Shown here: positions 1 to 64,000 of the stretch, one piece after another
Position numbering within the stretch: position 1 is the stretch's first letter
How the letters are laid out: every line of letters starts with the position of its first letter
Source of the DNA: Bradyrhizobium sp. AZCC 1693
Lineage (GTDB): Bacteria > Pseudomonadota > Alphaproteobacteria > Rhizobiales > Xanthobacteraceae
NCBI RefSeq assembly: GCF_036924745.1
Contig: NZ_JAZHSD010000001.1
Location: 7,253,001 to 7,317,000, forward strand
DNA: 64,000 bases
Direction: 5' to 3'
The notes under the pieces: generated by a model
The model's database searches: none
Told to the model about the DNA's origin: nothing
What the model saw: the letters and a program-made list of their open reading frames with translations, nothing else
Translations under genes and position numbers: made by a program

Positions 1-896
1 GTGGCATTGGCCTTGCGGTCGATCAGGATGTCGCGGAAATTGCCCTGCCAGATGCCGAAGCCGCGCTCGCCATAGAGCTTTTCATAAAACGCCTCGCGCT
101 CCTCGTCCGACACCTCGAACGTGCCACGCGGGTCCGGCGTATGCAGGAAACAGGCGAAGGTCTCCTGGCAGCGGGCGAACATCTCGGGGTATCCCGCCTT
201 GATCTTCACTTGCGTCTCGGCGTCGATCTTGCCGTTGTGCAGCGGTGCGCACCAGTTCGGCGTGCGCTGGAATACGGTGAGACGGCCGACCTGGCTCGCG
301 ATGGTCTGGATGGTCTGCACGCCGGTGGCGCCGGTGCCGATCACGGCGACGCGCTTGCCGGCGAAATCGACGGGCTCCTTCGGCCATCGCGCGGTATGGA
401 AGGAGGCGCCCCTGAAATCATCGCGTCCCTCGATCCGCGGCAATGTAGGCGTCGACAGCGGACCTATCGCCGTGATCACGAACCGCGTGTCGAAGCGGTT
501 GCCGTCCTCGAGGGTGATGCTCCAGCTTCGCGAGCCCTCATCGTAAACCGCCCCCGTCACGCGGCTGCGAAACTGGATATCGCGGCGGAGGTCGAACTTG
601 TCGGCGACGTAGTTGAGATAGCGCAGCGTCTCCGGCTGGCCGGCGAAATGCTCCGACCATTCCCATTCCTGCAGCAACTCCCTGGAGAACGAATAGCCGT
701 AGGAATAGCTCTCCGAATCGAAGCGCGCGCCGGGATAGCGGTTCCAGTACCAGGTGCCGCCGATATTGGTCCCGGCCTCGAACGCGCGCACGCGAAAACC
801 CTGTTCGCGCAGCCGGTAGAGCTGGTACGGGCCCGACATGCCCGCGCCGATGATGATGGCGTCGTAGTCCGGAATCGGTGTCGCTCCCGTGCTCAT
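1..896 (-). CDS. Baeyer-Villiger / flavin-containing monooxygenase (C-terminus cut off by window edge)
   Basis: The first ~298 residues of an FAD- and NADPH-dependent monooxygenase are present; the rest lies beyond position 1. A Rossmann motif GAGMSG (residues ~17-22) binds FAD. The Baeyer-Villiger fingerprint FxGxxxHTxxWP is readable at about residues 160-171 as FRGASFHTARWP, and a second dinucleotide motif GTGATG follows near residue 182 for NADPH. Such enzymes insert oxygen next to a ketone or sulfoxidise substrates in the cytoplasm; the natural substrate cannot be told. The start chosen (MSTGATPIPDYDAIIIGAG) puts the Rossmann motif at the usual distance. It is divergent from the GMC dehydrogenase, with ~180 bases between them. 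Confidence 0.85.
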   Translation of the reverse strand, partial: MSTGATPIPDYDAIIIGAGMSGPYQLYRLREQGFRVRAFEAGTNIGGTWYWNRYPGARFDSESYSYGYSFSRELLQEWEWSEHFAGQPETLRYLNYVADKFDLRRDIQFRSRVTGAVYDEGSRSWSITLEDGNRFDTRFVITAIGPLSTPTLPRIEGRDDFRGASFHTARWPKEPVDFAGKRVAVIGTGATGVQTIQTIASQVGRLTVFQRTPNWCAPLHNGKIDAETQVKIKAGYPEMFARCQETFACFLHTPDPRGTFEVSDEEREAFYEKLYGERGFGIWQGNFRDILIDRKANA

Positions 897-1078
897 GGTT
901 TGCTGCAAAGCTATCCCGGCTTGCGGCAGTGGACAAACCGGTATCAAGGCGTGGCAGGGTTGCAGCTTTGCACCGCCATGCCGGCTTCACTCGGCTTTAC
1001 GGCAGGCTGCATCTGCCCTTATCGTCGGAGTTCAGATCGCCGCAAGGCGACGATAATTCGGGGAGCGAAGCGACCGCA

Positions 1079-3130
1079 GTGAACGATCCCGTTGACGTCC
1101 TGATCATCGGCGCCGGCGCATCCGGCGCGGCAGTGGCGTGGAGCCTGGCCGATACCAAAATGCACATTCTCTGCCTCGACCAGGGCGGCTGGATGAACCC
1201 GTCGGAATATCCGAGCACGGGGCGCGATTGGGAAGCAAAATTCTACGGCGACTGGTCGAGCAGCCCGAACATCCGCGGCCGGCCCGAGGACTATCCTGTT
1301 AACGACGACAATTCGCCGATAAAGGTCGTCAACTTCAACGGCGTCGGGGGCTCGACGGTGATGTACACCGCGCATTGGCCGCGGCTGCACCCCTCCGATT
1401 TCAAGGTGAAGACGCTCGACGGCGTCGCCGATGACTGGCCGATCGATTACGACGCGCTCACGCCGTTCTTCGAGGAGAACGACCGGATGATGGGCGTCTC
1501 GGGCCTGTCGGGCGATCCGCTTTCACCGCTGACGCACCCGCCGATGCCGCCGCAGCCGCTCGGGCTTTCCGGCCCCTTGATCGGCAAGGCCATGAACAAG
1601 CTCGGCTGGCACTGGTGGCCGTCGGACACCACGGTCGCTACGATGGATTACGAGGGCCGGGCGCGCTGCATCAATCTTGGCCATTGCACGCCGGCCTGCG
1701 CGCAGGGCGCCAAAGCCTCGACCGACATCACCTATTGGCCGCACGCGATCCGCGCCGGCGTCGAGCTCAAGACCCATTGCCGCGTGCGCGAGATCCTGAC
1801 CAACGAGCACGGCATGGCCTCGGGCGTCGTCTACTACGACAAGGATGGCGTCGAGCAGTTCCAGCCGGCCGAAGTCGTCATCATCGCCTGCAACGGCGTC
1901 GGCACGCCGCGGCTGCTCTTGAACTCGGTCTCCGGCCGTTTCCCGAATGGGCTCGCCAATTCATCCGGCCTGGTCGGCAAGAACCTGATGTTCCATCCCT
2001 ATGCGCAGATCTACGGCTACGTGAAGGAGCCGACCGACAGTAACCGCGCGCCGCCGACCTGCCTCTGGGGCAAGGAATTTTACGACACCGACCTGTCGCG
2101 CGGCTTCGTCCGCGGCTACGGCATCCAGTTCGTCCGTGGCGCGGGACCGGTGTTCGAGGCCGTCGTGAGCGAGCAGAAGGGCATCCTGCCGTGGGGCGCC
2201 GATCATCACCGCGTGTTCCGCAAGCTCAACGGCCATCGGCTGGGCGTCTCCGCGATCTGCGAGGATCTCCCGGAAGAGCACAACCGCGTCACGCTCGATC
2301 CCGTCTTGAAGGACAGTCACGGGATCCCTGCGCCGAGGATCGACTACACGATCAGCGAGAACAGCCGGAAGATGATGGAGCATGGACTGGCGCGCGGCCG
2401 GGAGATTCTCGAGGTCGCCGGCGCCACCGACATCTGCACCAATAGTCCGATCCCCTGGGGCGGCTGGCATCTGCTTGGCACCGCGCGGATGGGCGCCGAT
2501 CCGGCCCGCTCCGTGGTCAACGAATGGGGCCGCTCGCATGATGTGAAGAACCTCTTCATCGTCGACGGCAGCGTTTTCGTCACCTCAGGCGGCGTGAACC
2601 CGACCTCGACCATCCAGGCGATCGCGCTCTACGTCGCCGACCAGATGAAGCAACTGCCAACCTCTTCGACTGAGACCGCCATGTCCGCAGCAAATGAACT
2701 GACCACAGCCCAGCGCGACGACCTCCGCACCGTCGCGGCGATGATCGTTCCCGCCAGCGACGAGTATGAGGTGCCCGGCGCGGACGATCCCGCGATCCAG
2801 GCCGACATGCTGGCGACGCTTGGCCGCGACACCGCGCTGGTCACGCAGGCGCTCGACTATCTCGCGCGTCTCGCAGGCCAACCGCTGGCCGAACTCGATA
2901 CGGCCAAGCGCGAGGCGATCGCAAACGAGTTCCGCGCCACGGGCGGCGCCGCGGCGGCGACGCTCGTCCGCGTCGTCCTGCAATGCTACTACCGCGACGA
3001 CCGCGTGCTGCGGTCGCTAGGGCTCGAGCTGCGCGCACCGTTCCCGAAAGGCTATGCGCTGGAGCAAGGCGACTGGTCGCTGCTTGATCCCGTCAAGGCG
3101 CGGCCGGCGACGCTCAGGCGGGCGCCCTAG
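1079..3130 (+). CDS. GMC-family oxidoreductase fused to a gluconate 2-dehydrogenase subunit 3-like domain
   Basis: The product is about 683 residues. The first ~530 form a GMC flavoprotein: FAD motif GAGASG at residues 11-16, the C-terminal GMC signature GWHLLGTARMG near 461, and GGVNPTSTIQ near 504. From about residue 541 (starting MSAANELT) a ~140-residue gluconate_2-dh3-like domain follows without a stop codon. In related sugar and alcohol dehydrogenases this small subunit is usually separate and helps export or stabilise the flavoprotein, which passes electrons to a cytochrome c. Here both parts are one reading frame. The GTG start at 1079 is preferred because GGGGAG lies at 1060-1065 and it places the Rossmann fold at the N-terminus. 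No cytochrome gene is adjacent. The substrate (sugar, polyol or alcohol) is unknown. Confidence 0.85.
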   Translation: MNDPVDVLIIGAGASGAAVAWSLADTKMHILCLDQGGWMNPSEYPSTGRDWEAKFYGDWSSSPNIRGRPEDYPVNDDNSPIKVVNFNGVGGSTVMYTAHWPRLHPSDFKVKTLDGVADDWPIDYDALTPFFEENDRMMGVSGLSGDPLSPLTHPPMPPQPLGLSGPLIGKAMNKLGWHWWPSDTTVATMDYEGRARCINLGHCTPACAQGAKASTDITYWPHAIRAGVELKTHCRVREILTNEHGMASGVVYYDKDGVEQFQPAEVVIIACNGVGTPRLLLNSVSGRFPNGLANSSGLVGKNLMFHPYAQIYGYVKEPTDSNRAPPTCLWGKEFYDTDLSRGFVRGYGIQFVRGAGPVFEAVVSEQKGILPWGADHHRVFRKLNGHRLGVSAICEDLPEEHNRVTLDPVLKDSHGIPAPRIDYTISENSRKMMEHGLARGREILEVAGATDICTNSPIPWGGWHLLGTARMGADPARSVVNEWGRSHDVKNLFIVDGSVFVTSGGVNPTSTIQAIALYVADQMKQLPTSSTETAMSAANELTTAQRDDLRTVAAMIVPASDEYEVPGADDPAIQADMLATLGRDTALVTQALDYLARLAGQPLAELDTAKREAIANEFRATGGAAAATLVRVVLQCYYRDDRVLRSLGLELRAPFPKGYALEQGDWSLLDPVKARPATLRRAP

Positions 3131-3211
3131 CAGGCCATCCCCGCGCCGGATGCGGGCATCTTGCGAATCCGGTTCCCGGCCACCATCTGATGAGGCCGAA
3201 GGAATCTCGTC

Positions 3212-4237
3212 ATGTTGGATTTTACCTCAGATATCGCCGATGACGGACCGTCATCGCGAACGGCCGAGCCTGCCCGGAACGATGATCGGGTCTTGCTCGA
3301 CGCCTATTCCAATGCCGTGATCGACGTAACCGAGCGCGTCGGGCCTGCCGTCGTGCGCGTCGAAACCGGGCCTAAAGTGCGCTCCGCGCGCGAGCGCGGC
3401 GGGCTTGGTTCCGGCATCGTGATCTCGCCCGACGGTCTCGTGCTGACCAACAGCCATGTGGTCGGATCGTCGAAAGAGATCAGGCTGCGCGACATCGAAG
3501 GCTTCGTCACTGACGCCCACGTGCTCGGCGTCGATCCCGACACCGATCTCGCGCTGCTGCGGGCCGATGGCGCGCGCGATTTGCGCTATGCGTCGCTGGG
3601 CAATTCCAAGAGCCTGCGCCGCGGCCAGCTCGTGGTCGCGATCGGCAACCCGCTCGGCTTTGAATCGACGGTGACAGCCGGCGTGGTGTCCGCGCTTGGC
3701 CGCTCGATCCGCTCGGTGAGCGGACGGACCATCGAGGACGTGATCCAGACCGACGCTGCATTGAATCCCGGCAATTCGGGTGGGCCGCTGGTGTCGTCGG
3801 CGGCCGAGGTGATCGGCATCAACACCGCGATCATCAATGGTGCGCAGGGCATCTGCTTTGCGGTCGCCAGCAACACCGCGCAGTTCGTGCTGTCGGAGAT
3901 CATCCGCCACGGCTATGTCCGCCGCGCTTATATCGGCGTCGCCGGCCAGACCGCGCCGGTCCCGCGGCGGCATGCCGTGGTCGCCGGCATCGACAACAAG
4001 ATGGGCGCGCTGCTGGCGCAGATCGAGCCGGACAGCCCGGCCGCGAAGGCGGGACTGCTGCCCGGCGACGTCGTGATCAAACTCGACGGCGTCGAGATCA
4101 ACGGCGTCGACGACCTGATCCGCGTGCTCGATCGCGACCGCATCGGCCGCACGCTTGCGATGGATGTGCTGCGGATGGGAAGGTTGCGCGCGATCGACAT
4201 TCATCCGGTGGAGCGCAAGCCTGCGGCAAGGCAGTAA
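3212..4237 (+). CDS. HtrA/DegP-like trypsin-type serine protease with one PDZ domain
   Basis: A 341-residue protease of the S1C (HtrA) family. The catalytic triad is visible: His in TNSHVV (~residue 82), Asp in DTDLALL (~111) and Ser in GNSGGPL (~189). The C-terminal ~100 residues form a single PDZ domain (IEPDSPAAKAGLLPGDVVIKLDG). Unlike classical DegP there is no signal peptide and no obvious N-terminal membrane anchor, so it may act in the cytoplasm or the true start may differ. It follows the GMC gene by ~80 bases on the same strand but has no evident functional link to it. Confidence 0.88.
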   Translation: MLDFTSDIADDGPSSRTAEPARNDDRVLLDAYSNAVIDVTERVGPAVVRVETGPKVRSARERGGLGSGIVISPDGLVLTNSHVVGSSKEIRLRDIEGFVTDAHVLGVDPDTDLALLRADGARDLRYASLGNSKSLRRGQLVVAIGNPLGFESTVTAGVVSALGRSIRSVSGRTIEDVIQTDAALNPGNSGGPLVSSAAEVIGINTAIINGAQGICFAVASNTAQFVLSEIIRHGYVRRAYIGVAGQTAPVPRRHAVVAGIDNKMGALLAQIEPDSPAAKAGLLPGDVVIKLDGVEINGVDDLIRVLDRDRIGRTLAMDVLRMGRLRAIDIHPVERKPAARQ

Positions 4238-4257
4238 CGATTGTCGCAAGGCGCGCT

Positions 4258-4395
4258 GCTCTCCCTCTCCCCTTGTGGGAGAGGGTGGATCGAATGAGCG
4301 AAGCTCATTCGAGACGGGGGTCTGTCTCCGCGGAGAGAACCCCTCATCCGGCGCGGATTGCATCCGCGCCACCTTCTCCCACAAGGGGAGAAGGA
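4258..4395. repeat. Intergenic palindromic repeat, 'ctctccccttgtgggagagg' family
   Basis: The arms CTCCCCTTGTGGGAGA (4267-4282) and TCTCCCACAAGGGGAG (4375-4390) are perfect inverted copies. Between them are two smaller hairpins, CGAATGAG/CTCATTCG near 4291-4311 and GGCGCGGAT/ATCCGCGCC near 4350-4370. The element fills the gap between two convergent genes. A related element lies at 16432-16592. Its transcript would fold strongly, so it may serve as a bidirectional terminator; this is inferred. Confidence 0.8.
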
Positions 4396-4416
4396 AGAAA
4401 CGGAGTTCGATTGCTA

Positions 4417-5196
4417 CTACCGCAGCGCCGCCAGCAACTCGTCGGGCGCCTCGGCCATGATCATGTGGCCGGCGCCCGGAACCACAACGGTGCGCGAGTT
4501 CGGCGTCGCCGCCGCCAATGTCTTGCCGGCCTTCGCAGGCGTCATCATGTCGCGCTCGCCGAGGATGAAGGTCGCCGGCACCTTGACCTGCGCGGCGGCC
4601 GCGAGCGCATTCTGATAGGCGTTGCAGGCGTTGAGGTCGTTGTAGAGCACGCCCGGCCGCGTCTGCTGCAACACGCGCTGCGCGCCCTGATGCATCCACA
4701 GTCCCGGCGCGAGGCTGCCACCGAGTTCGGCCTTGAAGCCGAGACCCCAGATCGAGACCATGTCGATGGCATCGGGATTGTTGAACTCAGCGGCCTTGAG
4801 CAGATCGGGCCCCACCGTCATTGCGGCGGCAGTGCCGATCAGGCTGAGGCCGGAAACCTTGTCGGGATGCCGCGCGGAGGTCTCCAGCGCAATCAGCGAT
4901 CCCATCGAGTGCCCGACCAGCTTCGCCTTGGGTGCGCCGGCGGCATCGAGCAGATCAGCGGTCCAGTCGGCCATGTCGGCGATGGTCGGAAGCGGCGCGC
5001 CGGACGAGCGGCCGTGCGCCGGCAAGTCCGGCGCCAGCACGGAATAGCCGTGATGCGCGAACCAGCGGCTGTGCAGCGCCCAGGTCGAATGATCAAAGCC
5101 CGCGCCGTGCAGCATCACCACCGCGGGCAGCGACGGATCGAACGGGCGGCCGCCGGTGGCAACAAAGACATCAGCACCGTTCACGGAAAGCTGCAT
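4417..5196 (-). CDS. Alpha/beta-fold hydrolase
   Basis: A 259-residue serine hydrolase with a typical alpha/beta layout: oxyanion-region motif LHGAGFDHSTW near residue 30, nucleophile elbow GHSMGS near 94-99, acidic residue in GERDMM near 210 and catalytic His in GAGHMI near 241. There is no signal peptide, so it is cytosolic. The gene starts 3 bases after the stop of the upstream O-acetylhomoserine sulfhydrylase-like gene, so the two are likely co-transcribed. The substrate (ester, lactone or ring-cleavage product) cannot be assigned. Confidence 0.85.
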   Translation of the reverse strand: MQLSVNGADVFVATGGRPFDPSLPAVVMLHGAGFDHSTWALHSRWFAHHGYSVLAPDLPAHGRSSGAPLPTIADMADWTADLLDAAGAPKAKLVGHSMGSLIALETSARHPDKVSGLSLIGTAAAMTVGPDLLKAAEFNNPDAIDMVSIWGLGFKAELGGSLAPGLWMHQGAQRVLQQTRPGVLYNDLNACNAYQNALAAAAQVKVPATFILGERDMMTPAKAGKTLAAATPNSRTVVVPGAGHMIMAEAPDELLAALR

Positions 5197-5199
5197 GGT

Positions 5200-6495
5200 T
5201 CAAACCTTCTGCGATGCGCGAAGCGCCTGGCCGAGATCATCGATGATGTCGGAGGCGGTTTCGATCCCGACCGACAGCCGCACCAGCTCCTCGCCGACGC
5301 CTGCGGCTTTGAGCTGGGCGGCGTCCATCTGCTGATGCGTGGTGCTGGCGGGGTGAATGACCAGCGTCTTGGCGTCGCCGACATTGGCGAGGTGGCTGAT
5401 CATCCGCAACGATTCGATGAATTTTTTGCCCGCCGCACGGCCGCCCTTGATGCCGAAAGAGACGATCGATCCGGCGCCGCGCGGCAGCAGCCGCTTCGCG
5501 AGTTGATGATCGGGATGATTTTCCAGCACCGGATGCAGCACCCAGTCGACCGCCTTGTTGGCGGTCAACGCCTCGAGCACCGCGAGCGTGTTGCTCATAT
5601 GGCGCTCCATGCGGACGCCCAGCGTCTCGACGCCCTGCAGCAGCTGGAACGCGTTGGTCGGCGACAGGCACGCGCCAAAATCGCGCAAACCTTCGGTGCG
5701 GGCGCGCATGATGAAGGCGGCCTGGCCGAACTGCTCATCGAAGACGATGCCGTGATAGCCGGCATAGGGTTCGGTGAGTTGGGGAAACTTGCCGGAGGCG
5801 TGCCAGTCGAAGTGACCACCATCGACGATGACGCCGCCGATCGCAATGCCGTGGCCGCCGATCCATTTGGTCGCCGAGTTCATCACGATATCGGCACCGA
5901 GTTCGATCGGGCGGCTGAGAAAGGGCGTCGCAAAGGTGTTGTCGATCAGCAGCGGAATCTCCGCGTCATGGGCGACCTGGGCGACATCAGGGATATCCAG
6001 CACCTCGAGCCCGGGATTGCCGATGGTCTCGCCGATCACCAGCCGCGTATTCGGCTTGATAGCCGCACGGAATTCATCGAGCGCGCGCGGCTTGACGAAG
6101 GTAGTGGTGATGCCGAAGCGTGGTAGCGTATGCGCCAGCAGGTTGATGGTGCCGCCATAGAGCGAGGAGGAGGCGACGATGTGATCGCCGGCGTTAAGGA
6201 TCGTCGCAATCGCCAGATGCATCGCGGCCATGCCGCTGGCCGTGCAGATCGCGCCGACGCCGGCTTCGAGCGCGGCGAGGCGCTCTTCGAGCACCGCGAT
6301 CGTCGGATTGGAAATCCGCGTGTAGATGTGTCCGGCGCGTTCCAGATTGAACAGCGCCGCGGCGTGGTCGGAATCCTGAAACACGTAGGACGTGGTCTGA
6401 TAGATCGGAACCGCACGCGCGCCGGTGACGGGGTCCGGGCGCTGGCCGGCGTGCAGGCTCAGGGTTTCGAAAGCAGGCGGCTTGGGTGCGGGCAT
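5200..6495 (-). CDS. metY: O-acetylhomoserine sulfhydrylase-like PLP enzyme (Cys/Met metabolism)
   Basis: A 431-residue member of the Cys/Met-metabolism PLP-dependent family. The family's N-terminal signature FETLSLHAGQRPDP is followed by YxRxxNPT (YTRISNPT). The PLP-binding lysine sits in MNSATKWIGGHG (~residue 211). Length and the long GHFDWHASGKFPQLTEPYAGYHG insertion region fit O-acetylhomoserine aminocarboxypropyltransferase rather than cystathionine gamma-synthase. It would make homocysteine (or methionine, with methanethiol) from O-acetylhomoserine in the cytosol. It heads a two-gene unit with the alpha/beta hydrolase and lies ~45 bases downstream of pncB. Confidence 0.88.
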   Translation of the reverse strand: MPAPKPPAFETLSLHAGQRPDPVTGARAVPIYQTTSYVFQDSDHAAALFNLERAGHIYTRISNPTIAVLEERLAALEAGVGAICTASGMAAMHLAIATILNAGDHIVASSSLYGGTINLLAHTLPRFGITTTFVKPRALDEFRAAIKPNTRLVIGETIGNPGLEVLDIPDVAQVAHDAEIPLLIDNTFATPFLSRPIELGADIVMNSATKWIGGHGIAIGGVIVDGGHFDWHASGKFPQLTEPYAGYHGIVFDEQFGQAAFIMRARTEGLRDFGACLSPTNAFQLLQGVETLGVRMERHMSNTLAVLEALTANKAVDWVLHPVLENHPDHQLAKRLLPRGAGSIVSFGIKGGRAAGKKFIESLRMISHLANVGDAKTLVIHPASTTHQQMDAAQLKAAGVGEELVRLSVGIETASDIIDDLGQALRASQKV

Positions 6496-6540
6496 GCGGG
6501 ACTCGTCAAATCGGTTGATCTGGTACGGGTACTTGGAGGT

Positions 6541-7845
6541 TCAGACGTGCACGGCAGTGCGGACGCGCCCGGCATTGCCGAACACGCGCAAATAACGCTC
6601 GACCTCGGACGGGGAGCCGGTGGCTTTCTCGGGATTATCAGACAGCTTGACCGCGGGCCGTCCATCGACCGACGTTACCTTGCAGACCAGCGAGATCGGG
6701 TCGAGATCGGCGGAACCATCCGGCGCGCAGCCGACGAAATCGTTGGTGAGGTTGGTGCCCCAGCCGAACGAGATGCGCACCCGGCCGGCAAAGTGGCGGT
6801 AGGTCTCCTCGATCGAGTCGACATCCATGCCGTCGGAGAACACCAGCAGCTTCTCCCGGGGATCGCGGCCCTTCTGCTTCCACCACTTGATAATTTCCTC
6901 GCCAGCCATGATCGGCGGCGCGCTGTCCGGGCGAAAGCCGGTCCAGTCGGCGACCCAATCCGGCGCGTCGCGCAAAAACACCTTGGTACCGAAGGCGTCG
7001 GGCAGCGCAATCAAAAGATTGCCGCCATAGGTGTGGCGCCATTGATCGAGGATGCGATAGGGCGCCCAGCGCAACTCCTCGTCCGAGTTGGCGAGCGCGG
7101 CTGCGACCATCGGCAATTCATGCGCGTTGGTGCCGATCGCTTCGAGATCGTTGTCCATCGCCAGCAGCACGTTGGAGGTGCCGGTGAACGAAGGCCCAAG
7201 GCCCTCCTTGACCGCCTCGACGCACCAGCGCTGCCACAGATGGCCGTGGCGACGGCGCGTGCCGAAGTCCGACAGCCGCAAGCCTTCGAGCTTGCGCAAT
7301 CGCTCGACCTTGGACCACAGCTTGGCCTTGGCGCGGGCATAGAGCACGTCGAGCACGAAGCGGCCCTGTCCCTTGGTCGCCTGTCGCGAGCGCAGCTCGT
7401 TCATGATCGCAAGCGCCGGGATTTCCCACATCGTGGTGTGAGTCCAGGGGCCGTGGAAGTGCAGTTCGTACTGGCCGTCGACCTTGTTCAATTCGTATTC
7501 GGGCAAGCGGAAGTTGGAGAGCCAGTTGATGAACTCCGGCGAGAACATCTGGGTCTTGCCGTAGAACGTGTTACCCGCGAGCCAGATCAGCTCTTTCTTG
7601 GTGAAGCGGATGGTGCGCGCATGATCGAGCTGCGCGCGCAACTCGCCCTCGTCGATGATCTCGGCAAGGCGGACGTGCTTGGTGCGGTTGATGACCGAAA
7701 AGGTGACGCGCTGATCCGGATAGAATTCGCGGATCATCTGCAGCATCAAAAGCTTGTAAAAATCGGTGTCGAGCAGGCTGCGCACGATCGGATCGAGCCG
7801 CCAGCCGTGATTATAGGTTCGCGATGCAATATCGGTAACTGCCAT
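6541..7845 (-). CDS. pncB: Nicotinate phosphoribosyltransferase
   Basis: A 434-residue enzyme of the NAPRTase family, the usual length for bacterial PncB. Typical segments are [14 protein letters not shown] near residue 23, [12 protein letters not shown] in the middle (containing the family's conserved His region) and [13 protein letters not shown] near the phosphate site. It makes nicotinate mononucleotide from nicotinate and PRPP in the Preiss-Handler NAD salvage route. It lies directly downstream of the nicAB genes on the same strand, so nicotinate salvage and nicotinate breakdown are encoded side by side. Confidence 0.95.
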
Positions 7846-7914
7846 GGCGGAACTCTACCGTGCCAAAGGCCGCCCAACCAGTGGGTTCTGGCCGGAACAT
7901 GGCAGCTCAGCGCG

Positions 7915-10900
7915 CTATTCCTGCCGGATTCGGCCGACCGCCGCCTGGATACCGGTCCAGGCAGGCTTGTCCGGGGCGAATTGCCGCCGCAGATAAGTAG
8001 CCAGTTCCGCGACCTGGCTGTCGGTCAGGCTGTCCTTGAAGGCCGGCATATAGCCGAGATCGGTTGCGGCCGGCTTGGCGATGCCGTGCAGGATGAGCTG
8101 GATCAGATTGTCAGGCACGGCGCTGTGCAGATTACTGTTGAGCGCCAGCGACGGCCGGCTGCCGAACAGCGGCGCGCCGCCGACCTCGTGGCACACCGCG
8201 CAGGCGCCCTGGTAGATCCGGGCGCCGATGCTGGAGGCGGCCGATGCGCGCGTGCCGGTCGAGGATTCCAGCCGTGCGGCGAGCGCTTGCTGCGCCGCGC
8301 GATCCATGGAGGTCTCGTTGAACGAAGCGAGATAGACCGCCATGGCGCGGATATCGGAATCCGGAAGTGCTGCGAGCTCCTTCACCACCGGCGCCATCGG
8401 CCCGGCGGCGACGCCGTGAAGGCGCGACTCGCCGGTTCGCAAGTATGCGTAAAGCTCGTCCTCGCTCCACGGGATCGGCGCCTGCGACAGCGATGTCAGC
8501 GCCGGTGCTTCCCAGCCTTCCGCAAACCCGCCCGCGAGATAGCCGTTCGCTTTCTCCGCGCCGAGCGCATTGCGCGGCGAATGGCAGGCGCTGCAATGGC
8601 CGAGACCTTCCACCAGATAGGCGCCGCGATTCCATATCTCCGATTTCGCCGGGTCTGGCTGGAACGTGCCGTGCTTGTAGAACAGCGCATTCCAACCCGC
8701 CATCAGCGGACGAACGTTGAACGGAAACGCCAGCGCATTCTGCGGGGTCTCCGCGCGCACCGCCGGTTGCGCCATCAGATAGGCGTAGAGCGCCTGCATG
8801 TCGGCGTCGGTGGTCCTGGCGAAATGCGTGTAGGGAAATGCCGGATAGAGATGCCTTCCGTCGCGATGGATGCCCTCGCGCATCGCGCGTTCGAAGGCGG
8901 GATAGGACCATGCGCCGATGCCGGTCTCGACATCGGGCGTGATATTGGTCGAGTAGATCGTGCCAAATGGCGTCGGCAACGGCTTGCCGCCGGCATTGAG
9001 GACGCCGTTAGCCGAGGTATGGCAGACCGCGCAGTCGCCGAGCGCGGCGAGTTGCTGGCCGCGGGCAATAGTGGCAGCCGAATAGACCGAGGCATCGGGC
9101 CGTGCGACCGGCGCGATCGCACGCCACGGCAGTACGGCGGCGCCGATGCCGATCGCAGCCGCGCACAGGGCTGCAGCGGTGGCGAACACGCCGCGGCGCC
9201 CGGCGAAAGGATTCCGCCATCTGCTCAAGTCGGGCTGCGGCGCGGATGTTGGCGACGGCAACGCTTCCGGTGCAGGCTGTTCCTCGCCGCGCAGCCCCCG
9301 CAGGATGCGTTCCGGCGTGAACGGCAATTCGCGAAAGCGCACACCGGTCGCATCAAAGATGGCGTTGGCGATGGCAGCCGCACTCGGGACGGAAGCGGAC
9401 TCGCCGACGCCGAGTGGCGGCTGGTCCTGCCGCGGCAGCATCAACACGTCGATCTCGGGCACTTCGGGGAATTTGATAATGGGGTAGGCGCCCCATTCGC
9501 GGGCGGTCACGGAGGTGCGGTCGAACGACACTTCCTCCATCAGCGCGCGGCTGGTCGACTGGATGACGTTGCCGTGGATCTGGTGGCGCACGCCGTCCGG
9601 ATTGATCATCAGGCCGGAATCCTGCCCGGCGACCACGCGCGTCACACTGACATCGCCGGTTGCCTTGTTGACGGCGACGTCGGCGATCCATGCCGACCAC
9701 GCCGCGCCATAGCCGGGGAACTTGCTGTGGACATAGAGCGCATAGGCAAAGCCGCGCCCGCGCACGATGTCGCCCTCGGCTTCCATTTCCTCGCCGTACC
9801 GGCCGCGGCTTCCAGCCGGCGCGCTCGGCCACCGCATGGACGAGATCGATCGCGCGCTGGTCCTTCATATAGCGCAGGCGGTACTCGATCGGGTCGACGC
9901 CAGCTTCATCAGCGCATTCGTCGATCCAGGATTCATGCGCAAACGTGTTCGGCAGCGCCGAGACGCCGCGCAGCCAAGAGGCGCGCACGATCGGCGGCAT
10001 GTCGTTCGCGACCACGCGCAGATTGTCATAGTCGTAGGGTGGGATCGCGGTGCGGTCGCCCATCTCGAAGATGGCGGGCGTGTGCGGGATGGTGCCGGTC
10101 AGCAGCAGCGCCAGCGTCGGCGCGCCGTTCGATGGATAGCGCGTGGCGAAATCGTAGCCGGCGACGCTGCCATCGGCGTTCAATCCGCCGTTGACGTCCA
10201 TCACTTGCGCGGTGCCCTTCGGCTCCCACGCGTGCTCCTGCTCGCGCGTCAACTGCACGCGAACGGGCCGGCCGACGGCGCGCGACAGCAGGACGGCGTC
10301 GGCGGAGACGTCGTCGGCGCAGTTGCGGCCGTAGCAGCCGGCGGCCTCCATCCGGATCACCTCGATCTCGGCTTCGCGGCGACGGATCAGCCGTGCCAGC
10401 TCGGTGCGCAGATGGTGCGGGTTCTGCGAGCCGGACCAGACCCTGGTCTGATCCTCCTGATAGTCGGCGACCGCGCAGGATGGGCCGATCGAGGCGTGCA
10501 TCTGGTACGGCCAGATGTAGGTTCGCGGCATCGGCTTCGCCGCGCCGGCAATCGCCGCATCGACATTACCCTTGTCGATCAGCGTTCGCGGCGTCGACGG
10601 ATTGGCGCGCAGCGCGGTCTCGATGTCCTTGAGGTCGGGCAGCGTCGGCACCGGCTTCCAGCTCACCTTGAGCTGCGCCGCAGCTCTGATCGCGTTTTCC
10701 TCGCGCTCGGCGACGACGCCGACGAAGTCGCCGATCCTGACGATGGCGACCAGCCCGGGGATGTTGCTGACTGATGTCTCGTCGACCGCGATCAGGCTGT
10801 TGCCGATGAAGTCGCCAACATCGACGCCGGCATAGGGCGGACGGACGACGCGGCCATGCAGCATGCCGGGGACGCGCATATCGTGTACGTACACAAGTTC

Positions 10901-11473
10901 GCCGGTCGCCTTCGCCGGCAGATCGACACGCGGCACGGACTGCCCAACGATGGTGTAGGCATCAGCAGACTTCACGGGAACATCATCAGCCAGTTCAAGC
11001 TGGATGGACTCGCCGGATATCAGTTCGCCATAGCTGATGCTGCGATTGTCCTTGCCGCGTATCAAACCATCTTCAACAACAAGATCTTCGATCGGAAGCT
11101 CCAACCGCTCTGCGGCACGCGCGATCAGAAATTGCCGCGCCTGCGCGGCGGCCTTGCGCAGCGGCACGGCAGTGATCTGGATCGTTTCGCTCGCGATCGT
11201 CGCACCCTGATTGGGGACGAGCGATGTATCGCCGAGCACGACGACGACACGGGCAAAGGATACGTCGAGTTCCTCCGCGACGATCTGGCCGAGCGCGGTG
11301 CGGATGCCGGTGCCGAGATCGACATGACCGTTATACGCGGTGACCGATCCGTCGGCGGTAATTCTGATGAAGGTCTCGAACTTGACGGCCTCGACGGGGG
11401 AGGCCGGACGAACGACGGACAGCGTTCCCTGCATCCGTTCGCGATCCTCGGTCGTGTCGGGAGCCGTCATCAC
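7915..11473 (-). pseudogene. nicB: Nicotinate dehydrogenase large subunit NicB-like (Mo-hydroxylase fused to tri-heme cytochrome c), frameshifted
   Basis: Two reading frames together form one NicB-like protein. From 11473 to about 9800 the frame encodes the aldehyde-oxidase/xanthine-dehydrogenase molybdopterin domains. From about 9835 to 7915 a second frame continues the same domain (catalytic Glu in GVGESASVP), then a membrane segment and a cytochrome part with three CxxCH hemes (CAVCH, CSACH, CAVCH). The span of 3559 bases equals 1186 codons plus one base, close to the 1187 residues of Pseudomonas putida NicB. The frame changes near 9795-9830 in a GC-rich run, right after GWKPRP. The intact enzyme would hydroxylate nicotinate to 6-hydroxynicotinate and pass electrons through its hemes to the respiratory chain. 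It overlaps nicA by four bases. This is either a true mutation or a one-base sequence error. Confidence 0.8.
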
Positions 11474-11952
11474 GTCTGTGCCTCAACGACGTGGCCGGCA
11501 GCCCGCATCGCCGCGCGCATGATCTCGATATGCGCGCCGCAGCGGCACAGATAGTGGCGCAGCGCTTCCAGCACTTCGGCCTCGGTCGGGTGAGGGGAGC
11601 GCAGCAGCAGCGCCTTGGTCGCGATGATCATGCCGTTGAGGCAGTAGCCGCATTGCGCGGCCTGTTCGCGGATGAACGCCTGCTGCACGGGATCGGGATG
11701 CTCGCGCGTGCCCAGACCTTCGAGCGTCACGATGTCGCGCCCGGTGCAGCCCTCGATCGGGATCACGCAGGAACGCGCCGCGACGCCGTCGATCAGCACG
11801 GCGCAGGCGCCGCATTCGCCAAGACCGCAGCCGAATTTCGGTCCGTTCAAGGCGAGGTCGTTGCGCAGGACATAAAGTAATGCGGTGTCGGGCGCGGCGT
11901 CGACATCGCTGGTCTTGCCGTTGACGGTCAGGCGCATCGTGCTCTGCGTCAT
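11470..11952 (-). CDS. nicA: Nicotinate dehydrogenase small (2Fe-2S) subunit NicA-like
   Basis: A 160-residue protein with two [2Fe-2S] sites: plant-ferredoxin-type Cys42, 47, 50 and 62 (GCGLGECGAC...C) and the second site CGYC (101, 104) with CRC (136, 138). This is the small subunit of a two-component molybdenum hydroxylase. Length (P. putida NicA is 157 residues) and the overlapping tri-heme large-subunit gene support nicotinate dehydrogenase. It carries electrons from the molybdenum centre in nicB to the cytochrome domain. It is the first gene of the leftward unit, divergent from 6-hydroxynicotinate reductase. Another aromatic N-heterocycle as substrate is possible, but the neighbouring reductase argues for nicotinate. 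Confidence 0.88.
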   Translation of the reverse strand: MTQSTMRLTVNGKTSDVDAAPDTALLYVLRNDLALNGPKFGCGLGECGACAVLIDGVAARSCVIPIEGCTGRDIVTLEGLGTREHPDPVQQAFIREQAAQCGYCLNGMIIATKALLLRSPHPTEAEVLEALRHYLCRCGAHIEIMRAAMRAAGHVVEAQT

Positions 11953-12012
11953 GCTCCCCTAAGCCTTCGTTGCGCTGCAAAACTCTGTGCGGAACGCCCG
12001 GGAAAGATACCG

Positions 12013-12024
12013 TTTGTGTACAAA
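12013..12024. promoter_or_regulatory. Candidate operator TTTGTGTACAAA upstream of nicA
   Basis: A 12-base near-palindrome (flanked by G and C, extending the arms to GTTTGT/ACAAAC) lies ~60 bases upstream of the nicA start. It matches TTYGTRTACRAA, the pattern also seen at 12166-12177 and twice at 26353-26378. The binding regulator is unknown; the MarR gene at 20046 is one candidate, and GntR-type proteins often bind such sequences. Confidence 0.5.
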
Positions 12025-12134
12025 CGTGCAAGCCGCGCGATCCCGCGCTGCAGCGCGCTGCTCGCTTTATGAACAGAGCGGTGAGGCAAATGAGGTATTA
12101 TGCGGCAAGTCGGGCCTTTCGCGGCAAGGGCCGC

Positions 12135-12177
12135 TTGACAGCGTTTCCGTCCGCGCGCAACATCATTCGTATACGAA
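12135..12177 (+). promoter_or_regulatory. Candidate promoter and operator of the 6-hydroxynicotinate reductase operon
   Basis: A consensus -35 box TTGACA lies at 12135-12140. The -10 box is weak (around 12159-12166). The perfect palindrome TTCGTATACGAA occupies 12166-12177, where transcription would start, which suits a repressor. The same arrangement, with a TTGACG box, 23 bases and then the palindrome, is found in front of the ferredoxin-NADP reductase gene at 26324-26364. Promoter boxes are read by eye; the shared palindrome is seen directly. Confidence 0.6.
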
Positions 12178-12206
12178 CAAAATGATCAACCCGCCAGGAA
12201 GCGGGT

Positions 12207-13685
12207 ATGATCGGCGCCTTCTCGACCGCAGGCTTGTTCATGACCGATGCGACCGTCGCCGGTGGCGACAAGATCCGCTGCGATGCCTGTCCGGTGATGT
12301 GTTACATCAAGCCGGGCGCAGCCGGCGCGTGCGATCGTTACGCCAACCACGACGGCGAACTGGTGCGCGTCGATCCGCATATCGTGCTGGAGCAGACGGT
12401 ATCGCATGGCGGGCGGCTGGTGCCGTTTCAGGCCGGCGGCGACTGGGACGGCAAGATCGTCCACGAGCCGAACGTGTTCGTCACGGCGATCGGTGCCGGC
12501 ACCACCTATCCCGATTACAAGCCGGCACCCTTCATTGTGTCGTCGGAAGTCGATGGCGTCGACATGGTCACGGTCGTGACCGAGGGCATTTTCAGCTATT
12601 GCGGCGTCAAGGTGAAGATCGACACCGACCGCTATCTTGGCCCGGAGACGGCGACGGTGCGCGCGGAAGGCGAGGCGATCGGCCATGTGACCACCAGCGA
12701 ATACGGCTCGCAGATGCTCTCCCTCGGCGGCGTGCATCATCTGACCGGCGGTTCCAAGAAGGAAGGCCGCGTCACCTGCGACGCGCTAATGGACCTGTCC
12801 AACTGCAAGCCGGTGGAACTGACCATCGACGGCGGCGCCACGGTCGTGGTGCAGGCGGGCCATCCCCCCATCGTCAATGGCGTTGCCGAAGAGCGCATGC
12901 GAGTGGGGTGCGGTTCGGCCACCATCGGCATGTTCGCCAAGCAATGGCATGGCAAGGTCGACGAGGTCGTGGTTGTCGACGACCACATTACCGGCGTTCT
13001 CTCGGAGCATCAGGCCGGCAAGCTCCTGGATATTCCCGATACCGGGATCAAGATGAAGGGGCGGCGCTCGACGCCGGGCCGTTACTTCCAGGTGGCCGAT
13101 CCCGGGACGGGGTGGGGCGGCACCAATATTTCCGATCCGCTGTCGGTGCTGGGGCCGTTCAATCCGAAGGAGGCGCGGCCCGGCCTGACCATGCTGATGG
13201 TTTCGACCACCGGCGAGCATGCCGCCTATTACGAACTCGACGAGGCGTTGCGGCCGATCGAAAAGCAGATGCCGCCCGATCTAAAATTCTCGGTCGAGCG
13301 CATCCAGGAAAACTGCGAACCGGCGCTATGCACGGTGTTGTTCATGGGCGGCGCTGGTGGTTCGCTGCGTGCCGGGGTCACCGACAATCCGGTTCGGCTG
13401 ACGCGCTCAGTCAAGGACGCGCTGACGCGGGTCACCAGCGGCGGCGCGCCGGTCTATGTCTGGCCCGGCGGCGGCATCACCTTCATGGTCGATGTCACGC
13501 AGATGCCGGCCGGCGCATTCGGCTATGTGCCGACGCCCGCGCTGGTGGCGCCGATCGAGTTCACACTGCGGCTTTCCGACTATGCCGCGCTCGGCGGTCA
13601 TATGGATCATGTCCGTCCGCTGGCGTCCCTGCGGGACAACACCGAAACCCGCCCGATGCCCTACATGCCGGGACGGCGCGCATGA
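12207..13685 (+). CDS. hnr: 6-hydroxynicotinate reductase
   Basis: A 492-residue protein that I recognise as the 6-hydroxynicotinate reductase family first known from Eubacterium barkeri. It reduces 6-hydroxynicotinate to 1,4,5,6-tetrahydro-6-oxonicotinate using reduced ferredoxin. An N-terminal iron-sulfur motif is visible: Cys25-x2-Cys28-x3-Cys32-x9-Cys42. The E. barkeri enzyme carries flavin and Fe-S clusters. The start at 12207 is supported by AGGAAG at 12196-12201; a later Met at 12240 is the alternative. Its stop overlaps the next gene (ATGA), so it is translationally coupled to the UPF0280 gene. The nicAB genes are divergent next door and enamidase lies 12 kb on under the same predicted operator, which strongly supports the assignment. 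Confidence 0.85.
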   Translation: MIGAFSTAGLFMTDATVAGGDKIRCDACPVMCYIKPGAAGACDRYANHDGELVRVDPHIVLEQTVSHGGRLVPFQAGGDWDGKIVHEPNVFVTAIGAGTTYPDYKPAPFIVSSEVDGVDMVTVVTEGIFSYCGVKVKIDTDRYLGPETATVRAEGEAIGHVTTSEYGSQMLSLGGVHHLTGGSKKEGRVTCDALMDLSNCKPVELTIDGGATVVVQAGHPPIVNGVAEERMRVGCGSATIGMFAKQWHGKVDEVVVVDDHITGVLSEHQAGKLLDIPDTGIKMKGRRSTPGRYFQVADPGTGWGGTNISDPLSVLGPFNPKEARPGLTMLMVSTTGEHAAYYELDEALRPIEKQMPPDLKFSVERIQENCEPALCTVLFMGGAGGSLRAGVTDNPVRLTRSVKDALTRVTSGGAPVYVWPGGGITFMVDVTQMPAGAFGYVPTPALVAPIEFTLRLSDYAALGGHMDHVRPLASLRDNTETRPMPYMPGRRA

Positions 13686-14590
13686 AGCGGCTCCCGCAAA
13701 TCGCGCTTCTTCCTGACGGCAAGCGGCTGCATTTGCAGGACGGTCCGATCGATCTGGTCATCGAGGCGAAGGGCAGGGACGGCGAAGTGCGCGCTGCGTA
13801 TGACGCGGCGGCGGGGCGCTTCACGGGCCTGCTGGATGAGCTGTGCGCGGAGCTGGTCGAGCTGCGCCGGCCAGCCGATCCGGTCAGATGCACGCTGAAG
13901 GGTGTCGTCGCGCGTCGCATGCATGCGGCTGTCGCGCCGTTTGCCGCTGAACACTTCATTACGCCGATGGCGGCGGTGGCCGGCAGCGTCGCGGAAGAAA
14001 TTCTCGGCTCGATGCTTGCCGCTGCACGGCTCGACCGCGCTTACGTCAATAATGGCGGTGACATCGCGCTGCACCTCGTCGGTGGCGAGCATTTTACCGT
14101 CGGCCTGTTGGACCGGCCCGACCGGCATGGCCTGATGCGAACGATTGATATTGACGCCGACGACCCAGTTCGAGGTATCGCGACCAGCGGGCGGCACGGC
14201 CGCAGTTTTTCGCTGGGGATCGCCGATGCCGTCACCGTGCTGGCGATAACTGCGTCGCAAGCGGATGCGGCGGCCACCATCATCGCCAATGCTGTCGATC
14301 TGCCTGGCCATCCTGCCATTGTCCGTTGTCCGGCCAACGCGTTGCAGCCCGACAGCGACCTCGGCGCGCGCCTTGTCACCCGCGACGTCGGCGCACTCGG
14401 AGAAGGCGAGATCGACGACGCGTTGAGGGCAGGGATCAGCCGGGCACAGCAATTGCTTGCGGCGGGATTGATCGAAGGTGCGGCCTTGCGTCTACTAGGC
14501 GAGACGGCCGTGGTGGGTGCAACAGGGATCAAGGCAGGCGCGTTGCCGGCGTTTCATGAAGGCGCACTGGAAAGACTGGCGCATGTGTGA
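13682..14590 (+). CDS. UPF0280 family protein (ApbE-like fold)
   Basis: A 302-residue protein of the UPF0280 family, which is related in fold to the FAD:protein FMN transferase ApbE. Conserved stretches include FITPMAAVAGSVAEEIL near residue 95, YVNNGGDIALHL near 122 and GIATSGRHGRSFSLGIADAV near 165. No family member has a firm activity that I know of. Its ATG overlaps the stop of 6-hydroxynicotinate reductase, so the two are probably made together. A role in loading or maintaining the reductase's flavin, or in handling the ring-opened product, is conceivable but only inferred. Confidence 0.8.
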   Translation: MKRLPQIALLPDGKRLHLQDGPIDLVIEAKGRDGEVRAAYDAAAGRFTGLLDELCAELVELRRPADPVRCTLKGVVARRMHAAVAPFAAEHFITPMAAVAGSVAEEILGSMLAAARLDRAYVNNGGDIALHLVGGEHFTVGLLDRPDRHGLMRTIDIDADDPVRGIATSGRHGRSFSLGIADAVTVLAITASQADAAATIIANAVDLPGHPAIVRCPANALQPDSDLGARLVTRDVGALGEGEIDDALRAGISRAQQLLAAGLIEGAALRLLGETAVVGATGIKAGALPAFHEGALERLAHV

Positions 14591-14608
14591 TCGGAAGCGA
14601 GGCTGATA

Positions 14609-15193
14609 ATGGGCGCGATCATTCGCAAGATCGTCACGGTGGTCGAGGAAACCCATCTGGAGATGGGACAACAGGTTGCGCCGCCGACGCGGCGCGCAGC
14701 GGCAATCGCGGTGATCGAGAACCCCTTTGCAGGCCGGTACGTCGAGGATCTCTCACCCCTGATCGAAATCGGCGAGGAGCTTGGCGATCTGCTTTCGAAG
14801 AAGGCGGTGGCTGCGCTCGGCATCGACGGCGCCAAGGCGCACAGCTACGGCAAGGCCGCAGCCGTCGGCGAAAACGGTGAATTGGAACACGCGGCAGCGA
14901 TCCTGCATCCCAAGATGGGCGCGCCGGTGCGGAAAGTCCTGGGCAAGGGCGCGGCGCTGATCCCGTCGTCGAAGAAGCGCAGCGGCCCGGGAACGACGCT
15001 GGATATTCCGCTCGGCCACAAGGACGCGGCCTTCGTGCGCAGCCATTTCGACGGCATGGAAGTGCAGATCAACGATGCGCCGCGCGCCAACGAGATCATG
15101 GTGGCGGTTGCGGTTACCGACAGCGGCAGGCCATTGCCGCGGGTCGGCGGATTGACGGTTTCGGAAGTCAAAGGCGAAGACGGTTTAAGATAA
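14609..15193 (+). CDS. AA_synth (DUF1185) family protein
   Basis: A 194-residue cytosolic protein matching the 'amino acid synthesis' family (PF06684, formerly DUF1185). Recognisable parts are the N-terminal IRKIVTVVEETHLEMGQ, the central AVIENPFAGRY, and GKGAALIPSSKKRSGPGTT near residue 110. No verified reaction is known to me for this family. It begins 18 bases after the UPF0280 gene and is followed 24 bases later by the ABC binding-protein gene, so it is part of the 6-hydroxynicotinate reductase operon. A step in the lower nicotinate pathway is a fair guess but unproven. Confidence 0.8.
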   Translation: MGAIIRKIVTVVEETHLEMGQQVAPPTRRAAAIAVIENPFAGRYVEDLSPLIEIGEELGDLLSKKAVAALGIDGAKAHSYGKAAAVGENGELEHAAAILHPKMGAPVRKVLGKGAALIPSSKKRSGPGTTLDIPLGHKDAAFVRSHFDGMEVQINDAPRANEIMVAVAVTDSGRPLPRVGGLTVSEVKGEDGLR

Positions 15194-15217
15194 TTCACAG
15201 GGATATTGGAGGTAGGG

Positions 15218-16420
15218 ATGCGACGTAGACACGTATTGGGAGCAGGCTTGGCGATCGCGGTTGCCGGCATGGCGGGCAGCGCCATGGCGCAAAGCGAGAT
15301 CAAGATCGGCGAGATCAACAGCTATTCGCTGTTGCCCGCCTTCACCGAGCCCTATCGCAAGGGCTGGCAGCTCGCGGTCGAGGAAGTCAACGCGGCGGGC
15401 GGCATCAACGGCAAGAAGCTCGTCGTCATCTCCAAGGATGACGGCGGCAAGCCGGCGGATGCGCAGACCGCGGCCAACGAACTGGTGTCGAGCGAGAACG
15501 TGGCGATGCTGACCGGCACGTTCCTGTCCAACATCGGTCTCGCCGTCTCCGACTTCGCCAACCAGAAGAAGGTGTTCTTCCTGGCGGCGGAGCCGCTGAC
15601 CGACGCCATCACCTGGTCCAAGGGCAATCGATACACGTTCCGCCTGCGTCCTTCCAACTACATGCAGGCGGCGATGCTGGTGGAAGAGGCCGCAAAACTG
15701 CCGGCCAAGCGCTGGGCGACGATTGCGCCGAACTATGAATACGGCCAGTCGGCGGTCGCGGTGTTCAAGAAGCTGATGTCGGAGAAGCGTCCGGACATCC
15801 AGTGGGTCGATGAGCAGTGGCCGCCTCAGGGCAAGATCGACGCCGGCCCGGTGGTGCAGGCGGTGGCCGCCGCCAATCCCGAAGCGATCCTCAACGTCAC
15901 CTTCGGCGCCGATCTGGTGAAGCTCGTACGCGAAGGCAATACGCGAGGCCTGTTCAAGGGGCGCTCGGTGGTGTCCTTCCTCACCGGCGAGCCGGAATAT
16001 CTCGATCCGCTGAAGGAAGAAACGCCGGAGGGATGGATCGTCACGGGTTACCCCTGGTACGACATCAAGACGCCGGACCACGACAAGTTCCTGAAGGCGT
16101 ATCAGGCCAAGTACAGCGATTATCCGCGGTTGGGCTCGATCGTCGGCTACCAGACCATCAAGGCGGCTGCGGCAATCCTTGCGAAAGCCAATTCGACCGA
16201 CCCGGAGAAGCTGATTGCAGCCACCGAAGGCCTGTCGATGCCGTCGCCGTTCGGCGAGATCACCTTCCGCAAGATCGATCACCAGTCGACGCTTGGCGCT
16301 TATGTCGGCAAGACCGCGCTGAAGGACGGCAAGGGCGTGATGGTGAACTCCGTCTATCGCAAGGGCGCGGACTATCTGCCTGGTGATGCGGAAGTTGCCA
16401 AGCTGCGTCCGAAGGATTGA
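15218..16420 (+). CDS. Branched-chain-type ABC transporter substrate-binding protein (LivK family)
   Basis: A 400-residue periplasmic binding protein (Peripla_BP_6). The signal peptide is MRRRHVLGAGLAIAVAGMAG with cleavage near AMAQ. The start at 15218 follows a strong GGAGGTAGGG (15208-15217). The body shows the family's usual AVEEVNAAGGINGKKL segment and the ligand-lobe signature LTGTFLSNIGLAVSDFA. It would deliver its ligand to the LivHM and LivGF proteins encoded next. The class imports branched amino acids, but also amides, aromatic acids and heterocycles. Position in the nicotinate operon suggests nicotinate or a related acid; this is inferred. Confidence 0.88.
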   Translation: MRRRHVLGAGLAIAVAGMAGSAMAQSEIKIGEINSYSLLPAFTEPYRKGWQLAVEEVNAAGGINGKKLVVISKDDGGKPADAQTAANELVSSENVAMLTGTFLSNIGLAVSDFANQKKVFFLAAEPLTDAITWSKGNRYTFRLRPSNYMQAAMLVEEAAKLPAKRWATIAPNYEYGQSAVAVFKKLMSEKRPDIQWVDEQWPPQGKIDAGPVVQAVAAANPEAILNVTFGADLVKLVREGNTRGLFKGRSVVSFLTGEPEYLDPLKEETPEGWIVTGYPWYDIKTPDHDKFLKAYQAKYSDYPRLGSIVGYQTIKAAAAILAKANSTDPEKLIAATEGLSMPSPFGEITFRKIDHQSTLGAYVGKTALKDGKGVMVNSVYRKGADYLPGDAEVAKLRPKD

Positions 16421-16431
16421 AGCTCTCCGCT

Positions 16432-16592
16432 CTCTCTTCTCCCTCTCCCCGTTCTTACGGGGAGAGGGTCGGGGTGAGGGGCTGTCTCCGCGAATTCCAC
16501 TGATAGTAAGCTTGCGGATAAAGCCCCTCACCCGGAATTCAAGCTGACGCTTGAATTCCGGCCTCTCCCCGCGCGCGGGGAGAGGCTAAGTC
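16432..16592. repeat. Intergenic palindromic repeat, 'ctctccccg...cggggagagg' family
   Basis: Several nested inverted repeats lie between the binding-protein and permease genes: CCTCTCCCCGTTCTTACGGGGAGAGG-type arms at about 16439-16468, GGAATTCAAG/CTTGAATTCC at about 16532-16560 and CCTCTCCCC/GGGGAGAGG at about 16562-16585. It resembles the element at 4258-4395. Inside an operon it could partly terminate or stabilise the upstream message and so raise the level of binding protein over permease; this is inferred. Confidence 0.75.
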
Positions 16593-16643
16593 GAGCCCCG
16601 ACGCGCCGATCTAATCTGAAGCGACCACCAACCCGGACCGCCC

Positions 16644-18530
16644 ATGGCCTTCTACTTCGTTCAGTTCCTGACCGGTCTCGCCAGCGCGGCGTCGCTGTTT
16701 CTGGTCGCGTCGGGGCTGTCGATCATCTTCGGCGTGACGCGGATCGTGAATTTCGCTCATGGTGCGTTCTACATGCTCGGCGCCTATCTCGCGTTCACGC
16801 TGACCGAGCGCTTCTCCGGCGCGCTTGGCTTCTGGGGCGGCATCGTCGTTGCGGCGCTGGTGGTGGCCATTGTCGGCGTGCTGGTCGAGATGGTGCTGCT
16901 GCGGCGGATCTATCATGCGCCGGAATTGTTCCAGCTGCTCGCGACCTTCGGCCTCACTCTGATGGTCCAGGATATCGTGGTGCTGATCTGGGGACCGGAC
17001 GATCTGCTCGGCCGCCGCGCGCCCGGCTTCAGGGGCGCGGTCGATTTCTTCGGCCAGAATATCCCAAGCTACGATCTGTTCCTGATTGCGCTTAGTCCAG
17101 TCGTGCTCGGCGTGCTCTGGCTGTTGTTCCAGCGCACGCGCTGGGGCGTGCTGGTGCGCGCCGCGACGCAGGACCGCGACATGGTGGCGGCGCTTGGCGT
17201 CAATCAGAAATGGCTGTTCACCAGCGTGTTCGCGCTCGGCGTCTTTCTCGCCGCGCTCGGCGGCGCGCTGCAGATTCCGCGCGATGCGGTGCATCACGCG
17301 CTCGACCTGCGCATCATCGTCGACGTGTTCGTGGTGGTGGTGATCGGCGGCCTCGGCAGCATCATCGGCGCTTTCGTGGCCGCTGTGCTGGTGTCAGAGC
17401 TCAACGCCTTCGGCATTCTTATTTTCCCAAAAATCTCCATCATCCTGGTGTTCCTGGTGATGGCGGTGGTGCTGATCGTGCGTCCCTGGGGCCTGTTCGG
17501 CAAGCCTGAAGCCGCCGCGCGCCGCACGCCCGGGCTGACAGTCAATCCGTGGCGGCCGCTGACCTCGGGCGAGCGGTTGATGTCGATCGGCGCGCTAGCT
17601 CTTGCGGCGATGCTGCCGTTCTTCGCCGGCAACTATGCGCTCACCGTCGGCTCCGAGATCGCGATCTTCGTGATCTTTGCCGCCAGCCTGCATTTCCTGA
17701 TGTCGGTCGGCGGGCTCGCCTCGTTCGGCCACGCCGCCTATTTCGGGCTCGGCGCCTATGGCGTCGCGTTCCTCGCCAAGGCGGCGGGGCTGCCGATGAT
17801 CGTCTCGCTGCTGCTGGGTCCGCTGCTGGGGCTATTCGGGGCTGCGGTATTCGGCTTCTTCGCCGTGCAACTATCGGGCGTCTATTTCGCGATGCTGACA
17901 TTGGCCTTTGCGCAGATCGTCTGGTCGATCGCGTTCCAGTGGGTCACCGTGACCGGCGGCGACAACGGCATTTTGGGCGTCTGGCCGGATAAATGGGCCG
18001 CGGGCCCGCCCAGTTTTTACTGGCTGTCGCTTGCGATCGCCGCGCTTGCGGTCACGGTGTTGCGGGTGATCGTGTTCTCGCCGTTCGGCTTCGCGCTGCG
18101 CGCGACGCGGGACTCGCCGCTGCGCAGCGAAGCGATCGGCATCAACGGCAAGCGCGTGCAGTGGACGGCCTTCGTCATATCAGGGACGGTCGCAGGCATC
18201 GGCGGCGCGCTGTTCGCCTATCTTAAGGGAAGCGTCTTCCCCGACAGCCTTGGCATCTCGCTGTCCGTCGATGCGCTGGTGATGGTGCTGCTCGGCGGCG
18301 TCGAGACGGTTTCCGGTGCTGTTATCGGCGCCATCGTCTTCAAGGCGGCCAACATCTGGCTGGTCAGCCAAACCGATCTCTCAAAACTGGTGCTGGGCGG
18401 CTTCATCGTGCTGATGGTGGTGGCCTTCCCCAAGGGCATCGTCGGCACGCTGGAGACGATCAGGAATCGCCGGCGACCCTCCGAACCGAAATCCGCGCTT
18501 GCTACCTCCCGCGTCGAGGTTGCCGAATGA
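16644..18530 (+). CDS. Fused LivH-LivM branched-chain-type ABC transporter permease
   Basis: A 628-residue inner-membrane protein that joins the two permeases usually encoded as livH and livM. Residues ~1-290 are LivH-like (FGVTRIVNFAHGAFYMLGAY near 35). Residues ~300-610 are LivM-like (GGLASFGHAAYFGLGAYG near 355 and FALRATRDSPLRSEAIGI near 480). About 16 membrane segments are expected. It forms the channel for the ligand delivered by the upstream binding protein. The stop overlaps the livG-like ATG (ATGA), showing tight coupling. Confidence 0.9.
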   Translation: MAFYFVQFLTGLASAASLFLVASGLSIIFGVTRIVNFAHGAFYMLGAYLAFTLTERFSGALGFWGGIVVAALVVAIVGVLVEMVLLRRIYHAPELFQLLATFGLTLMVQDIVVLIWGPDDLLGRRAPGFRGAVDFFGQNIPSYDLFLIALSPVVLGVLWLLFQRTRWGVLVRAATQDRDMVAALGVNQKWLFTSVFALGVFLAALGGALQIPRDAVHHALDLRIIVDVFVVVVIGGLGSIIGAFVAAVLVSELNAFGILIFPKISIILVFLVMAVVLIVRPWGLFGKPEAAARRTPGLTVNPWRPLTSGERLMSIGALALAAMLPFFAGNYALTVGSEIAIFVIFAASLHFLMSVGGLASFGHAAYFGLGAYGVAFLAKAAGLPMIVSLLLGPLLGLFGAAVFGFFAVQLSGVYFAMLTLAFAQIVWSIAFQWVTVTGGDNGILGVWPDKWAAGPPSFYWLSLAIAALAVTVLRVIVFSPFGFALRATRDSPLRSEAIGINGKRVQWTAFVISGTVAGIGGALFAYLKGSVFPDSLGISLSVDALVMVLLGGVETVSGAVIGAIVFKAANIWLVSQTDLSKLVLGGFIVLMVVAFPKGIVGTLETIRNRRRPSEPKSALATSRVEVAE

Positions 18531-19318
18531 GCATGGTCCCCACATTGCTGTCGGTCGAGAATCTGAGCAAGTCCTATGGCGGCGTCCATGCCGTGCGCAG
18601 CGTGTCGTTCGAACTGCGCGCCGGCGAAATCCTGGCGCTGATCGGTCCCAACGGCGCCGGCAAGAGCACATGCTTCGACATGCTCAACGGCCAGAACATC
18701 CCGGACAGTGGCCGCGTCACTTTGCTCGGCGAGGATACCGTCGGCCGGAAGCCGCGCGCGATCTGGCGGCTCGGCGTCGGGCGCACGTTCCAGATCACCG
18801 CGACGTTCCCGACCATGACGGTGCGCGAGAACGTGCAGGTCGCGCTGGTGTCGTCTGGCAGGCAGTTGTTCAACCTCTGGGGCTCGACCGCAGGTTACGC
18901 GCGCGAGGAGGCGGGGCGGCTGCTCGATCTCGTCGGCATGGGCGCCTATGCCGGGCGTCCGTGCGGCGAGTTGGCTTACGGCGATCTCAAGCGGCTCGAG
19001 CTTGCGATCGCGCTCGCCAACCAACCAAAACTTCTCCTGATGGACGAGCCAACCGCGGGCATGGCGCCGCGCGAGCGGATCGAGCTGATGCGGCTCACCG
19101 CGCGCATCGCCCGCGAGCAGTCGATCGGCGTGCTCTTCACCGAGCACGACATGGACGTGGTGTTCGAACATGCCGACCGCATTCTTGTGCTCAATCGCGG
19201 CAGCCTGATCGCGGAAGGCTCGCCCGAGGAAGTTCGCGGCAATCCGCAGGTGCGCGCGATCTATCTCGGCGAAGGCCTTGTCTACGACGCACGTCACCGC
19301 GAGGGAGCCGGCGCATGA
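18527..19318 (+). CDS. LivG-like ABC transporter ATPase
   Basis: A 263-residue cytoplasmic ATPase. Walker A is GPNGAGKST (~residues 42-50), the ABC signature region is LAYGDLKRLELA (~148) and Walker B LLLMDEPTAGMA (~168), followed by FTEHDMDVVF with the switch His. The Q-loop region GVGRTFQITATFP is also clear. It overlaps the permease gene and the next ATPase gene by four bases each. With the LivF-like partner it energises import. Confidence 0.92.
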   Translation: MSMVPTLLSVENLSKSYGGVHAVRSVSFELRAGEILALIGPNGAGKSTCFDMLNGQNIPDSGRVTLLGEDTVGRKPRAIWRLGVGRTFQITATFPTMTVRENVQVALVSSGRQLFNLWGSTAGYAREEAGRLLDLVGMGAYAGRPCGELAYGDLKRLELAIALANQPKLLLMDEPTAGMAPRERIELMRLTARIAREQSIGVLFTEHDMDVVFEHADRILVLNRGSLIAEGSPEEVRGNPQVRAIYLGEGLVYDARHREGAGA

Positions 19319-20019
19319 AGCTGCAGGTCGCCGATCTCAACAGTTTTTATGGCCCGGCGCATATCCTGTTCGATATCGCGCTCGAAGTCGGCGAGGGCGA
19401 GGTGGTCGCGCTGCTCGGCCGCAACGGTGCCGGCAAATCGACCACCTTCCGTTCGATCGTGGGTCTCGTCGAGAACCGTTCGGGGCGGATCGTCTTCGAA
19501 GGCAAGGACGTCTCGCGCGAGCCAACGCATGCGATCGTGCGCAGCGGGCTCGGTTATGTGCCGGAGGAGCGTCGCATCTTCACGGACCTGACGGTTGAGG
19601 AAAATCTCGAGGTCGGCCGCCAGCCGAAACGGCCCAACGCGCCGCAGTGGACGCGCGAAAAACTGTTCACGCTGTTTCCCAATCTCGGCGAAATGCGCAA
19701 CCGCCCGGGCGGGCGCATGAGCGGCGGCGAGCAGCAAATGCTGACGATTGCGCGGACGCTGATGGGCAATCCGTCGCTGGTGCTGCTCGATGAACCCTCC
19801 GAAGGGCTGTCGCCAAAGATCGTCGAGCAGATGGTCGAAGCCATTCTCGCGATGAAGAGGGAAGGCGTCAGCATCGTGGTATCCGAGCAGAATCTGCATT
19901 TCGCGCGGTTGATCTCCGACCGCGCCTACATCATCGAGCGTGGCAAGATCTGCTTCGGCGGCACGATGGCGGAACTCGATGCGCGGCCGGACATCCGGGA
20001 CGCGCATCTGTCGCTGTAG
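19315..20019 (+). CDS. LivF-like ABC transporter ATPase
   Basis: A 234-residue second ATPase of the importer. Walker A is GRNGAGKST, the signature is MSGGEQQML, Walker B is LVLLDEPSEGLSP and the switch region SEQNLHFA. The LivF-type GYVPEERRIFTDLTVEENL segment is clear. It overlaps the livG-like gene (ATGA). It ends the transporter genes; a MarR regulator gene starts 26 bases later on the same strand and may be in the same transcript. Confidence 0.92.
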   Translation: MKLQVADLNSFYGPAHILFDIALEVGEGEVVALLGRNGAGKSTTFRSIVGLVENRSGRIVFEGKDVSREPTHAIVRSGLGYVPEERRIFTDLTVEENLEVGRQPKRPNAPQWTREKLFTLFPNLGEMRNRPGGRMSGGEQQMLTIARTLMGNPSLVLLDEPSEGLSPKIVEQMVEAILAMKREGVSIVVSEQNLHFARLISDRAYIIERGKICFGGTMAELDARPDIRDAHLSL

Positions 20020-20045
20020 CCGGTGGCAAGGGAAGGGGCGGAAAA

Positions 20046-20501
20046 ATGGGGAGGAGTGTTTCGCCGAAACGAGCGGTCAAGCCAGCGCGGCCGTCCTACA
20101 TTCTCGACGAACAGATCGGCTTCATCCTGCGCCAGGTCTGGCAGCGCCACGCCACCATCTTCGCCCGCGAAATCGGAATCAATTTGACACCGACGCAATG
20201 GGCGGCGCTTGCAAAGCTGACCGAGACCGGGCCGTGCTCGCAGAACCTGCTGGGGCGGCTGACGGCGATGGACGTCGCCACCATCAAGGGCGTGATCGAC
20301 CGCTTGACCGCACGCGGGCTGACCGAGACCAGCCCGGACCCTGAGGACGGCCGCCGCTTGCTGGTGAGCCTGACGCGCGCCGGCCAGCAACTGGCGGAGA
20401 AGGCCGCGCCGAACGCGCTCGCGATCAGCCGCGAGACGCTGGCGCCACTCGATGCGAACGAGCGCGAGACACTGATCGCGTTGCTCGACAAGCTGCGCTG
20501 A
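20046..20501 (+). CDS. MarR-family transcriptional regulator (possible NicR-like repressor)
   Basis: A 151-residue winged-helix protein. The DNA-reading helix lies in GRLTAMDVATIKGVIDRLTARGL (residues ~74-96), followed by the wing DPEDGRRLLVSLT. It is the last gene of the hnr-to-liv run. In P. putida the nicotinate genes are repressed by NicR, also a MarR protein, released by 6-hydroxynicotinate. By context this could be the local counterpart and could bind the GTATAC palindromes at 12013-12177 and 26353-26378. I see no copy of the palindrome at its own start. The link is inferred. Confidence 0.82.
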   Translation: MGRSVSPKRAVKPARPSYILDEQIGFILRQVWQRHATIFAREIGINLTPTQWAALAKLTETGPCSQNLLGRLTAMDVATIKGVIDRLTARGLTETSPDPEDGRRLLVSLTRAGQQLAEKAAPNALAISRETLAPLDANERETLIALLDKLR

Positions 20502-20521
20502 ATGGCACGCGGCCGCGCTAG

Positions 20522-21193
20522 CTAGGTCAGGTTGAGCACCAATGCAACCGCGCCCACCAGAATGAGGCTGACGGCCCAGGTCGTATCCAGATTGAACCAG
20601 CTCTGCGATATGAATTTGAGGCCGAGATAGCGGTAGGCGAGCCACGCACAACATCCTCCGGCGGCGATCATCGCGGCGGCATGGACAATGGCGACCAGCA
20701 CGGCCATGCCGAGATTGGCATTGATGAGCGTGCCGGCGGCCTCGTGGCCGCTGTCGAGTTCGGCTTCCCGGCAGAGCCCGAGATAGATCGGCACCAGCAT
20801 CAGCGCCGCGCCATGGGCGAGCGCCACGGCGAACGACCAAAGTCCCAATTGCGCAGGCGATATCCGCGCCAAAACCCTTGGATGACGCCGGTTGGCAAGT
20901 CGGAACAGACCGAAGGCGATGACGAGGAGGCTTGCGCCGATCTGTATCGTGCGCTGCCATTCGACGACGGCAACCAATAGCGCGAAGGGCAGGATCACCA
21001 GCAGCATCGCGAGCAGATGGCCGGCCGTGAGCGGCCCAAGCGCGGCCACCAGCGCCCGCGGGCTCCTCTCCATCAATCCAGCGGAAACGGCGAGCGGCCA
21101 CCCCATGCCCGGGTTGACGCCGTGGTAGAGGCCGCTCGCGATGACAGCCAGCCAGAGCCAGGCTGGCGTCCAGTCGGCTGCGCTCACATTCAA
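20522..21193 (-). CDS. Multi-pass inner-membrane protein of unknown function
   Basis: A 223-residue protein with about six hydrophobic segments. It starts with a motif GLYHGVNPGMGWPLAV near residue 21 and has GHLLAMLLVILPFALLVAV near 60. The His-Gly...Pro-Gly pattern resembles small metal- or sulfite-exporter-like families, but I do not recognise it with confidence. Its ATG overlaps the stop of the selenium-binding-protein gene (TGATG type), so it is probably co-translated with it and may assist or supply that enzyme, for example with metal. It converges with the MarR gene, with about 20 bases between stops. Confidence 0.7.
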   Translation of the reverse strand: MNVSAADWTPAWLWLAVIASGLYHGVNPGMGWPLAVSAGLMERSPRALVAALGPLTAGHLLAMLLVILPFALLVAVVEWQRTIQIGASLLVIAFGLFRLANRRHPRVLARISPAQLGLWSFAVALAHGAALMLVPIYLGLCREAELDSGHEAAGTLINANLGMAVLVAIVHAAAMIAAGGCCAWLAYRYLGLKFISQSWFNLDTTWAVSLILVGAVALVLNLT

Positions 21194-22590
21194 ACCGACG
21201 GATAGCAGAACGAATCCGTCGAACAGTCACCGCCGTCGAGCCGGACTTGATGCGCCCGATATCCATCGGGGAAATTGACCCAGTAGTCTCTTGCCAGCTC
21301 GAGGCCGCCGTCCGGCTTCGCATTGGCCATCACCATGGCCCCGGGTACACCATCGGGATAGAACTGGTCGTCCCACGTCGAATACAGCGAGTTGGTCCAG
21401 TACACCCGCTTGCCGTCGCGGCTGATCTCGACCATCTGCGGTCCGCCCGCAAACGCCTTGCCGTTCGGGTGCGGCGTGCGGCGTGCGATGCCGCCGATGT
21501 GTACCGAGCCGGCAAGCTTCGGCTTTCTCGGCTCTCTGACATCGTACTGACGCATCTCGCCCGTGGCCCAGCAGGCGACGTACAGAAATTTGTCATCCAA
21601 GGACAAGTCGATGTCCGTTACCAGCGGCGGCACGGCGCCAAAGCCTTGCAGAAGCGGCGGCAGTTGCTCCTTCGGCGCGGGCTCGGGCGGGATCGTCGCC
21701 GTCTTCTCGATGTGAAACTTGCCGTCCTCGCGCCACCAAGTCCAGATCGAGCCTTCGAGGTTGGTGGTGTCGACCACGACGCCCAGGAAGCCGTATTCGC
21801 GAACGGGATCGTGCGCGGGACGTACTTCCAGCGCCATCTGGTGGTTGGCGCCGAGATCGATGGTCTGGACATTGCGCCGGGCGCGCAGATCCCAGAAGTG
21901 GATCCGATGGCCGTATTTGTTGGAGAGCAGATCTTCCGGCACGATGCCGTTCTCGAACTGCGGCGGCAATGCCCACTCGCTCGTCACCATGTAGTCGCGC
22001 GGCAGGTTCCACCAGAAATCATAGTGCAGCGTCTGCGGACCGCGATCGAGCTCCCACCGTCCGAGCACCTCGAACGTCTCGCAATCCATGATGAAGACGC
22101 CGGGCGGTCCATCGGTGCCGTTCTTGCCACCGCCGCCGAGCGTAGAGACGTAGATGCCTTCCGGCCCGCAATGAACCGTGTGGGGCCGCGAGTATCCGGT
22201 CTTCTTGAAGATTTCCTCCGGCTCGATGATCTTGTGTATGGCCGCCTTGGTGGGATCCGGCTTGGTATCGACGATGTAGATGCGGGATGACCGCATGCCG
22301 GGGATGATGAGATAGCGGCGCTCGAGGAAGGCGTGTCCGGTGAGCGGCGATAGCGACGATGAGCAGGCGTTCCAGCCAAAATGGTGAAACTCGTCGCCCT
22401 TGTTGGGCATCGTCACGGTGTGAACGACCTGACTGTAGCTCTGGGAATCCGGATTGACGTCGATGACCGCGAGTGCATCCGGTTTTGAAGAGTCCGGGCT
22501 GAGCAGCACGGTGTAGGCGAAGCGCTCCGGAGGAGCTTCCATGGCCAGCTTTGGCGAAGCGTGAAACGTGGGGTCGGGCCGAATGTTCAT
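21190..22590 (-). CDS. Selenium-binding protein / SBP56-type methanethiol oxidase
   Basis: A 466-residue protein of the SBP56 family. Bacterial members such as Hyphomicrobium MtoX are copper enzymes that oxidise methanethiol to formaldehyde, sulfide and hydrogen peroxide. Family stretches are HHFGWNACSSS (~residue 69), PHTVHCGPEGIYVSTLG (~132), DFWWNLPRDYMVTSEW (~190) and HPNGKAFAGGPQMVE (~378). The His residues in these are the likely metal ligands. The start at 22590 is chosen because GGGAGG stands just upstream. No signal peptide is visible, whereas the studied Hyphomicrobium enzyme is periplasmic. It heads a two-gene unit with a membrane protein. Confidence 0.88.
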   Translation of the reverse strand: MNIRPDPTFHASPKLAMEAPPERFAYTVLLSPDSSKPDALAVIDVNPDSQSYSQVVHTVTMPNKGDEFHHFGWNACSSSLSPLTGHAFLERRYLIIPGMRSSRIYIVDTKPDPTKAAIHKIIEPEEIFKKTGYSRPHTVHCGPEGIYVSTLGGGGKNGTDGPPGVFIMDCETFEVLGRWELDRGPQTLHYDFWWNLPRDYMVTSEWALPPQFENGIVPEDLLSNKYGHRIHFWDLRARRNVQTIDLGANHQMALEVRPAHDPVREYGFLGVVVDTTNLEGSIWTWWREDGKFHIEKTATIPPEPAPKEQLPPLLQGFGAVPPLVTDIDLSLDDKFLYVACWATGEMRQYDVREPRKPKLAGSVHIGGIARRTPHPNGKAFAGGPQMVEISRDGKRVYWTNSLYSTWDDQFYPDGVPGAMVMANAKPDGGLELARDYWVNFPDGYRAHQVRLDGGDCSTDSFCYPSV

Positions 22591-22835
22591 CGTACTGCCT
22601 CCCTGTTTGCCTCGATGTTCAGCAACACGGCTCGGCGGCATGCATCAGCAAGAAATACCCGGCGCGTTGAGTTCCTCTCGCGAGTGCCGCCGGCCAAGCT
22701 TTGTGCAATCGACAATACACCGCAATATCGCAGGCGAAAACAACGATGGTGCGACCGATCCGGTTGCCTGGACCACCAATCAGCCGATCACACAAAACAG
22801 GTAGTTCGAAGCGCTAATCGGCGAAGAGTTCCGCC

Positions 22836-23261
22836 CTATCTGACCGTGATGGTAATTTTCTGCGAGACCACGGGAGGATTGTGCGGGTAGTGTTCGGCAT
22901 CCCCCAGCACGAGCTGGAGCGTATGCTTGCCGGGCGGAAGTTCGATCCGCGCTTCGGTCTGGCCCGCCCCAAAATGAAGATGTGACTTGTCCTGCGGGAT
23001 CGGTTCGTTCGGATTGAGCGGCTCATTCACGTCGACCAGAAGATGATGATGGCCGCTGTTCGGGTAGGTGTCGCCAGCGTGCGTAACGCCCATGTTGCGC
23101 AGACCGAAGCGGCACCAAAATCCGCCTTTGATGGAGGCGCCGTTCTGCGGCCACACGAAATAGAGAAGGGCATCCTTGTGTGCGGGCTTTCCTTGAGCGC
23201 ACGCGGCGAACGGCAGGCAAGTGAGCGCTGCTGACAGAGCGATCCACTGCATGAATTTCAT
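22836..23261 (-). CDS. Secreted DUF4399 protein
   Basis: A 141-residue protein with a signal peptide (MKFMQWIALSAALTCLPFAA, cleavage near ACAQ). The rest matches DUF4399: NSGHHHLLVDV near residue 70, LHFGAGQTEA near 95 and LPPGKHTLQLVLGDAEHYPH near 108. The His-rich clusters suggest metal binding in the periplasm, but no function is known. It lies 21 bases downstream of the cyclase-FGE gene on the same strand and is probably co-transcribed with it. Confidence 0.85.
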   Translation of the reverse strand: MKFMQWIALSAALTCLPFAACAQGKPAHKDALLYFVWPQNGASIKGGFWCRFGLRNMGVTHAGDTYPNSGHHHLLVDVNEPLNPNEPIPQDKSHLHFGAGQTEARIELPPGKHTLQLVLGDAEHYPHNPPVVSQKITITVR

Positions 23262-23282
23262 GACTGCCTCTTCAACGCTCCC

Positions 23283-24848
23283 TTAGGGAGAAAGTGCGAC
23301 GCGGAACCCATGGGTGGGATATCGAACGTTGGTGTCATAGCTTCCGCGGTTTGATGTCCGGGCATAGGTCGAGTCTTTCCTCCAGGAACCGGAACGGATG
23401 ACGTGCGAGGGGCATTCGTTCTCGACCCACGCTGATCCGTCCGCGGGAGCGCCTTGATAGTTTCTGTGCCAGCAATCTTCGACCCATTGATCGACGGCGC
23501 CGCCCATATCGAAGAGTCCAAAAGGATTTGGCTTCAGGCTGCCGACCTTGACCGGCTGATCGATGGCTGGAATGTCGCTGCAGTTCTTGCAATTGACCAT
23601 GCCGGGCTGAAACTGATCGCCCCACCAGTATCTGGTCTGCGTGCCGCCGCGCGCTGCATATTCCCATTCAGCTTCGCTCGGTAGTCGATACGGCTTGCGG
23701 GTGGTTTCGGCGAGCCAGGCGACGTACTGCTTTGCGTCGCTCCAGCTTACGTTTCCAACAGGCGCATCGTCCTTTCCGCTCGCCGTAAACCCGCATGCCT
23801 TTGCGGCGGCGCATGCATTCCATTCCCGCACGGAGACCGGAAATTTCCCCATCGCAAATGGCTTAACCGTTACCTGGCGGACCGGCTTTTCCGAAACGTC
23901 TTCGTTGCTGCCCATCGCGAAGCTGCCACCCCGAAGCGAAATCATCTCGGGTTCTCGAACCGGTGCAGCGGCTTGCGACGTCGGCGGAGTCTCGGGTGCG
24001 GCGGAAGACGCCGGCGGCGGTAGCGGCGCCGCCTGTTGTTGCGTTGGTGCTACGGAAGGAGAAGGTTGGGGCGCCGGCGCTCGTTGTTTCGCGGCAGGCG
24101 CAGGCGCCTTCGGCGCTTCCACCGGAGATGAAACGGGAGCCGACGCCTGATTTATCGCCTTGCGAGGCTGTGCGAACATGTACCAGAGAGTGCCGATCGC
24201 AATGGTCAGCATCGCAATGCCGAGCAAGAGCATCAGGACGCGTTCGCGCCGGTTCCGATATGCGTTAAGGGCGGAGGGGTCGGGAAGCACCCGGTAGACC
24301 CGAACGGGATCGGTGATGTTCTTGACCTTTCGATCACCGAGCGACTCGTATCCGCAAACCAGCTTATGCTTTATCTGCTCATAGATGCCGCCGGAGATAT
24401 AGACTTCGCCGGGATGGGCTATGCCCTCAAGCCGCGTGGCAATATTGACGCCGTCGCCATAGACGTCGTCGGTTTCGATAATCACGTCCCCAAGATTGAC
24501 GCCAATCCGATATTCGATCCAATGATGCTTGGGCAGCGATGCATTGCGGCCAACCAGATTTTGCTGGATCACGATGCTGGATCGGACGGCTTCGACCGGG
24601 CTGTCGAAAATGGCGATGAAGCCGTCGCCCGTGGTTTTAACAAGCCTGCCGTGGTGTTCTCTGATGCTGGGTTCGATGAGGTCGCGCTCGATCCGCTTGA
24701 CGCGATTGTGCGTCCCTTCCTCGTCGATCTGCATCAGACGGCTGTAACCGGAGATGTCGCCTGCCACGATGGCCGCAAGGCGGCGTGGCATTGGCTCGGG
24801 CGATGGCTCACCCGTTCGGCCTGACTTGATGTCACGAATTTGGGCCAT
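23283..24848 (-). CDS. Class III adenylate/guanylate cyclase fused to a periplasmic FGE-sulfatase-like domain
   Basis: A ~521-residue membrane protein. Residues ~25-190 form a class III cyclase with metal Asp residues in AGDISGYS and TTGDGFIAIF and the transition-state pair in NIATRLE. A membrane helix (LMLLLGIAMLTIAIGTLWYM) follows near residue 205, then ~80 residues of Pro/Ala-rich linker, then a formylglycine-generating-enzyme-like domain (~310-521: SLRGGSFAMGS, RLPSEAEWEYAARGG, IRSGSWRKDSTYARTSNR, GFRVAL). The cysteine pair used by true aerobic FGEs is absent at the usual place, so this domain probably senses or binds a ligand. This would be a cAMP-producing receptor with an outside sensor. 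The start at 24848 was chosen over an upstream Met because of GGGAGCC before it. Confidence 0.85.
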   Translation of the reverse strand: MAQIRDIKSGRTGEPSPEPMPRRLAAIVAGDISGYSRLMQIDEEGTHNRVKRIERDLIEPSIREHHGRLVKTTGDGFIAIFDSPVEAVRSSIVIQQNLVGRNASLPKHHWIEYRIGVNLGDVIIETDDVYGDGVNIATRLEGIAHPGEVYISGGIYEQIKHKLVCGYESLGDRKVKNITDPVRVYRVLPDPSALNAYRNRRERVLMLLLGIAMLTIAIGTLWYMFAQPRKAINQASAPVSSPVEAPKAPAPAAKQRAPAPQPSPSVAPTQQQAAPLPPPASSAAPETPPTSQAAAPVREPEMISLRGGSFAMGSNEDVSEKPVRQVTVKPFAMGKFPVSVREWNACAAAKACGFTASGKDDAPVGNVSWSDAKQYVAWLAETTRKPYRLPSEAEWEYAARGGTQTRYWWGDQFQPGMVNCKNCSDIPAIDQPVKVGSLKPNPFGLFDMGGAVDQWVEDCWHRNYQGAPADGSAWVENECPSHVIRSGSWRKDSTYARTSNRGSYDTNVRYPTHGFRVALSP

Positions 24849-25077
24849 GGCTTGGATTGGCTCCCAACTGCGAATACGAATACAGTGTGAGGCAAGCAAT
24901 CTTTCCAGCGCCTACACCGTACCATGGTGGCTATTCGCCGCAAGCAGCCGTGCGCGGGTTCCACGCGGTTCGTAAGGGCTAAGTGTGAGTGAGCTCACAA
25001 AAAATGAGGCCTGACCGGCAATTCGGTCGTCGCGTTTGAGGGTATAGTCGCCCGGCGCACTCGCAGGGCCAGCGGCA

Positions 25078-26277
25078 TCAATGCCCGATGAGGATCTCCG
25101 GCACTTTCCCCGCCGGCGGCGTGTTGCGGCTGCGCTGGGTGCGGACGATGCCGTCGATGATGGTCATGCCGATGCCCGGGAGATCGCCGAGCTGCACGCT
25201 TTCCAAAATGTTCTTGCCGGGCGAGTGCTGCGCCTTGTCCATCAGGACGAAGTCTGCCGAGCGGCCGACCTCGATGATGCCGCAGTCGAGCTCGCGCATG
25301 CGGGCGGTGTTGCCGGTGGCAAGGCAGAAGGCGAGTTCGGCGGGCAGGTCGCCGAGCGACGACAGCATCGAGACCATGCGCAAAATGCCGAGCGGCTGCA
25401 CGCCGGAGCCGGCCGGCGCATCGGTGCCAAGGATAACGCGGTGAAGGTCGCCCATCTCGCGCGCGGTGCGCAGCGTGAACAGCGCCGAGCGTTCGTTACC
25501 GTTGTGAACGAGCTCCAGCCCGCGCTTGCAACCCTCGCAGATGCAACGAATTTGGTCGTCGGGCAGGGCGGTGTGGCCGCCGTTGATGTGGCCGACCACG
25601 TCGGTGTCGGCTTCCAGCACCACGTCCTTGTCGATCAGGCCGGAGCCGGGGATCGACGGACCGCCGGTGTGGATCGTGCTCTGGATGCCATACTTGCGCG
25701 CCCAGCCGACCATTTTGCGCGCGGTCGGGCCGTCCTTGACGCCGCCCAGGCCGACTTCGCCGAGCAGCTTGACGCCGGCCGCCGCCAATTCCCTAAAATC
25801 GTCCTCGACCATTTCGCATTCGATCACCGGCGCGCCGGCGTGAACTTTCACGCCGCCGGGACGCAGCGTCCAGAATGCGCGCTGCGCAAAAATCGCCATC
25901 GCCTTCAACCCGACGACGTCGCGGGGGCGGCCGGGCATGTGGACTTCGCCGGCCGAGATCATGGTGGTGACGCCGCCATGGAGGTAGCTGTCGATCCAGT
26001 TGCTCTGGTTCTGCCGCGGCGTCCAGTCGCCGGCGACGGGATGGACGTGGCTGTCGATCAGGCCCGGCGCGACGGTGGTACCGTTGGCATCGACCACGGT
26101 GGTGGCGCCCTCGGTGTTGACGTCCTTGAAGCGGCCGATGGCCGTGATCTTGCCGTTCTCGGCCACGATCGTATCGCCGTCCAGGATCGGCTTTTCCAGC
26201 GCCCCCGATAGCAGCAGCCCGATATTGCGGATCACCAGCTTGCTCGGGCCGGTCGCCTGGGGTGCATCGTGGGCCAT
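25078..26277 (-). CDS. ena: Enamidase (6-oxo-1,4,5,6-tetrahydronicotinate amidohydrolase)
   Basis: A 399-residue metal-dependent amidohydrolase. Metal ligands are visible as DSHVHP, GEVGLGG, HTGG, HINGG and GTDAP. The segments LHGGVTTMISAG and, near the C-terminus, SRNTPPA match the Eubacterium barkeri enamidase as I recall it. That enzyme opens the ring of 1,4,5,6-tetrahydro-6-oxonicotinate to 2-formylglutarate and ammonia. It is cytosolic. The start at 26277 follows AAAAGGA; an in-frame Met 12 codons earlier is less likely. It is divergent from ferredoxin-NADP reductase across a region with two GTATAC palindromes like that before 6-hydroxynicotinate reductase. A general imidazolonepropionase-like hydrolase is the fallback. 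Confidence 0.87.
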   Translation of the reverse strand: MAHDAPQATGPSKLVIRNIGLLLSGALEKPILDGDTIVAENGKITAIGRFKDVNTEGATTVVDANGTTVAPGLIDSHVHPVAGDWTPRQNQSNWIDSYLHGGVTTMISAGEVHMPGRPRDVVGLKAMAIFAQRAFWTLRPGGVKVHAGAPVIECEMVEDDFRELAAAGVKLLGEVGLGGVKDGPTARKMVGWARKYGIQSTIHTGGPSIPGSGLIDKDVVLEADTDVVGHINGGHTALPDDQIRCICEGCKRGLELVHNGNERSALFTLRTAREMGDLHRVILGTDAPAGSGVQPLGILRMVSMLSSLGDLPAELAFCLATGNTARMRELDCGIIEVGRSADFVLMDKAQHSPGKNILESVQLGDLPGIGMTIIDGIVRTQRSRNTPPAGKVPEILIGH

Positions 26278-26323
26278 GGTTTTTCCTTTTGGTTCAATGC
26301 CTTCGCCGGACATTCTGCCCGGC

Positions 26324-26378
26324 TTGACGATCGGATCAAGCTGGATTATTCATTTGTATACGAACGATCGTATACGAA
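26324..26378. promoter_or_regulatory. Divergent ena/fpr promoter region with two GTATAC operators
   Basis: Two palindromes stand 14 bases apart: TTTGTATACGAA at 26353-26364 and ATCGTATACGAA at 26367-26378. For the rightward gene a -35 TTGACG (26324-26329), 17 bases and a -10 TATTCA (26347-26352) precede the first palindrome directly. The pattern equals that at 12166-12177, so the same regulator probably controls enamidase, the reductase operon and ferredoxin-NADP reductase. Confidence 0.65.
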
Positions 26379-26422
26379 TGATTGAGCCGGTCAATCCGGC
26401 GTGCAGGTCAGGGAACGGTGCG

Positions 26423-27196
26423 ATGAGCAATTTCAACCAGGAAAGCGTGCTGAGCGTCCATCACTGGACCGATACGCTGTTCAGCTTCACCACCACGCGC
26501 GATCCTTCGTTCCGCTTCCGCAACGGCGAGTTCACCATGATCGGGCTGAAGGTCGGCGAAAAGCCGCTGCTCCGCGCCTACTCGGTCGCCAGCGCCAATT
26601 ACGAGGACCGGCTCGAATTCTTCTCAATCAAGGTGCCGGACGGGCCGCTGACCTCGCGCCTCCAGCATCTGAAGCAGGGCGACGAGATCATCGTCAGCCG
26701 CAAGGCCACCGGTACACTGGTCATCGACAACCTCGAGGACGGCCGCAACCTCTATTTGATCGGCACGGGCACGGGCCTGGCCCCGTTTCTTTCCGTGATC
26801 AAGGATCCCGAGACCTATGAGCGGTTCGAGAAGGTGGTGCTGTTGCACGGCTGCCGCCGCGTGAAGGAACTCGCCTATGGCGAGATGATCACCGAAAAGC
26901 TGCCGAACGACGAACTGATCGGCGAATATATCCGCAATCAGCTGGTCTATTATCCGACCGTGACCCGCGATCCCTTCCGCAACCGCGGCCGCATCACCGA
27001 CCTGATCAATTCAGGCAAGCTATTCGCCGATATCGGGCTGGCCTCGCTCGATCCCGCCCATGACCGCGTCATGATCTGCGGCAGCCCGGCGCTGGTGGCT
27101 GACACGCGCACGCTGCTCAACGGCAGGGGATTTGTCGAAGGCAATCACGGCGAGCCCGCGCAGTTCGTGGTCGAGAAGGCATTCGCGGAGCGTTGA
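26423..27196 (+). CDS. fpr: Ferredoxin--NADP reductase
   Basis: A 257-residue flavoprotein of the bacterial FNR type. The FAD motif RAYSVAS is near residue 52, the NADP pyrophosphate motif GTGTGLAPF near 113 and the C-terminal FVVEKAFAER is typical of subclass I enzymes. It shuttles electrons between NADPH and ferredoxin or flavodoxin in the cytosol. Sharing a regulated divergent promoter with enamidase, it is a good candidate to supply low-potential electrons for 6-hydroxynicotinate reductase. No ferredoxin gene is seen beside it. Confidence 0.92.
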   Translation: MSNFNQESVLSVHHWTDTLFSFTTTRDPSFRFRNGEFTMIGLKVGEKPLLRAYSVASANYEDRLEFFSIKVPDGPLTSRLQHLKQGDEIIVSRKATGTLVIDNLEDGRNLYLIGTGTGLAPFLSVIKDPETYERFEKVVLLHGCRRVKELAYGEMITEKLPNDELIGEYIRNQLVYYPTVTRDPFRNRGRITDLINSGKLFADIGLASLDPAHDRVMICGSPALVADTRTLLNGRGFVEGNHGEPAQFVVEKAFAER

Positions 27197-27207
27197 TCGC
27201 CGACTGC

Positions 27208-27981
27208 CTAAGGCCGCACCCCCGGCGCTTCCATCGCCATCCCGCGCGCCCGTGACATCAGATACAATTCCAGTTCGACCAGTTCCGGCGCGCCGTAATC
27301 GTAGGCCTGGGCCCTTATGCCTGACATACAGGCGCGCAGGCGCCGCTGCAGCGATCCGAGCGACTGCCACTCCAGCCGGTAGAGCGGGTAGCCGGTCGGG
27401 TGCGCTTGCGTGATCGCCGATCCCGCCAGCCGCTTGTCCCAGTTATCATTATGGCAGTTGGCGCAGCCGAGATTGAGCTGGCCCTGTCGCTGCATGTAGA
27501 GCTCGCGCCCTTTGGCGATAAACGGCGCAAGCTGCGGGTCGGCGCCGGTTTCGATTCGTACGCCCTGCGATTGCCGCGCGACAAAGGCGGTGAGCGCCAG
27601 CAGTTCGCGGCTCTCGAAGGGTAGCGGCGTCGCCTGCTGGTGGTTGCTGCGGCACGAATTGATGCGCTGCTCCAGATCGACGGGACGGCCGGTGGCCTTG
27701 TCGAAGGCAGGGTAGCGGGCGGCTACGCCCTTCATGCTGGTGCGCGCATCGTCGTGGCAATCGGCGCAGGCCTTGTTGGCGGCGCCTAGCTTGCGCTTCC
27801 ATAAGCTTTCGCCGTCAAGCACCCAGAGCATGCCGGGATTGGCGGTATCCTCGTCCTGCATCGCTTTGGTGTCCGGCTTCATGAACTCGTAGCCGGAGCG
27901 GCGGTCGGGTGGCGGGATCTCGGCGGCGAAGGCAGAGCCAACGATCAGCAGCGCAACGGCCATGGTGCCGGCAAATCTCAT
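27208..27981 (-). CDS. soxA: Sulfur-oxidation c-type cytochrome SoxA
   Basis: A 257-residue periplasmic cytochrome with signal peptide (MRFAGTMAVALLIVGSAFA). Two heme motifs are visible, CADCH and CANCH, and the family's RLRACMSG supplies the cysteine thought to ligate the active-site heme and carry a persulfide. INSCRSNHQQ between them is the usual SoxA signature. SoxAX joins thiosulfate or other sulfur to the SoxYZ carrier. Its ATG overlaps the soxZ stop. It is the last gene of the leftward sox run. Confidence 0.9.
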   Translation of the reverse strand: MRFAGTMAVALLIVGSAFAAEIPPPDRRSGYEFMKPDTKAMQDEDTANPGMLWVLDGESLWKRKLGAANKACADCHDDARTSMKGVAARYPAFDKATGRPVDLEQRINSCRSNHQQATPLPFESRELLALTAFVARQSQGVRIETGADPQLAPFIAKGRELYMQRQGQLNLGCANCHNDNWDKRLAGSAITQAHPTGYPLYRLEWQSLGSLQRRLRACMSGIRAQAYDYGAPELVELELYLMSRARGMAMEAPGVRP

Positions 27982-28298
27982 TCGACGGATATCGAGGCGG
28001 ACGCGGTTTCCGAAAACCCCTGATCGCCGATCCATTCGAACTCGAACTTGCCGCTCTCGGTTGCGGTGGTGAAGAAAGTAATGAAGGGGTTGGCGGCAAC
28101 AGCCGGAAATAGGTCGGCGCGGAAAATCTCATTGCCGTTGAAGCGGCACGTAAGGCTCGTGATGATGTCGCGCGGAACGACTTCGCCTGAGGCTTTATGG
28201 CGATAGCCGGGTTCCATGATGTGCGACATCAGCGTCTTGATCTCGATGATGTCGCCACGCTTAGCTTTCGCTGGAACGTTGATCATTGCCGAGGCCAT
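27978..28298 (-). CDS. soxZ: Thiosulfate oxidation carrier subunit SoxZ
   Basis: A 106-residue protein, the usual SoxZ size, with the typical KRGDIIEIKTLMSHIMEPGYR (read in two parts, residues ~13-34) and FNGNEIFRADLFPAVAANPF segments. It has no signal peptide of its own; SoxZ is exported bound to SoxY, which carries a Tat signal. It overlaps soxY upstream and soxA downstream, so the three are translationally coupled. Confidence 0.93.
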   Translation of the reverse strand: MASAMINVPAKAKRGDIIEIKTLMSHIMEPGYRHKASGEVVPRDIITSLTCRFNGNEIFRADLFPAVAANPFITFFTTATESGKFEFEWIGDQGFSETASASISVE

Positions 28299-28777
28299 CA
28301 GATCACCTCCTCGGTGCAGGCCGCCAGCGTCACCACGACGTCGACGCTGGCGGACCAGAACGACCCGTCCGAGAGCTTTGCGATCGCGACGATCTTCTGG
28401 CTGTCGGCGAGACGGATGCGGGCCGAAACCTGCGCCCGGCCGTTATGCGGACCGAGATGAAAATTCGCGATGTTGGGCTGCGGATTCTTTTCGTTGAAGA
28501 CGTGGATGCTGCGGACGTGATCCTCCGCCGCCATCGGATGGTTGACGCTGACCGTCATCGGTACGGTGTTGCCGTTCTCGACCAGCGGCGGGATGTCGAG
28601 CTTGACCTTGCCGGTGCGCACCGCCGCGCCGCCGGTGACGCTCTGGATCGCGGAGGCAAGCATCGCCGGCGTAGCCTCCGCGGGGCGAACAGTGACGACC
28701 GGAAGCGCGCCGAGCACGGCTGCGCCACCGGCGAGGCCGAGGAACTGGCGGCGTGATGAATTTGGCGGTTGCTGCAT
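28298..28777 (-). CDS. soxY: Sulfur carrier protein SoxY with a non-canonical C-terminal arm
   Basis: A 159-residue periplasmic carrier. The Tat signal SSRRQFLGLAGGAAVLG is at residues ~7-23. The middle matches SoxY (VNHPMAAEDHVRSIHVFNEKNP in two parts, and FHLGPHNG). In classical SoxY the sulfur-bearing cysteine sits in a flexible GGCGG tail. Here the end reads VTLAACTEEVI: a single cysteine is kept but the glycines are replaced and six residues extend past the motif. It may be a different SoxY class with another partner set. It overlaps soxZ (TGATG) and follows soxX by nine bases. Confidence 0.9.
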   Translation of the reverse strand: MQQPPNSSRRQFLGLAGGAAVLGALPVVTVRPAEATPAMLASAIQSVTGGAAVRTGKVKLDIPPLVENGNTVPMTVSVNHPMAAEDHVRSIHVFNEKNPQPNIANFHLGPHNGRAQVSARIRLADSQKIVAIAKLSDGSFWSASVDVVVTLAACTEEVI

Positions 28778-28786
28778 CGTACCTTC

Positions 28787-29242
28787 CTATTCACGCAGCG
28801 TCAGGAGATACGCCACGATATCCTCGATCTGTTCGGCCGACAGGATCGGCTTGCCGCGCCACGGCGTCCCGACGCGATCAAGGCCGTCCACGCGGTAATA
28901 GGACGGCATGATGGTCGCGGCATTGAGGCGGGACGCGTCCACCAGCCGGAGCCGAAGCTGGCCCTCGGACGCGCGGCTGCCGGAACCGGAAACGTCAGGC
29001 GCCAGGTCGCCCTGGAACTTCTGCTCGGGAAATGGGCCGCTGTGGCAGAGGATGCAAGTGCTGGAACGTTCGACGACGAGCGCCCGCCCGCGGGCTGCAT
29101 CGCCTCGCGCATTCGTGAGCGGCTCCGGAATGGCATCGCCGACGACGGTATAAGGCTGCAGGGCCTGCGCGCCGGCCGGGCACGGCACGGCAAGCAGCAA
29201 GCCTGCAAGCAACATCCCGACATAAGCCCTCGATCTAGCCAA
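28787..29242 (-). CDS. soxX: Sulfur-oxidation c-type cytochrome SoxX
   Basis: A ~151-residue monoheme cytochrome with CxxCH (CILCH) near residue 68 and the Met in IMPSYY as likely second ligand. The C-terminal KPILSAEQIEDIVAYL is a typical cytochrome c helix. A TTG start at 29242, overlapping the flavoprotein gene's stop, gives a proper signal peptide (ARSRAYVGMLLAGLLLAVPC). The first ATG at 29215 would remove its positive charges, so TTG is preferred, but this is a judgement. SoxX pairs with SoxA. Confidence 0.85.
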   Translation of the reverse strand: MARSRAYVGMLLAGLLLAVPCPAGAQALQPYTVVGDAIPEPLTNARGDAARGRALVVERSSTCILCHSGPFPEQKFQGDLAPDVSGSGSRASEGQLRLRLVDASRLNAATIMPSYYRVDGLDRVGTPWRGKPILSAEQIEDIVAYLLTLRE

Positions 29243-30509
29243 ACGTTTCCACCGTGATCGTCTTGAACCAGTTTTCCGCACCTTCCGCCTCGCGTTGGCG
29301 CACCTCGCGCGGGGCGTTGACCGGGCTCGTCGCGCTCTCGACCTCGGCGAACTGGCCGTCCTTCGGCTGATAGACGCCTGACAGCGAGAAGGCATAGCCC
29401 GGCGCGACGGTGTTGTAGCAGGCGCCGCTCAGCCGGGGCGTCTCGGGCCCCTTGCCCGATAGCATGGCCACGATGCCAGCCGCGCAAGCATTGCCCTGCG
29501 CACGCGCGGCCGACGCCGCTTTCGGAATCTGCCCGGCGATGCAGGCGTCGCCGATAACGTGAATGTTGGGCACGAGTTTCGAGGCAAAGCTCGTGGGATC
29601 GATCGGGCACCAGCCGGTATTGTCGGCCGCCCCCGCGATCTCGGCGATGAGTCCGGCCTTTTGCGGCGGGATCACGCTCGCGACATCGGCGACATAATTG
29701 CCGAAGTCGGTGATGATGGTGTTGGTCGCGGGATCGACCGAGGTCACCCGTCCGCCTTGCGAGAGCGCGATCCGCTCGATCATGCCGGGATAGAGCTCCT
29801 TCCACGCGGCCTCGAACAGCTTTTGCTGCGAAAAACCGTCCTTGGCATCGAGGATCAGGACCTTCGAACGCGGTTTTCGCGTTTTCAGATAGTGCGCGAT
29901 GAGGCTGGCGCGCTCGTAGGGCGCAGGTGGACAGCGCAGCGGCGCCGCAGGGACTGCGATCACGATCGTGCCGCCATCCTGCATGGCTTCGATCTGCGTG
30001 CGCAGCAGCGTCGTCTGTTCGCCGGCCTTCCAGGCATGGGGCATTTTGGCGGAGGCAGCTTCGTCATAGCCGGGCAGGGCATCAAACCGCAGGTCGATGC
30101 CGGGCGACAGCACGAGGCGGTCATAGGTAAGCGAATGGCCATCGGCCAGCGCGATGGTGCGCGCCTGCGGATCGACCTTCGCGGCGGCCTGCGGAATGAC
30201 GGTCACGCCGCCTGCGGCGATCCTGTCATAGCTGAATTGCTGGGCCGGCAAATCCCGCATGCCCGCGATCACCTCGTTACTGAACGGGCAGGCGGTAAAG
30301 GTTTGATTTGGCTCGATCAAGCTCACTTGAAGGTTTGGATCGAGCTGTCGCAGCGCTCGCGCGCAGCTCGCACCGCCGAACCCGCCGCCGATCACGACGA
30401 TATGCGCCGTCGCTTGCGCGAACGATGGGCATGGCAATGCCGCAGCCGCGACGGACGCGGCGACACCGCGTGCGACATCTCTGCGCGTCAGCGGGCGCGT
30501 GGCATCCAT
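29235..30509 (-). CDS. soxF: Flavocytochrome c sulfide dehydrogenase flavoprotein (FccB/SoxF)
   Basis: A 424-residue periplasmic flavoprotein with a Tat signal (TRRDVARGVAASVAAAALP). The FAD motif GGGFGG is near residue 42. CPFSN (~75) contains the cysteine that binds FAD in FccB, and the redox cysteines are likely those in LRCPPAPYERA and NTGWCPIDP. It oxidises sulfide to sulfur and passes electrons to a cytochrome c. It is the first gene of the sox run here; soxX starts inside its last codons. No separate FccA cytochrome is adjacent. Confidence 0.88.
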   Translation of the reverse strand: MDATRPLTRRDVARGVAASVAAAALPCPSFAQATAHIVVIGGGFGGASCARALRQLDPNLQVSLIEPNQTFTACPFSNEVIAGMRDLPAQQFSYDRIAAGGVTVIPQAAAKVDPQARTIALADGHSLTYDRLVLSPGIDLRFDALPGYDEAASAKMPHAWKAGEQTTLLRTQIEAMQDGGTIVIAVPAAPLRCPPAPYERASLIAHYLKTRKPRSKVLILDAKDGFSQQKLFEAAWKELYPGMIERIALSQGGRVTSVDPATNTIITDFGNYVADVASVIPPQKAGLIAEIAGAADNTGWCPIDPTSFASKLVPNIHVIGDACIAGQIPKAASAARAQGNACAAGIVAMLSGKGPETPRLSGACYNTVAPGYAFSLSGVYQPKDGQFAEVESATSPVNAPREVRQREAEGAENWFKTITVETFG

Positions 30510-30563
30510 GGGAACAATCCGGGAGTGGGAGCGGCGGCTGGTTTCAGCCGCCGCCCGCTATTG

Positions 30564-32750
30564 TCAGGCAAACGTGATGTTCTGGTCCTTCAGCGGCACC
30601 GAACGAATCCGCTTGCCGGTTGCCGCAAAGTAGGCGTTGAGCACCGCAGGTGCGGCGACGCCGATGGTCGGCTCGCCGACGCCGCCCCAGAAGCCGCCGC
30701 TCGGCACCATGACGCATTCCACCTTCGGCATCGCGGCAATCCGCATGGAATCGTAGGTATCGAAGTTGGTCTGCTCGATCTTGCCGTCCTTCACCGTACA
30801 GCCGCCATAGAACAGGGCGGACAGGCCGTAGACAAAAGAGCCCGCGATCTGCCGCTCGACCTGCGCCGGATTGACGACGTAGCCGGGATCGGTCGAGGCG
30901 ACGATGCGGTGCACCTTGATCTTGCTGCCCTCGGTGACGGAGATTTCCGCCGCACCCGCGACATAGCTGCCATATCCCATCACCTGCGCAATCCCGCGAT
31001 AGACGCCCTGCGGCGCGGGCTTGCCCCAGCCGATCTTGTCGGCCACGGCATTGAGCACGGCGAGATGCTTCGGATGCTTGCTCATCAGCTTGCGGCGGAA
31101 TTCCACCGGATCCTGGCCCACCGAATGCGCCAGTTCGTCCATGAAGCATTCGAGATAGATCGCGTTGTGATTGACGTTGACGCCGCGCCAGAAGCCGGGC
31201 GGGACATGCGGGTTGCGCATGGCATGCTCGACCAGGAGATTCGGCACCGAATAGCCGATCGCCGCTTCGCCAGTAGCGTTGAGCCCCTGGAACGCCGCCG
31301 GGTCTTTGCCGTTTTCTAGCGCCGCCGGGCGCACCGAGAACAGGATCGACTGTCCCGACAATCTCACATGCAGCGCGGTGAGATTGTTGTCGGCATCCAA
31401 GGCGCCGGTCAGCTTGCACTGCGTGACCGGATGGTATTTCCCGTGCAGCATGTCCTCTTCGCGCGACCACAATAGCTTGACCGGCGTGCCCGGCATCTGC
31501 TTGGCGATCAGCACCGCCTGCCGGACGTAATCGGTCATGCCGCGGCGGCCGAAGCCACCGCCGAGCATCAGCTTGTGCACCTCGCATTTTTCGGCCGGCA
31601 ATCCCGACGCTTCGAGCGTGGCGGCAAATGCCGCTTCGCCGTTCTGCGTGCCGCACCAGACCTCGCATTTGTCCGCGGTGTAGAGCGCGGTCGCGTTGAG
31701 CGGCTCCATCGTGACGTGGTTCTGGTAGGGATAGTTGTAGACCGCCTCGATCTTCTTGGCGGCGCTCGCAATCGCGGCCTTGGCGTCACCATTCTGGTTG
31801 CCGATGTAAGCCGGCTGCGCATTGTCGAGGCCTTCGGCCAGCCACTTTGCGATCGACTCGCTGGAGACTTTGGCGTTCTCGCCTTCGTCCCAGACGATCG
31901 GCAGCGCATCGAGCGCGGTCTTGGCGTGCCACCAGGTGTCGGCGACGACAGCGACTGCCATATCGCCGACCTTCACCACCTTCTTCACGCCTTTCATGCT
32001 GGCGATCTTGGCTTCGTCAAAACTCTTCAGCTTGCCGCCGAAGACGGGACAATCCTTGATCGCGGCGTTGAGCATGCCGGGCAGCTTGACGTCGGCGCCA
32101 TAGATCATCGCACCCGTTGTCTTGTCGACGGTGTCGAGCCGCTTGACGCCCTTGCCGGCGATCTTCCAGTCCTTGGGATCTTTCAGCTTGACGTCTGCCG
32201 GCGGCTCGAGCTTCGCCGCGGCTTCCACCACCTTGCCGTAGGTCGTGGTCTTGCCCGACGGCGTATGGGTGATGACGCTGTTGGAAGCGGTGCATTCCGA
32301 GGCCGGCACCTTCCATTCGTTCGCGGCGGCCTGCACCAGCATGACGCGCGCCGTAGCGCCGCCTTTGCGGACATAATCCTGGCTGGAACGGATGCCGCGG
32401 CTGCCGCCGGTCGAGAAATCGCCCCAGGCGCGCTTGCGTGCGACACTTTGACCCGGTGTCGGATATTCGGTGACGACCTTCGACCAGTCGCATTCCAGCT
32501 CTTCGGCGACGAGCTGGGCGAGGCCGGTGAGGGAGCCCTGTCCCATCTCCGAGCGGGCGATACGGATCACGACGGTATCGTCGGGGCGGATCACCACCCA
32601 GGCATTGACCTCGGGCGAGCCGTCGGCGGCGCGCACCACGGTCGGTCCGCCGAAAGGAAGATCGAGGCCGATAGCGAGGCCGGCGCCGGCGGCAGCCGTG
32701 CCGATCACGAAGGCGCGGCGATTGAGTTTGGGCATAACGTGCTGGTTCAT
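30564..32750 (-). CDS. Molybdopterin-binding subunit of an IorB-type aldehyde/N-heterocycle oxidoreductase
   Basis: A 728-residue subunit of the xanthine-dehydrogenase family, isoquinoline 1-oxidoreductase (IorB) type. A Tat-like signal NRRAFVIGTAAAGAGLAIG is at residues ~9-27, so the complex is probably periplasmic. Conserved parts are SEMGQGSLTGLAQLVAEEL, GGGFGRRGMTDYV and GGVGEPTIG with the catalytic Glu near the C-terminus. It lies 10 bases after the 2Fe-2S subunit gene and ~55 bases before soxF on the same strand. Unlike NicB it has no cytochrome domain. The substrate may be an aldehyde or N-heterocycle; nothing here decides. Confidence 0.88.
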   Translation of the reverse strand: MNQHVMPKLNRRAFVIGTAAAGAGLAIGLDLPFGGPTVVRAADGSPEVNAWVVIRPDDTVVIRIARSEMGQGSLTGLAQLVAEELECDWSKVVTEYPTPGQSVARKRAWGDFSTGGSRGIRSSQDYVRKGGATARVMLVQAAANEWKVPASECTASNSVITHTPSGKTTTYGKVVEAAAKLEPPADVKLKDPKDWKIAGKGVKRLDTVDKTTGAMIYGADVKLPGMLNAAIKDCPVFGGKLKSFDEAKIASMKGVKKVVKVGDMAVAVVADTWWHAKTALDALPIVWDEGENAKVSSESIAKWLAEGLDNAQPAYIGNQNGDAKAAIASAAKKIEAVYNYPYQNHVTMEPLNATALYTADKCEVWCGTQNGEAAFAATLEASGLPAEKCEVHKLMLGGGFGRRGMTDYVRQAVLIAKQMPGTPVKLLWSREEDMLHGKYHPVTQCKLTGALDADNNLTALHVRLSGQSILFSVRPAALENGKDPAAFQGLNATGEAAIGYSVPNLLVEHAMRNPHVPPGFWRGVNVNHNAIYLECFMDELAHSVGQDPVEFRRKLMSKHPKHLAVLNAVADKIGWGKPAPQGVYRGIAQVMGYGSYVAGAAEISVTEGSKIKVHRIVASTDPGYVVNPAQVERQIAGSFVYGLSALFYGGCTVKDGKIEQTNFDTYDSMRIAAMPKVECVMVPSGGFWGGVGEPTIGVAAPAVLNAYFAATGKRIRSVPLKDQNITFA

Positions 32751-32760
32751 GGCGTTCCCC

Positions 32761-33210
32761 TCAAGCGCTCGCGGCAGCGTGGATCGCCTCGCGGACCTGC
32801 TGGAAGGTCCCGCAACGGCAGATATTGGTGATGGCCTCGTCGATGTCCTGGTCGGTCGGTTTCGGCTTCTCCTTCAGAAGCGCCGCGACCGCCATGATCA
32901 TGCCGCTCTGGCAATAGCCGCATTGCGGCACGTCGTTGGCCACCCAGGCCTGCTGCACCTTGTGCAGTGCGCCGTTGCTGGCGAGTCCTTCGATCGTGGT
33001 GATCTGTTTGCCAACCGCTTCGCTGACCGTGACGCCGCAGGAGCGCATCGCGACTCCGTCGACATGCACGGTGCAGGCGCCGCATTGTGCAATGCCGCAT
33101 CCGTATTTGGTGCCCGTCAGTCCGACATTCTCCCGGATTGCCCAAAGAAGCGGCGTGTCTTCTTCCACGTCCACGCTGATTGATTTGCCGTTGATTGTGA
33201 GATTTGCCAT
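32761..33210 (-). CDS. 2Fe-2S subunit of an IorA-type molybdenum hydroxylase
   Basis: A 149-residue partner of the preceding subunit. Cys38, 43, 46 and 58 ([11 protein letters not shown]...C) form the plant-type cluster, and CGYC with CRCG form the second cluster. It carries electrons away from the molybdenum centre. The gene pair forms its own unit, with ~155 bases separating it from the MFS gene upstream. It has no signal peptide and would be co-exported with the Tat-bearing large subunit. Confidence 0.9.
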
Positions 33211-33365
33211 CGCGTATCCCCTGTTCGCTCAATCCACCGAGTGAGCTTCGGGCGCGATATTTGGCCGGCAACCTGGAATAGTTCAAATCAAGAAAAAGCG
33301 TGTTGGCACGCAGGAAGAAATTTGATCCGCCGGTGTTGCGGGGCATTGCGGTGACCGCATGGCAG

Positions 33366-34760
33366 TCATGTCCGGTCCGCCCCCACCGTCAGGCGCAGGA
33401 AACTCATCAGGCTCCCAAGCGCGGCAAATCCGGCGCCGAGCATCAGCGCCACCGTGGCGCCGTTGTGACCGGCGAGGGCAAAGCACAGGGCTGCCAACGC
33501 GGCGCCGAGGGTTTGTCCGGTCAGGCGAGCGGTCGCGACGATGCCGCTGGCGCTGCCACTGCGATGCGGTGGCGCGCTTGACATCAGCGCCCGCAAATTG
33601 GGCGTTTGAAAGAAGCCGAATCCGATGCCGCAGATCACGCTGCGCCAAACGATGTTGGCGATTCCGGGATCCGGTGGCAGCGTTGCCAGCAGCGCCATGC
33701 CGATGCCGAGCAACACCAGCCCGAGGCCGCCAAGGATGCCGACGGGATAGCGGTCGGAAAGCCGGCCTCCGATCGGCGCCATGATCGCCACGACCAGCGG
33801 CCAGGGCGTCATGAAGAAGCCGGTCTCCACCTGGGACCGGTGCAGCACGTCCTCGAAGTAGAAGGGCAGCGAGACGAACGCCAGTCCCTGCACGGCGAAT
33901 GAACAGACCGACGTGGCCGCCGACAGCGCGAACATCGGCCGCCGAAACAGATCGATCGGCAACATCGGGGCGGGATGGTCCGCATCCCTGCGGGTCATGA
34001 TCCAGCCGAGCAGCAATGCTGCACCAAGCGCCAGTCCGACCAGGATGGGAGGGGCCTGATGCGCCGCACTCCCTATTCCGACAATGAAGAGCCCGAGGCA
34101 GCTTGCGGTCAGCGCCGCGCTCGCAAAGTCGAATGCATGCTTTGCCCGCGGTGTTTTCGGCAAGGTCTTCAGGCCGATCCAGATTGCGATCACCCCGAAG
34201 GGGATGTTGATCGCGAACAGCCACGGCCATGTTCCGATCGCTAGGATCGCGGAGGCAATCGTCGGCCCGAACGTGAACGCCGTTCCGACCACCAGCGCGT
34301 TGTGGCCGAAGCCGCGGCCCAGCATGTGGGTCGGGTAGACGAAACGGACCAGCGCCGCGTTCACGCTCATGATGCCGCTGGCGCCCAATCCCTGCAGCGC
34401 CCGCGCCGCCGTCAGGCTGGGGAGCGACCATGCGAAGGCGCAACCGAGCGATGCCAGCGTGAACAGCAACAGGCCGCCGAGATAGATTCGCTGATGACCG
34501 ACAATCTCGCCGAGCGCGCCGAGCGGCAGCAGCGTCGCAACCAGCGCGATCTGATAGATGTTGACCACCCAGACCACGTCGGCCGGGCTGACATGGAGGT
34601 CGGCGGCGATGGCGGGAAGGGCCACGTTGGCGATCGCCGTATCCAGCGAAGCCATCGCCAGCGCGGTAAAGATCGCCGCGACCGCCCAGCGCCGGAGTTC
34701 CGGGGGCAGACCGTCGATGGGCGCGGGGGCGGGCGGCTTTGCGATTGTATCCAGTGACAT
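33366..34760 (-). CDS. MFS transporter, DHA2-type (drug/small-molecule exporter)
   Basis: A 464-residue inner-membrane protein with ~14 hydrophobic segments. The motif-C-like region and LDTAIANVALPAIAADL near residue 36 are typical of the DHA2 (14-helix) drug:H+ antiporter family. The start at 34760 has GGAGAG just upstream; an earlier in-frame Met would add a 29-residue Arg-rich stretch unlike a transporter N-terminus. There is no adjacent regulator and the exported substrate is unknown. Confidence 0.87.
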   Translation of the reverse strand: MSLDTIAKPPAPAPIDGLPPELRRWAVAAIFTALAMASLDTAIANVALPAIAADLHVSPADVVWVVNIYQIALVATLLPLGALGEIVGHQRIYLGGLLLFTLASLGCAFAWSLPSLTAARALQGLGASGIMSVNAALVRFVYPTHMLGRGFGHNALVVGTAFTFGPTIASAILAIGTWPWLFAINIPFGVIAIWIGLKTLPKTPRAKHAFDFASAALTASCLGLFIVGIGSAAHQAPPILVGLALGAALLLGWIMTRRDADHPAPMLPIDLFRRPMFALSAATSVCSFAVQGLAFVSLPFYFEDVLHRSQVETGFFMTPWPLVVAIMAPIGGRLSDRYPVGILGGLGLVLLGIGMALLATLPPDPGIANIVWRSVICGIGFGFFQTPNLRALMSSAPPHRSGSASGIVATARLTGQTLGAALAALCFALAGHNGATVALMLGAGFAALGSLMSFLRLTVGADRT

Positions 34761-35011
34761 CAGATCGGGCTCTCCACGCCGGGGGCGGTCGCGCCCGCTG
34801 CGGCGTGTACTACGGACGCGGCGCAAGCCACAGGCACACCGCTGCATGATGCGTATGCGAAGGGACTGCGGCGCATCGGAAAAGCGCTCTCCGCGCCATA
34901 TCCGCGCGCCGACTTTCGGATACCTTCCCGCCCGCCAAGCGATCGACTAGGCTTGAGGTGGACAGCGACCGCAATTCCATAAAAAGACGGTCACCGGCGA
35001 GAGGAAACGCT

Positions 35012-36781
35012 TTGAACGGACTGGCGAGCCGGTACAGCGAAGTCATGCGTAGCGCGGGTGAGGGCAGGCGTGGGCACGTGTGGCCCGGCTTGTGGGTCAC
35101 GCTCCTGCTGGCGATCCTCGGCTTTCTGGTGATCTATCCGATCCTGATGCTGTTGCTCGGCGCGCTCACTGATACCAATCCGGTGGTCGAGGGCATCTCG
35201 CTCAGTCACCTCTCGGTCACGAACTTCCTCACCGTGCTGGCGAACCCGAATGTCGCCGAGGCGCTCGCGAACACGCTGATCGCCTGCGGCGGCGGCACCC
35301 TGATCGCGGTCGCGGTCGGGCTGCTGTTTTCCTGGATCGTCGTTCGCACCAATACGCCGTTCAAGGGCTTTATCGCTGCCGCCAGCATCCTGCCGCTATT
35401 CGCGCCGCCGCTGGTTGCGGGTGTGGCATGGGCCATCCTGGGTTCGCCGAAGACCGGCCTGATCAACACCATGTTCAAATGGATCGGGCTGGACTGGCGC
35501 GTCGATTTCTACTCGATGTGGGGATTGGTGTTCGTGTTCGGCATCTACTACGCGCCCTATGTCTACATGTTCACATCTTCGGCGCTGCGCAACATGGACC
35601 CGAGCCTGGAAGAGGCCGCGGAGATTTCTGGCGCCAGCGCGTTCGCGACACTGTTCACGGTGACGTTTCCGCTGATCATGCCGGCGATCGTCTCGGGCAT
35701 GCTGCTGTCGTTCATCGTCATGCTCGGCATCTACGGCATTCCGGCGGTGCTGGGTGCGCCCACCAACCTTGCCGTGCTGACTACCTACATTTTCAAACTC
35801 ACCAACTGGTCGCCGCCGCTTTACAACACGGCCGCCGCGGTTGCGATCATTCTGATGGTCGTCACGGGCCTTCTCGTGTTCCTGCAGCACAAGGTGCTGG
35901 GCGGCCGCAGCTATACTACCGTCGCCGGCAAGGCATTCCGCCCACGCAGCCTCGATCTCGGGCGCTGGCGCTGGTTCACCTTCGGCCTTGGCATCGTCTA
36001 TCTCCTGGTCGTGGTGGTGCTGCCGTCGCTCGCGCTGATCGTCGCGGCATTTCGAAAATTCATGTTCATCCGCGACGTCAGCAGTCTGTTCGACGCCAGG
36101 CAGTATTCCCTGATGCATTTTCACAGCATCTTCGACAATCCGCTGACCATGCGCTCGATCTATAACTCGGTCGAGGTCGGCATCATCACCGCCATGGTCG
36201 GCGGCGCGCTCGCCTTCGCCACCGGCTACACCATTCACCGCACCCAGGTGACGGGCCGGCGCTGGATCGACGTGATCTCGACCCTGCCGGTCGCGATCCC
36301 CGGCCTCGTGGTCGGCGTCGCCTATCTCTGGGCATGGATCGGTATTCCAGGCGGGCTCTACGGCACGATCTGGATCCTGGCGCTGGCGTTCATCGCGCGC
36401 TTCATGCCGGATACGGTCAAGTCGCTGTCGACCTCGTTCCTGCAAATTCATCGCGAGCTCGAGGAAGCGGCCTGGGTCTGCGGCAAGGGCGTGCTCGGCA
36501 CCATCAGGACGATCGTGCTGCCGCTGGCGCGGCCGGGCGTGATCGCCTCGATGACGCTGTTGTTCGTGCTCGCGATCCGCGAGCTCGGCTCCTCGCTGTT
36601 TCTCTATACCAGCAACACCATGGTGATGTCGGTGCTGCTGCTCGACTATTACGAAGGCGGAAACCTCGGAAAGACCGCAGCCTTCAGCCTGGTGCAGACC
36701 GTTCTGCTCGGCGTTCTCATTGGCGGCGCCAACTGGCTGTCGCGCGGCGCGGCGCAGGGCAGTGTCGCCCGAACCGGATAA
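35012..36781 (+). CDS. ABC transporter permease, two fused domains (iron/2-aminoethylphosphonate/polyamine type)
   Basis: About 589 residues with two BPD_transp_1 domains, each ending in the permease loop that contacts the ATPase (EEAAEISGASAFATLFTVTF near residue 205 and EEAAWVCGKGVLGTIRTIVL near 490). About 12 membrane helices. This tandem arrangement is typical of FbpB/AfuB-like ferric iron importers. A TTG start at 35012 is favoured by AGAGGAAA at 35000-35007; a GTG at 34958 or ATG at 35045 are alternatives. It leads an operon with the binding protein and ATPase. Confidence 0.88.
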   Translation: MNGLASRYSEVMRSAGEGRRGHVWPGLWVTLLLAILGFLVIYPILMLLLGALTDTNPVVEGISLSHLSVTNFLTVLANPNVAEALANTLIACGGGTLIAVAVGLLFSWIVVRTNTPFKGFIAAASILPLFAPPLVAGVAWAILGSPKTGLINTMFKWIGLDWRVDFYSMWGLVFVFGIYYAPYVYMFTSSALRNMDPSLEEAAEISGASAFATLFTVTFPLIMPAIVSGMLLSFIVMLGIYGIPAVLGAPTNLAVLTTYIFKLTNWSPPLYNTAAAVAIILMVVTGLLVFLQHKVLGGRSYTTVAGKAFRPRSLDLGRWRWFTFGLGIVYLLVVVVLPSLALIVAAFRKFMFIRDVSSLFDARQYSLMHFHSIFDNPLTMRSIYNSVEVGIITAMVGGALAFATGYTIHRTQVTGRRWIDVISTLPVAIPGLVVGVAYLWAWIGIPGGLYGTIWILALAFIARFMPDTVKSLSTSFLQIHRELEEAAWVCGKGVLGTIRTIVLPLARPGVIASMTLLFVLAIRELGSSLFLYTSNTMVMSVLLLDYYEGGNLGKTAAFSLVQTVLLGVLIGGANWLSRGAAQGSVARTG

Positions 36782-36804
36782 CAAGACGAAGGGGAGGATT
36801 GGCT

Positions 36805-37839
36805 ATGACTGGAAGGACCTTCGGCAGTATTGCTGCAATCGCCGGCATCGCCGGTCTTGCGCTGACATGGAACGCAGCGGCGCAGGCGCAAGAATTCGGC
36901 TCGCCCGAATTGATTGCGGCGGCGAAGGCCGAGGGCAAGCTGGTCTACTACACCGCGAACTTTGCCGAGGTCGAGCAGCAGGTCATCAAGGCGTTCAACA
37001 AGCGGTTCCCTGAAATCAAAGTCGAGATGGTGCGCGCGCCGGGCGGCCAGCTCATCACCCGCGTAAAGACCGAGGCGGCGGCCGGGAAACTGATCGCCGA
37101 TGTGGTCGATCATTCCGACCGCGCACTGATGCAGCCGCTGGCCGACATGTTCCAGGACTACGCGCCGCCGAACGCCGCCGACTACAATCCCGAGGCGCAG
37201 GTCGCGCCCCAGCTCTGGCCGCGTGCCACACTGGTATGGTCGATCGCCTACAACACTGAGCTCGTAAAGAATCCGCCGAAAACCTGGAAGGATCTCACCA
37301 ATCCCAAATATGACAAGCTGATCGGGCAGGTGATCGGCCCGTCGGGCGGCACCACATGGACCCGGATCATGTTCGAGCGCCAGGTGCTCGGCGAGGATTA
37401 CTGGGCCAAGCAGGCGGCGACCCATCCGGTCCTCTATCCTTCTGGCGCGCCAATGTCGGATTCGCTGGTGCGCGGCGAAATCGCGATGGGGCCTTTGCTC
37501 TACAACGCGATCTATCCGAAGCAGAAGGACGGCGCACCGATCCAGATTTTCTTTCCGCCGGAAGGCGCGCCGGTCAATCCCTATGCCTCCGGCATTCCGA
37601 AGACCGCCGCGCATCCCAATGCTGCAAAATTGTTTCTGAACTGGTGCCTGTCGAAAGAGGGACAGGCTTTCATGATCAAGGAACTCGGCAATCTGACGTC
37701 ACTGAAGGTGCCGCCGGCCTATCCGGAAGGCTTTGATCCCAAGGTGGTCAAGGTCTGGTTCCCCAAGTTCGACGAGTATGTGAAGCTCCACGCGGCCTGG
37801 GTGGCCGAGTGGAACAAGACCTACGGCTACGGGCAATGA
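36805..37839 (+). CDS. ABC transporter extracellular solute-binding protein (AfuA/FbpA-like)
   Basis: A 344-residue periplasmic protein with signal peptide (MTGRTFGSIAAIAGIAGLAL, cleavage near AAQAQ). The start follows GGGGAGG at 36791-36797. Features of the iron/thiamine/spermidine binding class (SBP_bac_1/6) include AKAEGKLVYYTANFAEVEQQ near residue 38 and the C-terminal hinge AAKLFLNWCLSKEGQAFM. The two adjacent tyrosines used for iron by FbpA are not evident, so the ligand may be another small molecule. Confidence 0.87.
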   Translation: MTGRTFGSIAAIAGIAGLALTWNAAAQAQEFGSPELIAAAKAEGKLVYYTANFAEVEQQVIKAFNKRFPEIKVEMVRAPGGQLITRVKTEAAAGKLIADVVDHSDRALMQPLADMFQDYAPPNAADYNPEAQVAPQLWPRATLVWSIAYNTELVKNPPKTWKDLTNPKYDKLIGQVIGPSGGTTWTRIMFERQVLGEDYWAKQAATHPVLYPSGAPMSDSLVRGEIAMGPLLYNAIYPKQKDGAPIQIFFPPEGAPVNPYASGIPKTAAHPNAAKLFLNWCLSKEGQAFMIKELGNLTSLKVPPAYPEGFDPKVVKVWFPKFDEYVKLHAAWVAEWNKTYGYGQ

Positions 37840-37867
37840 TCATCAGATCAAGGAAACGATCGAACCG

Positions 37868-38971
37868 ATGACGGCAACCCTCGAAGTCACCGATCTGCGC
37901 AAGCAGTTTGCGATCGGCCGTCCGGCGATCGATGGCGTCAGCTTTGCCGTGCCGGCCGGCGAGATCGTGGTCTTGCTCGGCCCTTCCGGCTGCGGCAAGA
38001 CCACGACGCTGCGCTGCGTCGCCGGGCTGGAGCACCCGACATCGGGCGAGATCAGCATCGCCGGCAGGGTCGTATCGTCGCCCGACCGCGGGATCCTGGT
38101 GCCGCCGCGCCTGCGCGATCTCGGCATGGTGTTCCAGTCCTATGCGGTGTGGCCGCATATGACTGTGCGGCAGAACGTGGTCTATCCGCTCAAGCATCGA
38201 AAACTTTCGCGCAACGACGCTCGCATTAAGGTCGACGAGACGCTCGAACTGGTCGGCCTGTCGGAATATGCCGACCGGCCGGTGGTTGCCTTATCCGGCG
38301 GCCAGATGCAGCGCGTGGCGCTGGCGCGCAGCATCGTCTACCGCCCGCAATTGCTGCTGCTCGACGAGCCCCTTTCGAATCTCGACGCCAAGCTGCGCCT
38401 GCGGCTGCGCGACGATCTTCGCGTGATCCTCAAGCAGACCGGAATGACCGCGCTCTATGTCACCCATGACCAGGCCGAAGCGGTGGTGCTCGGCGACCGC
38501 ATCGGCGTGATGCGCGACGGCAAGCTGCTGCAGATGGATACGCCTGACGCGATCTATAACCGTCCGGCGGATCTGTTCGTCGCCAATTTCACCGGCGCGA
38601 CCAACGAGCTCCCCGGCACGCTGGTGTCACGCAACGGCGTGTTCGGCACGGTCGATTTTGGCGAGGGGCGGCGGGGCGAGGTGGCCTTGCTGCATTCGCT
38701 CGCTCCGGATGATAAGGTGCGTATTGCGCTGAGGCCAGAGAACATCTCGATCGGCCAACATGGCGGCGCCAACGTCTTCTCCGCCCGCGTCCTCGACCGC
38801 CGCTATCAGGGAACGCAGACGGCCTACGGCATCGAACTGTTCGGCCGGCGGCTGGAGGTGGTCGAACTCGGCACTGCGGCCCGGCATCAGGTGGGAGTCG
38901 AGACCCACGTCTCGCTGCCGAAGGAGAGTTGCTGGGCCTATCGCGATACCGGGCCCGTGGCGTATGAATAG
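37868..38971 (+). CDS. ABC transporter ATPase with TOBE domain (PotA/FbpC type)
   Basis: A 367-residue ATPase. Walker [10 protein letters not shown] (~residues 38-46), signature LSGGQMQRV (~140), Walker B LLLLDEPLSNLD (~160) and switch VTHDQAEA (~197) are clear. The last ~110 residues form the TOBE regulatory domain usual in iron, spermidine and maltose ATPases. It ends the three-gene importer, 28 bases after the binding-protein gene. Confidence 0.92.
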   Translation: MTATLEVTDLRKQFAIGRPAIDGVSFAVPAGEIVVLLGPSGCGKTTTLRCVAGLEHPTSGEISIAGRVVSSPDRGILVPPRLRDLGMVFQSYAVWPHMTVRQNVVYPLKHRKLSRNDARIKVDETLELVGLSEYADRPVVALSGGQMQRVALARSIVYRPQLLLLDEPLSNLDAKLRLRLRDDLRVILKQTGMTALYVTHDQAEAVVLGDRIGVMRDGKLLQMDTPDAIYNRPADLFVANFTGATNELPGTLVSRNGVFGTVDFGEGRRGEVALLHSLAPDDKVRIALRPENISIGQHGGANVFSARVLDRRYQGTQTAYGIELFGRRLEVVELGTAARHQVGVETHVSLPKESCWAYRDTGPVAYE

Positions 38972-39037
38972 CGACCGATAAGGTATTTTCGAGCGAGGAA
39001 TGCCGGCGCGGCCTTGTAGCAGCAAAGCAGATGACAG

Positions 39038-39496
39038 CTAGATCGACTTTTCCAGTCGTTCACCCAGCGCCTTGATGATCCGGCTTGCAGCCGCGAGTTC
39101 TTCACCGTCGAGACCCTTTGCCAGGGTGTTCGCCCAGGGCGTCTGCAGCCGGCTGGCCGCCGCGTAAGCGCTTTCTCCGTGTTTGGTCAGCGCAACGAGA
39201 TGGGCGCGCCGATGGTGCGGGTTGGGGCGCAGCTCGACAAGATCATCCTCCCGCATTTCGTTGACGATGCGCTGAACACCCTGGCGATTGAGTCCCATGC
39301 TTCGCGCGAGCCACGCCACCGGCTGCGGGCTTGGCGCATTGGCGATGGCGCCCAGCACCTGCCAGCGCGCGCTGGTAAGGCCGAGGTCCGAAACGAGCTG
39401 GTCGCCGGCCGCGAGCAGGCGCCCGTTGAGCCGGAACACCGCCAGAACCAGATCGGTCAAGGCCTCGCCGCGGGGCGTATGTCGTTTGGCTTGCAT
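39038..39496 (-). CDS. MarR-family transcriptional regulator
   Basis: A 152-residue winged-helix protein (start MQAKRHTPRG). The DNA-binding part is LARSMGLNRQGVQRIVNEMREDDL (read residues ~62-85 in two parts) with wing PHHRRAHLVALTKHG. It is divergent from a DUF1772 gene. The region between holds a perfect palindrome, a likely autoregulatory operator. A TTG six codons earlier (39514) would extend the frame towards the operator and is less likely. Confidence 0.88.
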   Translation of the reverse strand: MQAKRHTPRGEALTDLVLAVFRLNGRLLAAGDQLVSDLGLTSARWQVLGAIANAPSPQPVAWLARSMGLNRQGVQRIVNEMREDDLVELRPNPHHRRAHLVALTKHGESAYAAASRLQTPWANTLAKGLDGEELAAASRIIKALGERLEKSI

Positions 39497-39516
39497 TTGA
39501 CTATTGGTACCCAATG

Positions 39517-39555
39517 TGACAATATATTGTCAATCGGAAAATGTATTGTCAATCG
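39517..39555. promoter_or_regulatory. MarR operator: palindrome plus repeated half site
   Basis: TGACAATATATTGTCA at 39517-39532 is a perfect 16-base palindrome. The block TATTGTCAATCG occurs at 39525-39536 and again at 39544-39555, 19 bases on, i.e. about two helical turns. They lie between the divergent MarR and DUF1772 genes, so the MarR protein likely represses both. Confidence 0.7.
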
Positions 39556-39566
39556 AGGAGTGCGTT

Positions 39567-39995
39567 ATGTTTGCAGGACAGCTTGCGACGATCGTCGCCG
39601 CGGCCTTTGCCGGGGCCGCGTTCTTCATCAGCTTCGCCGAGCAGCCGGCGCGTCTCGGCCTCGATGACAGGAGCCTTTTGAAGCAATGGAAACCGAGCTA
39701 CGCGCGCGGCTTCACGATGCAGGCGAGTTGCGCGGTCATTTCAGGCGTGCTCGGTCTGTTGGCCGCATGGCTGACCCATGACTGGCGCTGGATCGTCGGC
39801 GCGGTGCTCATTCTGGCCAACTGGCCGTATACGCTGTGGGGCATCATGCCCACTAACCATTTGCTCAATGCAATCGATGAAAATGATGCCGGCCCGGACT
39901 CACGCGCGCTGATCGTGAAGTGGGGAGGGTTGCACGCGGTCCGGACCGGTCTCGGGATCGCGGCGACGCTGGCCTATCTCTGGGCGCTGAACTAG
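39567..39995 (+). CDS. DUF1772-family small membrane protein
   Basis: A 142-residue protein with four hydrophobic segments, matching the DUF1772 (anthrone-oxygenase-like) family: [12 protein letters not shown] near residue 20, [20 protein letters not shown] near 45 and [20 protein letters not shown] near 85. The start at 39567 follows GAGGAG. The gene is divergent from, and probably repressed by, the adjacent MarR protein. Function unknown. Its stop overlaps the convergent ABC ATPase stop by four bases. Confidence 0.83.
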
Positions 39996-40768
39996 CCCGC
40001 GCTCAATCCAAGGCTCGCATAAATTCGCCGCGCATAGGCGCCGAATTCATCCGTGGTCTTGATCGGTAAGTCCCGCGGGAACGGCAGCTCGATCGGGAAA
40101 TATTCGGCCATCCGCGCCGGGCCTGCGGTCAGCACGGCGCAATGCGAGGCAAGAAACACCGCTTCCTGGATGCTATGCGTTACGAACAGAATCGTCTTGC
40201 CGCTCTCGCGCCAGATTCGCAGCATTTCAAGGTTCATCTGTTCGCGGGTCAGCGCATCAAGCGCGCCAAACGGCTCGTCCATCAGGATCAGTTTTGGGTC
40301 ATGAATGAAGGCGCGCGCGATCGCCGTGCGCTGCTGCATGCCGCCGGACAATTGCTGCGGATATTTGTCTTCGTAGCCGGCGAGGCCGACCAGATTGAGC
40401 AGATCGCGGGCGCGGGTCCGCGCGGCCTTCATCGGCAGGCCGACGATCTCGGCCGGCAGCAATACGTTGTCGAGGATGGTTCGCCATTTCAGCAACAGCG
40501 CCTGCTGGAACACCATGCCGATGTCGCGCGCCGGATCGAACGGTGTTTTTGAATTGCCGATTTTGATGGTGCCGCCGTCAGCCTCGTGCAGCCCGGCCAG
40601 GATCTTCAGCACGGTGGTCTTGCCGCAGCCGGAGGGGCCGACCAGCGAGACCAACTCGCCTTCCTGCACGTCCATGGTGACGTCGGAGACGGCGAGGAAT
40701 TCCGTGCCCCTGGAACGATAGACCTTGCGGACGTTCTGCAGGCTGATGAAGGGTTCGTCGGCGCTCAT
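39992..40768 (-). CDS. ABC transporter ATPase (nitrate/sulfonate/taurine type)
   Basis: A 258-residue ATPase with Walker [10 protein letters not shown], signature LSGGMQQRT, Walker [13 protein letters not shown] and switch [11 protein letters not shown], all typical of SsuB/TauB-like proteins. The start at 40768 overlaps the upstream gene's stop (ATGA), preferred over a Met three codons earlier. It is the ATPase for the permease at 43694-44464 and the binding protein at 45299-46303; the three are split by enzyme genes within one locus. Confidence 0.9.
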
Positions 40769-41820
40769 GCCAGCCATTTCTGCAAATTGGCTCTCACGAA
40801 GGCGTCGTCGGAGAGATCGCCATGCTCGCGGCAGACGCGGTCGATCTCGCCCATCTGCCCGGGGCTGAGCCCTTCGGCGGGATCAAGACACCACAGCCCC
40901 TGCATCAACCCCTGCCGCCGCAGGATTTCATGGCAGCCGGCGATGCAGCCGTGAAAATTGTTGGCGACATCGAAGAACGCGCTGTTGCAATCGGTGACGC
41001 GAGCGTCGAGCGCCAGGAGATCGGCCGGCACGCTGTCCTTGCCGCGCGCGGCCTTGCACATCTCGAACTGTTTGATCGCGCTCGCGGTCCAGACCGACCA
41101 GTGCCCGAGCAGGCCGCCCTTGAAGTAGGCGCGGGTGGTGACGCCCTTGTCGCGCAGATCGAAGGGGAGCATCAGATCGAGCAGGATGTGATCGTCATTG
41201 CCGGTATAGAGCGCGACGCGGTCGAGCGCGCCGGCAGCCGCCACGCCGCGCAGCACGTCGAGCGTTCGGTAGCGGTTGAACGGCGCGATCTTGATGGCGA
41301 TGACGTTGTCGATGGAAGCAAAGCAGCGCCAGAAATCGGCGCTGAGGATGACGCCGCCGACAGCCGGCTGCAGGTAGAAGCCGACCAGTGGAATTTCCTG
41401 CGCCACCGCCTCGCAATGCGCGATGATCTCATCCTCGGACGCCGATTTCATCGCCGCAAGGCTGAGCAGCCCCGCGTGGTAGCCGATGCCACGTGCGGTT
41501 TGCGCTTCCGCAACGGCTTGCCCGGTCGGACCGGCGAGCCCCGCGACCATCGCGACCGGCCGCCGGGTCCATGAAGCCGCGGTCTCTGCCGCCAGTTCCA
41601 GCACCGGGCGGTACAGGCCGACGTCGCGGATCGCGAATTGCGTGGTGTGCACGCCGACGGCCAGCCCTCCAGCGCCGGCGTCGAGATAATAGCGCGTTAG
41701 CGCCCGCTGATGCCTGACGTCGAGCGCACGGTTGGCGTCGAGCGCGAGCGGATGCGCCGGGAGTACCGTGCCGTCGGCGATCAGCTTGCGAATTTCGGCC
41801 TTGATCTCGCTATGATGCAT
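40765..41820 (-). CDS. Dihydrodipicolinate synthase-like aldolase/lyase
   Basis: A 351-residue protein of the DapA/NAL superfamily (TIM barrel). It has the family's active Lys in VIAIKIAPFNRY (~residue 178) and the substrate-loop region AGAGGLAVGVHTTQ near 50. It is longer than DapA (~290), with an extra C-terminal part. Such enzymes cleave or join pyruvate or related keto acids. It is encoded within an ABC-importer operon, so it probably acts on the imported compound. The exact reaction is unknown. Confidence 0.82.
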   Translation of the reverse strand: MHHSEIKAEIRKLIADGTVLPAHPLALDANRALDVRHQRALTRYYLDAGAGGLAVGVHTTQFAIRDVGLYRPVLELAAETAASWTRRPVAMVAGLAGPTGQAVAEAQTARGIGYHAGLLSLAAMKSASEDEIIAHCEAVAQEIPLVGFYLQPAVGGVILSADFWRCFASIDNVIAIKIAPFNRYRTLDVLRGVAAAGALDRVALYTGNDDHILLDLMLPFDLRDKGVTTRAYFKGGLLGHWSVWTASAIKQFEMCKAARGKDSVPADLLALDARVTDCNSAFFDVANNFHGCIAGCHEILRRQGLMQGLWCLDPAEGLSPGQMGEIDRVCREHGDLSDDAFVRANLQKWLA

Positions 41821-41831
41821 GACGGCGCTTC

Positions 41832-42656
41832 CTATCCAAATTCCGGTCCGGCGACGGCAAACGGCAGTTGCGTGGGCGGGGCAGTCGCGGGGCCAAAGCG
41901 CATGCGCTGAAACGGCCGCTCGATGTTCCAGCCTGACTGAACAAGCCCGTTCAGAAACTCTTCCTGAGAATGGACGGCGTCGATCAGCCAGGGCCCGGTC
42001 TCGGAGCGGACGATGGCATTCACCAGCGCCAGCGCCTGATCGGCGCGATCGGCCAGCAGCGGACCGATATGACGCGCGGTGCGTCCATTGCGGACGAGGG
42101 CGGTGGCTCGATCATCAGAGACGATGCGAGAACCCGGGCGTGCGGAAAAATCCGACAGCAATGTGCTGCGGTCGAATCCCATCGCGTTACCATCGCGCGC
42201 GGCCAACGCCTCGAGGTTGCCGGCCGATAGCGGCCGTGTGGCCGTGGTGCCTTGCGGCTTCTGCAACCGCAGCCGCCGCAATTGCAGCGTCGGGATGAAG
42301 CCGAGCGGACCGTAGACGGAGGCGCCAGCCGGCGTAGCGTCCAGCCATGTCGTCAAGCCGCGCCGTGTCGCCACATCGAGGCAGGCGTCGACGAGCCTGG
42401 TCGCAATGCCGCGGCGGCGAAAGTCCGCGGTTACCAGCACCATGCTGATCCAGGCATTGCCCGCCGAGTAGGGCAGCAGCGCGGCTGATGCCACCAATCT
42501 GGCGCCGTCCCGCATGCCGAACACGATTCCCTTGCTCAGGAAGAAGCACCAGTCGGCCTCGTTCTGATTCCAGCCCGCCTCGGTCGACAGCGCCAGCCCA
42601 GCCTGCGCATCGCCAACGCCGAGCTCGACGATGTCGACAGGTTCAATAGCGGCCAT
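41832..42656 (-). CDS. GNAT-family N-acetyltransferase with YitH-type C-terminal domain
   Basis: A 274-residue protein. Residues ~1-130 form a GNAT fold with the acetyl-CoA-binding signature RRRGIATRLVDACLD near 80. The C-terminal half resembles the second acetyltransferase-like domain of YitH-type proteins. The start at 42656 gives MAAIEPVDIVELGVGDAQ. Its 5' end overlaps the 3' end of the epimerase gene by 14 bases and 11 bases separate it from the aldolase-like gene, so it belongs to the same operon. The substrate is unknown. Confidence 0.82.
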   Translation of the reverse strand: MAAIEPVDIVELGVGDAQAGLALSTEAGWNQNEADWCFFLSKGIVFGMRDGARLVASAALLPYSAGNAWISMVLVTADFRRRGIATRLVDACLDVATRRGLTTWLDATPAGASVYGPLGFIPTLQLRRLRLQKPQGTTATRPLSAGNLEALAARDGNAMGFDRSTLLSDFSARPGSRIVSDDRATALVRNGRTARHIGPLLADRADQALALVNAIVRSETGPWLIDAVHSQEEFLNGLVQSGWNIERPFQRMRFGPATAPPTQLPFAVAGPEFG

Positions 42657-43680
42657 CGCGCACCTCGTATTTGGTGGGCTTGCCGAGGCTCGGCATCGAT
42701 CGCGACACCCAGTCGGCGGTCCAACTGATGAGCTGTTCGGCATCGACGATCGGCAGGCCGAACAGTTTCACAGCCTGCGAGGTGTCGGTGAGCCAGGCCG
42801 TCGGCTCTTCCTTGCCGACAAGCACGGGCGCGCGGCCAAAGCGTTGGCCGAATTCCGCGGCGAGATCGCGCACGGCCAGGATTTCGTGGCCGCTGACATT
42901 GATCGGCGAGGTCGGCGTATCGCAATGCGCCAGACAGCGCAGCGCCTGCGCGGACGCATCGCCCTGCCAGATGAAATTGACATGGCCGAGGCTGATGTCG
43001 ATCGGCTTGCCCTGCAGCACCTTGCTGGCGATGTCGTGCAGCACGCCGTAACGCATGTCGATCGCATAGTTGAGCCGGAACAGCCGTCCGGGCGTCGAGT
43101 GCTTCTTCGAGAAATATTCGAACATGCGCTCGCGCCCGACGCAGGATTGCGCGTACTCGCCAGGCGGATTGGGCGCCATGTCTTCATCCGCGCCCTTGCT
43201 GTTGACCGGCACGAACGGATAGACGCAGCCGGTCGAGAACGCGACGATGCGCGAACCCGCGAAGGCCTGCGCGACCAAAGCAGGGACGTGCGAATTCATC
43301 GCCCAGGTCAGCGAGAGGTCGCCCTCGGCGCCGAACTTGCGGCCGGCCATGAACACGATATTTGGAGCCTTCGGCAGCGCCTTGATGGCGGCTTCGTCGA
43401 GCAGGTCGCAATTCAGCGTTTCGACGCCGCGCCCCTGCAGCCAGTCTTTCACGGCGGGATCGCTGAAGCGGGCGACGCCGATGACCCGACGATCCGGCGC
43501 AGCGGCTTTCGCGAGACCCGCCAGCGTGGGCCCCATCTTTCCGGCGACACCCAAAATCATGATGTCGCCGTCGACCTTGCGGAGGTCGTCGATCAGCGCC
43601 TGGCTCGGACGGCACAGCAGGCCGTCGAGGGCCGCGATATCGGCAATCGTTGCGGGCAGGGAGTCGCGGGTCAGCAGCAT
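42643..43680 (-). CDS. NAD-dependent epimerase/dehydratase-like protein
   Basis: A 345-residue extended short-chain dehydrogenase. The nucleotide-binding loop is ILGVAGKMGPTLAG (~residue 42), replacing the usual GxxGxxG with GVAGKMG. STGCVYPF (~150) and YAQSCVGRERMFEYF (~180) hold the catalytic Tyr region, but the Lys of YxxxK is not obvious, which may weaken or change activity. The start at 43680 follows AAAGGAAG. It lies between the acetyltransferase and permease genes of the TetR-linked operon. Confidence 0.78.
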   Translation of the reverse strand: MLLTRDSLPATIADIAALDGLLCRPSQALIDDLRKVDGDIMILGVAGKMGPTLAGLAKAAAPDRRVIGVARFSDPAVKDWLQGRGVETLNCDLLDEAAIKALPKAPNIVFMAGRKFGAEGDLSLTWAMNSHVPALVAQAFAGSRIVAFSTGCVYPFVPVNSKGADEDMAPNPPGEYAQSCVGRERMFEYFSKKHSTPGRLFRLNYAIDMRYGVLHDIASKVLQGKPIDISLGHVNFIWQGDASAQALRCLAHCDTPTSPINVSGHEILAVRDLAAEFGQRFGRAPVLVGKEEPTAWLTDTSQAVKLFGLPIVDAEQLISWTADWVSRSMPSLGKPTKYEVRDGRY

Positions 43681-43693
43681 GTTTCTTCCTTTG

Positions 43694-44464
43694 TTACTGC
43701 AACCGGATGTCGCGAACGACAAACATCCGCTCCAGGCCAAGCACGAGCCCATACAGCGCCACGCCCAGCAGCGTCAGGAGCACCACGGCCATCACCATCG
43801 CCGGCGTATCGAGCGAGGACTGCACCTGGATCATGAGGTAACCGAGCCCGCGCTCGGAGGCGATGAACTCGCCCACGATAGCGCCGGCGACCGCCAGGAT
43901 CGCGCCGACCTTCATCCCGGAAAACACGTAAGGCAGCGCGCCCGGCAACTGGATTTTCCGGAACAGCGTCCACCGCGAGCCGCGCAGCGATTTCACGAGA
44001 TCGAGCAGATCGGGCTCGACCTCGCTCAACCCGCGAGCGGTCGTCAGCAGGATCGGAAAGAAGCAGATCGAAAACGCGATCAGGATGTTCGGGAAGATGC
44101 CGTAGGAGAACCAGACGATGAACAGGGGCCCAAGCGCCACCTTCGGAATCATGTTCAGCGTCACGAACAGCGGCAGCAGCAACAGGCTGATCAGCGGCGA
44201 CCAGGTGAACATGACAGCCAGCATGATGCCGACCAGCGCGCCGAGGCAGAACCCGCCGAGGATTTCGGCGGCCGTCACCGCGAGATTGGAGAGCCAGGCA
44301 TAGCCGGGCGTGCCCAGCGTCGCGACGGTCGCGAGCGGCGAGGGCAGGATGAACTTCGGCACCTGGAAAGCGTCGACCAATACCTGCCACAGCACGATCA
44401 CGGCCAGATGCACGATCAGGATGACCGCGAAAGACCGTGCCGATCCGCCGTCACCGCTGAACAC
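43694..44464 (-). CDS. ABC transporter permease (nitrate/sulfonate/taurine type)
   Basis: A ~256-residue inner-membrane protein with about six helices and the ATPase-contact loop EPDLLDLVKSLRGSRWTLFRKI near residue 150. It is SsuC/TauC-like. A GTG start at 44464 (or TTG at 44467) is supported by GAAGGGAG a few bases upstream; longer frames would begin inside the operator region. It is the first gene of the leftward operon, ~70 bases after the palindrome at 44534-44553. Confidence 0.87.
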   Translation of the reverse strand: MFSGDGGSARSFAVILIVHLAVIVLWQVLVDAFQVPKFILPSPLATVATLGTPGYAWLSNLAVTAAEILGGFCLGALVGIMLAVMFTWSPLISLLLLPLFVTLNMIPKVALGPLFIVWFSYGIFPNILIAFSICFFPILLTTARGLSEVEPDLLDLVKSLRGSRWTLFRKIQLPGALPYVFSGMKVGAILAVAGAIVGEFIASERGLGYLMIQVQSSLDTPAMVMAVVLLTLLGVALYGLVLGLERMFVVRDIRLQ

Positions 44465-44533
44465 CAATACACTCCCTTCAAAGCGAGGCAGGTTCCCGCC
44501 GCGCGGCCGCAATCTATCGCGGCCCAATCCAAC

Positions 44534-44553
44534 AATCAACCATATGGTTGATT
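44534..44553. promoter_or_regulatory. TetR-type operator in front of the permease operon
   Basis: A perfect 20-base palindrome with arms AATCAACCAT and ATGGTTGATT. It overlaps the last two bases of the TetR gene and lies ~70 bases upstream of the permease start. A related site (CAACCAAATAGTTG) stands before the TetR gene itself. Confidence 0.75.
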
Positions 44554-45199
44554 AGGGTCGCAGCGAATGCATCACCAGATCGACGACGTGCTTGCGGCGG
44601 GCCTGCCGCGCGGCCCGGCTCGACAGGTCCTTGCCGAAGATTGCCGACAGGGTCGGCGTGTTCGAGAAATAGAAGTAGCTGAGCCCCGCGATCGAAATAT
44701 AGAGGTGCACCGGGTTGATCCCTTTGCGGAATATGCCGGCCCTCACGCCCTCGCCGAGGATGGTCGAAACCAGGCTGACCAGCGGCGAATGCATCGCCTC
44801 CAGCTTGCGCGAGCCGCGCACATGGCGGGCGCCGCCGCGGTTCTCGTCGTTCAGCAGCACGATGAAGTCCGGATGCGCGGCGAGGTGGTCGAAGGAACTT
44901 TCGATCAGCTTCTTGATCGCCTGTTCGGGCGGCAATCCCTCGAGGTTGAGCTTGCGCTCCTGGGCGCGGATTTCCTCGTAGACCCATTCCAGCACCGCCA
45001 GATACAGCGCGTCCTTGTCGCCGAAGTAGTGATAGACGAGCTGCTTGTTGACGCCCGCGCGTGCGGCGATCTCGTCGACCCGGGCCCCGGCGAGGCCGCT
45101 ATCGGCGAATTCGCGCCGTGCCGCCGTCAGCAGTTTCCTGCGGGTTGCGGCCGGATCGCGCCGCTGCGGCCTGGTGTCGTCAGATCGTTTTTTGGGCAT
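44552..45199 (-). CDS. TetR-family transcriptional regulator
   Basis: A 215-residue regulator. The N-terminal helix-turn-helix is clear (TRRKLLTAARREFADSGLAG and INKQ-type region VNKQLVYHYFGDKDALY, residues ~20-65). The start MPKKRSDD at 45199 is chosen because the longer frame would put the operator at 45203-45216 inside the coding region. It sits between the permease operon (same strand, downstream) and the binding-protein gene (divergent), and palindromes of one type flank it on both sides. It most likely represses the whole importer locus until ligand is present. Confidence 0.9.
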   Translation of the reverse strand: MPKKRSDDTRPQRRDPAATRRKLLTAARREFADSGLAGARVDEIAARAGVNKQLVYHYFGDKDALYLAVLEWVYEEIRAQERKLNLEGLPPEQAIKKLIESSFDHLAAHPDFIVLLNDENRGGARHVRGSRKLEAMHSPLVSLVSTILGEGVRAGIFRKGINPVHLYISIAGLSYFYFSNTPTLSAIFGKDLSSRAARQARRKHVVDLVMHSLRP

Positions 45200-45202
45200 T
45201 TC

Positions 45203-45216
45203 CAACCAAATAGTTG
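45203..45216. promoter_or_regulatory. TetR-type operator between tetR and the divergent binding-protein gene
   Basis: CAACCAAATAGTTG is an imperfect palindrome with arms CAAC/GTTG and the same outer bases as the site at 44534-44553. For the rightward gene, a -35 TTGACA (45214-45219) overlaps it, so binding would block transcription. Confidence 0.6.
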
Positions 45217-45298
45217 ACAAGTCGTCTGGTCCCTTGTTGCATTGGTAGCGTCACGGGAACGCGGCGACAAGATCGGGTTGCAGAATGAGGAGGGTGCA

Positions 45299-46303
45299 AT
45301 GAAGGCTTTGCGAATTGCGGGACTGGCGCTTGCGCTGGCCCTACCGGCTGTGCCCTGCGCCGCCGCCGAATCCGTCAACCTGATCCTGAACTGGACGCCG
45401 ACGGCGGATCATTCGCCGTTCTATTACGCCAAGGCGCAAGGCTGGTACGAGAAGGCCGGCATCGACCTGACGATCGAGGTCGGCAAGGGCTCCGGCGTCT
45501 CTTCGCTGAAGGTCGGCTCCGGCGGCTCGCCGTTCGGCATCGCCGATCTCGCGACCATGCTGGTGGCCAGGAGCAAGGGCGCCGACGCGGTGGCGCTGAT
45601 GAGCATCTACGCCAATACCGGGCAGACCTTCTACTGGCTGAAGAGCTACGGCGTGAACGGTCCGAAGGACTTTCCGAACCACAAGATCGGCAATCCGCCG
45701 GGCGACGCGTCGCGGGTGATGTGGCCGGCCTTTGCCAAGGCCGCCGGCATCGCGCCGGATTCAGTGAGCTTCGTCAATGTCGGCCCGACCGCCAAGATCG
45801 CGGCGCTGAAGAGCCACACCGTCGATATCATCAGCGATTTCTACAATGAGCACGATCTCAAGGTGATCGAGTTCGGGGCCGATCTCGGCTACGTCAACTG
45901 GAAGGACATCGGACTCAATCCTTACGGCAACTCGCTGATCGTCAACGGCGCCTATCTGGCGAAGAATCCGAAGCTGGTCGAGGAGTTCGTCAAGATCAGC
46001 CAGAAGGCCTACGCCGCCTGCGTCGCCGACGTTGCACCCTGCCTCAAGGCGCTGCTCGACCAGGCTTCCGGCCTCGACAAGGAAAACCAGCAGCGCCAGT
46101 GGGAACGCATCAAGTTCCTGATGACGGATGATTTCACCACGACCAAGGCGCTGGGCTGGATCGACGCCGAGCGCATGAAGAAGGACTACGAGCTGGTGCA
46201 GACCTATCTCGGCATGGAAAAGCCGTTCGAAGTGAACACGGCGTTTTCGGTCAAGATGCTGGATCCGTCGATCAAGATGGACGCCAGCAAGGTGAAGAAG
46301 TGA
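45299..46303 (+). CDS. ABC transporter substrate-binding protein, NMT1/THI5-like
   Basis: A 334-residue periplasmic protein with signal peptide (MKALRIAGLALALALPAVPC). The start is set by GAGGAGGG just upstream. LNLNWTPTADHSPFYYAKAQG-type sequence (here ILNWTPTADHSPFYYAKAQ, ~residue 28) is the NMT1/THI5 signature, found in binders of thiamine precursors, pyrimidines, taurine and aromatic sulfonates. GSGGSPFGIADLATMLVA follows near 77. It partners with the permease and ATPase on the opposite strand. Confidence 0.88.
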   Translation: MKALRIAGLALALALPAVPCAAAESVNLILNWTPTADHSPFYYAKAQGWYEKAGIDLTIEVGKGSGVSSLKVGSGGSPFGIADLATMLVARSKGADAVALMSIYANTGQTFYWLKSYGVNGPKDFPNHKIGNPPGDASRVMWPAFAKAAGIAPDSVSFVNVGPTAKIAALKSHTVDIISDFYNEHDLKVIEFGADLGYVNWKDIGLNPYGNSLIVNGAYLAKNPKLVEEFVKISQKAYAACVADVAPCLKALLDQASGLDKENQQRQWERIKFLMTDDFTTTKALGWIDAERMKKDYELVQTYLGMEKPFEVNTAFSVKMLDPSIKMDASKVKK

Positions 46304-46320
46304 CGCGGGGTCTCGCCTCC

Positions 46321-46407
46321 CGTCATGCCCGGGCTTGACCCGGGCATCCACGCCCTTGGTTCTGACTTGGAAGAACGTGGATGGCCGGGACAAGCCCGGC
46401 CATGACG
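46321..46407. repeat. Intergenic palindromic repeat, 'cgtcatgcccgggcttg' family
   Basis: Long inverted arms begin CGTCATGCCCGGGCTTG at 46321 and end CAAGCCCGGCCATGACG at 46407; they continue inwards to ATCCACG/CGTGGAT, with a ~20-base loop. It separates two convergent genes and could terminate both. Such elements are frequent in Bradyrhizobium-type genomes to my knowledge. Confidence 0.8.
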
Positions 46408-46414
46408 GAATCAA

Positions 46415-47395
46415 TCACTGCAGCGCCATGCCCGAGGTCGCGATCACCTTCGTCAGCTTCTCGTGATCCGCCTTCATCAGCGCGGCGAGATCCGTGAGCG
46501 GCATCGGCTTGCCCGGGATATTGGCGACCGCGAGCTGGCGCTGCACTTCCGGATTTTGCAGCGCCTTGTTGATGCCCTCATTGATCCTGCCAACGATGGC
46601 ATCAGGCGTTCCCGCCTGAACATAGATGCCGTACCAGGGCACGTAGGTGGCTTCCGGAAATCCCGCTTCCGCAATCGTCGGCACGTCGGGCAGGTCGGCG
46701 ACACGCTTGTCGGTCATCACGGCCAGCGGCTTCACGCTGCCGGCCTTGATGTGCGGCAATGCCAGTTCGAGCGACACGATCTCAAGATGCATCAGGTTGG
46801 TCATCAGGTCGATCAAGGCCTGCGGCTGGCCTTTGTAGCCGACATTGGTGAGCTTGATGCCGGCGGCCTGAAAAAGCTTTTGCGCGCTCAGGTCGATGGA
46901 AGAGCCGGTGCCGGGATTGCCGAAATTGAGTTCGCCCGGTCTCTTGCGCGCGATCTCGACGAATTCCTTGATGGTGCTGGCCGGCATCGATGGATGGACC
47001 AGCGCCACGCTTTGATTCCAGACGGCGAGGCCGACGCATTTGAGATCCTTCAGCGCATCCCAGCCGGCGTCCTTGTAGAGCGTCGGGTTGACCAGCGCTG
47101 CCGGGCCGGTGACCAGCCAGGTGTAACCGTCGGGTTCGCTGCGCGCCACCGCGGCAGTGCCGATATTGCTGTTGCCGCCCGGCCTTGCCTCGACAATCAC
47201 CGTCTGTTTCCAGTCACGGCCGACCTGTTCAGTCACGGCGCGGGCGACGATGTCGACAATGCCGCCGGCGGGGTAGGGCACGATGATGCGGATCGGGCGG
47301 TTCGGGTAATTGCCCTGCGCCTGTGCGGCATCGGTGAGCAGCATGGCCACGCCAAAACCCACGGCGAAGCCCAGCACGGTTTTGATCCGGCTCAT
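46415..47395 (-). CDS. Tripartite tricarboxylate transporter-type binding protein (Bug family)
   Basis: A 326-residue periplasmic protein with signal peptide (MSRIKTVLGFAVGFGVAMLL, cleavage near AAQAQ). The Bug/TctC signatures are present: YPNRPIRIIVPYPAGGIVDI near residue 30, VIVEARPGGNSNIGT near 68 and VPTIAEAGFP near 235. It would bind a carboxylic acid ligand. No TctA/TctB membrane genes are in the window, as is common for orphan Bug proteins. The start follows GGGAGGGAAGA. It lies 64 bases downstream of the IclR gene on the same strand. Confidence 0.9.
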   Translation of the reverse strand: MSRIKTVLGFAVGFGVAMLLTDAAQAQGNYPNRPIRIIVPYPAGGIVDIVARAVTEQVGRDWKQTVIVEARPGGNSNIGTAAVARSEPDGYTWLVTGPAALVNPTLYKDAGWDALKDLKCVGLAVWNQSVALVHPSMPASTIKEFVEIARKRPGELNFGNPGTGSSIDLSAQKLFQAAGIKLTNVGYKGQPQALIDLMTNLMHLEIVSLELALPHIKAGSVKPLAVMTDKRVADLPDVPTIAEAGFPEATYVPWYGIYVQAGTPDAIVGRINEGINKALQNPEVQRQLAVANIPGKPMPLTDLAALMKADHEKLTKVIATSGMALQ

Positions 47396-47459
47396 TCTTC
47401 CCTCCCCATATGTTGCGCATCGTTCGAGTGATGCGCTTTTACCCCTCTCTCGGGGGTAT

Positions 47460-48272
47460 TCAGTCGTTGGCCACCAGCGAGCGGATGCTGCGCGCCAGGC
47501 CCAGCATGCGCGGCCCGCATTCACGCTCGATCTGTTCGGCGTTGAAACGAAACGAGGGAATGCCACAGTTGACCGAAAGGCAGTCGCCCGACGGCGTGCG
47601 GTACAGCGGCGCGGCGACGCCAAAAATCTCGCGCCGCCATTCGCCGAGCGAAATCGCAAAGCCGCGCTCCTTGCAAAGCTCGACGTCGGGCAGCGTCCGT
47701 GCCTGTACATAGTCGGCTTCTTCCGGACGCTCGGCCTTCACGCTCGCCACATAGGCGTCGAGCTCTTCCTTAGTGAACAGCGACAGCAGCGCGCGGCCGA
47801 CGGCGGTCGGCGCCAATGAACTCGCAAAGCCGACATCCGGCAGATGCGTTACGGCGTCGGTGGTGCGCAGCGTCTCGACATAGATGAAGTCGAGCCCGAA
47901 CGGCATCGCGATGGAAACCGTGCCGCCGGTGTAGGCGGCAAAATCGCGCATCAGGGGACGCGCGAGTTGCCGGACTTTTAGCGCCGACAGCACCGGATAG
48001 GCGGCGGCCAGAATGCCGAGCCCGAGCTGGAATCGTCCCTTGGCGTCGCGCTTGAGATAGCCGAGTTGCGCCAGCGTGTAGGTCAGCCGCGACACCGTCG
48101 GCCGCGACAGGCCGGTATGCAGCGCGAGCTCGGCATTCGACAGCGAGCCGCTGCGGTTGCGGAAAGCCACAAGCACGTCGAGCCCATGCGCCAGCGTCGT
48201 GGCGAAGGACGGATCGGCCTGCTCCTCCGCCGCTCGGGACTTAGGGGGATCGATGCTGGAAATCGCTGCCAT
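47460..48272 (-). CDS. IclR-family transcriptional regulator
   Basis: A 270-residue regulator. The N-terminal winged helix contains NAELALHTGLSRPTVSRLTY (~residues 47-66). The C-terminal effector domain has the IclR pattern AMPFGLDFIYVETLR and the family's final Cys-containing SVNCGIPSF. The start at 48272 (MAAISSIDPP) avoids reading through the divergent promoter. It faces an acyl-CoA dehydrogenase gene, which with the Bug protein is its likely target. Confidence 0.88.
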   Translation of the reverse strand: MAAISSIDPPKSRAAEEQADPSFATTLAHGLDVLVAFRNRSGSLSNAELALHTGLSRPTVSRLTYTLAQLGYLKRDAKGRFQLGLGILAAAYPVLSALKVRQLARPLMRDFAAYTGGTVSIAMPFGLDFIYVETLRTTDAVTHLPDVGFASSLAPTAVGRALLSLFTKEELDAYVASVKAERPEEADYVQARTLPDVELCKERGFAISLGEWRREIFGVAAPLYRTPSGDCLSVNCGIPSFRFNAEQIERECGPRMLGLARSIRSLVAND

Positions 48273-48308
48273 GAACCGAAATTGGTCACGGTTCCCAAAT
48301 GCTGTCAA

Positions 48309-48343
48309 TATATCGAAATGAATTTGCAAAACGTATCGATATA
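48309..48343. promoter_or_regulatory. Candidate IclR operator: inverted TATATCGA repeats
   Basis: TATATCGA at 48309-48316 and its reverse TCGATATA at 48336-48343 lie 19 bases apart in the gap between the divergent IclR and acyl-CoA dehydrogenase genes. They stand out as AT-rich in a GC-rich region, which is usual for a promoter/operator. Assignment to IclR rests on position only. Confidence 0.4.
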
Positions 48344-48375
48344 CGGTTAAGTTCCCGAAAATGCGGGGAGGCGAC

Positions 48376-49617
48376 ATGGATTTCGATCTTTCCGGACGGT
48401 CGGAAGCGTGGCGGGAGAAACTTCAGGCCTTCTTCGACGCCGAAGTGTTGCCGCGCCATCGCGCCTGGCTCGATCACGCGGCCAAGGGCGAGGCCGCCCC
48501 CTTCATGGGGGACCTTCAACGCAAGGCGCGCGCCGCTGGCCTGTGGAATCTCGGCCTTCCCGAACTGACCGACGACGAACCCGGCACCCGGCTTTCCAAC
48601 CTCGAATATGCTCCGCTGGCCGAAATCATGGGCCGGCTGTTCTGGGCGCCCGAGGTCTTCAACTGCCACGCGCCCGACGTGCCCAACATGATCGCGCTGC
48701 AGAATTGCGCCACTTCTGAACAGAAGGCGCGCTGGCTGCGGCCGCTGCTGGAAGCCAACACCCGTTCGGCCTTCGGCATGACCGAACCCGATGTGGCTTC
48801 ATCCGATGCCACCAATATCGCCACGCGCATGGTCCGCGACGGCGGCGACTACGTCATCAACGGCCGCAAATGGTTCATCACCGGCGCGGCGCATCCGAAA
48901 TGCAGCTTCCTGATCGTGATGGGCGTGACCGATTCCTGTGCCGACCGCACTGGCCGCCATTCCTGCATCATCGTGCCGATGGAGACGCCGGGCGTTCGTC
49001 TGGTGCAGCGGCTGCGCTGGATGGGATGTGAGGATCATGTCGCGCCGATCGGCGAGCTTACCTTCGATAACGTTCGCGTGCCTCGCGCGAACCTGCTCGG
49101 CGCCGAGGGCGAAGGTTTTAAAGTGGCGCAGATTCGCTTGGGCCCCGCGCGCATCCATCATTGCATGCGCTCGATCGGGCTGTGCGAGCTTCTGATCGAA
49201 CTGATGATGGTGCGTTCATCGGAGCGCTCCGCCTTCGGGCGTGCCGTGATCCAGTACGACACCGTGCAGCGCTGGATCGCCGAATCCCGCGTCGAGCTCG
49301 AACAGGCGCGCCTGTTGGCCTATCGCTGTGCGTGGCGGCTCGATCAGGCCGGCCACCAGGACGCCTGGCGCGACGTCTCGCTGATCAAGGTTGCGGTGCC
49401 CGCGATGCTGCAGCGGATCGCCGATCGCGCCATGCAGGTGTTCGGGGCGATGGGCGGTTCCGATGATACGCCGATCCATCAGGCGCTGGCCTGGGGCCGC
49501 CTGCTGCGGATCGGCGACGGCCCGGATGAAGTGCATCTGCGGCAGATCTTTCGCATGGAGCCGATACCGTCCTGGTCGATTGCAAACTCGCCCTATCTGT
49601 CCGCGCATCCGTCCTGA
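48376..49617 (+). CDS. Acyl-CoA dehydrogenase
   Basis: A 413-residue FAD enzyme. The family signatures FGMTEPDVASSDATNI (~residue 133), GRKWFITGAAHPKC (~163) and, near the C-terminus, VFGAMGGSDDTPI (~358) are clear. It introduces a double bond into an acyl-CoA thioester and passes electrons to ETF. The extended N-terminal half and length fit the long/branched-chain or bile-acid-like ACAD11-type group. The start at 48376 follows GGGGAGG. It is divergent from the IclR gene; the acyl substrate is unknown. Confidence 0.9.
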   Translation: MDFDLSGRSEAWREKLQAFFDAEVLPRHRAWLDHAAKGEAAPFMGDLQRKARAAGLWNLGLPELTDDEPGTRLSNLEYAPLAEIMGRLFWAPEVFNCHAPDVPNMIALQNCATSEQKARWLRPLLEANTRSAFGMTEPDVASSDATNIATRMVRDGGDYVINGRKWFITGAAHPKCSFLIVMGVTDSCADRTGRHSCIIVPMETPGVRLVQRLRWMGCEDHVAPIGELTFDNVRVPRANLLGAEGEGFKVAQIRLGPARIHHCMRSIGLCELLIELMMVRSSERSAFGRAVIQYDTVQRWIAESRVELEQARLLAYRCAWRLDQAGHQDAWRDVSLIKVAVPAMLQRIADRAMQVFGAMGGSDDTPIHQALAWGRLLRIGDGPDEVHLRQIFRMEPIPSWSIANSPYLSAHPS

Positions 49618-49619
49618 GC

Positions 49620-49757
49620 GGTGGTGGTGACAAGATACGCACCCTGAATTCTTTGAAGGCGCCTTTGCCGGCCATTCCCAAGGGCCCGATGACCTACTTC
49701 AAACATATCGACGGGTGGCGCAACAGCGGCCAGTTCGAGGGCCTGAAGTTTCGCTGA
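49620..49757 (+). pseudogene. Possible 3' remnant of a gene (tail ...GQFEGLKFR)
   Basis: One frame in the gap after the acyl-CoA dehydrogenase stays open to a stop at 49755-49757 and reads protein-like at its end: PKGPMTYFKHIDGWRNS followed by GQFEGLKFR. There is a Met at 49689 but no convincing ribosome site. It looks like the C-terminus of a lost gene, but I cannot name the family, and chance is possible in GC-rich DNA. Confidence 0.2.
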
Positions 49758-49798
49758 CGTCGTTTCGAGTTTTTGTTTGCGCAAGGGAGTACACAGCA

Positions 49799-51745
49799 AT
49801 GAGCCAACCAGCCACGACGGAAACGCCCAAGGAATCCCCGAAGGAGGCTTCCGCCTCCGTCATCGCACAGCACGCGGCGACGCTGAAGGCGCTGCCGTTC
49901 GCAGACGTCAGAGATTTCGACGACGCCGCGCGCGGCTTCCTCGGCACAGTGGAGAACGCCAGGATCACGTCGCCACAGGGCAGGGTGGTCTGGAGCCTGG
50001 AGCCCTACGGATTCCTGTCGGCGGAGGAAGCCCCGCCGACGGTCGATCCCAGCCTGTGGCGGCAGTCGCGCCTCAACATGCATCACGGCCTGTTCGAGGT
50101 CGTGCCGGGCGTTTACCAGGTGCGCGGCCTCGACATCGCCAACATGACGCTGATCGAGGGCGACAGCGGCGTCATCGTGGTGGATACGCTGACCTCGATC
50201 GAGGGCGCGCGGGCTGCGATGGAGCTGTATTTCCAGCACCGCGGCAAGCGGCCGGTCGCCGCCGTCATCTTCACCCACACCCATACCGACCATTGGGGCG
50301 GCGCGCGCGGCGTGCTCGACGACGCAACGCTGGCCGGCGGCAAGGTGCCGATCATCGCGCCCAATCTGTTCATGGAGCACGCGGTCTCCGAAAACATCAT
50401 CGCGGGACCGGCGATGCTGCGCCGCGCGATGTATCAGTTCGGGCCGTTGCTGGCGAAGGGCGTACGCGGGCATGTCGATTGCGGGCTCGGCAAGACCATG
50501 GCGGCGGGTGCGGTCGCGCTGCTGCGTCCGACTGACCTGATCATCGCGACCGGTGACAAGCGAACCATCGACGGCGTGGAATTCGAATTCCAGATGGCGC
50601 CGAACAGCGAAGCGCCGGCGGAAATGCATTTCTTCATCCCGCGCTACAAGCTTTTGAATCTCGCGGAAAACTGCACGCACAATTTCCATAACCTGCTGCC
50701 GTTCCGCGGCGCCGATGTGCGCGACGCGCTGGCGTGGTCAAAGTATCTCGGCGAAGCGCTGCAGATGTGGGGCGGCAAGGCGGATGCGATGTGCGGCCAG
50801 CATCATTGGCCGGTGTGGGGGCAGGAACGGATCGACACCATGATCCGCCAGCAGCGCGATCTCTATAAATTTGCGCATGACCAGACGATCCGGCTAATGA
50901 ATCACGGCCTCACCGCGACCGAAATCGCGGAAGCCATCCGCTTGCCGGCCAGCCTCGAGGGCGCCTGGCACGGTCGCGGCTATTACGGGCATATCCGGCA
51001 CAATGTGAAGGCGATCTACCAAAAGTATCTCGGCTGGTACGACGCCAATCCGGTCAACCTCGATCCGCTGCCGCCAGTGGAATCAGGCAAGAAGTATGTC
51101 GAGTATATGGGCGGCGCGGACGCGATCCTCGCGCGCGCACAGAAGGACTTTGCCAACGGCGAATTCCGCTTCGTCGCGCAGGCGGTCTGCCATCTGGTGT
51201 TTGCCGAACCGGATAACCAGGCCGCGCGCGCGATGCTCGCCGATACGTTCGAGCAGCTCGGCTATGCCTCGGAGAGCTCGACCTGGCGCAACGCCTATCT
51301 GTTCGGCGCCCAGGAATTGCGGCAGGGCATGCCCAAGGTGCCGCCACGCTCGACGATGCCGCGCGAAACGCTGGCCGCGCTGCGCACTGAACAATTGTGG
51401 GACGTGCTCGGCGTTCGCCTCAACGGCCCCAAGGCCGAAGGCAAGCGCATCGTGCTGAACTGGAAGTTCACCGACACCAACGAGACCTTCATCCTCAATC
51501 TGGAAAATTGCGCGCTGACCTATGCCGCCGGCGCGCAAGCGTCCGATGCCGACGCCGGCTTCACGCTGGCGCGCGGCGTGCTCGACGAAGTGATCGCCAA
51601 GCTGACGACGTTCCCGGAAGCGGTCAGCTCTGGCGCGATCAAGGTCGTCGGCGATCCGATGCGGCTCGCCGAGTTGATGACGCTGATGGACGAATTCCCG
51701 CGGATGTTCGAAATCGTCGAACCGAAGCGAACGGCGGTGAGCTGA
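49799..51745 (+). CDS. Alkyl sulfatase (SdsA1/BDS1-like, metallo-beta-lactamase fold)
   Basis: A 648-residue zinc hydrolase. The metal site motif HTHTDHWGG (~residue 160) is the MBL HxHxDH, and NLAENCTHNFHNLLPFRG (~290) and AMCGQHHWPVWGQERID (~330) are typical of alkyl sulfatases. The C-terminal ~130 residues form the SCP2-like domain (LNWKFTDTNETFILNLEN). It releases sulfate from medium-chain alkyl sulfates such as SDS. Pseudomonas SdsA1 is secreted; no signal peptide is seen here, so location is uncertain. The start follows AAGGGAG. Confidence 0.92.
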   Translation: MSQPATTETPKESPKEASASVIAQHAATLKALPFADVRDFDDAARGFLGTVENARITSPQGRVVWSLEPYGFLSAEEAPPTVDPSLWRQSRLNMHHGLFEVVPGVYQVRGLDIANMTLIEGDSGVIVVDTLTSIEGARAAMELYFQHRGKRPVAAVIFTHTHTDHWGGARGVLDDATLAGGKVPIIAPNLFMEHAVSENIIAGPAMLRRAMYQFGPLLAKGVRGHVDCGLGKTMAAGAVALLRPTDLIIATGDKRTIDGVEFEFQMAPNSEAPAEMHFFIPRYKLLNLAENCTHNFHNLLPFRGADVRDALAWSKYLGEALQMWGGKADAMCGQHHWPVWGQERIDTMIRQQRDLYKFAHDQTIRLMNHGLTATEIAEAIRLPASLEGAWHGRGYYGHIRHNVKAIYQKYLGWYDANPVNLDPLPPVESGKKYVEYMGGADAILARAQKDFANGEFRFVAQAVCHLVFAEPDNQAARAMLADTFEQLGYASESSTWRNAYLFGAQELRQGMPKVPPRSTMPRETLAALRTEQLWDVLGVRLNGPKAEGKRIVLNWKFTDTNETFILNLENCALTYAAGAQASDADAGFTLARGVLDEVIAKLTTFPEAVSSGAIKVVGDPMRLAELMTLMDEFPRMFEIVEPKRTAVS

Positions 51746-51753
51746 CGAACGTG

Positions 51754-51833
51754 TGGGTGGGCAAGCGAAGCGTGCCCACCATGCATCGGCTATTGCCTGG
51801 AAATGGTGGGCACGCTGTCACTTTGCCCACCCT
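51754..51833. repeat. Intergenic palindromic repeat, 'gtgggcaa...gcccacc' family
   Basis: Inverted arms GGTGGGCAAGCGAAGCGTG-type and CACGCTGTCACTTTGCCCACC-type sequences face each other, with the inner pair GTGCCCACCAT/ATGGTGGGCAC perfect. It lies between two convergent genes, alkyl sulfatase and the glycosyltransferase. Confidence 0.75.
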
Positions 51834-51859
51834 ACGATTCATCGCAATGTCGCGGACTG

Positions 51860-52930
51860 CTACTCCGCGCTGCTGACCAGCTTGATCCGCGGCTCCGCTT
51901 CCTCCATCAGGCCGCGATAGGCGGCGAGATAATCCAGTGCCATGCGGCGGGCGGTGAAGCGGTTTTCGAACTGCTTGCGGATGGCGGCACGGTCCAGCCC
52001 GACAAGACGGTCAACCACGGCAACGGCGCTGGTTTCATCTTCGACGACGAAGCCGGTGAGGCCGGGGTCGATGATCTCCGGGACCGACCCCCGGTTATAG
52101 GCGAGCACCGGCGTGCCGCAGGCCATGGCTTCGATCATCACGAGGCCGAACGGCTCCGGCCAGTCGATCGGGACCAGAAGCCCAATCGCGCCGCTGAGGA
52201 AATCGGATTTCTCGCGGTCACTGATCTCACCGATATATTCGACCAGCGGATTGGCCTTGATGAGCGGGGAGATCAACTCGTCGTAATACTCCTGGTCGGC
52301 GCGGTCCACCTTGGCCGCGATCTTGAGCGGAATGCCGCATCTTGTGGCAATGCGGATGGCGCGATCCACTCCCTTCTCCGGCGCGATCCGCCCCAGCACG
52401 GCGAGATAGGACGGCTGCACCGGTTGCGGCGTCAGCAAATTTTCCGGCAACCCGTGATGAATGGTGCGCACCCAGTTCGCCTGTGGCACCGGACGGCGCT
52501 GCGCATTGGAGATCGAAATCACCGGAATCTTGGAGAAAGTGTTGAACACCGGCTGATGCTCCGGCAGGTCGAGCCTGCCGTGCAGCGTTGTCAGGAACGG
52601 CGTCGGCTGCCGGTCGAACAGCGAGAATGGATAGTAATCGAGATGAAAGTGCAGAAAATCGAACTCTTCATCGTCGCATTTCTGCCGCACACGTTCCAGC
52701 ATCACCATATGCAGTGCGTTGGGATCCCGGACCGAACCGTCGAGACGCAATGCTTTTGGCCACGCCGCATCGAGTTTCGCCGAGGTGCGGGAATCGCCGC
52801 TGGCAAACAGGGTGACATCGTGCCCCAACACCACAAGTTCCTCGGTTAGCCAGTGCACCACCCGCTCGGTGCCGCCGTACAGTTTGGGGGGGACAGCCTC
52901 CGTCAGCGGGGCGACCTGCGCGATGCGCAT
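51860..52930 (-). CDS. Family 4 glycosyltransferase
   Basis: A 356-residue GT-B enzyme. The N-terminal acceptor domain starts MRIAQVAPLTEAVPPKLYGG. The donor domain has LGRIAPEKGVDRAI (~residue 185) and the GT4 signature EPFGLVMIEAMACGTPVLAY (~270) with the E-x7-E pair. The start at 52930 follows AGGAGAC; the open frame extends upstream but is not protein-like. It is divergent from the ABC exporter gene, and together with that and the debranching enzyme it forms a glycan module. The sugar and acceptor are unknown. Confidence 0.9.
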   Translation of the reverse strand: MRIAQVAPLTEAVPPKLYGGTERVVHWLTEELVVLGHDVTLFASGDSRTSAKLDAAWPKALRLDGSVRDPNALHMVMLERVRQKCDDEEFDFLHFHLDYYPFSLFDRQPTPFLTTLHGRLDLPEHQPVFNTFSKIPVISISNAQRRPVPQANWVRTIHHGLPENLLTPQPVQPSYLAVLGRIAPEKGVDRAIRIATRCGIPLKIAAKVDRADQEYYDELISPLIKANPLVEYIGEISDREKSDFLSGAIGLLVPIDWPEPFGLVMIEAMACGTPVLAYNRGSVPEIIDPGLTGFVVEDETSAVAVVDRLVGLDRAAIRKQFENRFTARRMALDYLAAYRGLMEEAEPRIKLVSSAE

Positions 52931-53233
52931 ATTTGCGTCTCCTGTCTTGAGTGGTGGTTGAACGAAGCCCTCAGCCCACGATCGACACCGGCGTGCCAAT
53001 AGCGGGAACGTTCCCGTATCTGCGAAGTTCCCTTGGTCAGCACATCTTGCTTCTTCCACACGGCTGTCTTGCTGATGCCATCTGACACAAACAGGGTTAC
53101 GGCTGTCTCGATGCTGCAGAATTGTTGCGCTGTGATGGCCACGCGCGCGGAAACCCGAAGCGGCATTCTTCACGTCATCGTGTGCGAAACGCGTTAGGGA
53201 TTCTCGTTCACTCTCAACAGGTTTGCGGAACTC
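52931..53233. other. Divergent intergenic region between glycosyltransferase and ABC exporter
   Basis: This ~300-base gap must hold both promoters. I see no clear palindrome, RNA structure or small gene in it. Confidence 0.5.
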
Positions 53234-54997
53234 ATGGACAATCTTTCAGGATATGTGCGACGGCCGTTTCCATTCGTTCTGCGCTATCTGCGCCGGCGTC
53301 GCGCGGCTCATGTGATCATCGTGTCTGCCGTCGTTGCAGCGGTTGCCTGCTCGGTGGGAACGCAATACGGCGTGAAGAATCTGGTCGACAGCCTGACGGC
53401 CGGTTCATCGCAAGCTGGCAGCGTATGGCTGGCATTCGGTTTTCTCATGTCGCTAATTGCGGCAGATAATCTCTTGTGGCGGGTCGCAAGCTGGACGGCG
53501 AGTTTCACCTTCGTCGGCGTCACCGGCGATCTCCGCCGCGACATGTTCCGCCATTTGACCGGTCACGCCCCCAGCTATTTCTCCGACCGGCTGCCGGGCA
53601 TGCTGACCAGCCGCATCACCGCGACATCGAACGCGGTGTTCACCGTTGAAAACATGTTTGTCTGGAACGTGTTGCCGCCGTGCATTGCGACCGTTTCGGC
53701 AATTCTCCTGATCGGAACCGTCAGCCTGGCGATGTCAGCGGGATTGATCGTCATCGCGGGTATCATGTTGATGGCGATGTTCCGCCTCGCTGCGGCGGGC
53801 AAGCCGCTGCATGACGATTTTGCCGACAAGGCGGCTGCGGTGGACGGTGAGATGGTCGACGTCATCAGCAATCTGCCACTGGTCCGCGCGTTTTGCGGCC
53901 TGAGCTACGAACACGACCGCTTCGACGCCACTGTCGGGCGGGAACTCGACGCCCGTGGGCGGAGCCTTCGCTACCTCGAGAAGCTGCGGCTGCTTCACGC
54001 CGGCGTGACGATCGTATTGACGATCGCGCTGCTGGCGTGGGTCATCACGCTCTGGCAACAGGGCGCCGCGACCACCGGCGACGTCGTGCTGGTCTGCACG
54101 CTCGGGCTTTCGATCCTGAGCGCGACGCGCGACCTTGCGGTGGCGCTGGTCGACGTGACCCAGCACGTCGCCCGCCTGACCGAAGCGATTGCGACCCTGT
54201 TGCTGCCGCACGAACTGAAGGATCATCCCGAGGCCGAGCCGCTGATCCGCAGCGGCGCCGCCGTCGCCTTCAACAACGTCGCGTTCCACTATCCCGGCGG
54301 CGCGCAGGTGTTCGAAAAGTTCGCCTTGCGCATTCAGCCCGGACAACGGGTCGGCCTGGTCGGTCATTCCGGCGGCGGAAAATCCAGCCTGTTCGCGCTA
54401 TTGCAGCGGTTCTACGACATCCAGCGCGGCAGCATCACGATCGACGGCCAGGACATTTCGCGGGTGACGCAGCAAAGCCTGCGCGAGGCGATCTCGGTGG
54501 TGCCGCAGGACATTTCGCTGTTCCACCGCTCGATCATGGAAAACATCCGCTACGGACGCCCGAACGCGACCGACGATGAGGTGCTGCGCGCGGCGATCGC
54601 GGCGCGTTGCGACTTTATAGAGAATCTCCCCGAGGGCATGTCGACCATGGTCGGCGATCGCGGTATCAAGGTCTCCGGCGGGCAGCGGCAGCGGATCGCC
54701 ATCGCGCGCGCCTTCCTGAAGGATGCGCCGATCCTGTTGCTGGATGAAGCGACCGCCTCGCTGGACAGCGAATCCGAAGAGGCGATCCGCGAGGCGCTGT
54801 CGCGGCTGATGCGCGGACGTACCGTGATTGCCATCGCCCATCGTCTCGCCACCTTGCGCAATTTCGACCGCGTGGTGGTGCTGCAGGGCGGACGGATCAT
54901 CGAGGACGGACCGCCGGATATTCTCGTGCAGGGAAGGGGTCCTTACCGCGAACTGGTTGCGCGCGAACTGGGCCGCCTCGCCAGCCATGCGGCCTGA
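53234..54997 (+). CDS. ABC exporter, fused membrane and ATPase domains
   Basis: A 587-residue half-exporter. Six membrane helices fill residues ~1-320. The ATPase has Walker A GHSGGGKSS (~378), signature VSGGQRQRI (~483), Walker B ILLLDEATASLD (~505) and switch IAHRLAT (~537). It would work as a homodimer. Between a glycosyltransferase and an amylo-glucosidase, an export of a glycan or lipid-linked sugar is plausible. It starts 66 bases before the amylo-glucosidase gene ends the module, on the same strand. Confidence 0.9.
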   Translation: MDNLSGYVRRPFPFVLRYLRRRRAAHVIIVSAVVAAVACSVGTQYGVKNLVDSLTAGSSQAGSVWLAFGFLMSLIAADNLLWRVASWTASFTFVGVTGDLRRDMFRHLTGHAPSYFSDRLPGMLTSRITATSNAVFTVENMFVWNVLPPCIATVSAILLIGTVSLAMSAGLIVIAGIMLMAMFRLAAAGKPLHDDFADKAAAVDGEMVDVISNLPLVRAFCGLSYEHDRFDATVGRELDARGRSLRYLEKLRLLHAGVTIVLTIALLAWVITLWQQGAATTGDVVLVCTLGLSILSATRDLAVALVDVTQHVARLTEAIATLLLPHELKDHPEAEPLIRSGAAVAFNNVAFHYPGGAQVFEKFALRIQPGQRVGLVGHSGGGKSSLFALLQRFYDIQRGSITIDGQDISRVTQQSLREAISVVPQDISLFHRSIMENIRYGRPNATDDEVLRAAIAARCDFIENLPEGMSTMVGDRGIKVSGGQRQRIAIARAFLKDAPILLLDEATASLDSESEEAIREALSRLMRGRTVIAIAHRLATLRNFDRVVVLQGGRIIEDGPPDILVQGRGPYRELVARELGRLASHAA

Positions 54998-55063
54998 ACT
55001 GCGGCAGTAGCGTTTGCGTCCCGATGCGTCCTTCGTAACGCAAGAAAATCGCTTGAGGTCCAA

Positions 55064-57262
55064 ATGACGGCCGAAGTCACTCAACTCATCACCATTGAGG
55101 CTGCCGAACGCGTCGCGGAATCGCCGTTCTACATCCCGATGACGGGACCGGCGACGCGGCCGCGTTGCTCGCTCAAGCACGACGACACCTTCATCGTACT
55201 GGACAGCCACGGCGATATCGGCGCTTCCGCCGGCGGGCCCGATGGTCTGTTCAACGCCGATACGCGCTATCTCGCCCGGCTGGAAATGGTGCTCGACGAA
55301 GTCCAGCCGCTGCTGCTCGGCTCCAACATGCGCGACGACAATTCGGCGCTGACCGTCGACCTGACCAATTCCGACGTCTACCGCAACGGCAGGCTGGCGT
55401 TGCAGAAGGACACGCTGCACATCGTGCGCTCGATTTTCCTGTGGCGCGGCACGGCCTACCAGCGCATCGCCCTGCAAAATCACGGCGACCGGCCGGCGAG
55501 CTTCGATCTCACGTTATTGTTCGACAATGATTTCGCCGATTTGTTCGAGGTGCGCGGCGAGCGCCGGGCGCGCCGGGGAATAGGTTCCAGCCGGCTGCTC
55601 GGCCCCGCCGATGTCGTGCTGGAATATAGCGGGCTCGACGGTCAGGCTCGCATTACCGCCCTGCATTTCGAGCCGCGGCCGACGCGGCTTGCCGTCAATG
55701 CGGCCACCTATCATTTGGAGCTGGCGCCGAAGGAAGCGGTCGCATTGTTCGTAGCGGTATCCTGCAACAAGCCGATCATGCAGAAGCCGGTGCCGTTCTT
55801 CCGCGGCCTGCTGGCGCATCGTCGCGAGATGCGGCGCTCGACATCAGGCGCGGCCAGCATTGAAACATCGAATCAAATCTTCAACGAGGTGCTGTGCCAG
55901 GCAATGGCCGACCTCAACATGCTGATGACCGAAACGCCGCAGGGGCGCTACCCCTATGCGGGCATTCCCTGGTATTCGACCACGTTCGGCCGCGACGGAC
56001 TGATCGCCGCGCTGCAAATGCTGTGGGTCGATCCGCGCATTGCGCGGGGCGTGCTGCGGCGGCTTGCTTTCTTCCAGGCCAAGACCACAGATCCGCTCGC
56101 CGACGCGGAGCCCGGCAAGATCCTGCACGAGATGCGCGGCGGCGAGATGGCCGCGCTGCGCGAGGTGCCGTTCGCGCAATATTACGGCAGCGTCGATTCG
56201 ACGTCGCTGTTCGTTCTGCTGGCCGGTCTTTATGTCGAACGCACCGGCGACGAGGCGACGCTGGCCGAGCTGTGGCCGGCGATCGAAGCGGCGCTGCAAT
56301 GGATCGACGGCCCCGGCGATCCCGACAAGGACGGCTTCGTCGAGTACCAGCGCGCCACCGAGCAGGGGCTTGCCAACCAGGGCTGGAAGGATTCCTTCGA
56401 CGCCATCTTCCATGCCGACGGGCAACTCGCCGAAGGCTATATCGCGCTGGCGGAGGTGCAGGGATATGTCTTTGCCGGCAAGCGGCTGGCGGCGCGCTGC
56501 GCCCGGCGCCTGGGATTGATCGATCAGGCGGCGCAACTCGAATCCGCGGCGCTGCTGCTTGCCGAACGCTTCGAGGAGGCATTCTGGTGCGAGGAACTCG
56601 GCACCTACGCGCTGGCGCTCGACGGCGCCAAGCGGCCGTGCAAGGTGCGAACGTCGAATGCCGGGCAGCTTCTGTTCACCGGCATCGTCCGCACCGATCG
56701 CGCCCGGAAGGTTGCCGCCGACCTGATGAGTCAAAAGTTCTTTTCGGGATGGGGCATCCGCACCGTGGCGCGCGGCGAAGCCCGTTACAATCCGATGTCC
56801 TATCACGACGGATCGATCTGGCCGCACGACAATGCGCTGATCGCGCTCGGCTTCGCGCGCTACGGCCTGAAGCATTCGGTGGCGCATCTGTTCAAGGGCC
56901 TGTTCGACGCCGCGAGCTACATGGATCTGCGGCGGCTGCCGGAATTGTTCTGCGGTTTCCAGCGCGAGAGGCGGCGCGGGCCGGTGCTCTACCCCGTCGC
57001 CTGCGCGCCGCAGGCATGGGCCAGCGCGACGCCGTTCAGCCTGCTGGAGGCGGCGCTCGGCCTCGAATTCGATGCGGCGCGCGGCGAGATCCGTCTGCGT
57101 GATCCACGGCTGCCGGAATTCCTCAACGAAGTGCTGTTGCGCGATCTGCAGCTCGGGCCTTCCAGCGTCGATTTGAGGGTTCGCCGCCACGGTGATGAAG
57201 TATCGCTCGAGGTCGTGCGAACCCGCGGTCATATTCAGGTGTCGATCGTATTGACGCATTAG
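55064..57262 (+). CDS. Amylo-alpha-1,6-glucosidase (glycogen-debranching-type, GH63-like barrel)
   Basis: A 732-residue enzyme. The N-terminal ~300 residues form the GDE_N_bis beta-domain (LDSHGDIGASAGGPDGLFNADTRY in parts near residue 45). The C-terminal (alpha/alpha)6 barrel has GIPWYSTTFGRDGLIAAL (~303), GWKDSFDAIFHADG (~440) and SYHDGSIWPHDNALIALG (~582) with the acid residues. Proteins of this type trim alpha-linked glucans. No signal peptide, so cytosolic. It follows the ABC exporter by 66 bases and is likely in its transcript. Confidence 0.88.
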   Translation: MTAEVTQLITIEAAERVAESPFYIPMTGPATRPRCSLKHDDTFIVLDSHGDIGASAGGPDGLFNADTRYLARLEMVLDEVQPLLLGSNMRDDNSALTVDLTNSDVYRNGRLALQKDTLHIVRSIFLWRGTAYQRIALQNHGDRPASFDLTLLFDNDFADLFEVRGERRARRGIGSSRLLGPADVVLEYSGLDGQARITALHFEPRPTRLAVNAATYHLELAPKEAVALFVAVSCNKPIMQKPVPFFRGLLAHRREMRRSTSGAASIETSNQIFNEVLCQAMADLNMLMTETPQGRYPYAGIPWYSTTFGRDGLIAALQMLWVDPRIARGVLRRLAFFQAKTTDPLADAEPGKILHEMRGGEMAALREVPFAQYYGSVDSTSLFVLLAGLYVERTGDEATLAELWPAIEAALQWIDGPGDPDKDGFVEYQRATEQGLANQGWKDSFDAIFHADGQLAEGYIALAEVQGYVFAGKRLAARCARRLGLIDQAAQLESAALLLAERFEEAFWCEELGTYALALDGAKRPCKVRTSNAGQLLFTGIVRTDRARKVAADLMSQKFFSGWGIRTVARGEARYNPMSYHDGSIWPHDNALIALGFARYGLKHSVAHLFKGLFDAASYMDLRRLPELFCGFQRERRRGPVLYPVACAPQAWASATPFSLLEAALGLEFDAARGEIRLRDPRLPEFLNEVLLRDLQLGPSSVDLRVRRHGDEVSLEVVRTRGHIQVSIVLTH

Positions 57263-57304
57263 GAGCCATGCGCGGCTCATGCATCTAAGAGTCAGGAGGG
57301 CCAC

Positions 57305-57790
57305 ATGCGCATCGGTATTCTCATTCTGTTTCTGGTCGCTGGATTAGCCGGCAGCCCGGCGGCTTTTGCGGCAGAGGACACCGGCACGACGCAAGGTAGC
57401 CGCTCCGCGCCGGCGGACGCGGCAAAGGAGCCTGCGCCTCCGCCGTCGGTCACGGTGATCGGCGCCAAGGATGCCCACGGCATCCTCGGCCGCGAAGTTC
57501 GCAGCGCCGCGAACGAGGATATGGGGCGCGTCGTCGATGTGATCGTGGACCGTGAGGGCAACGTGCGCGCCGCGGTGATCGATTTCGGCGGCTTTCTCGG
57601 CGTCGGCAGCCGGAAGATCGTCGTCGACTGGGGCGCGCTGCGTTTCGTGGGCGTTGCCAACAAGCGTGACAGCATCACGCTCGAGCTGAACAAGGCCCAG
57701 GTGGCGGCGGCGCCCGAATACAAGGAAGACGCGCCGGTCGTCGTTCTCGGTGCGGCCGGCCGTCTGCAACCGTGGGATTTCGATCACTAG
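57305..57790 (+). CDS. Secreted PRC-barrel domain protein
   Basis: A 161-residue protein with signal peptide (MRIGILILFLVAGLAGSPAA, cleavage near AFAAE). A low-complexity stretch precedes a PRC-barrel domain (residues ~60-125: ILGREVRSAANEDMGRVVDV, VIDFGGFLGVGSRKIVVDW). PRC barrels are small beta-barrels that act in protein or RNA contacts, or envelope stress. The start follows AGGAGGG. It comes 42 bases after the debranching enzyme; a functional tie is not evident. Confidence 0.87.
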   Translation: MRIGILILFLVAGLAGSPAAFAAEDTGTTQGSRSAPADAAKEPAPPPSVTVIGAKDAHGILGREVRSAANEDMGRVVDVIVDREGNVRAAVIDFGGFLGVGSRKIVVDWGALRFVGVANKRDSITLELNKAQVAAAPEYKEDAPVVVLGAAGRLQPWDFDH

Positions 57791-57791
57791 C

Positions 57792-57860
57792 GCATGATCC
57801 TGAAAAAGTAGGTGCCGGTTTCCTCGGGACAAACGCGAAGCGTTTACCCGGAGATCATGC
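57792..57860. repeat. Intergenic repeat bounded by GCATGATC/GATCATGC
   Basis: GCATGATC at 57792-57799 and GATCATGC at 57853-57860 bound an element containing AAAAAGTAGGTGCCGGTTT and the hairpin AACGCGAAGCGTTT. This type, with terminal GCATGATC and an internal 'CCGGTTT', is to my knowledge widespread in Bradyrhizobium and Rhodopseudomonas. Confidence 0.75.
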
Positions 57861-57960
57861 TCAGATATGGAGGAGCAGCAGCTTGGTCGCGCGTCCGTCC
57901 CAATCGGTCGATCGGATTGACGACGATCGCCACGGGCGATCCGGCGGGGGAGGTCACGTT

Positions 57961-59187
57961 GTGCCGCTGCCGCCGCCGGGCAACAAGCCAAAGCCGTCGC
58001 GCGAAAGCCAGCGCGGCCTCGACTGGTTCATCTTCTTTCTCGCCGACGTTCAGACCGGTTTCGGTCCGTTCATTGCCGTGTACCTGACCACGCAGAAATG
58101 GACGCAGGTCGAGATCGGCTTTGTGCTGTCGATCGGCGGCATCATCGGCCTGCTCGGCCAGATGCCGGGCGGCGCCATCGTCGACGCTGCGCGTTCCGAG
58201 CGGCTGGTGGCGGGCCTGGCGGTCGCCACCATCGGCAGCGCCGCACTGGCCTATGCGTTATGGCCGATCTTTCCGGTGGTAACGGCGGCGGCGATTCTGC
58301 ATGCGCTGGCGAGCTGCGTATTGGGTCCGGCGATTGCGGCGATCAGCCTCGGCCTGGTCGGGCCGTTCGCGATCGGGGAGCGGCTTGGGCGCAATGCCCG
58401 CTTCGCGTCGCTCGGCAACGGCTCGGCGGCGGCGCTGATGGGCGCGACCGGGTACCTGCTATCGAGCCGGTCGGTGTTTCTCGTGACCTTCATGCTCGCG
58501 ATCCCGACATTGCTGGCGCTTTCCCGTATTCGCGGGCAGGAGATCGACGTGGCGCAAAGCCACGGCGCCGTGGTGGGGGAGGTTCCCGATAAAGAAGCCA
58601 CCAGCGTGTTCCATCTGCTGCGCCAGCGTCCGCTACTGATCTTTGCGGGCGGCGTGCTGCTGTTTCAGCTCGCGAACGCCGCCATGCTGCCGCTGATGGC
58701 CGGCGTCGTTACCATGCGGTCAAGCCAATGGGCGCCGGTGCTGATTGCGGCCTGCATCATCGTGCCGCAGGCCATCGTCGCGCTGACCTCGCCCTCGGTC
58801 GGCCGCAAGGCGCAGGCGTGGGGCAGGCGGCCGCTGCTGCTGTTGGCTTTCGGCGCGCTGGCGGTCCGCGGCCTGCTGTTTGCGGTCGTGAGAGATCCCT
58901 ATCTCCTGGTCGCGGTGCAGGTGTTCGACGGCATCACTGCGGCGGTGCTCAGCGTGATGGTGCCGCTGATCGTGGCCGATGTCGCCTTCGGAAGCGGCCA
59001 CTTCAATCTGGCGCAAGGCATCGTCGGCACCGCAACCGGCATCGGCGCGTCGCTCAGCACGGTATTGGCGGGCTATATCAGCGACACCTTTGGCAGCAGC
59101 ACAGCCTTCATCGGGCTGGCCGGAATCGCAGCCCTTGGCCTGACAGTGATCTGGCTGTTCATGCCGGAGACCCGGCGGACCGAGTGA
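57961..59187 (+). CDS. MFS transporter
   Basis: A ~408-residue carrier with 12 hydrophobic segments. DWFIFFLADVQTGFGPFIAV opens the first helix near residue 21, and GIIGLLGQMPGGAIVDAARSER (~60) is the loop 2-3 region. A GTG start at 57961 is preferred because GGGGGAGG lies at 57946-57953; a TTG at 57883 after GGAGGAGC is the alternative. The substrate is unknown. It converges with the next MFS gene, the two overlapping by 29 bases at their 3' ends. Confidence 0.85.
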   Translation: MPLPPPGNKPKPSRESQRGLDWFIFFLADVQTGFGPFIAVYLTTQKWTQVEIGFVLSIGGIIGLLGQMPGGAIVDAARSERLVAGLAVATIGSAALAYALWPIFPVVTAAAILHALASCVLGPAIAAISLGLVGPFAIGERLGRNARFASLGNGSAAALMGATGYLLSSRSVFLVTFMLAIPTLLALSRIRGQEIDVAQSHGAVVGEVPDKEATSVFHLLRQRPLLIFAGGVLLFQLANAAMLPLMAGVVTMRSSQWAPVLIAACIIVPQAIVALTSPSVGRKAQAWGRRPLLLLAFGALAVRGLLFAVVRDPYLLVAVQVFDGITAAVLSVMVPLIVADVAFGSGHFNLAQGIVGTATGIGASLSTVLAGYISDTFGSSTAFIGLAGIAALGLTVIWLFMPETRRTE

Positions 59188-60385
59188 GCGCGAGACGCGT
59201 GGTCAATAGCGCCGCTATGGCCAGCGACGTCCCGACGCCGGCGACGCAGGCGGTCCATCCGAAGCGGTCGAACAACTGGCCGAGCACGGCGCTGCCGACG
59301 AGGCCGCCGAGGAAATAGCAGGCAAGGTAAGTTCCACTGGCAATGCCACGGTTGTCGCTGGCGGCCTGCCCGACAAAGCCGGTGGCGCAGGCCTGGGCGA
59401 AGAACGTGCCGACGCCGACCAGCACCATGCCGGTCAGAACCTGCGGCAGATGCGAGGACAGCATCAGGGGCAGACCCACAGCGGCGACCACAAGCGCGCC
59501 CCAGATCGTCGGCCGCGTGCCGTAACGCGCCACCGCTCTGCCGGCGAGCAGCGTGGTGACGACGGATGGGGCGAACACGAAATAGACAAAGCCGAGATCC
59601 ATCCGCTCCAGCGACAGCGGCGCGCGCACCAGCACGAAATTCACGAAGGTGAAGGTGCCGATAAAGGCGAACAGGATGCAGAAGCCGATGGCAAAGGCCG
59701 AGCGGAGTGCCGGGTTGCGCCAATGCCCGATCGTGGCGACGAACGGCGATTGCGCCGTCGGCGCCGCGTGCATCGGCTTGACGCGCTGAATGGTGAAGTG
59801 AACCAGCACCGCGCCGGCAAGATTGAGCAGCGCGAAGAAGTAGAAGTTCGAGGCCAGCCCGAGCGTATCGACGACGGCGGCCGACACCAGCCGCCCGATC
59901 AGGTTGCTGGCGACGTTGCCGGTGATATAGGCCGCGAACGCGCCGCCCGCATCCATCGAACTACATTGCTCGCCAAGATAGGCCAGCGTCAGCGCAAAGG
60001 CCGAGGCCATGCAGAGGCCCTGCGCAATGCGCAGGACCGTGAATACGGTTAGGTCGGGCGCGCTCGCCAGCAGCGCGGTAGGGATCGCGAGCAGGACAAG
60101 GCTTGCGAGAATGCCGAGCCGGCGGTCGATGTGCGGGCTTAAGAAACCGACCACGAGTCCCGCGACGGCCATGCCCATGGTGCTCGCGTTGACCGCAAAG
60201 CCCATCGCGGCGGGGGTCACGTTGTAATGCCGGGTCAGCGAGGGAAGGATCGCCTGCGTGGCAAACAGATCGACCACGGTCAGGAATGCCGTGAGGCCGA
60301 TGACGAGGGACCGCAGCACCACGCCGGGTGAATGGCCCTGCATTTCCATCGCGTCTGATTTAATCTGCGCGGAGATGTCGGTCAT
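59159..60385 (-). CDS. MFS transporter (YnfM-like)
   Basis: A 408-residue carrier with 12 predicted helices. TVVDLFATQAILPSLTRHYN near residue 35 and VGFLSPHIDRRLGILASL near 78 fit the YnfM/arabinose-efflux-like group. The start MTDISAQIKS at 60385 is taken; a GTG at 60403 is possible and no strong ribosome site decides. It lies downstream of the cupin gene, separated by a large inverted repeat. The substrate is unknown. Confidence 0.85.
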   Translation of the reverse strand: MTDISAQIKSDAMEMQGHSPGVVLRSLVIGLTAFLTVVDLFATQAILPSLTRHYNVTPAAMGFAVNASTMGMAVAGLVVGFLSPHIDRRLGILASLVLLAIPTALLASAPDLTVFTVLRIAQGLCMASAFALTLAYLGEQCSSMDAGGAFAAYITGNVASNLIGRLVSAAVVDTLGLASNFYFFALLNLAGAVLVHFTIQRVKPMHAAPTAQSPFVATIGHWRNPALRSAFAIGFCILFAFIGTFTFVNFVLVRAPLSLERMDLGFVYFVFAPSVVTTLLAGRAVARYGTRPTIWGALVVAAVGLPLMLSSHLPQVLTGMVLVGVGTFFAQACATGFVGQAASDNRGIASGTYLACYFLGGLVGSAVLGQLFDRFGWTACVAGVGTSLAIAALLTTRLALTRSAGSPA

Positions 60386-60416
60386 GGCAATTCTCGATGT
60401 CACTCGTGAGAAAGAA

Positions 60417-60471
60417 GGATGTGACGCCTGGGCGTGTGGGGCGACACGTGGGATCCCACGGCGTCACATCC
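60417..60471. terminator. Nested inverted repeat between cupin and MFS genes (probable terminator)
   Basis: Outer arms GGATGTGACGCC (60417-60428) and GGCGTCACATCC (60460-60471) are perfect. Inside lie CGTGT/ACACG and the palindrome GTGGGATCCCAC (60448-60459). It follows the cupin stop by ~40 bases, fitting a terminator, but no T-run is present. A regulatory role for the MFS gene is the alternative. Confidence 0.5.
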
Positions 60472-60508
60472 GGCAACGAGACGTCGGGCGGGCGCTCGTT
60501 ACAGCTCC

Positions 60509-61000
60509 TTACATGTTGTGGTCGTGCGGATCCTTGCGGACGTCGCTGACATAGAGAATGACGGTCTCCTTGCCGAGGTTCTTCCACCAGTGCGAGGTGC
60601 CGGCGACTTCCGGCCTGATCTCGCCGGCCTTGTGCACGATCGGATCGGCACAGTTGCTGGCGTATTCGGCGATCTCGCCCTGCTGGACGTAGATCAGCGC
60701 GGGACGGTCGTCATGGCTGTGCCAGGGCACGATGCCGCCGGGCTCGATCGTCAGCTTGCGGAAGCGCAGCTCGCGATCCCTGATATTGGCCGGCTGCTTC
60801 TCGAGGTTGATCGCGCCGAGCGTGACGTCGGTGACGCCGACGGGCTTGGTGTCGACCATCGGGCGGACGTTGGGCTGCATCTTGCCGGCCGGGCATTCGC
60901 CGGCGATGGCGGTCGAGGTGGTTGCGACCGAACCCGCGATTAGTCCGGCGAGTGCGAGGCCTTGCCAGATTGTGCGTGACGCGACGTTGGATGTGGACAT
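60509..61000 (-). CDS. Secreted cupin-domain protein
   Basis: A 163-residue protein with signal peptide (ASRTIWQGLALAGLIAGSVA region, cleavage near AIAGE). The cupin core shows motif 1 PWHSHDDRPALIYVQQGE near residue 93 and motif 2 GTSHWWKNLG near 134, with His residues likely to bind a metal. The role is unknown; small periplasmic cupins may bind sugars, metals or oxidised compounds. A palindrome of LysR-box type precedes it. Confidence 0.87.
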   Translation of the reverse strand: MSTSNVASRTIWQGLALAGLIAGSVATTSTAIAGECPAGKMQPNVRPMVDTKPVGVTDVTLGAINLEKQPANIRDRELRFRKLTIEPGGIVPWHSHDDRPALIYVQQGEIAEYASNCADPIVHKAGEIRPEVAGTSHWWKNLGKETVILYVSDVRKDPHDHNM

Positions 61001-61124
61001 GTTGTGCTCCTCTGCTTTCTGTCTTTGCCTTGAGAGTCGCCTTGGCCCCGAATGATCTGGCCGGCTACGTCACCACCATCGAGGAAACCGCTCACGAGAG
61101 GAAATGCCGGTTGGCTTTTGAATC

Positions 61125-61141
61125 CATAGCGCCGCGCTATG
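61125..61141. promoter_or_regulatory. Candidate LysR-type box upstream of the cupin gene
   Basis: CATAGCG-CCG-CGCTATG has perfect 7-base arms. It contains ATAGC-N5-GCTAT (61126-61140), which fits the T-N11-A rule for LysR-type sites. The same core recurs at 63187-63201. No LysR gene is in the window. Confidence 0.5.
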
Positions 61142-61144
61142 CGG

Positions 61145-62506
61145 CTAACCGTGGCCGAGCATGTGCTTGATGTCGGAGGAGAACGTCGGATAGGCGTAGA
61201 TATTTTCCCGGATCTGGCTCGCAGTAATGCCGAAGCGCATCGCCAATCCAAAAATGTTCACGAGCTCCTGGCCGGCATGTCCGACGAAATGAGCGCCGAG
61301 GATGCGGTCGGTCGATTGATCGACGATCACCTTCGACCATGCCACGGTTTCGGCATAGGTTTTTGCGGAGAACCAGTCGAGCATGTCGTTGGTGTGAACG
61401 TCGAAGGCAAGGCCCTTCTGCCTGGCGGCGGCCTCCGTCAGGCCGACGGAGGCCAGCGGCGGCACGGTGTAGACGGATGTCGCCATGCTGGCATAGTCGG
61501 GGCTGTATTTCGGCCCCTCAACGATGTTGCGGCCGACGATGTCGCCCTCATAGGTCGCGATCGGCGACAGTTGCGGCGAGGTCGGCACCGCGTCGCCGCA
61601 GACGTAGACGTTGGAATTGGAGGTCGAGCGCAGATGCCGGTCGATCGCGACACGGCCATTGGCGTGCTCGACCTGACCCGCGGCGAGATCCAGCGTATCG
61701 ACGTTGGCGACGCGTCCCGCGCCGTTGACGATGCGTTCGGCCTCGGCCGTATGCTCGGTGCCCTCGTGGGTGAAGTGAACGCGCAGGCGGCCGTTCGCCT
61801 TCTCAATTCGCTTGACGCTGACGGAGGTCCTGACCCGGATTCCAATCCGCTCGCTCTCGGCCTGCAGGCGCGCGACGGCGTCGGCGTCCACGATCGGCAG
61901 TAGTTGCGGCAACGCTTCGAGAATCGTCACCTCCGAGCCGGCGCGCGCATAGACGTGGCCGAATTCCAGCGCGATCACACCGCCACCGACAAAGATCACG
62001 GAGGCGGGGAGTTCACGCTCGCTGAGCATCTCGTCGGACGTAATCATGAGCTCCGCGCCCGGAATCGGCAGCGGCCGCGGCCTCGATCCGGTTGCGATCA
62101 CGATATGCCTGGCCTCGAGTTCGCGATTGCCGACGCGAATGGTGTTGGGGCCGGTGAACGCGCCGTGGCCCTTGATGACCTCGACATTGCGCTTGGCCAT
62201 CGAGCGGCCGAGGTTGGTCGGGATGTCCTTGATCATGTCCTTCTCGCGGTCGATCAGCGCCGCCCAGTCGAGCTTCGGCTTGCCGACGGCGATGTGATGG
62301 ATGGAGGCACGTTCGATTTCGTGCAGCGCGTGGCCGGCGGCGACCAGCACCTTCTTCGGCGTGCAACCGCGGTTCGGGCAGGTGCCGCCGAGCAGGTCGG
62401 CCTCGATCATCGCGACCGACATTCCGGCGCGCCAGACCGGTCCGGTTACGCCGATGCCCGCATTGCCCCCACCCAGAATGACCACGTCGAATTTTTCCGG
62501 TGTCAT
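61145..62506 (-). CDS. Pyridine nucleotide-disulfide oxidoreductase (class I)
   Basis: A 453-residue FAD enzyme. FAD motif GGGNAGIG (~residue 11), redox disulfide GGTCPNRGCTPKK (~40), NAD(P) motif GGGVIALEFG (~178) and the FAD motif VYVCGDA (~300) are present. The C-terminal dimer region has GHAGQELVN, where glutathione- and lipoamide-type enzymes have a His-Glu pair. Mercuric-reductase-specific extra cysteines are missing, so it may reduce a disulfide, a quinone or a small thiol. Upstream by ~90 bases is the DUF302 gene on the same strand. Confidence 0.88.
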   Translation of the reverse strand: MTPEKFDVVILGGGNAGIGVTGPVWRAGMSVAMIEADLLGGTCPNRGCTPKKVLVAAGHALHEIERASIHHIAVGKPKLDWAALIDREKDMIKDIPTNLGRSMAKRNVEVIKGHGAFTGPNTIRVGNRELEARHIVIATGSRPRPLPIPGAELMITSDEMLSERELPASVIFVGGGVIALEFGHVYARAGSEVTILEALPQLLPIVDADAVARLQAESERIGIRVRTSVSVKRIEKANGRLRVHFTHEGTEHTAEAERIVNGAGRVANVDTLDLAAGQVEHANGRVAIDRHLRSTSNSNVYVCGDAVPTSPQLSPIATYEGDIVGRNIVEGPKYSPDYASMATSVYTVPPLASVGLTEAAARQKGLAFDVHTNDMLDWFSAKTYAETVAWSKVIVDQSTDRILGAHFVGHAGQELVNIFGLAMRFGITASQIRENIYAYPTFSSDIKHMLGHG

Positions 62507-62597
62507 CGAATTTACCCTCTGTTGGCAGCACTTGATGCGATCAGGCCGCGCCGGATGGCGCAGCCTGATGATGTTTACGGGAGGCGGGCCGGCGCTG

Positions 62598-63089
62598 TTA
62601 CCTGGTCGTGATGGTCGAGGTGATCGAGCCCACCACCTTGGTTGCCATCTCGAACTGCGCGACGCGATCCCGGATGTTATGGCGCTTCGCGATCCAGCCG
62701 AAATCAGTCCACACCGCCCACACGTCGCCATTGTCGTCCTGCGTGAGCAGCAGCCGGACCGGCCAGTCGAGCCCAGCGTTCGGGTTCGAGGTGATGAATT
62801 GCGTCCCGAGCGGCGGATTGCCGAACACCAATAGCGTCGAGGGGCGCAGCCTGATGCCGGCATCGGCCGCAAGCTTCGATTGGTCGATCTCCATGAAGAA
62901 CTTGATGCCCTTGCCGGCGATGTCGGCCTTGATGCGGGCGATCGCTTCCGCCATCGGCACCGCGCTCTTGACGCGGACGATGCCGTCATCGCTGTCGGCG
63001 CGTGCGACGGAGACGGCGGAAAGGACGAGGAATATCAGGAGCAGCGAGGTGCAGAAATTCGCGACGCGGTTGGTCAAACGACGGGTCAT
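62598..63089 (-). CDS. Secreted DUF302 protein
   Basis: A 163-residue protein with signal peptide (TNRVANFCTSLLLIFLVLSA, cleavage near ARAD). It matches DUF302: AMAEAIARIKADIAGKGIKFF-type region near residue 50 and LLVFGNPPLGTQFI near 88. The family is often found with redox or metal-stress genes, but has no firm function. The start at 63089 follows AGGAGAC. It precedes the disulfide oxidoreductase and may be co-transcribed. A LysR-type box lies ~100 bases upstream. Confidence 0.87.
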   Translation of the reverse strand: MTRRLTNRVANFCTSLLLIFLVLSAVSVARADSDDGIVRVKSAVPMAEAIARIKADIAGKGIKFFMEIDQSKLAADAGIRLRPSTLLVFGNPPLGTQFITSNPNAGLDWPVRLLLTQDDNGDVWAVWTDFGWIAKRHNIRDRVAQFEMATKVVGSITSTITTR

Positions 63090-63186
63090 GGAAATGTCTC
63101 CTGTTTGCGCATGCCCTCCGCATGCTGTCCAGAACAGGATGAGCGCCGGCGCCGGCAATAGGAAATGCGCATCCGCTCTCAAGTCG

Positions 63187-63201
63187 ATAGCGCTCGGCTA
63201 T
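63187..63201. promoter_or_regulatory. Candidate LysR-type box between DUF302 and the small secreted protein gene
   Basis: ATAGC-GCTCG-GCTAT is the same ATAGC-N5-GCTAT pattern as before the cupin gene at 61126-61140. It sits in the divergent region and could control genes on both sides. Confidence 0.5.
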
Positions 63202-63328
63202 TGGTGCCGCTCAATACGCGGCGGCTATCGAACCGATTGTGCAACGGTATTTCAAATCCGGGCCAGGCCGGCCTCTGATGGGTCAGCGCCCGATCGGCGG
63301 GCGTCACCATCCATTTAGAGGAATCCCC

Positions 63329-63613
63329 ATGAAAACCCTTTCCAAGACCCTGATCGCCGCCGCGGCGTTTACCGCCATTGCCACCACGGCCTTCTCGCAA
63401 GTTCCCTGGGAATTCAATCCGGGCATGGCCTACACGTATGCCGGCCCCGGCAAGATGTCGGCGATGGCCATGGCGGCGACGCCCAAAAACCACGATGCGA
63501 TGATGAAAAACGCGAAAAAGGTGCCGAGCAACACGGTATTCTTCATGGACAAGGGCCAGCTCTATTCGACCTCGGGCATGCTCGACCCGACCGGCAATTT
63601 CTATCTGCCCTGA
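63329..63613 (+). CDS. Small secreted protein of unknown function
   Basis: A 94-residue protein with signal peptide (MKTLSKTLIAAAAFTAIATT, cleavage near AFSQ). The mature ~70 residues include a Met-rich part (GKMSAMAMAATPKNHDAMM) followed by FFMDKGQLYSTSGMLDP. The methionines might bind copper or be oxidised, but I do not recognise the family. The start follows AGAGGAA. It is divergent from DUF302 and ~80 bases before a peroxiredoxin-like gene. Confidence 0.8.
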   Translation: MKTLSKTLIAAAAFTAIATTAFSQVPWEFNPGMAYTYAGPGKMSAMAMAATPKNHDAMMKNAKKVPSNTVFFMDKGQLYSTSGMLDPTGNFYLP

Positions 63614-63694
63614 GCCTTTTGGTGCTGAAACGTTTGGGCCGCCCTTGCGGGGCGGCCCGGACCGGAAAATAATGCTGAACTGCCGGAGCCCACC

Positions 63695-64000
63695 ATGACG
63701 ACGACGCTTTCATCAGCCAATGCCGAACGCCTCAAGCAGGCGTTCCAGCAATGCCGTGACATGGAAGGCACCTTGCGCGAGCAGCTCGAGGCCTATGCCG
63801 CGGCCGGGCGGGAGATCTTTCCGGCCTATGGCGAGGCGGTCGACCGGCTGGTCGTGCGCGTAAATGAAAATGGCGGCGGCGAAAACGCGCCACGGCCGGG
63901 CGAAGTGATGCCGCCGTTCCTGCTTCCGGACGAAACCGGCCGGCTGGTCAGCCTGAAATCACTGACCGACCGCGGCCCGGTTGCGGTGATGTTCTATCGC
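63695..64000 (+). CDS. AhpC/TSA-type peroxiredoxin-like protein (3' end outside window)
   Basis: The first 102 residues are present. A helical N-terminal stretch (~65 residues) leads to a thioredoxin-fold start, GEVMPPFLLPDETGRLVSL then RGPVAVMFYR, as in AhpC/TSA redoxins. The catalytic cysteine would follow just past the window. The extra N-terminal helices are seen in a group of alphaproteobacterial redoxins. It would reduce peroxides in the cytosol; the partner may be the disulfide oxidoreductase nearby, which is inferred. Confidence 0.8.
   Translation, partial: MTTTLSSANAERLKQAFQQCRDMEGTLREQLEAYAAAGREIFPAYGEAVDRLVVRVNENGGGENAPRPGEVMPPFLLPDETGRLVSLKSLTDRGPVAVMFYR

Follow-up and report, generated by a model that had tools for sequence, protein, structure and literature searches.

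The DNA analyzed here, a 64 kb stretch that we call the window (7253001-7317000 of the single-contig, 7.6 Mb genome of Bradyrhizobium sp. AZCC 1693), raises the question of whether nicotinate is broken down reductively in this bacterium, and by which proteins. A first-pass annotation had read its NicA, NicB, Hnr, Ena and FNR genes as a hybrid pathway, in which entry through NicAB is followed by Hnr and Ena. All of these genes are present, nicB being split over two frames (Table 1), and the hybrid route is well supported by the sequence and the gene order. That annotation was silent on UPF0280, DUF1185, the ABC transporter, the MarR-family gene and nicotinate phosphoribosyltransferase.

Table 1. 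Features of the nicotinate locus, in window coordinates
Feature	Position	Strand	Evidence or remark
Nicotinate phosphoribosyltransferase (PncB)	6541-7845	-	NF003704 510 bits, cut-off 379
NicB C-terminal part, Mo-domain end and cytochrome c domains	7915-9837	-	PF20256, PF00034, PF13442
NicB N-terminal part, Mo-cofactor domains	9353-11473	-	PF02738, PF20256
NicA, [2Fe-2S] subunit of nicotinate dehydrogenase	11470-11952	-	PF01799, PF00111
6-Hydroxynicotinate reductase (Hnr)	12207-13685	+	40% identity to E. barkeri Hnr
UPF0280, ApbE-superfamily protein	13682-14590	+	
DUF1185 (PF06684) protein	14609-15193	+	PF06684 251 bits, cut-off 27
ABC transporter substrate-binding protein	15218-16420	+	PF13458 235 bits; UrtA/LivK-like below NCBIfam cut-offs
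Fused LivH-LivM-type permease	16644-18530	+	PF02653, two stretches
LivG-type ATPase	18527-19318	+	
LivF-type ATPase, start approximate	19318-20019	+	
MarR-family regulator	20046-20501	+	PF01047 38.9 bits, cut-off 24.6
SBP56, DUF4399, FGE/cyclase genes	21190-24899		Between marR and ena in the window
Enamidase (Ena)	25078-26313	-	PDB 2VUN E=1.4e-108; 46% identity to E. barkeri Ena
Ferredoxin-NADP reductase (FNR)	about 26423-27196	+	NF008178 157 bits, below cut-off 390; PF00175 37.6 bits

The assignments of Hnr and Ena were upheld by comparison with the E. barkeri enzymes. The window Hnr aligns with its Eubacterium barkeri counterpart along the full length (454 aligned positions), while the match of Ena to its solved structure stands far ahead of the next one (9.4e-06), and the amidohydrolase HxH motif is conserved as HVH. 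Used as a single sequence, the window Hnr has no match in Pfam, NCBIfam or PDB. For FNR, PF00175 and PF00970 both score above their cut-offs. What is directly established for the locus is which genes it holds, that their products are orthologous to those of E. barkeri, and that the set is conserved; we are confident that it is a nicotinate catabolic locus employing the NicAB, Hnr and Ena route. NicAB would hydroxylate nicotinate to 6-hydroxynicotinate, passing the electrons to cytochrome c, and Hnr, supplied from NADPH through FNR and a carrier, is predicted from its sequence to reduce the ring to 1,4,5,6-tetrahydro-6-oxonicotinate (THON). Ena would then open the lactam of THON, the ring-opened enamine would be hydrolyzed to 2-formylglutarate and ammonia, and decarboxylation and oxidation would lead to glutarate, as reported for Azorhizobium.

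Our comparison covers 28 Pseudomonadota Hnr loci (L100, L102, L104, L106-L117 and L123-L135; L101, L103 and L105 are continuation pieces); L099, which has no Hnr, was excluded from all counts, and the Hnr of G213, split over two frames, was counted once. Frameshifts or assembly joins are possible in P0030 and P0117. The MarR-family gene is the probable regulator of the cluster, with a match above 90 bits in 24 of the 28 loci, and it adjoins Ena in G024 (L116), of the same genus, whereas three genes intervene in the window. The branched-chain type ABC transporter is a putative nicotinate uptake system. PncB, whose gene also adjoins nicB in L100, L102, L104, L115 and L117, is a neighbor competing for nicotinate.

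The pathway and the cluster are already known in Bradyrhizobium. The locus had been put forward as a missing genetic basis, a claim overtaken by the publication of the same cluster in 2012 in Azorhizobium caulinodans (AZC_2804-2790), Bradyrhizobium japonicum (blr3818-3830), Rhodopseudomonas palustris and strain SG-6C, where BLAST searches starting from the cluster of E. barkeri had revealed it (PMC3511419). According to the available text of that paper, 6-hydroxynicotinate is degraded both in growth assays and by resting cells, and the Hnr described there shares 42% identity with the E. barkeri enzyme; the legend of its Figure 4 has nicotinate metabolized via THON by the cluster. The remainder of the A. 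caulinodans route is given there as leading from THON through glutarate to intermediates of the TCA cycle (PMC3511419, citing Kitts 1992), so that the new lower pathway suggested in addition is not called for; the absence of lower-pathway genes from the 64 kb is no evidence of a novel one. With the pathway itself known, the finding as first noted is ordinary for the genus. What we propose as new, from sequence comparison, is the assignment of UPF0280 and DUF1185 as partners, together with a replacement of the ring opener; the two conserved proteins were still unknown in 2012, according to the same available text (PMC3511419).

In the window, NicAB consists of a [2Fe-2S] subunit and a Mo subunit with cytochrome c domains, but the Mo and cytochrome c parts of NicB sit in two overlapping frames rather than in one ORF. 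Relative to two sister genomes (L100 and L102), the frame of nicB is displaced by one base near 9793, and no intact single NicB reading frame exists in the window assembly; in the sisters G105, G122 and G138 the gene is a single open frame of 1186-1190 aa. The shift may be a sequencing error or real. As nicB is broken in the assembly, the strain may not take nicotinate, or else the base is an error. Among the clusters, the entry enzyme is either NicAB or an FAD subunit with a fused FeS-Mo subunit, of the FAD-linked Ndh type. This variation and the broken frame would both fit a cluster acting on a related substituted pyridine, such as 6-chloro- or another hydroxynicotinate, with NicAB decaying and 6-hydroxynicotinate as the real point of entry, and in SG-6C 6-chloronicotinate does enter at 6-hydroxynicotinate (PMC3511419, available text). 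We consider this quite improbable: one indel seen in a single assembly says little for decay, the three closest sisters read all have an unbroken NicB, and the same source draws nicotinate itself through the cluster in SG-6C.

Beyond the entry step, electron input to Hnr also differs between lineages. In an abstract of 2006, Alhapel is said to have described Hnr with a covalently bound flavin, one [2Fe-2S] and two [4Fe-4S] clusters, and reportedly located the first three genes in nine Proteobacteria. Cysteines 25, 28, 32, 42, 235 and 370 of Hnr are invariant in 62/62 sequences, and C25, C28, C32 and C42 would, judging from this pattern, bind the [2Fe-2S] cluster. N-terminal 2[4Fe-4S] motifs occur in Hnr at all eight scorable loci among L089-L098 (seven Bacillota and one deltaproteobacterial MAG; L091 and L096 were not scorable), and an N-terminal 2[4Fe-4S] ferredoxin motif upstream of Hnr was found at none of the 50 Pseudomonadota loci scored. 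The Pseudomonadota Hnr, that of the window included, lacks this domain, a loss that is possibly an adaptation to oxygen. In the stretches read, 12 of the 28 Pseudomonadota Hnr clusters (G105, G122, G138, G399, G566, G065, G188, G024, G520, G364, G251 and G569) have an FNR match close to Ena, Hnr or HyuAB, and we infer that FNR is the electron donor to Hnr.

UPF0280 accompanies Hnr. Among 398 Pseudomonadota genomes, UPF0280 follows hnr in all 32 that bear hnr, and the remaining 366 yielded no UPF0280; the two genes are also adjacent in E. barkeri. G007 is the sole genome of the family with UPF0280 and Hnr on different contigs where Hnr is not at a contig end, the separations in G098 and G133 being contig breaks. 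Of 67 genomes from the order to which E. barkeri belongs, 32 have a shorter, distant UPF0280, and 29 of these 32 lack Hnr, so the wider UPF0280 family has other work. UPF0280 was found in no paper of the literature searched. Because Hnr reportedly holds a covalent flavin, we propose that UPF0280 is a dedicated Hnr maturation factor that installs or services this flavin, a role to which we give about an even chance. The modeled fold is that of the flavin transferases: the 19 solved folds ranking behind 2O34 are all flavin transferases, and there is little or no variation at the NGGD, TSG and ADAxAT positions. Against Pfam ApbE (PF02424, cut-off 25.6), the window protein falls short at 16.2 bits and the E. 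barkeri protein passes at 29.2 bits.

The catalytic residues raise doubt about this role. ApbE employs an Asp-Ser-His triad and a target motif, D-x-x-[S/T]-G-A-[S/T] (PMC12052999). In 20 UPF0280 sequences, matched to Vc_ApbE of that paper by motif rather than by superposition, S169 and D195 are invariant but no invariant His lies between them. The target motif is found in 0/62 Hnr sequences in A3 and 0/18 in A2, the short form [S/T]GA[S/T] appearing in 2/62 and 1/18, respectively. UPF0280 thus differs from the ApbE flavin transferases in lacking the conserved catalytic His, and Hnr lacks the canonical target motif, so that the flavin role may be a non-transferase one or may be wrong. The same observations suit a protein that retains the ApbE fold without being a flavin factor and that serves Hnr as a structural partner or in substrate handling, a reading that we hold to be plausible, at somewhat under an even chance; the flavin transferase folds and the retained motif positions argue against it.

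DUF1185 keeps company with Ena. The window protein is 56% identical to the product of the gene adjoining ena in E. barkeri and matches PDB 2QTP at 3.6e-87; the same gene directly follows ena in E. barkeri, E. aggregans, A. bakii and L092. Some DUF1185 is present in 27/28 Pseudomonadota Hnr loci, L110 being the exception. The window type, defined as at least 261 bits by a line drawn after the scores were seen (next lower 183, and scores fall with kinship), occurs in 12/12 loci whose cluster includes Ena and in 1/16 others. Among Ena orthologues, a listed DUF1185 lies within 15 kb in at least 48/59 and at about 36 kb in two; the other nine have none among the DUF1185 matches listed on the contig. 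The association extends to Ena paralogues (36-45% identity): a listed DUF1185 lies no more than about 1.6 kb from at least 30 of 55, 29 of them in genomes without Hnr, this being a lower bound as second tandem copies and unlisted rows were left out of the DUF1185 list. Among the remaining 25, DUF1185 is at 13 kb in one and only far away in two, and 22 have none among the matches listed on the contig. An HpaB-like monooxygenase gene, below curated cut-offs, is near all four fetched paralogue loci without Hnr (L118-L121).

Since fermentative clusters and aerobic ones alike retain DUF1185, it would act at a step that the two have in common, namely enamine hydrolysis. We therefore suggest, tentatively and at slightly less than even chances, that DUF1185 may hydrolyze the ring-opening product, aminomethylene-glutarate. 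A chorismate-mutase-like fold class is common to RidA and RutC. We take the E. barkeri Ena to release ammonia unaided, and DUF1185 may for this reason be dispensable or act elsewhere. The PF06684 fold itself is described as chorismate-mutase-like (PMC2954203). An isomerase or decarboxylase of a formyl-dicarboxylate would accord with the homologue TgnF, to which a stimulation of succinate-semialdehyde oxidation during trigonelline degradation is ascribed (PMC7913881, available text). We regard this as rather unlikely, given that the gene comes directly after ena in the four clusters named above. In the E. barkeri route, formylglutarate is reduced and not decarboxylated, so that a decarboxylase would not fit there.

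The ring opener, in turn, appears to be replaceable. Ena orthologues occur in 55/58 Hnr genomes of the family (not found at E<=1e-60 in G059, G123 and G183) and in four genomes without Hnr (G116, G148, G166 and G169). Outside the window's genus, Ena was not found (E<=1e-30) in 14/22 Hnr genomes. HyuA (hydantoinase/oxoprolinase) lies near Hnr in 8/14 Ena-less genomes versus 0/14 Ena-positive loci (Fisher p=0.002, kinship ignored); in the Ena-positive G317 and G387, Ena is on another contig. HyuB is beside HyuA in six (L111, L113, L124, L129, L131 and, via L153, L125) and was not found beside it in L110 and L128; L110, L111 and L113 were checked against Pfam, and the other loci were called by similarity. 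The other Ena-less genomes have an amidase beside the cluster in two cases and nothing recognized in four. Hydantoinase/oxoprolinase-related enzymes hydrolyze caprolactam (PMC8453981), and an ATP-dependent system hydrolyzes six-membered valerolactams (PMC11033972). HyuAB, presumably ATP-dependent, is a likely replacement for the enamidase in the Ena-less clusters that carry it.

Taken together, these comparisons lead us to a provisional picture, which we put just below even chances, of reductive nicotinate breakdown as a portable core with exchangeable surroundings. The core would be Hnr with its own ApbE-fold UPF0280 maturation protein, devoid of the ApbE His and target motif. The swapped steps would be the entry hydroxylase (NicAB or FAD-linked Ndh), the electron input (in Bacillota through a 2[4Fe-4S] domain fused to Hnr, in Pseudomonadota without that domain and frequently with an FNR gene) and the ring opener (Ena with DUF1185 as its enamine hydrolase, or the ATP-dependent HyuAB lactamase). 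UPF0280 and DUF1185, overlooked in the first-pass annotation, hold most of the remaining interest in the locus, and the comparison turns these two conserved unknown genes into testable hypotheses: UPF0280 as a second ApbE-superfamily branch that may serve a cytoplasmic iron-sulfur flavoenzyme, and DUF1185 with a proposed role in enamine hydrolysis common to reductive and HpaB-monooxygenase clusters. The comparison suggests, in addition, that enamidase has an ATP-dependent substitute and that the Pseudomonadota Hnr has lost the 2[4Fe-4S] domain.

Compared by text and legend with the clusters of PMC3511419, the window differs in its frameshifted nicB and in the three extra genes between marR and ena. 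The Pseudomonas putida nic cluster likewise has a NicAB-type, cytochrome-linked nicotinate dehydrogenase. Its next steps are the NicC and NicX oxygenases, whereas in the Bradyrhizobium window NicAB is followed by Hnr and Ena. The nicotinate fermentation cluster of E. barkeri (L089) resembles the window in that Hnr adjoins UPF0280 and Ena adjoins DUF1185, but it has an FAD/Mo dehydrogenase and an Hnr bearing the N-terminal 2[4Fe-4S] domain. A 3-hydroxyisobutyrate-dehydrogenase-family gene, which we take to be Hgd, separates UPF0280 from the FAD subunit in that cluster. The aerobic clusters, in contrast to that of E. barkeri, often carry FNR and lead into a different lower pathway.

Hydantoinase/oxoprolinase genes, the proposed replacement for the ring-opening enamidase (Ena), occur in 6-hydroxynicotinate reductase (Hnr) clusters of other genomes (L110, L111, L113, L124, L125, L128, L129 and L131), with HyuA being present throughout and mostly accompanied by HyuB. 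A genome-wide search for Ena in the genomes that carry these loci did not find it. An isochorismatase-family hydrolase also lies within the Hnr cluster at L123, L114, L130, L132, L129, L131, L134, L135 and L124, accompanied at L123 by a CitMHS_2 transporter, and is possibly a nicotinamidase supplying the nicotinate pathway.

The genes between the MarR-family regulator gene and ena differ within the genus: the window carries an SBP56/methanethiol-oxidase-like gene and a DUF4399 gene there, neither of which occupies this interval in the congeneric locus L116. A sox-type gene group adjoins the nicotinate cluster of the window, and the sister-genome loci L101, L103 and L105, when compared with the window, retain SoxA and the flavocytochrome c sulfide dehydrogenase flavoprotein.

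Genes flanking ena and the nicotinate cluster in the window
Feature	Position	Location
SBP56/methanethiol-oxidase-like gene and DUF4399 gene	21190-23261	between marR and ena
Single ORF fusing an adenylate/guanylate cyclase domain with an FGE-sulfatase (formylglycine-generating) domain	23283-24899	
SoxA, SoxY, SoxX, flavocytochrome c sulfide dehydrogenase flavoprotein and isoquinoline-type Mo-hydroxylase subunit, grouped	27208-34847	adjoining the nicotinate cluster

Ena paralogues are also found in genomes without Hnr, and at loci L118-L121 they are co-located with DUF1185 and HpaB-like monooxygenase genes. These gene sets are candidates for an oxidative N-heterocycle pathway.
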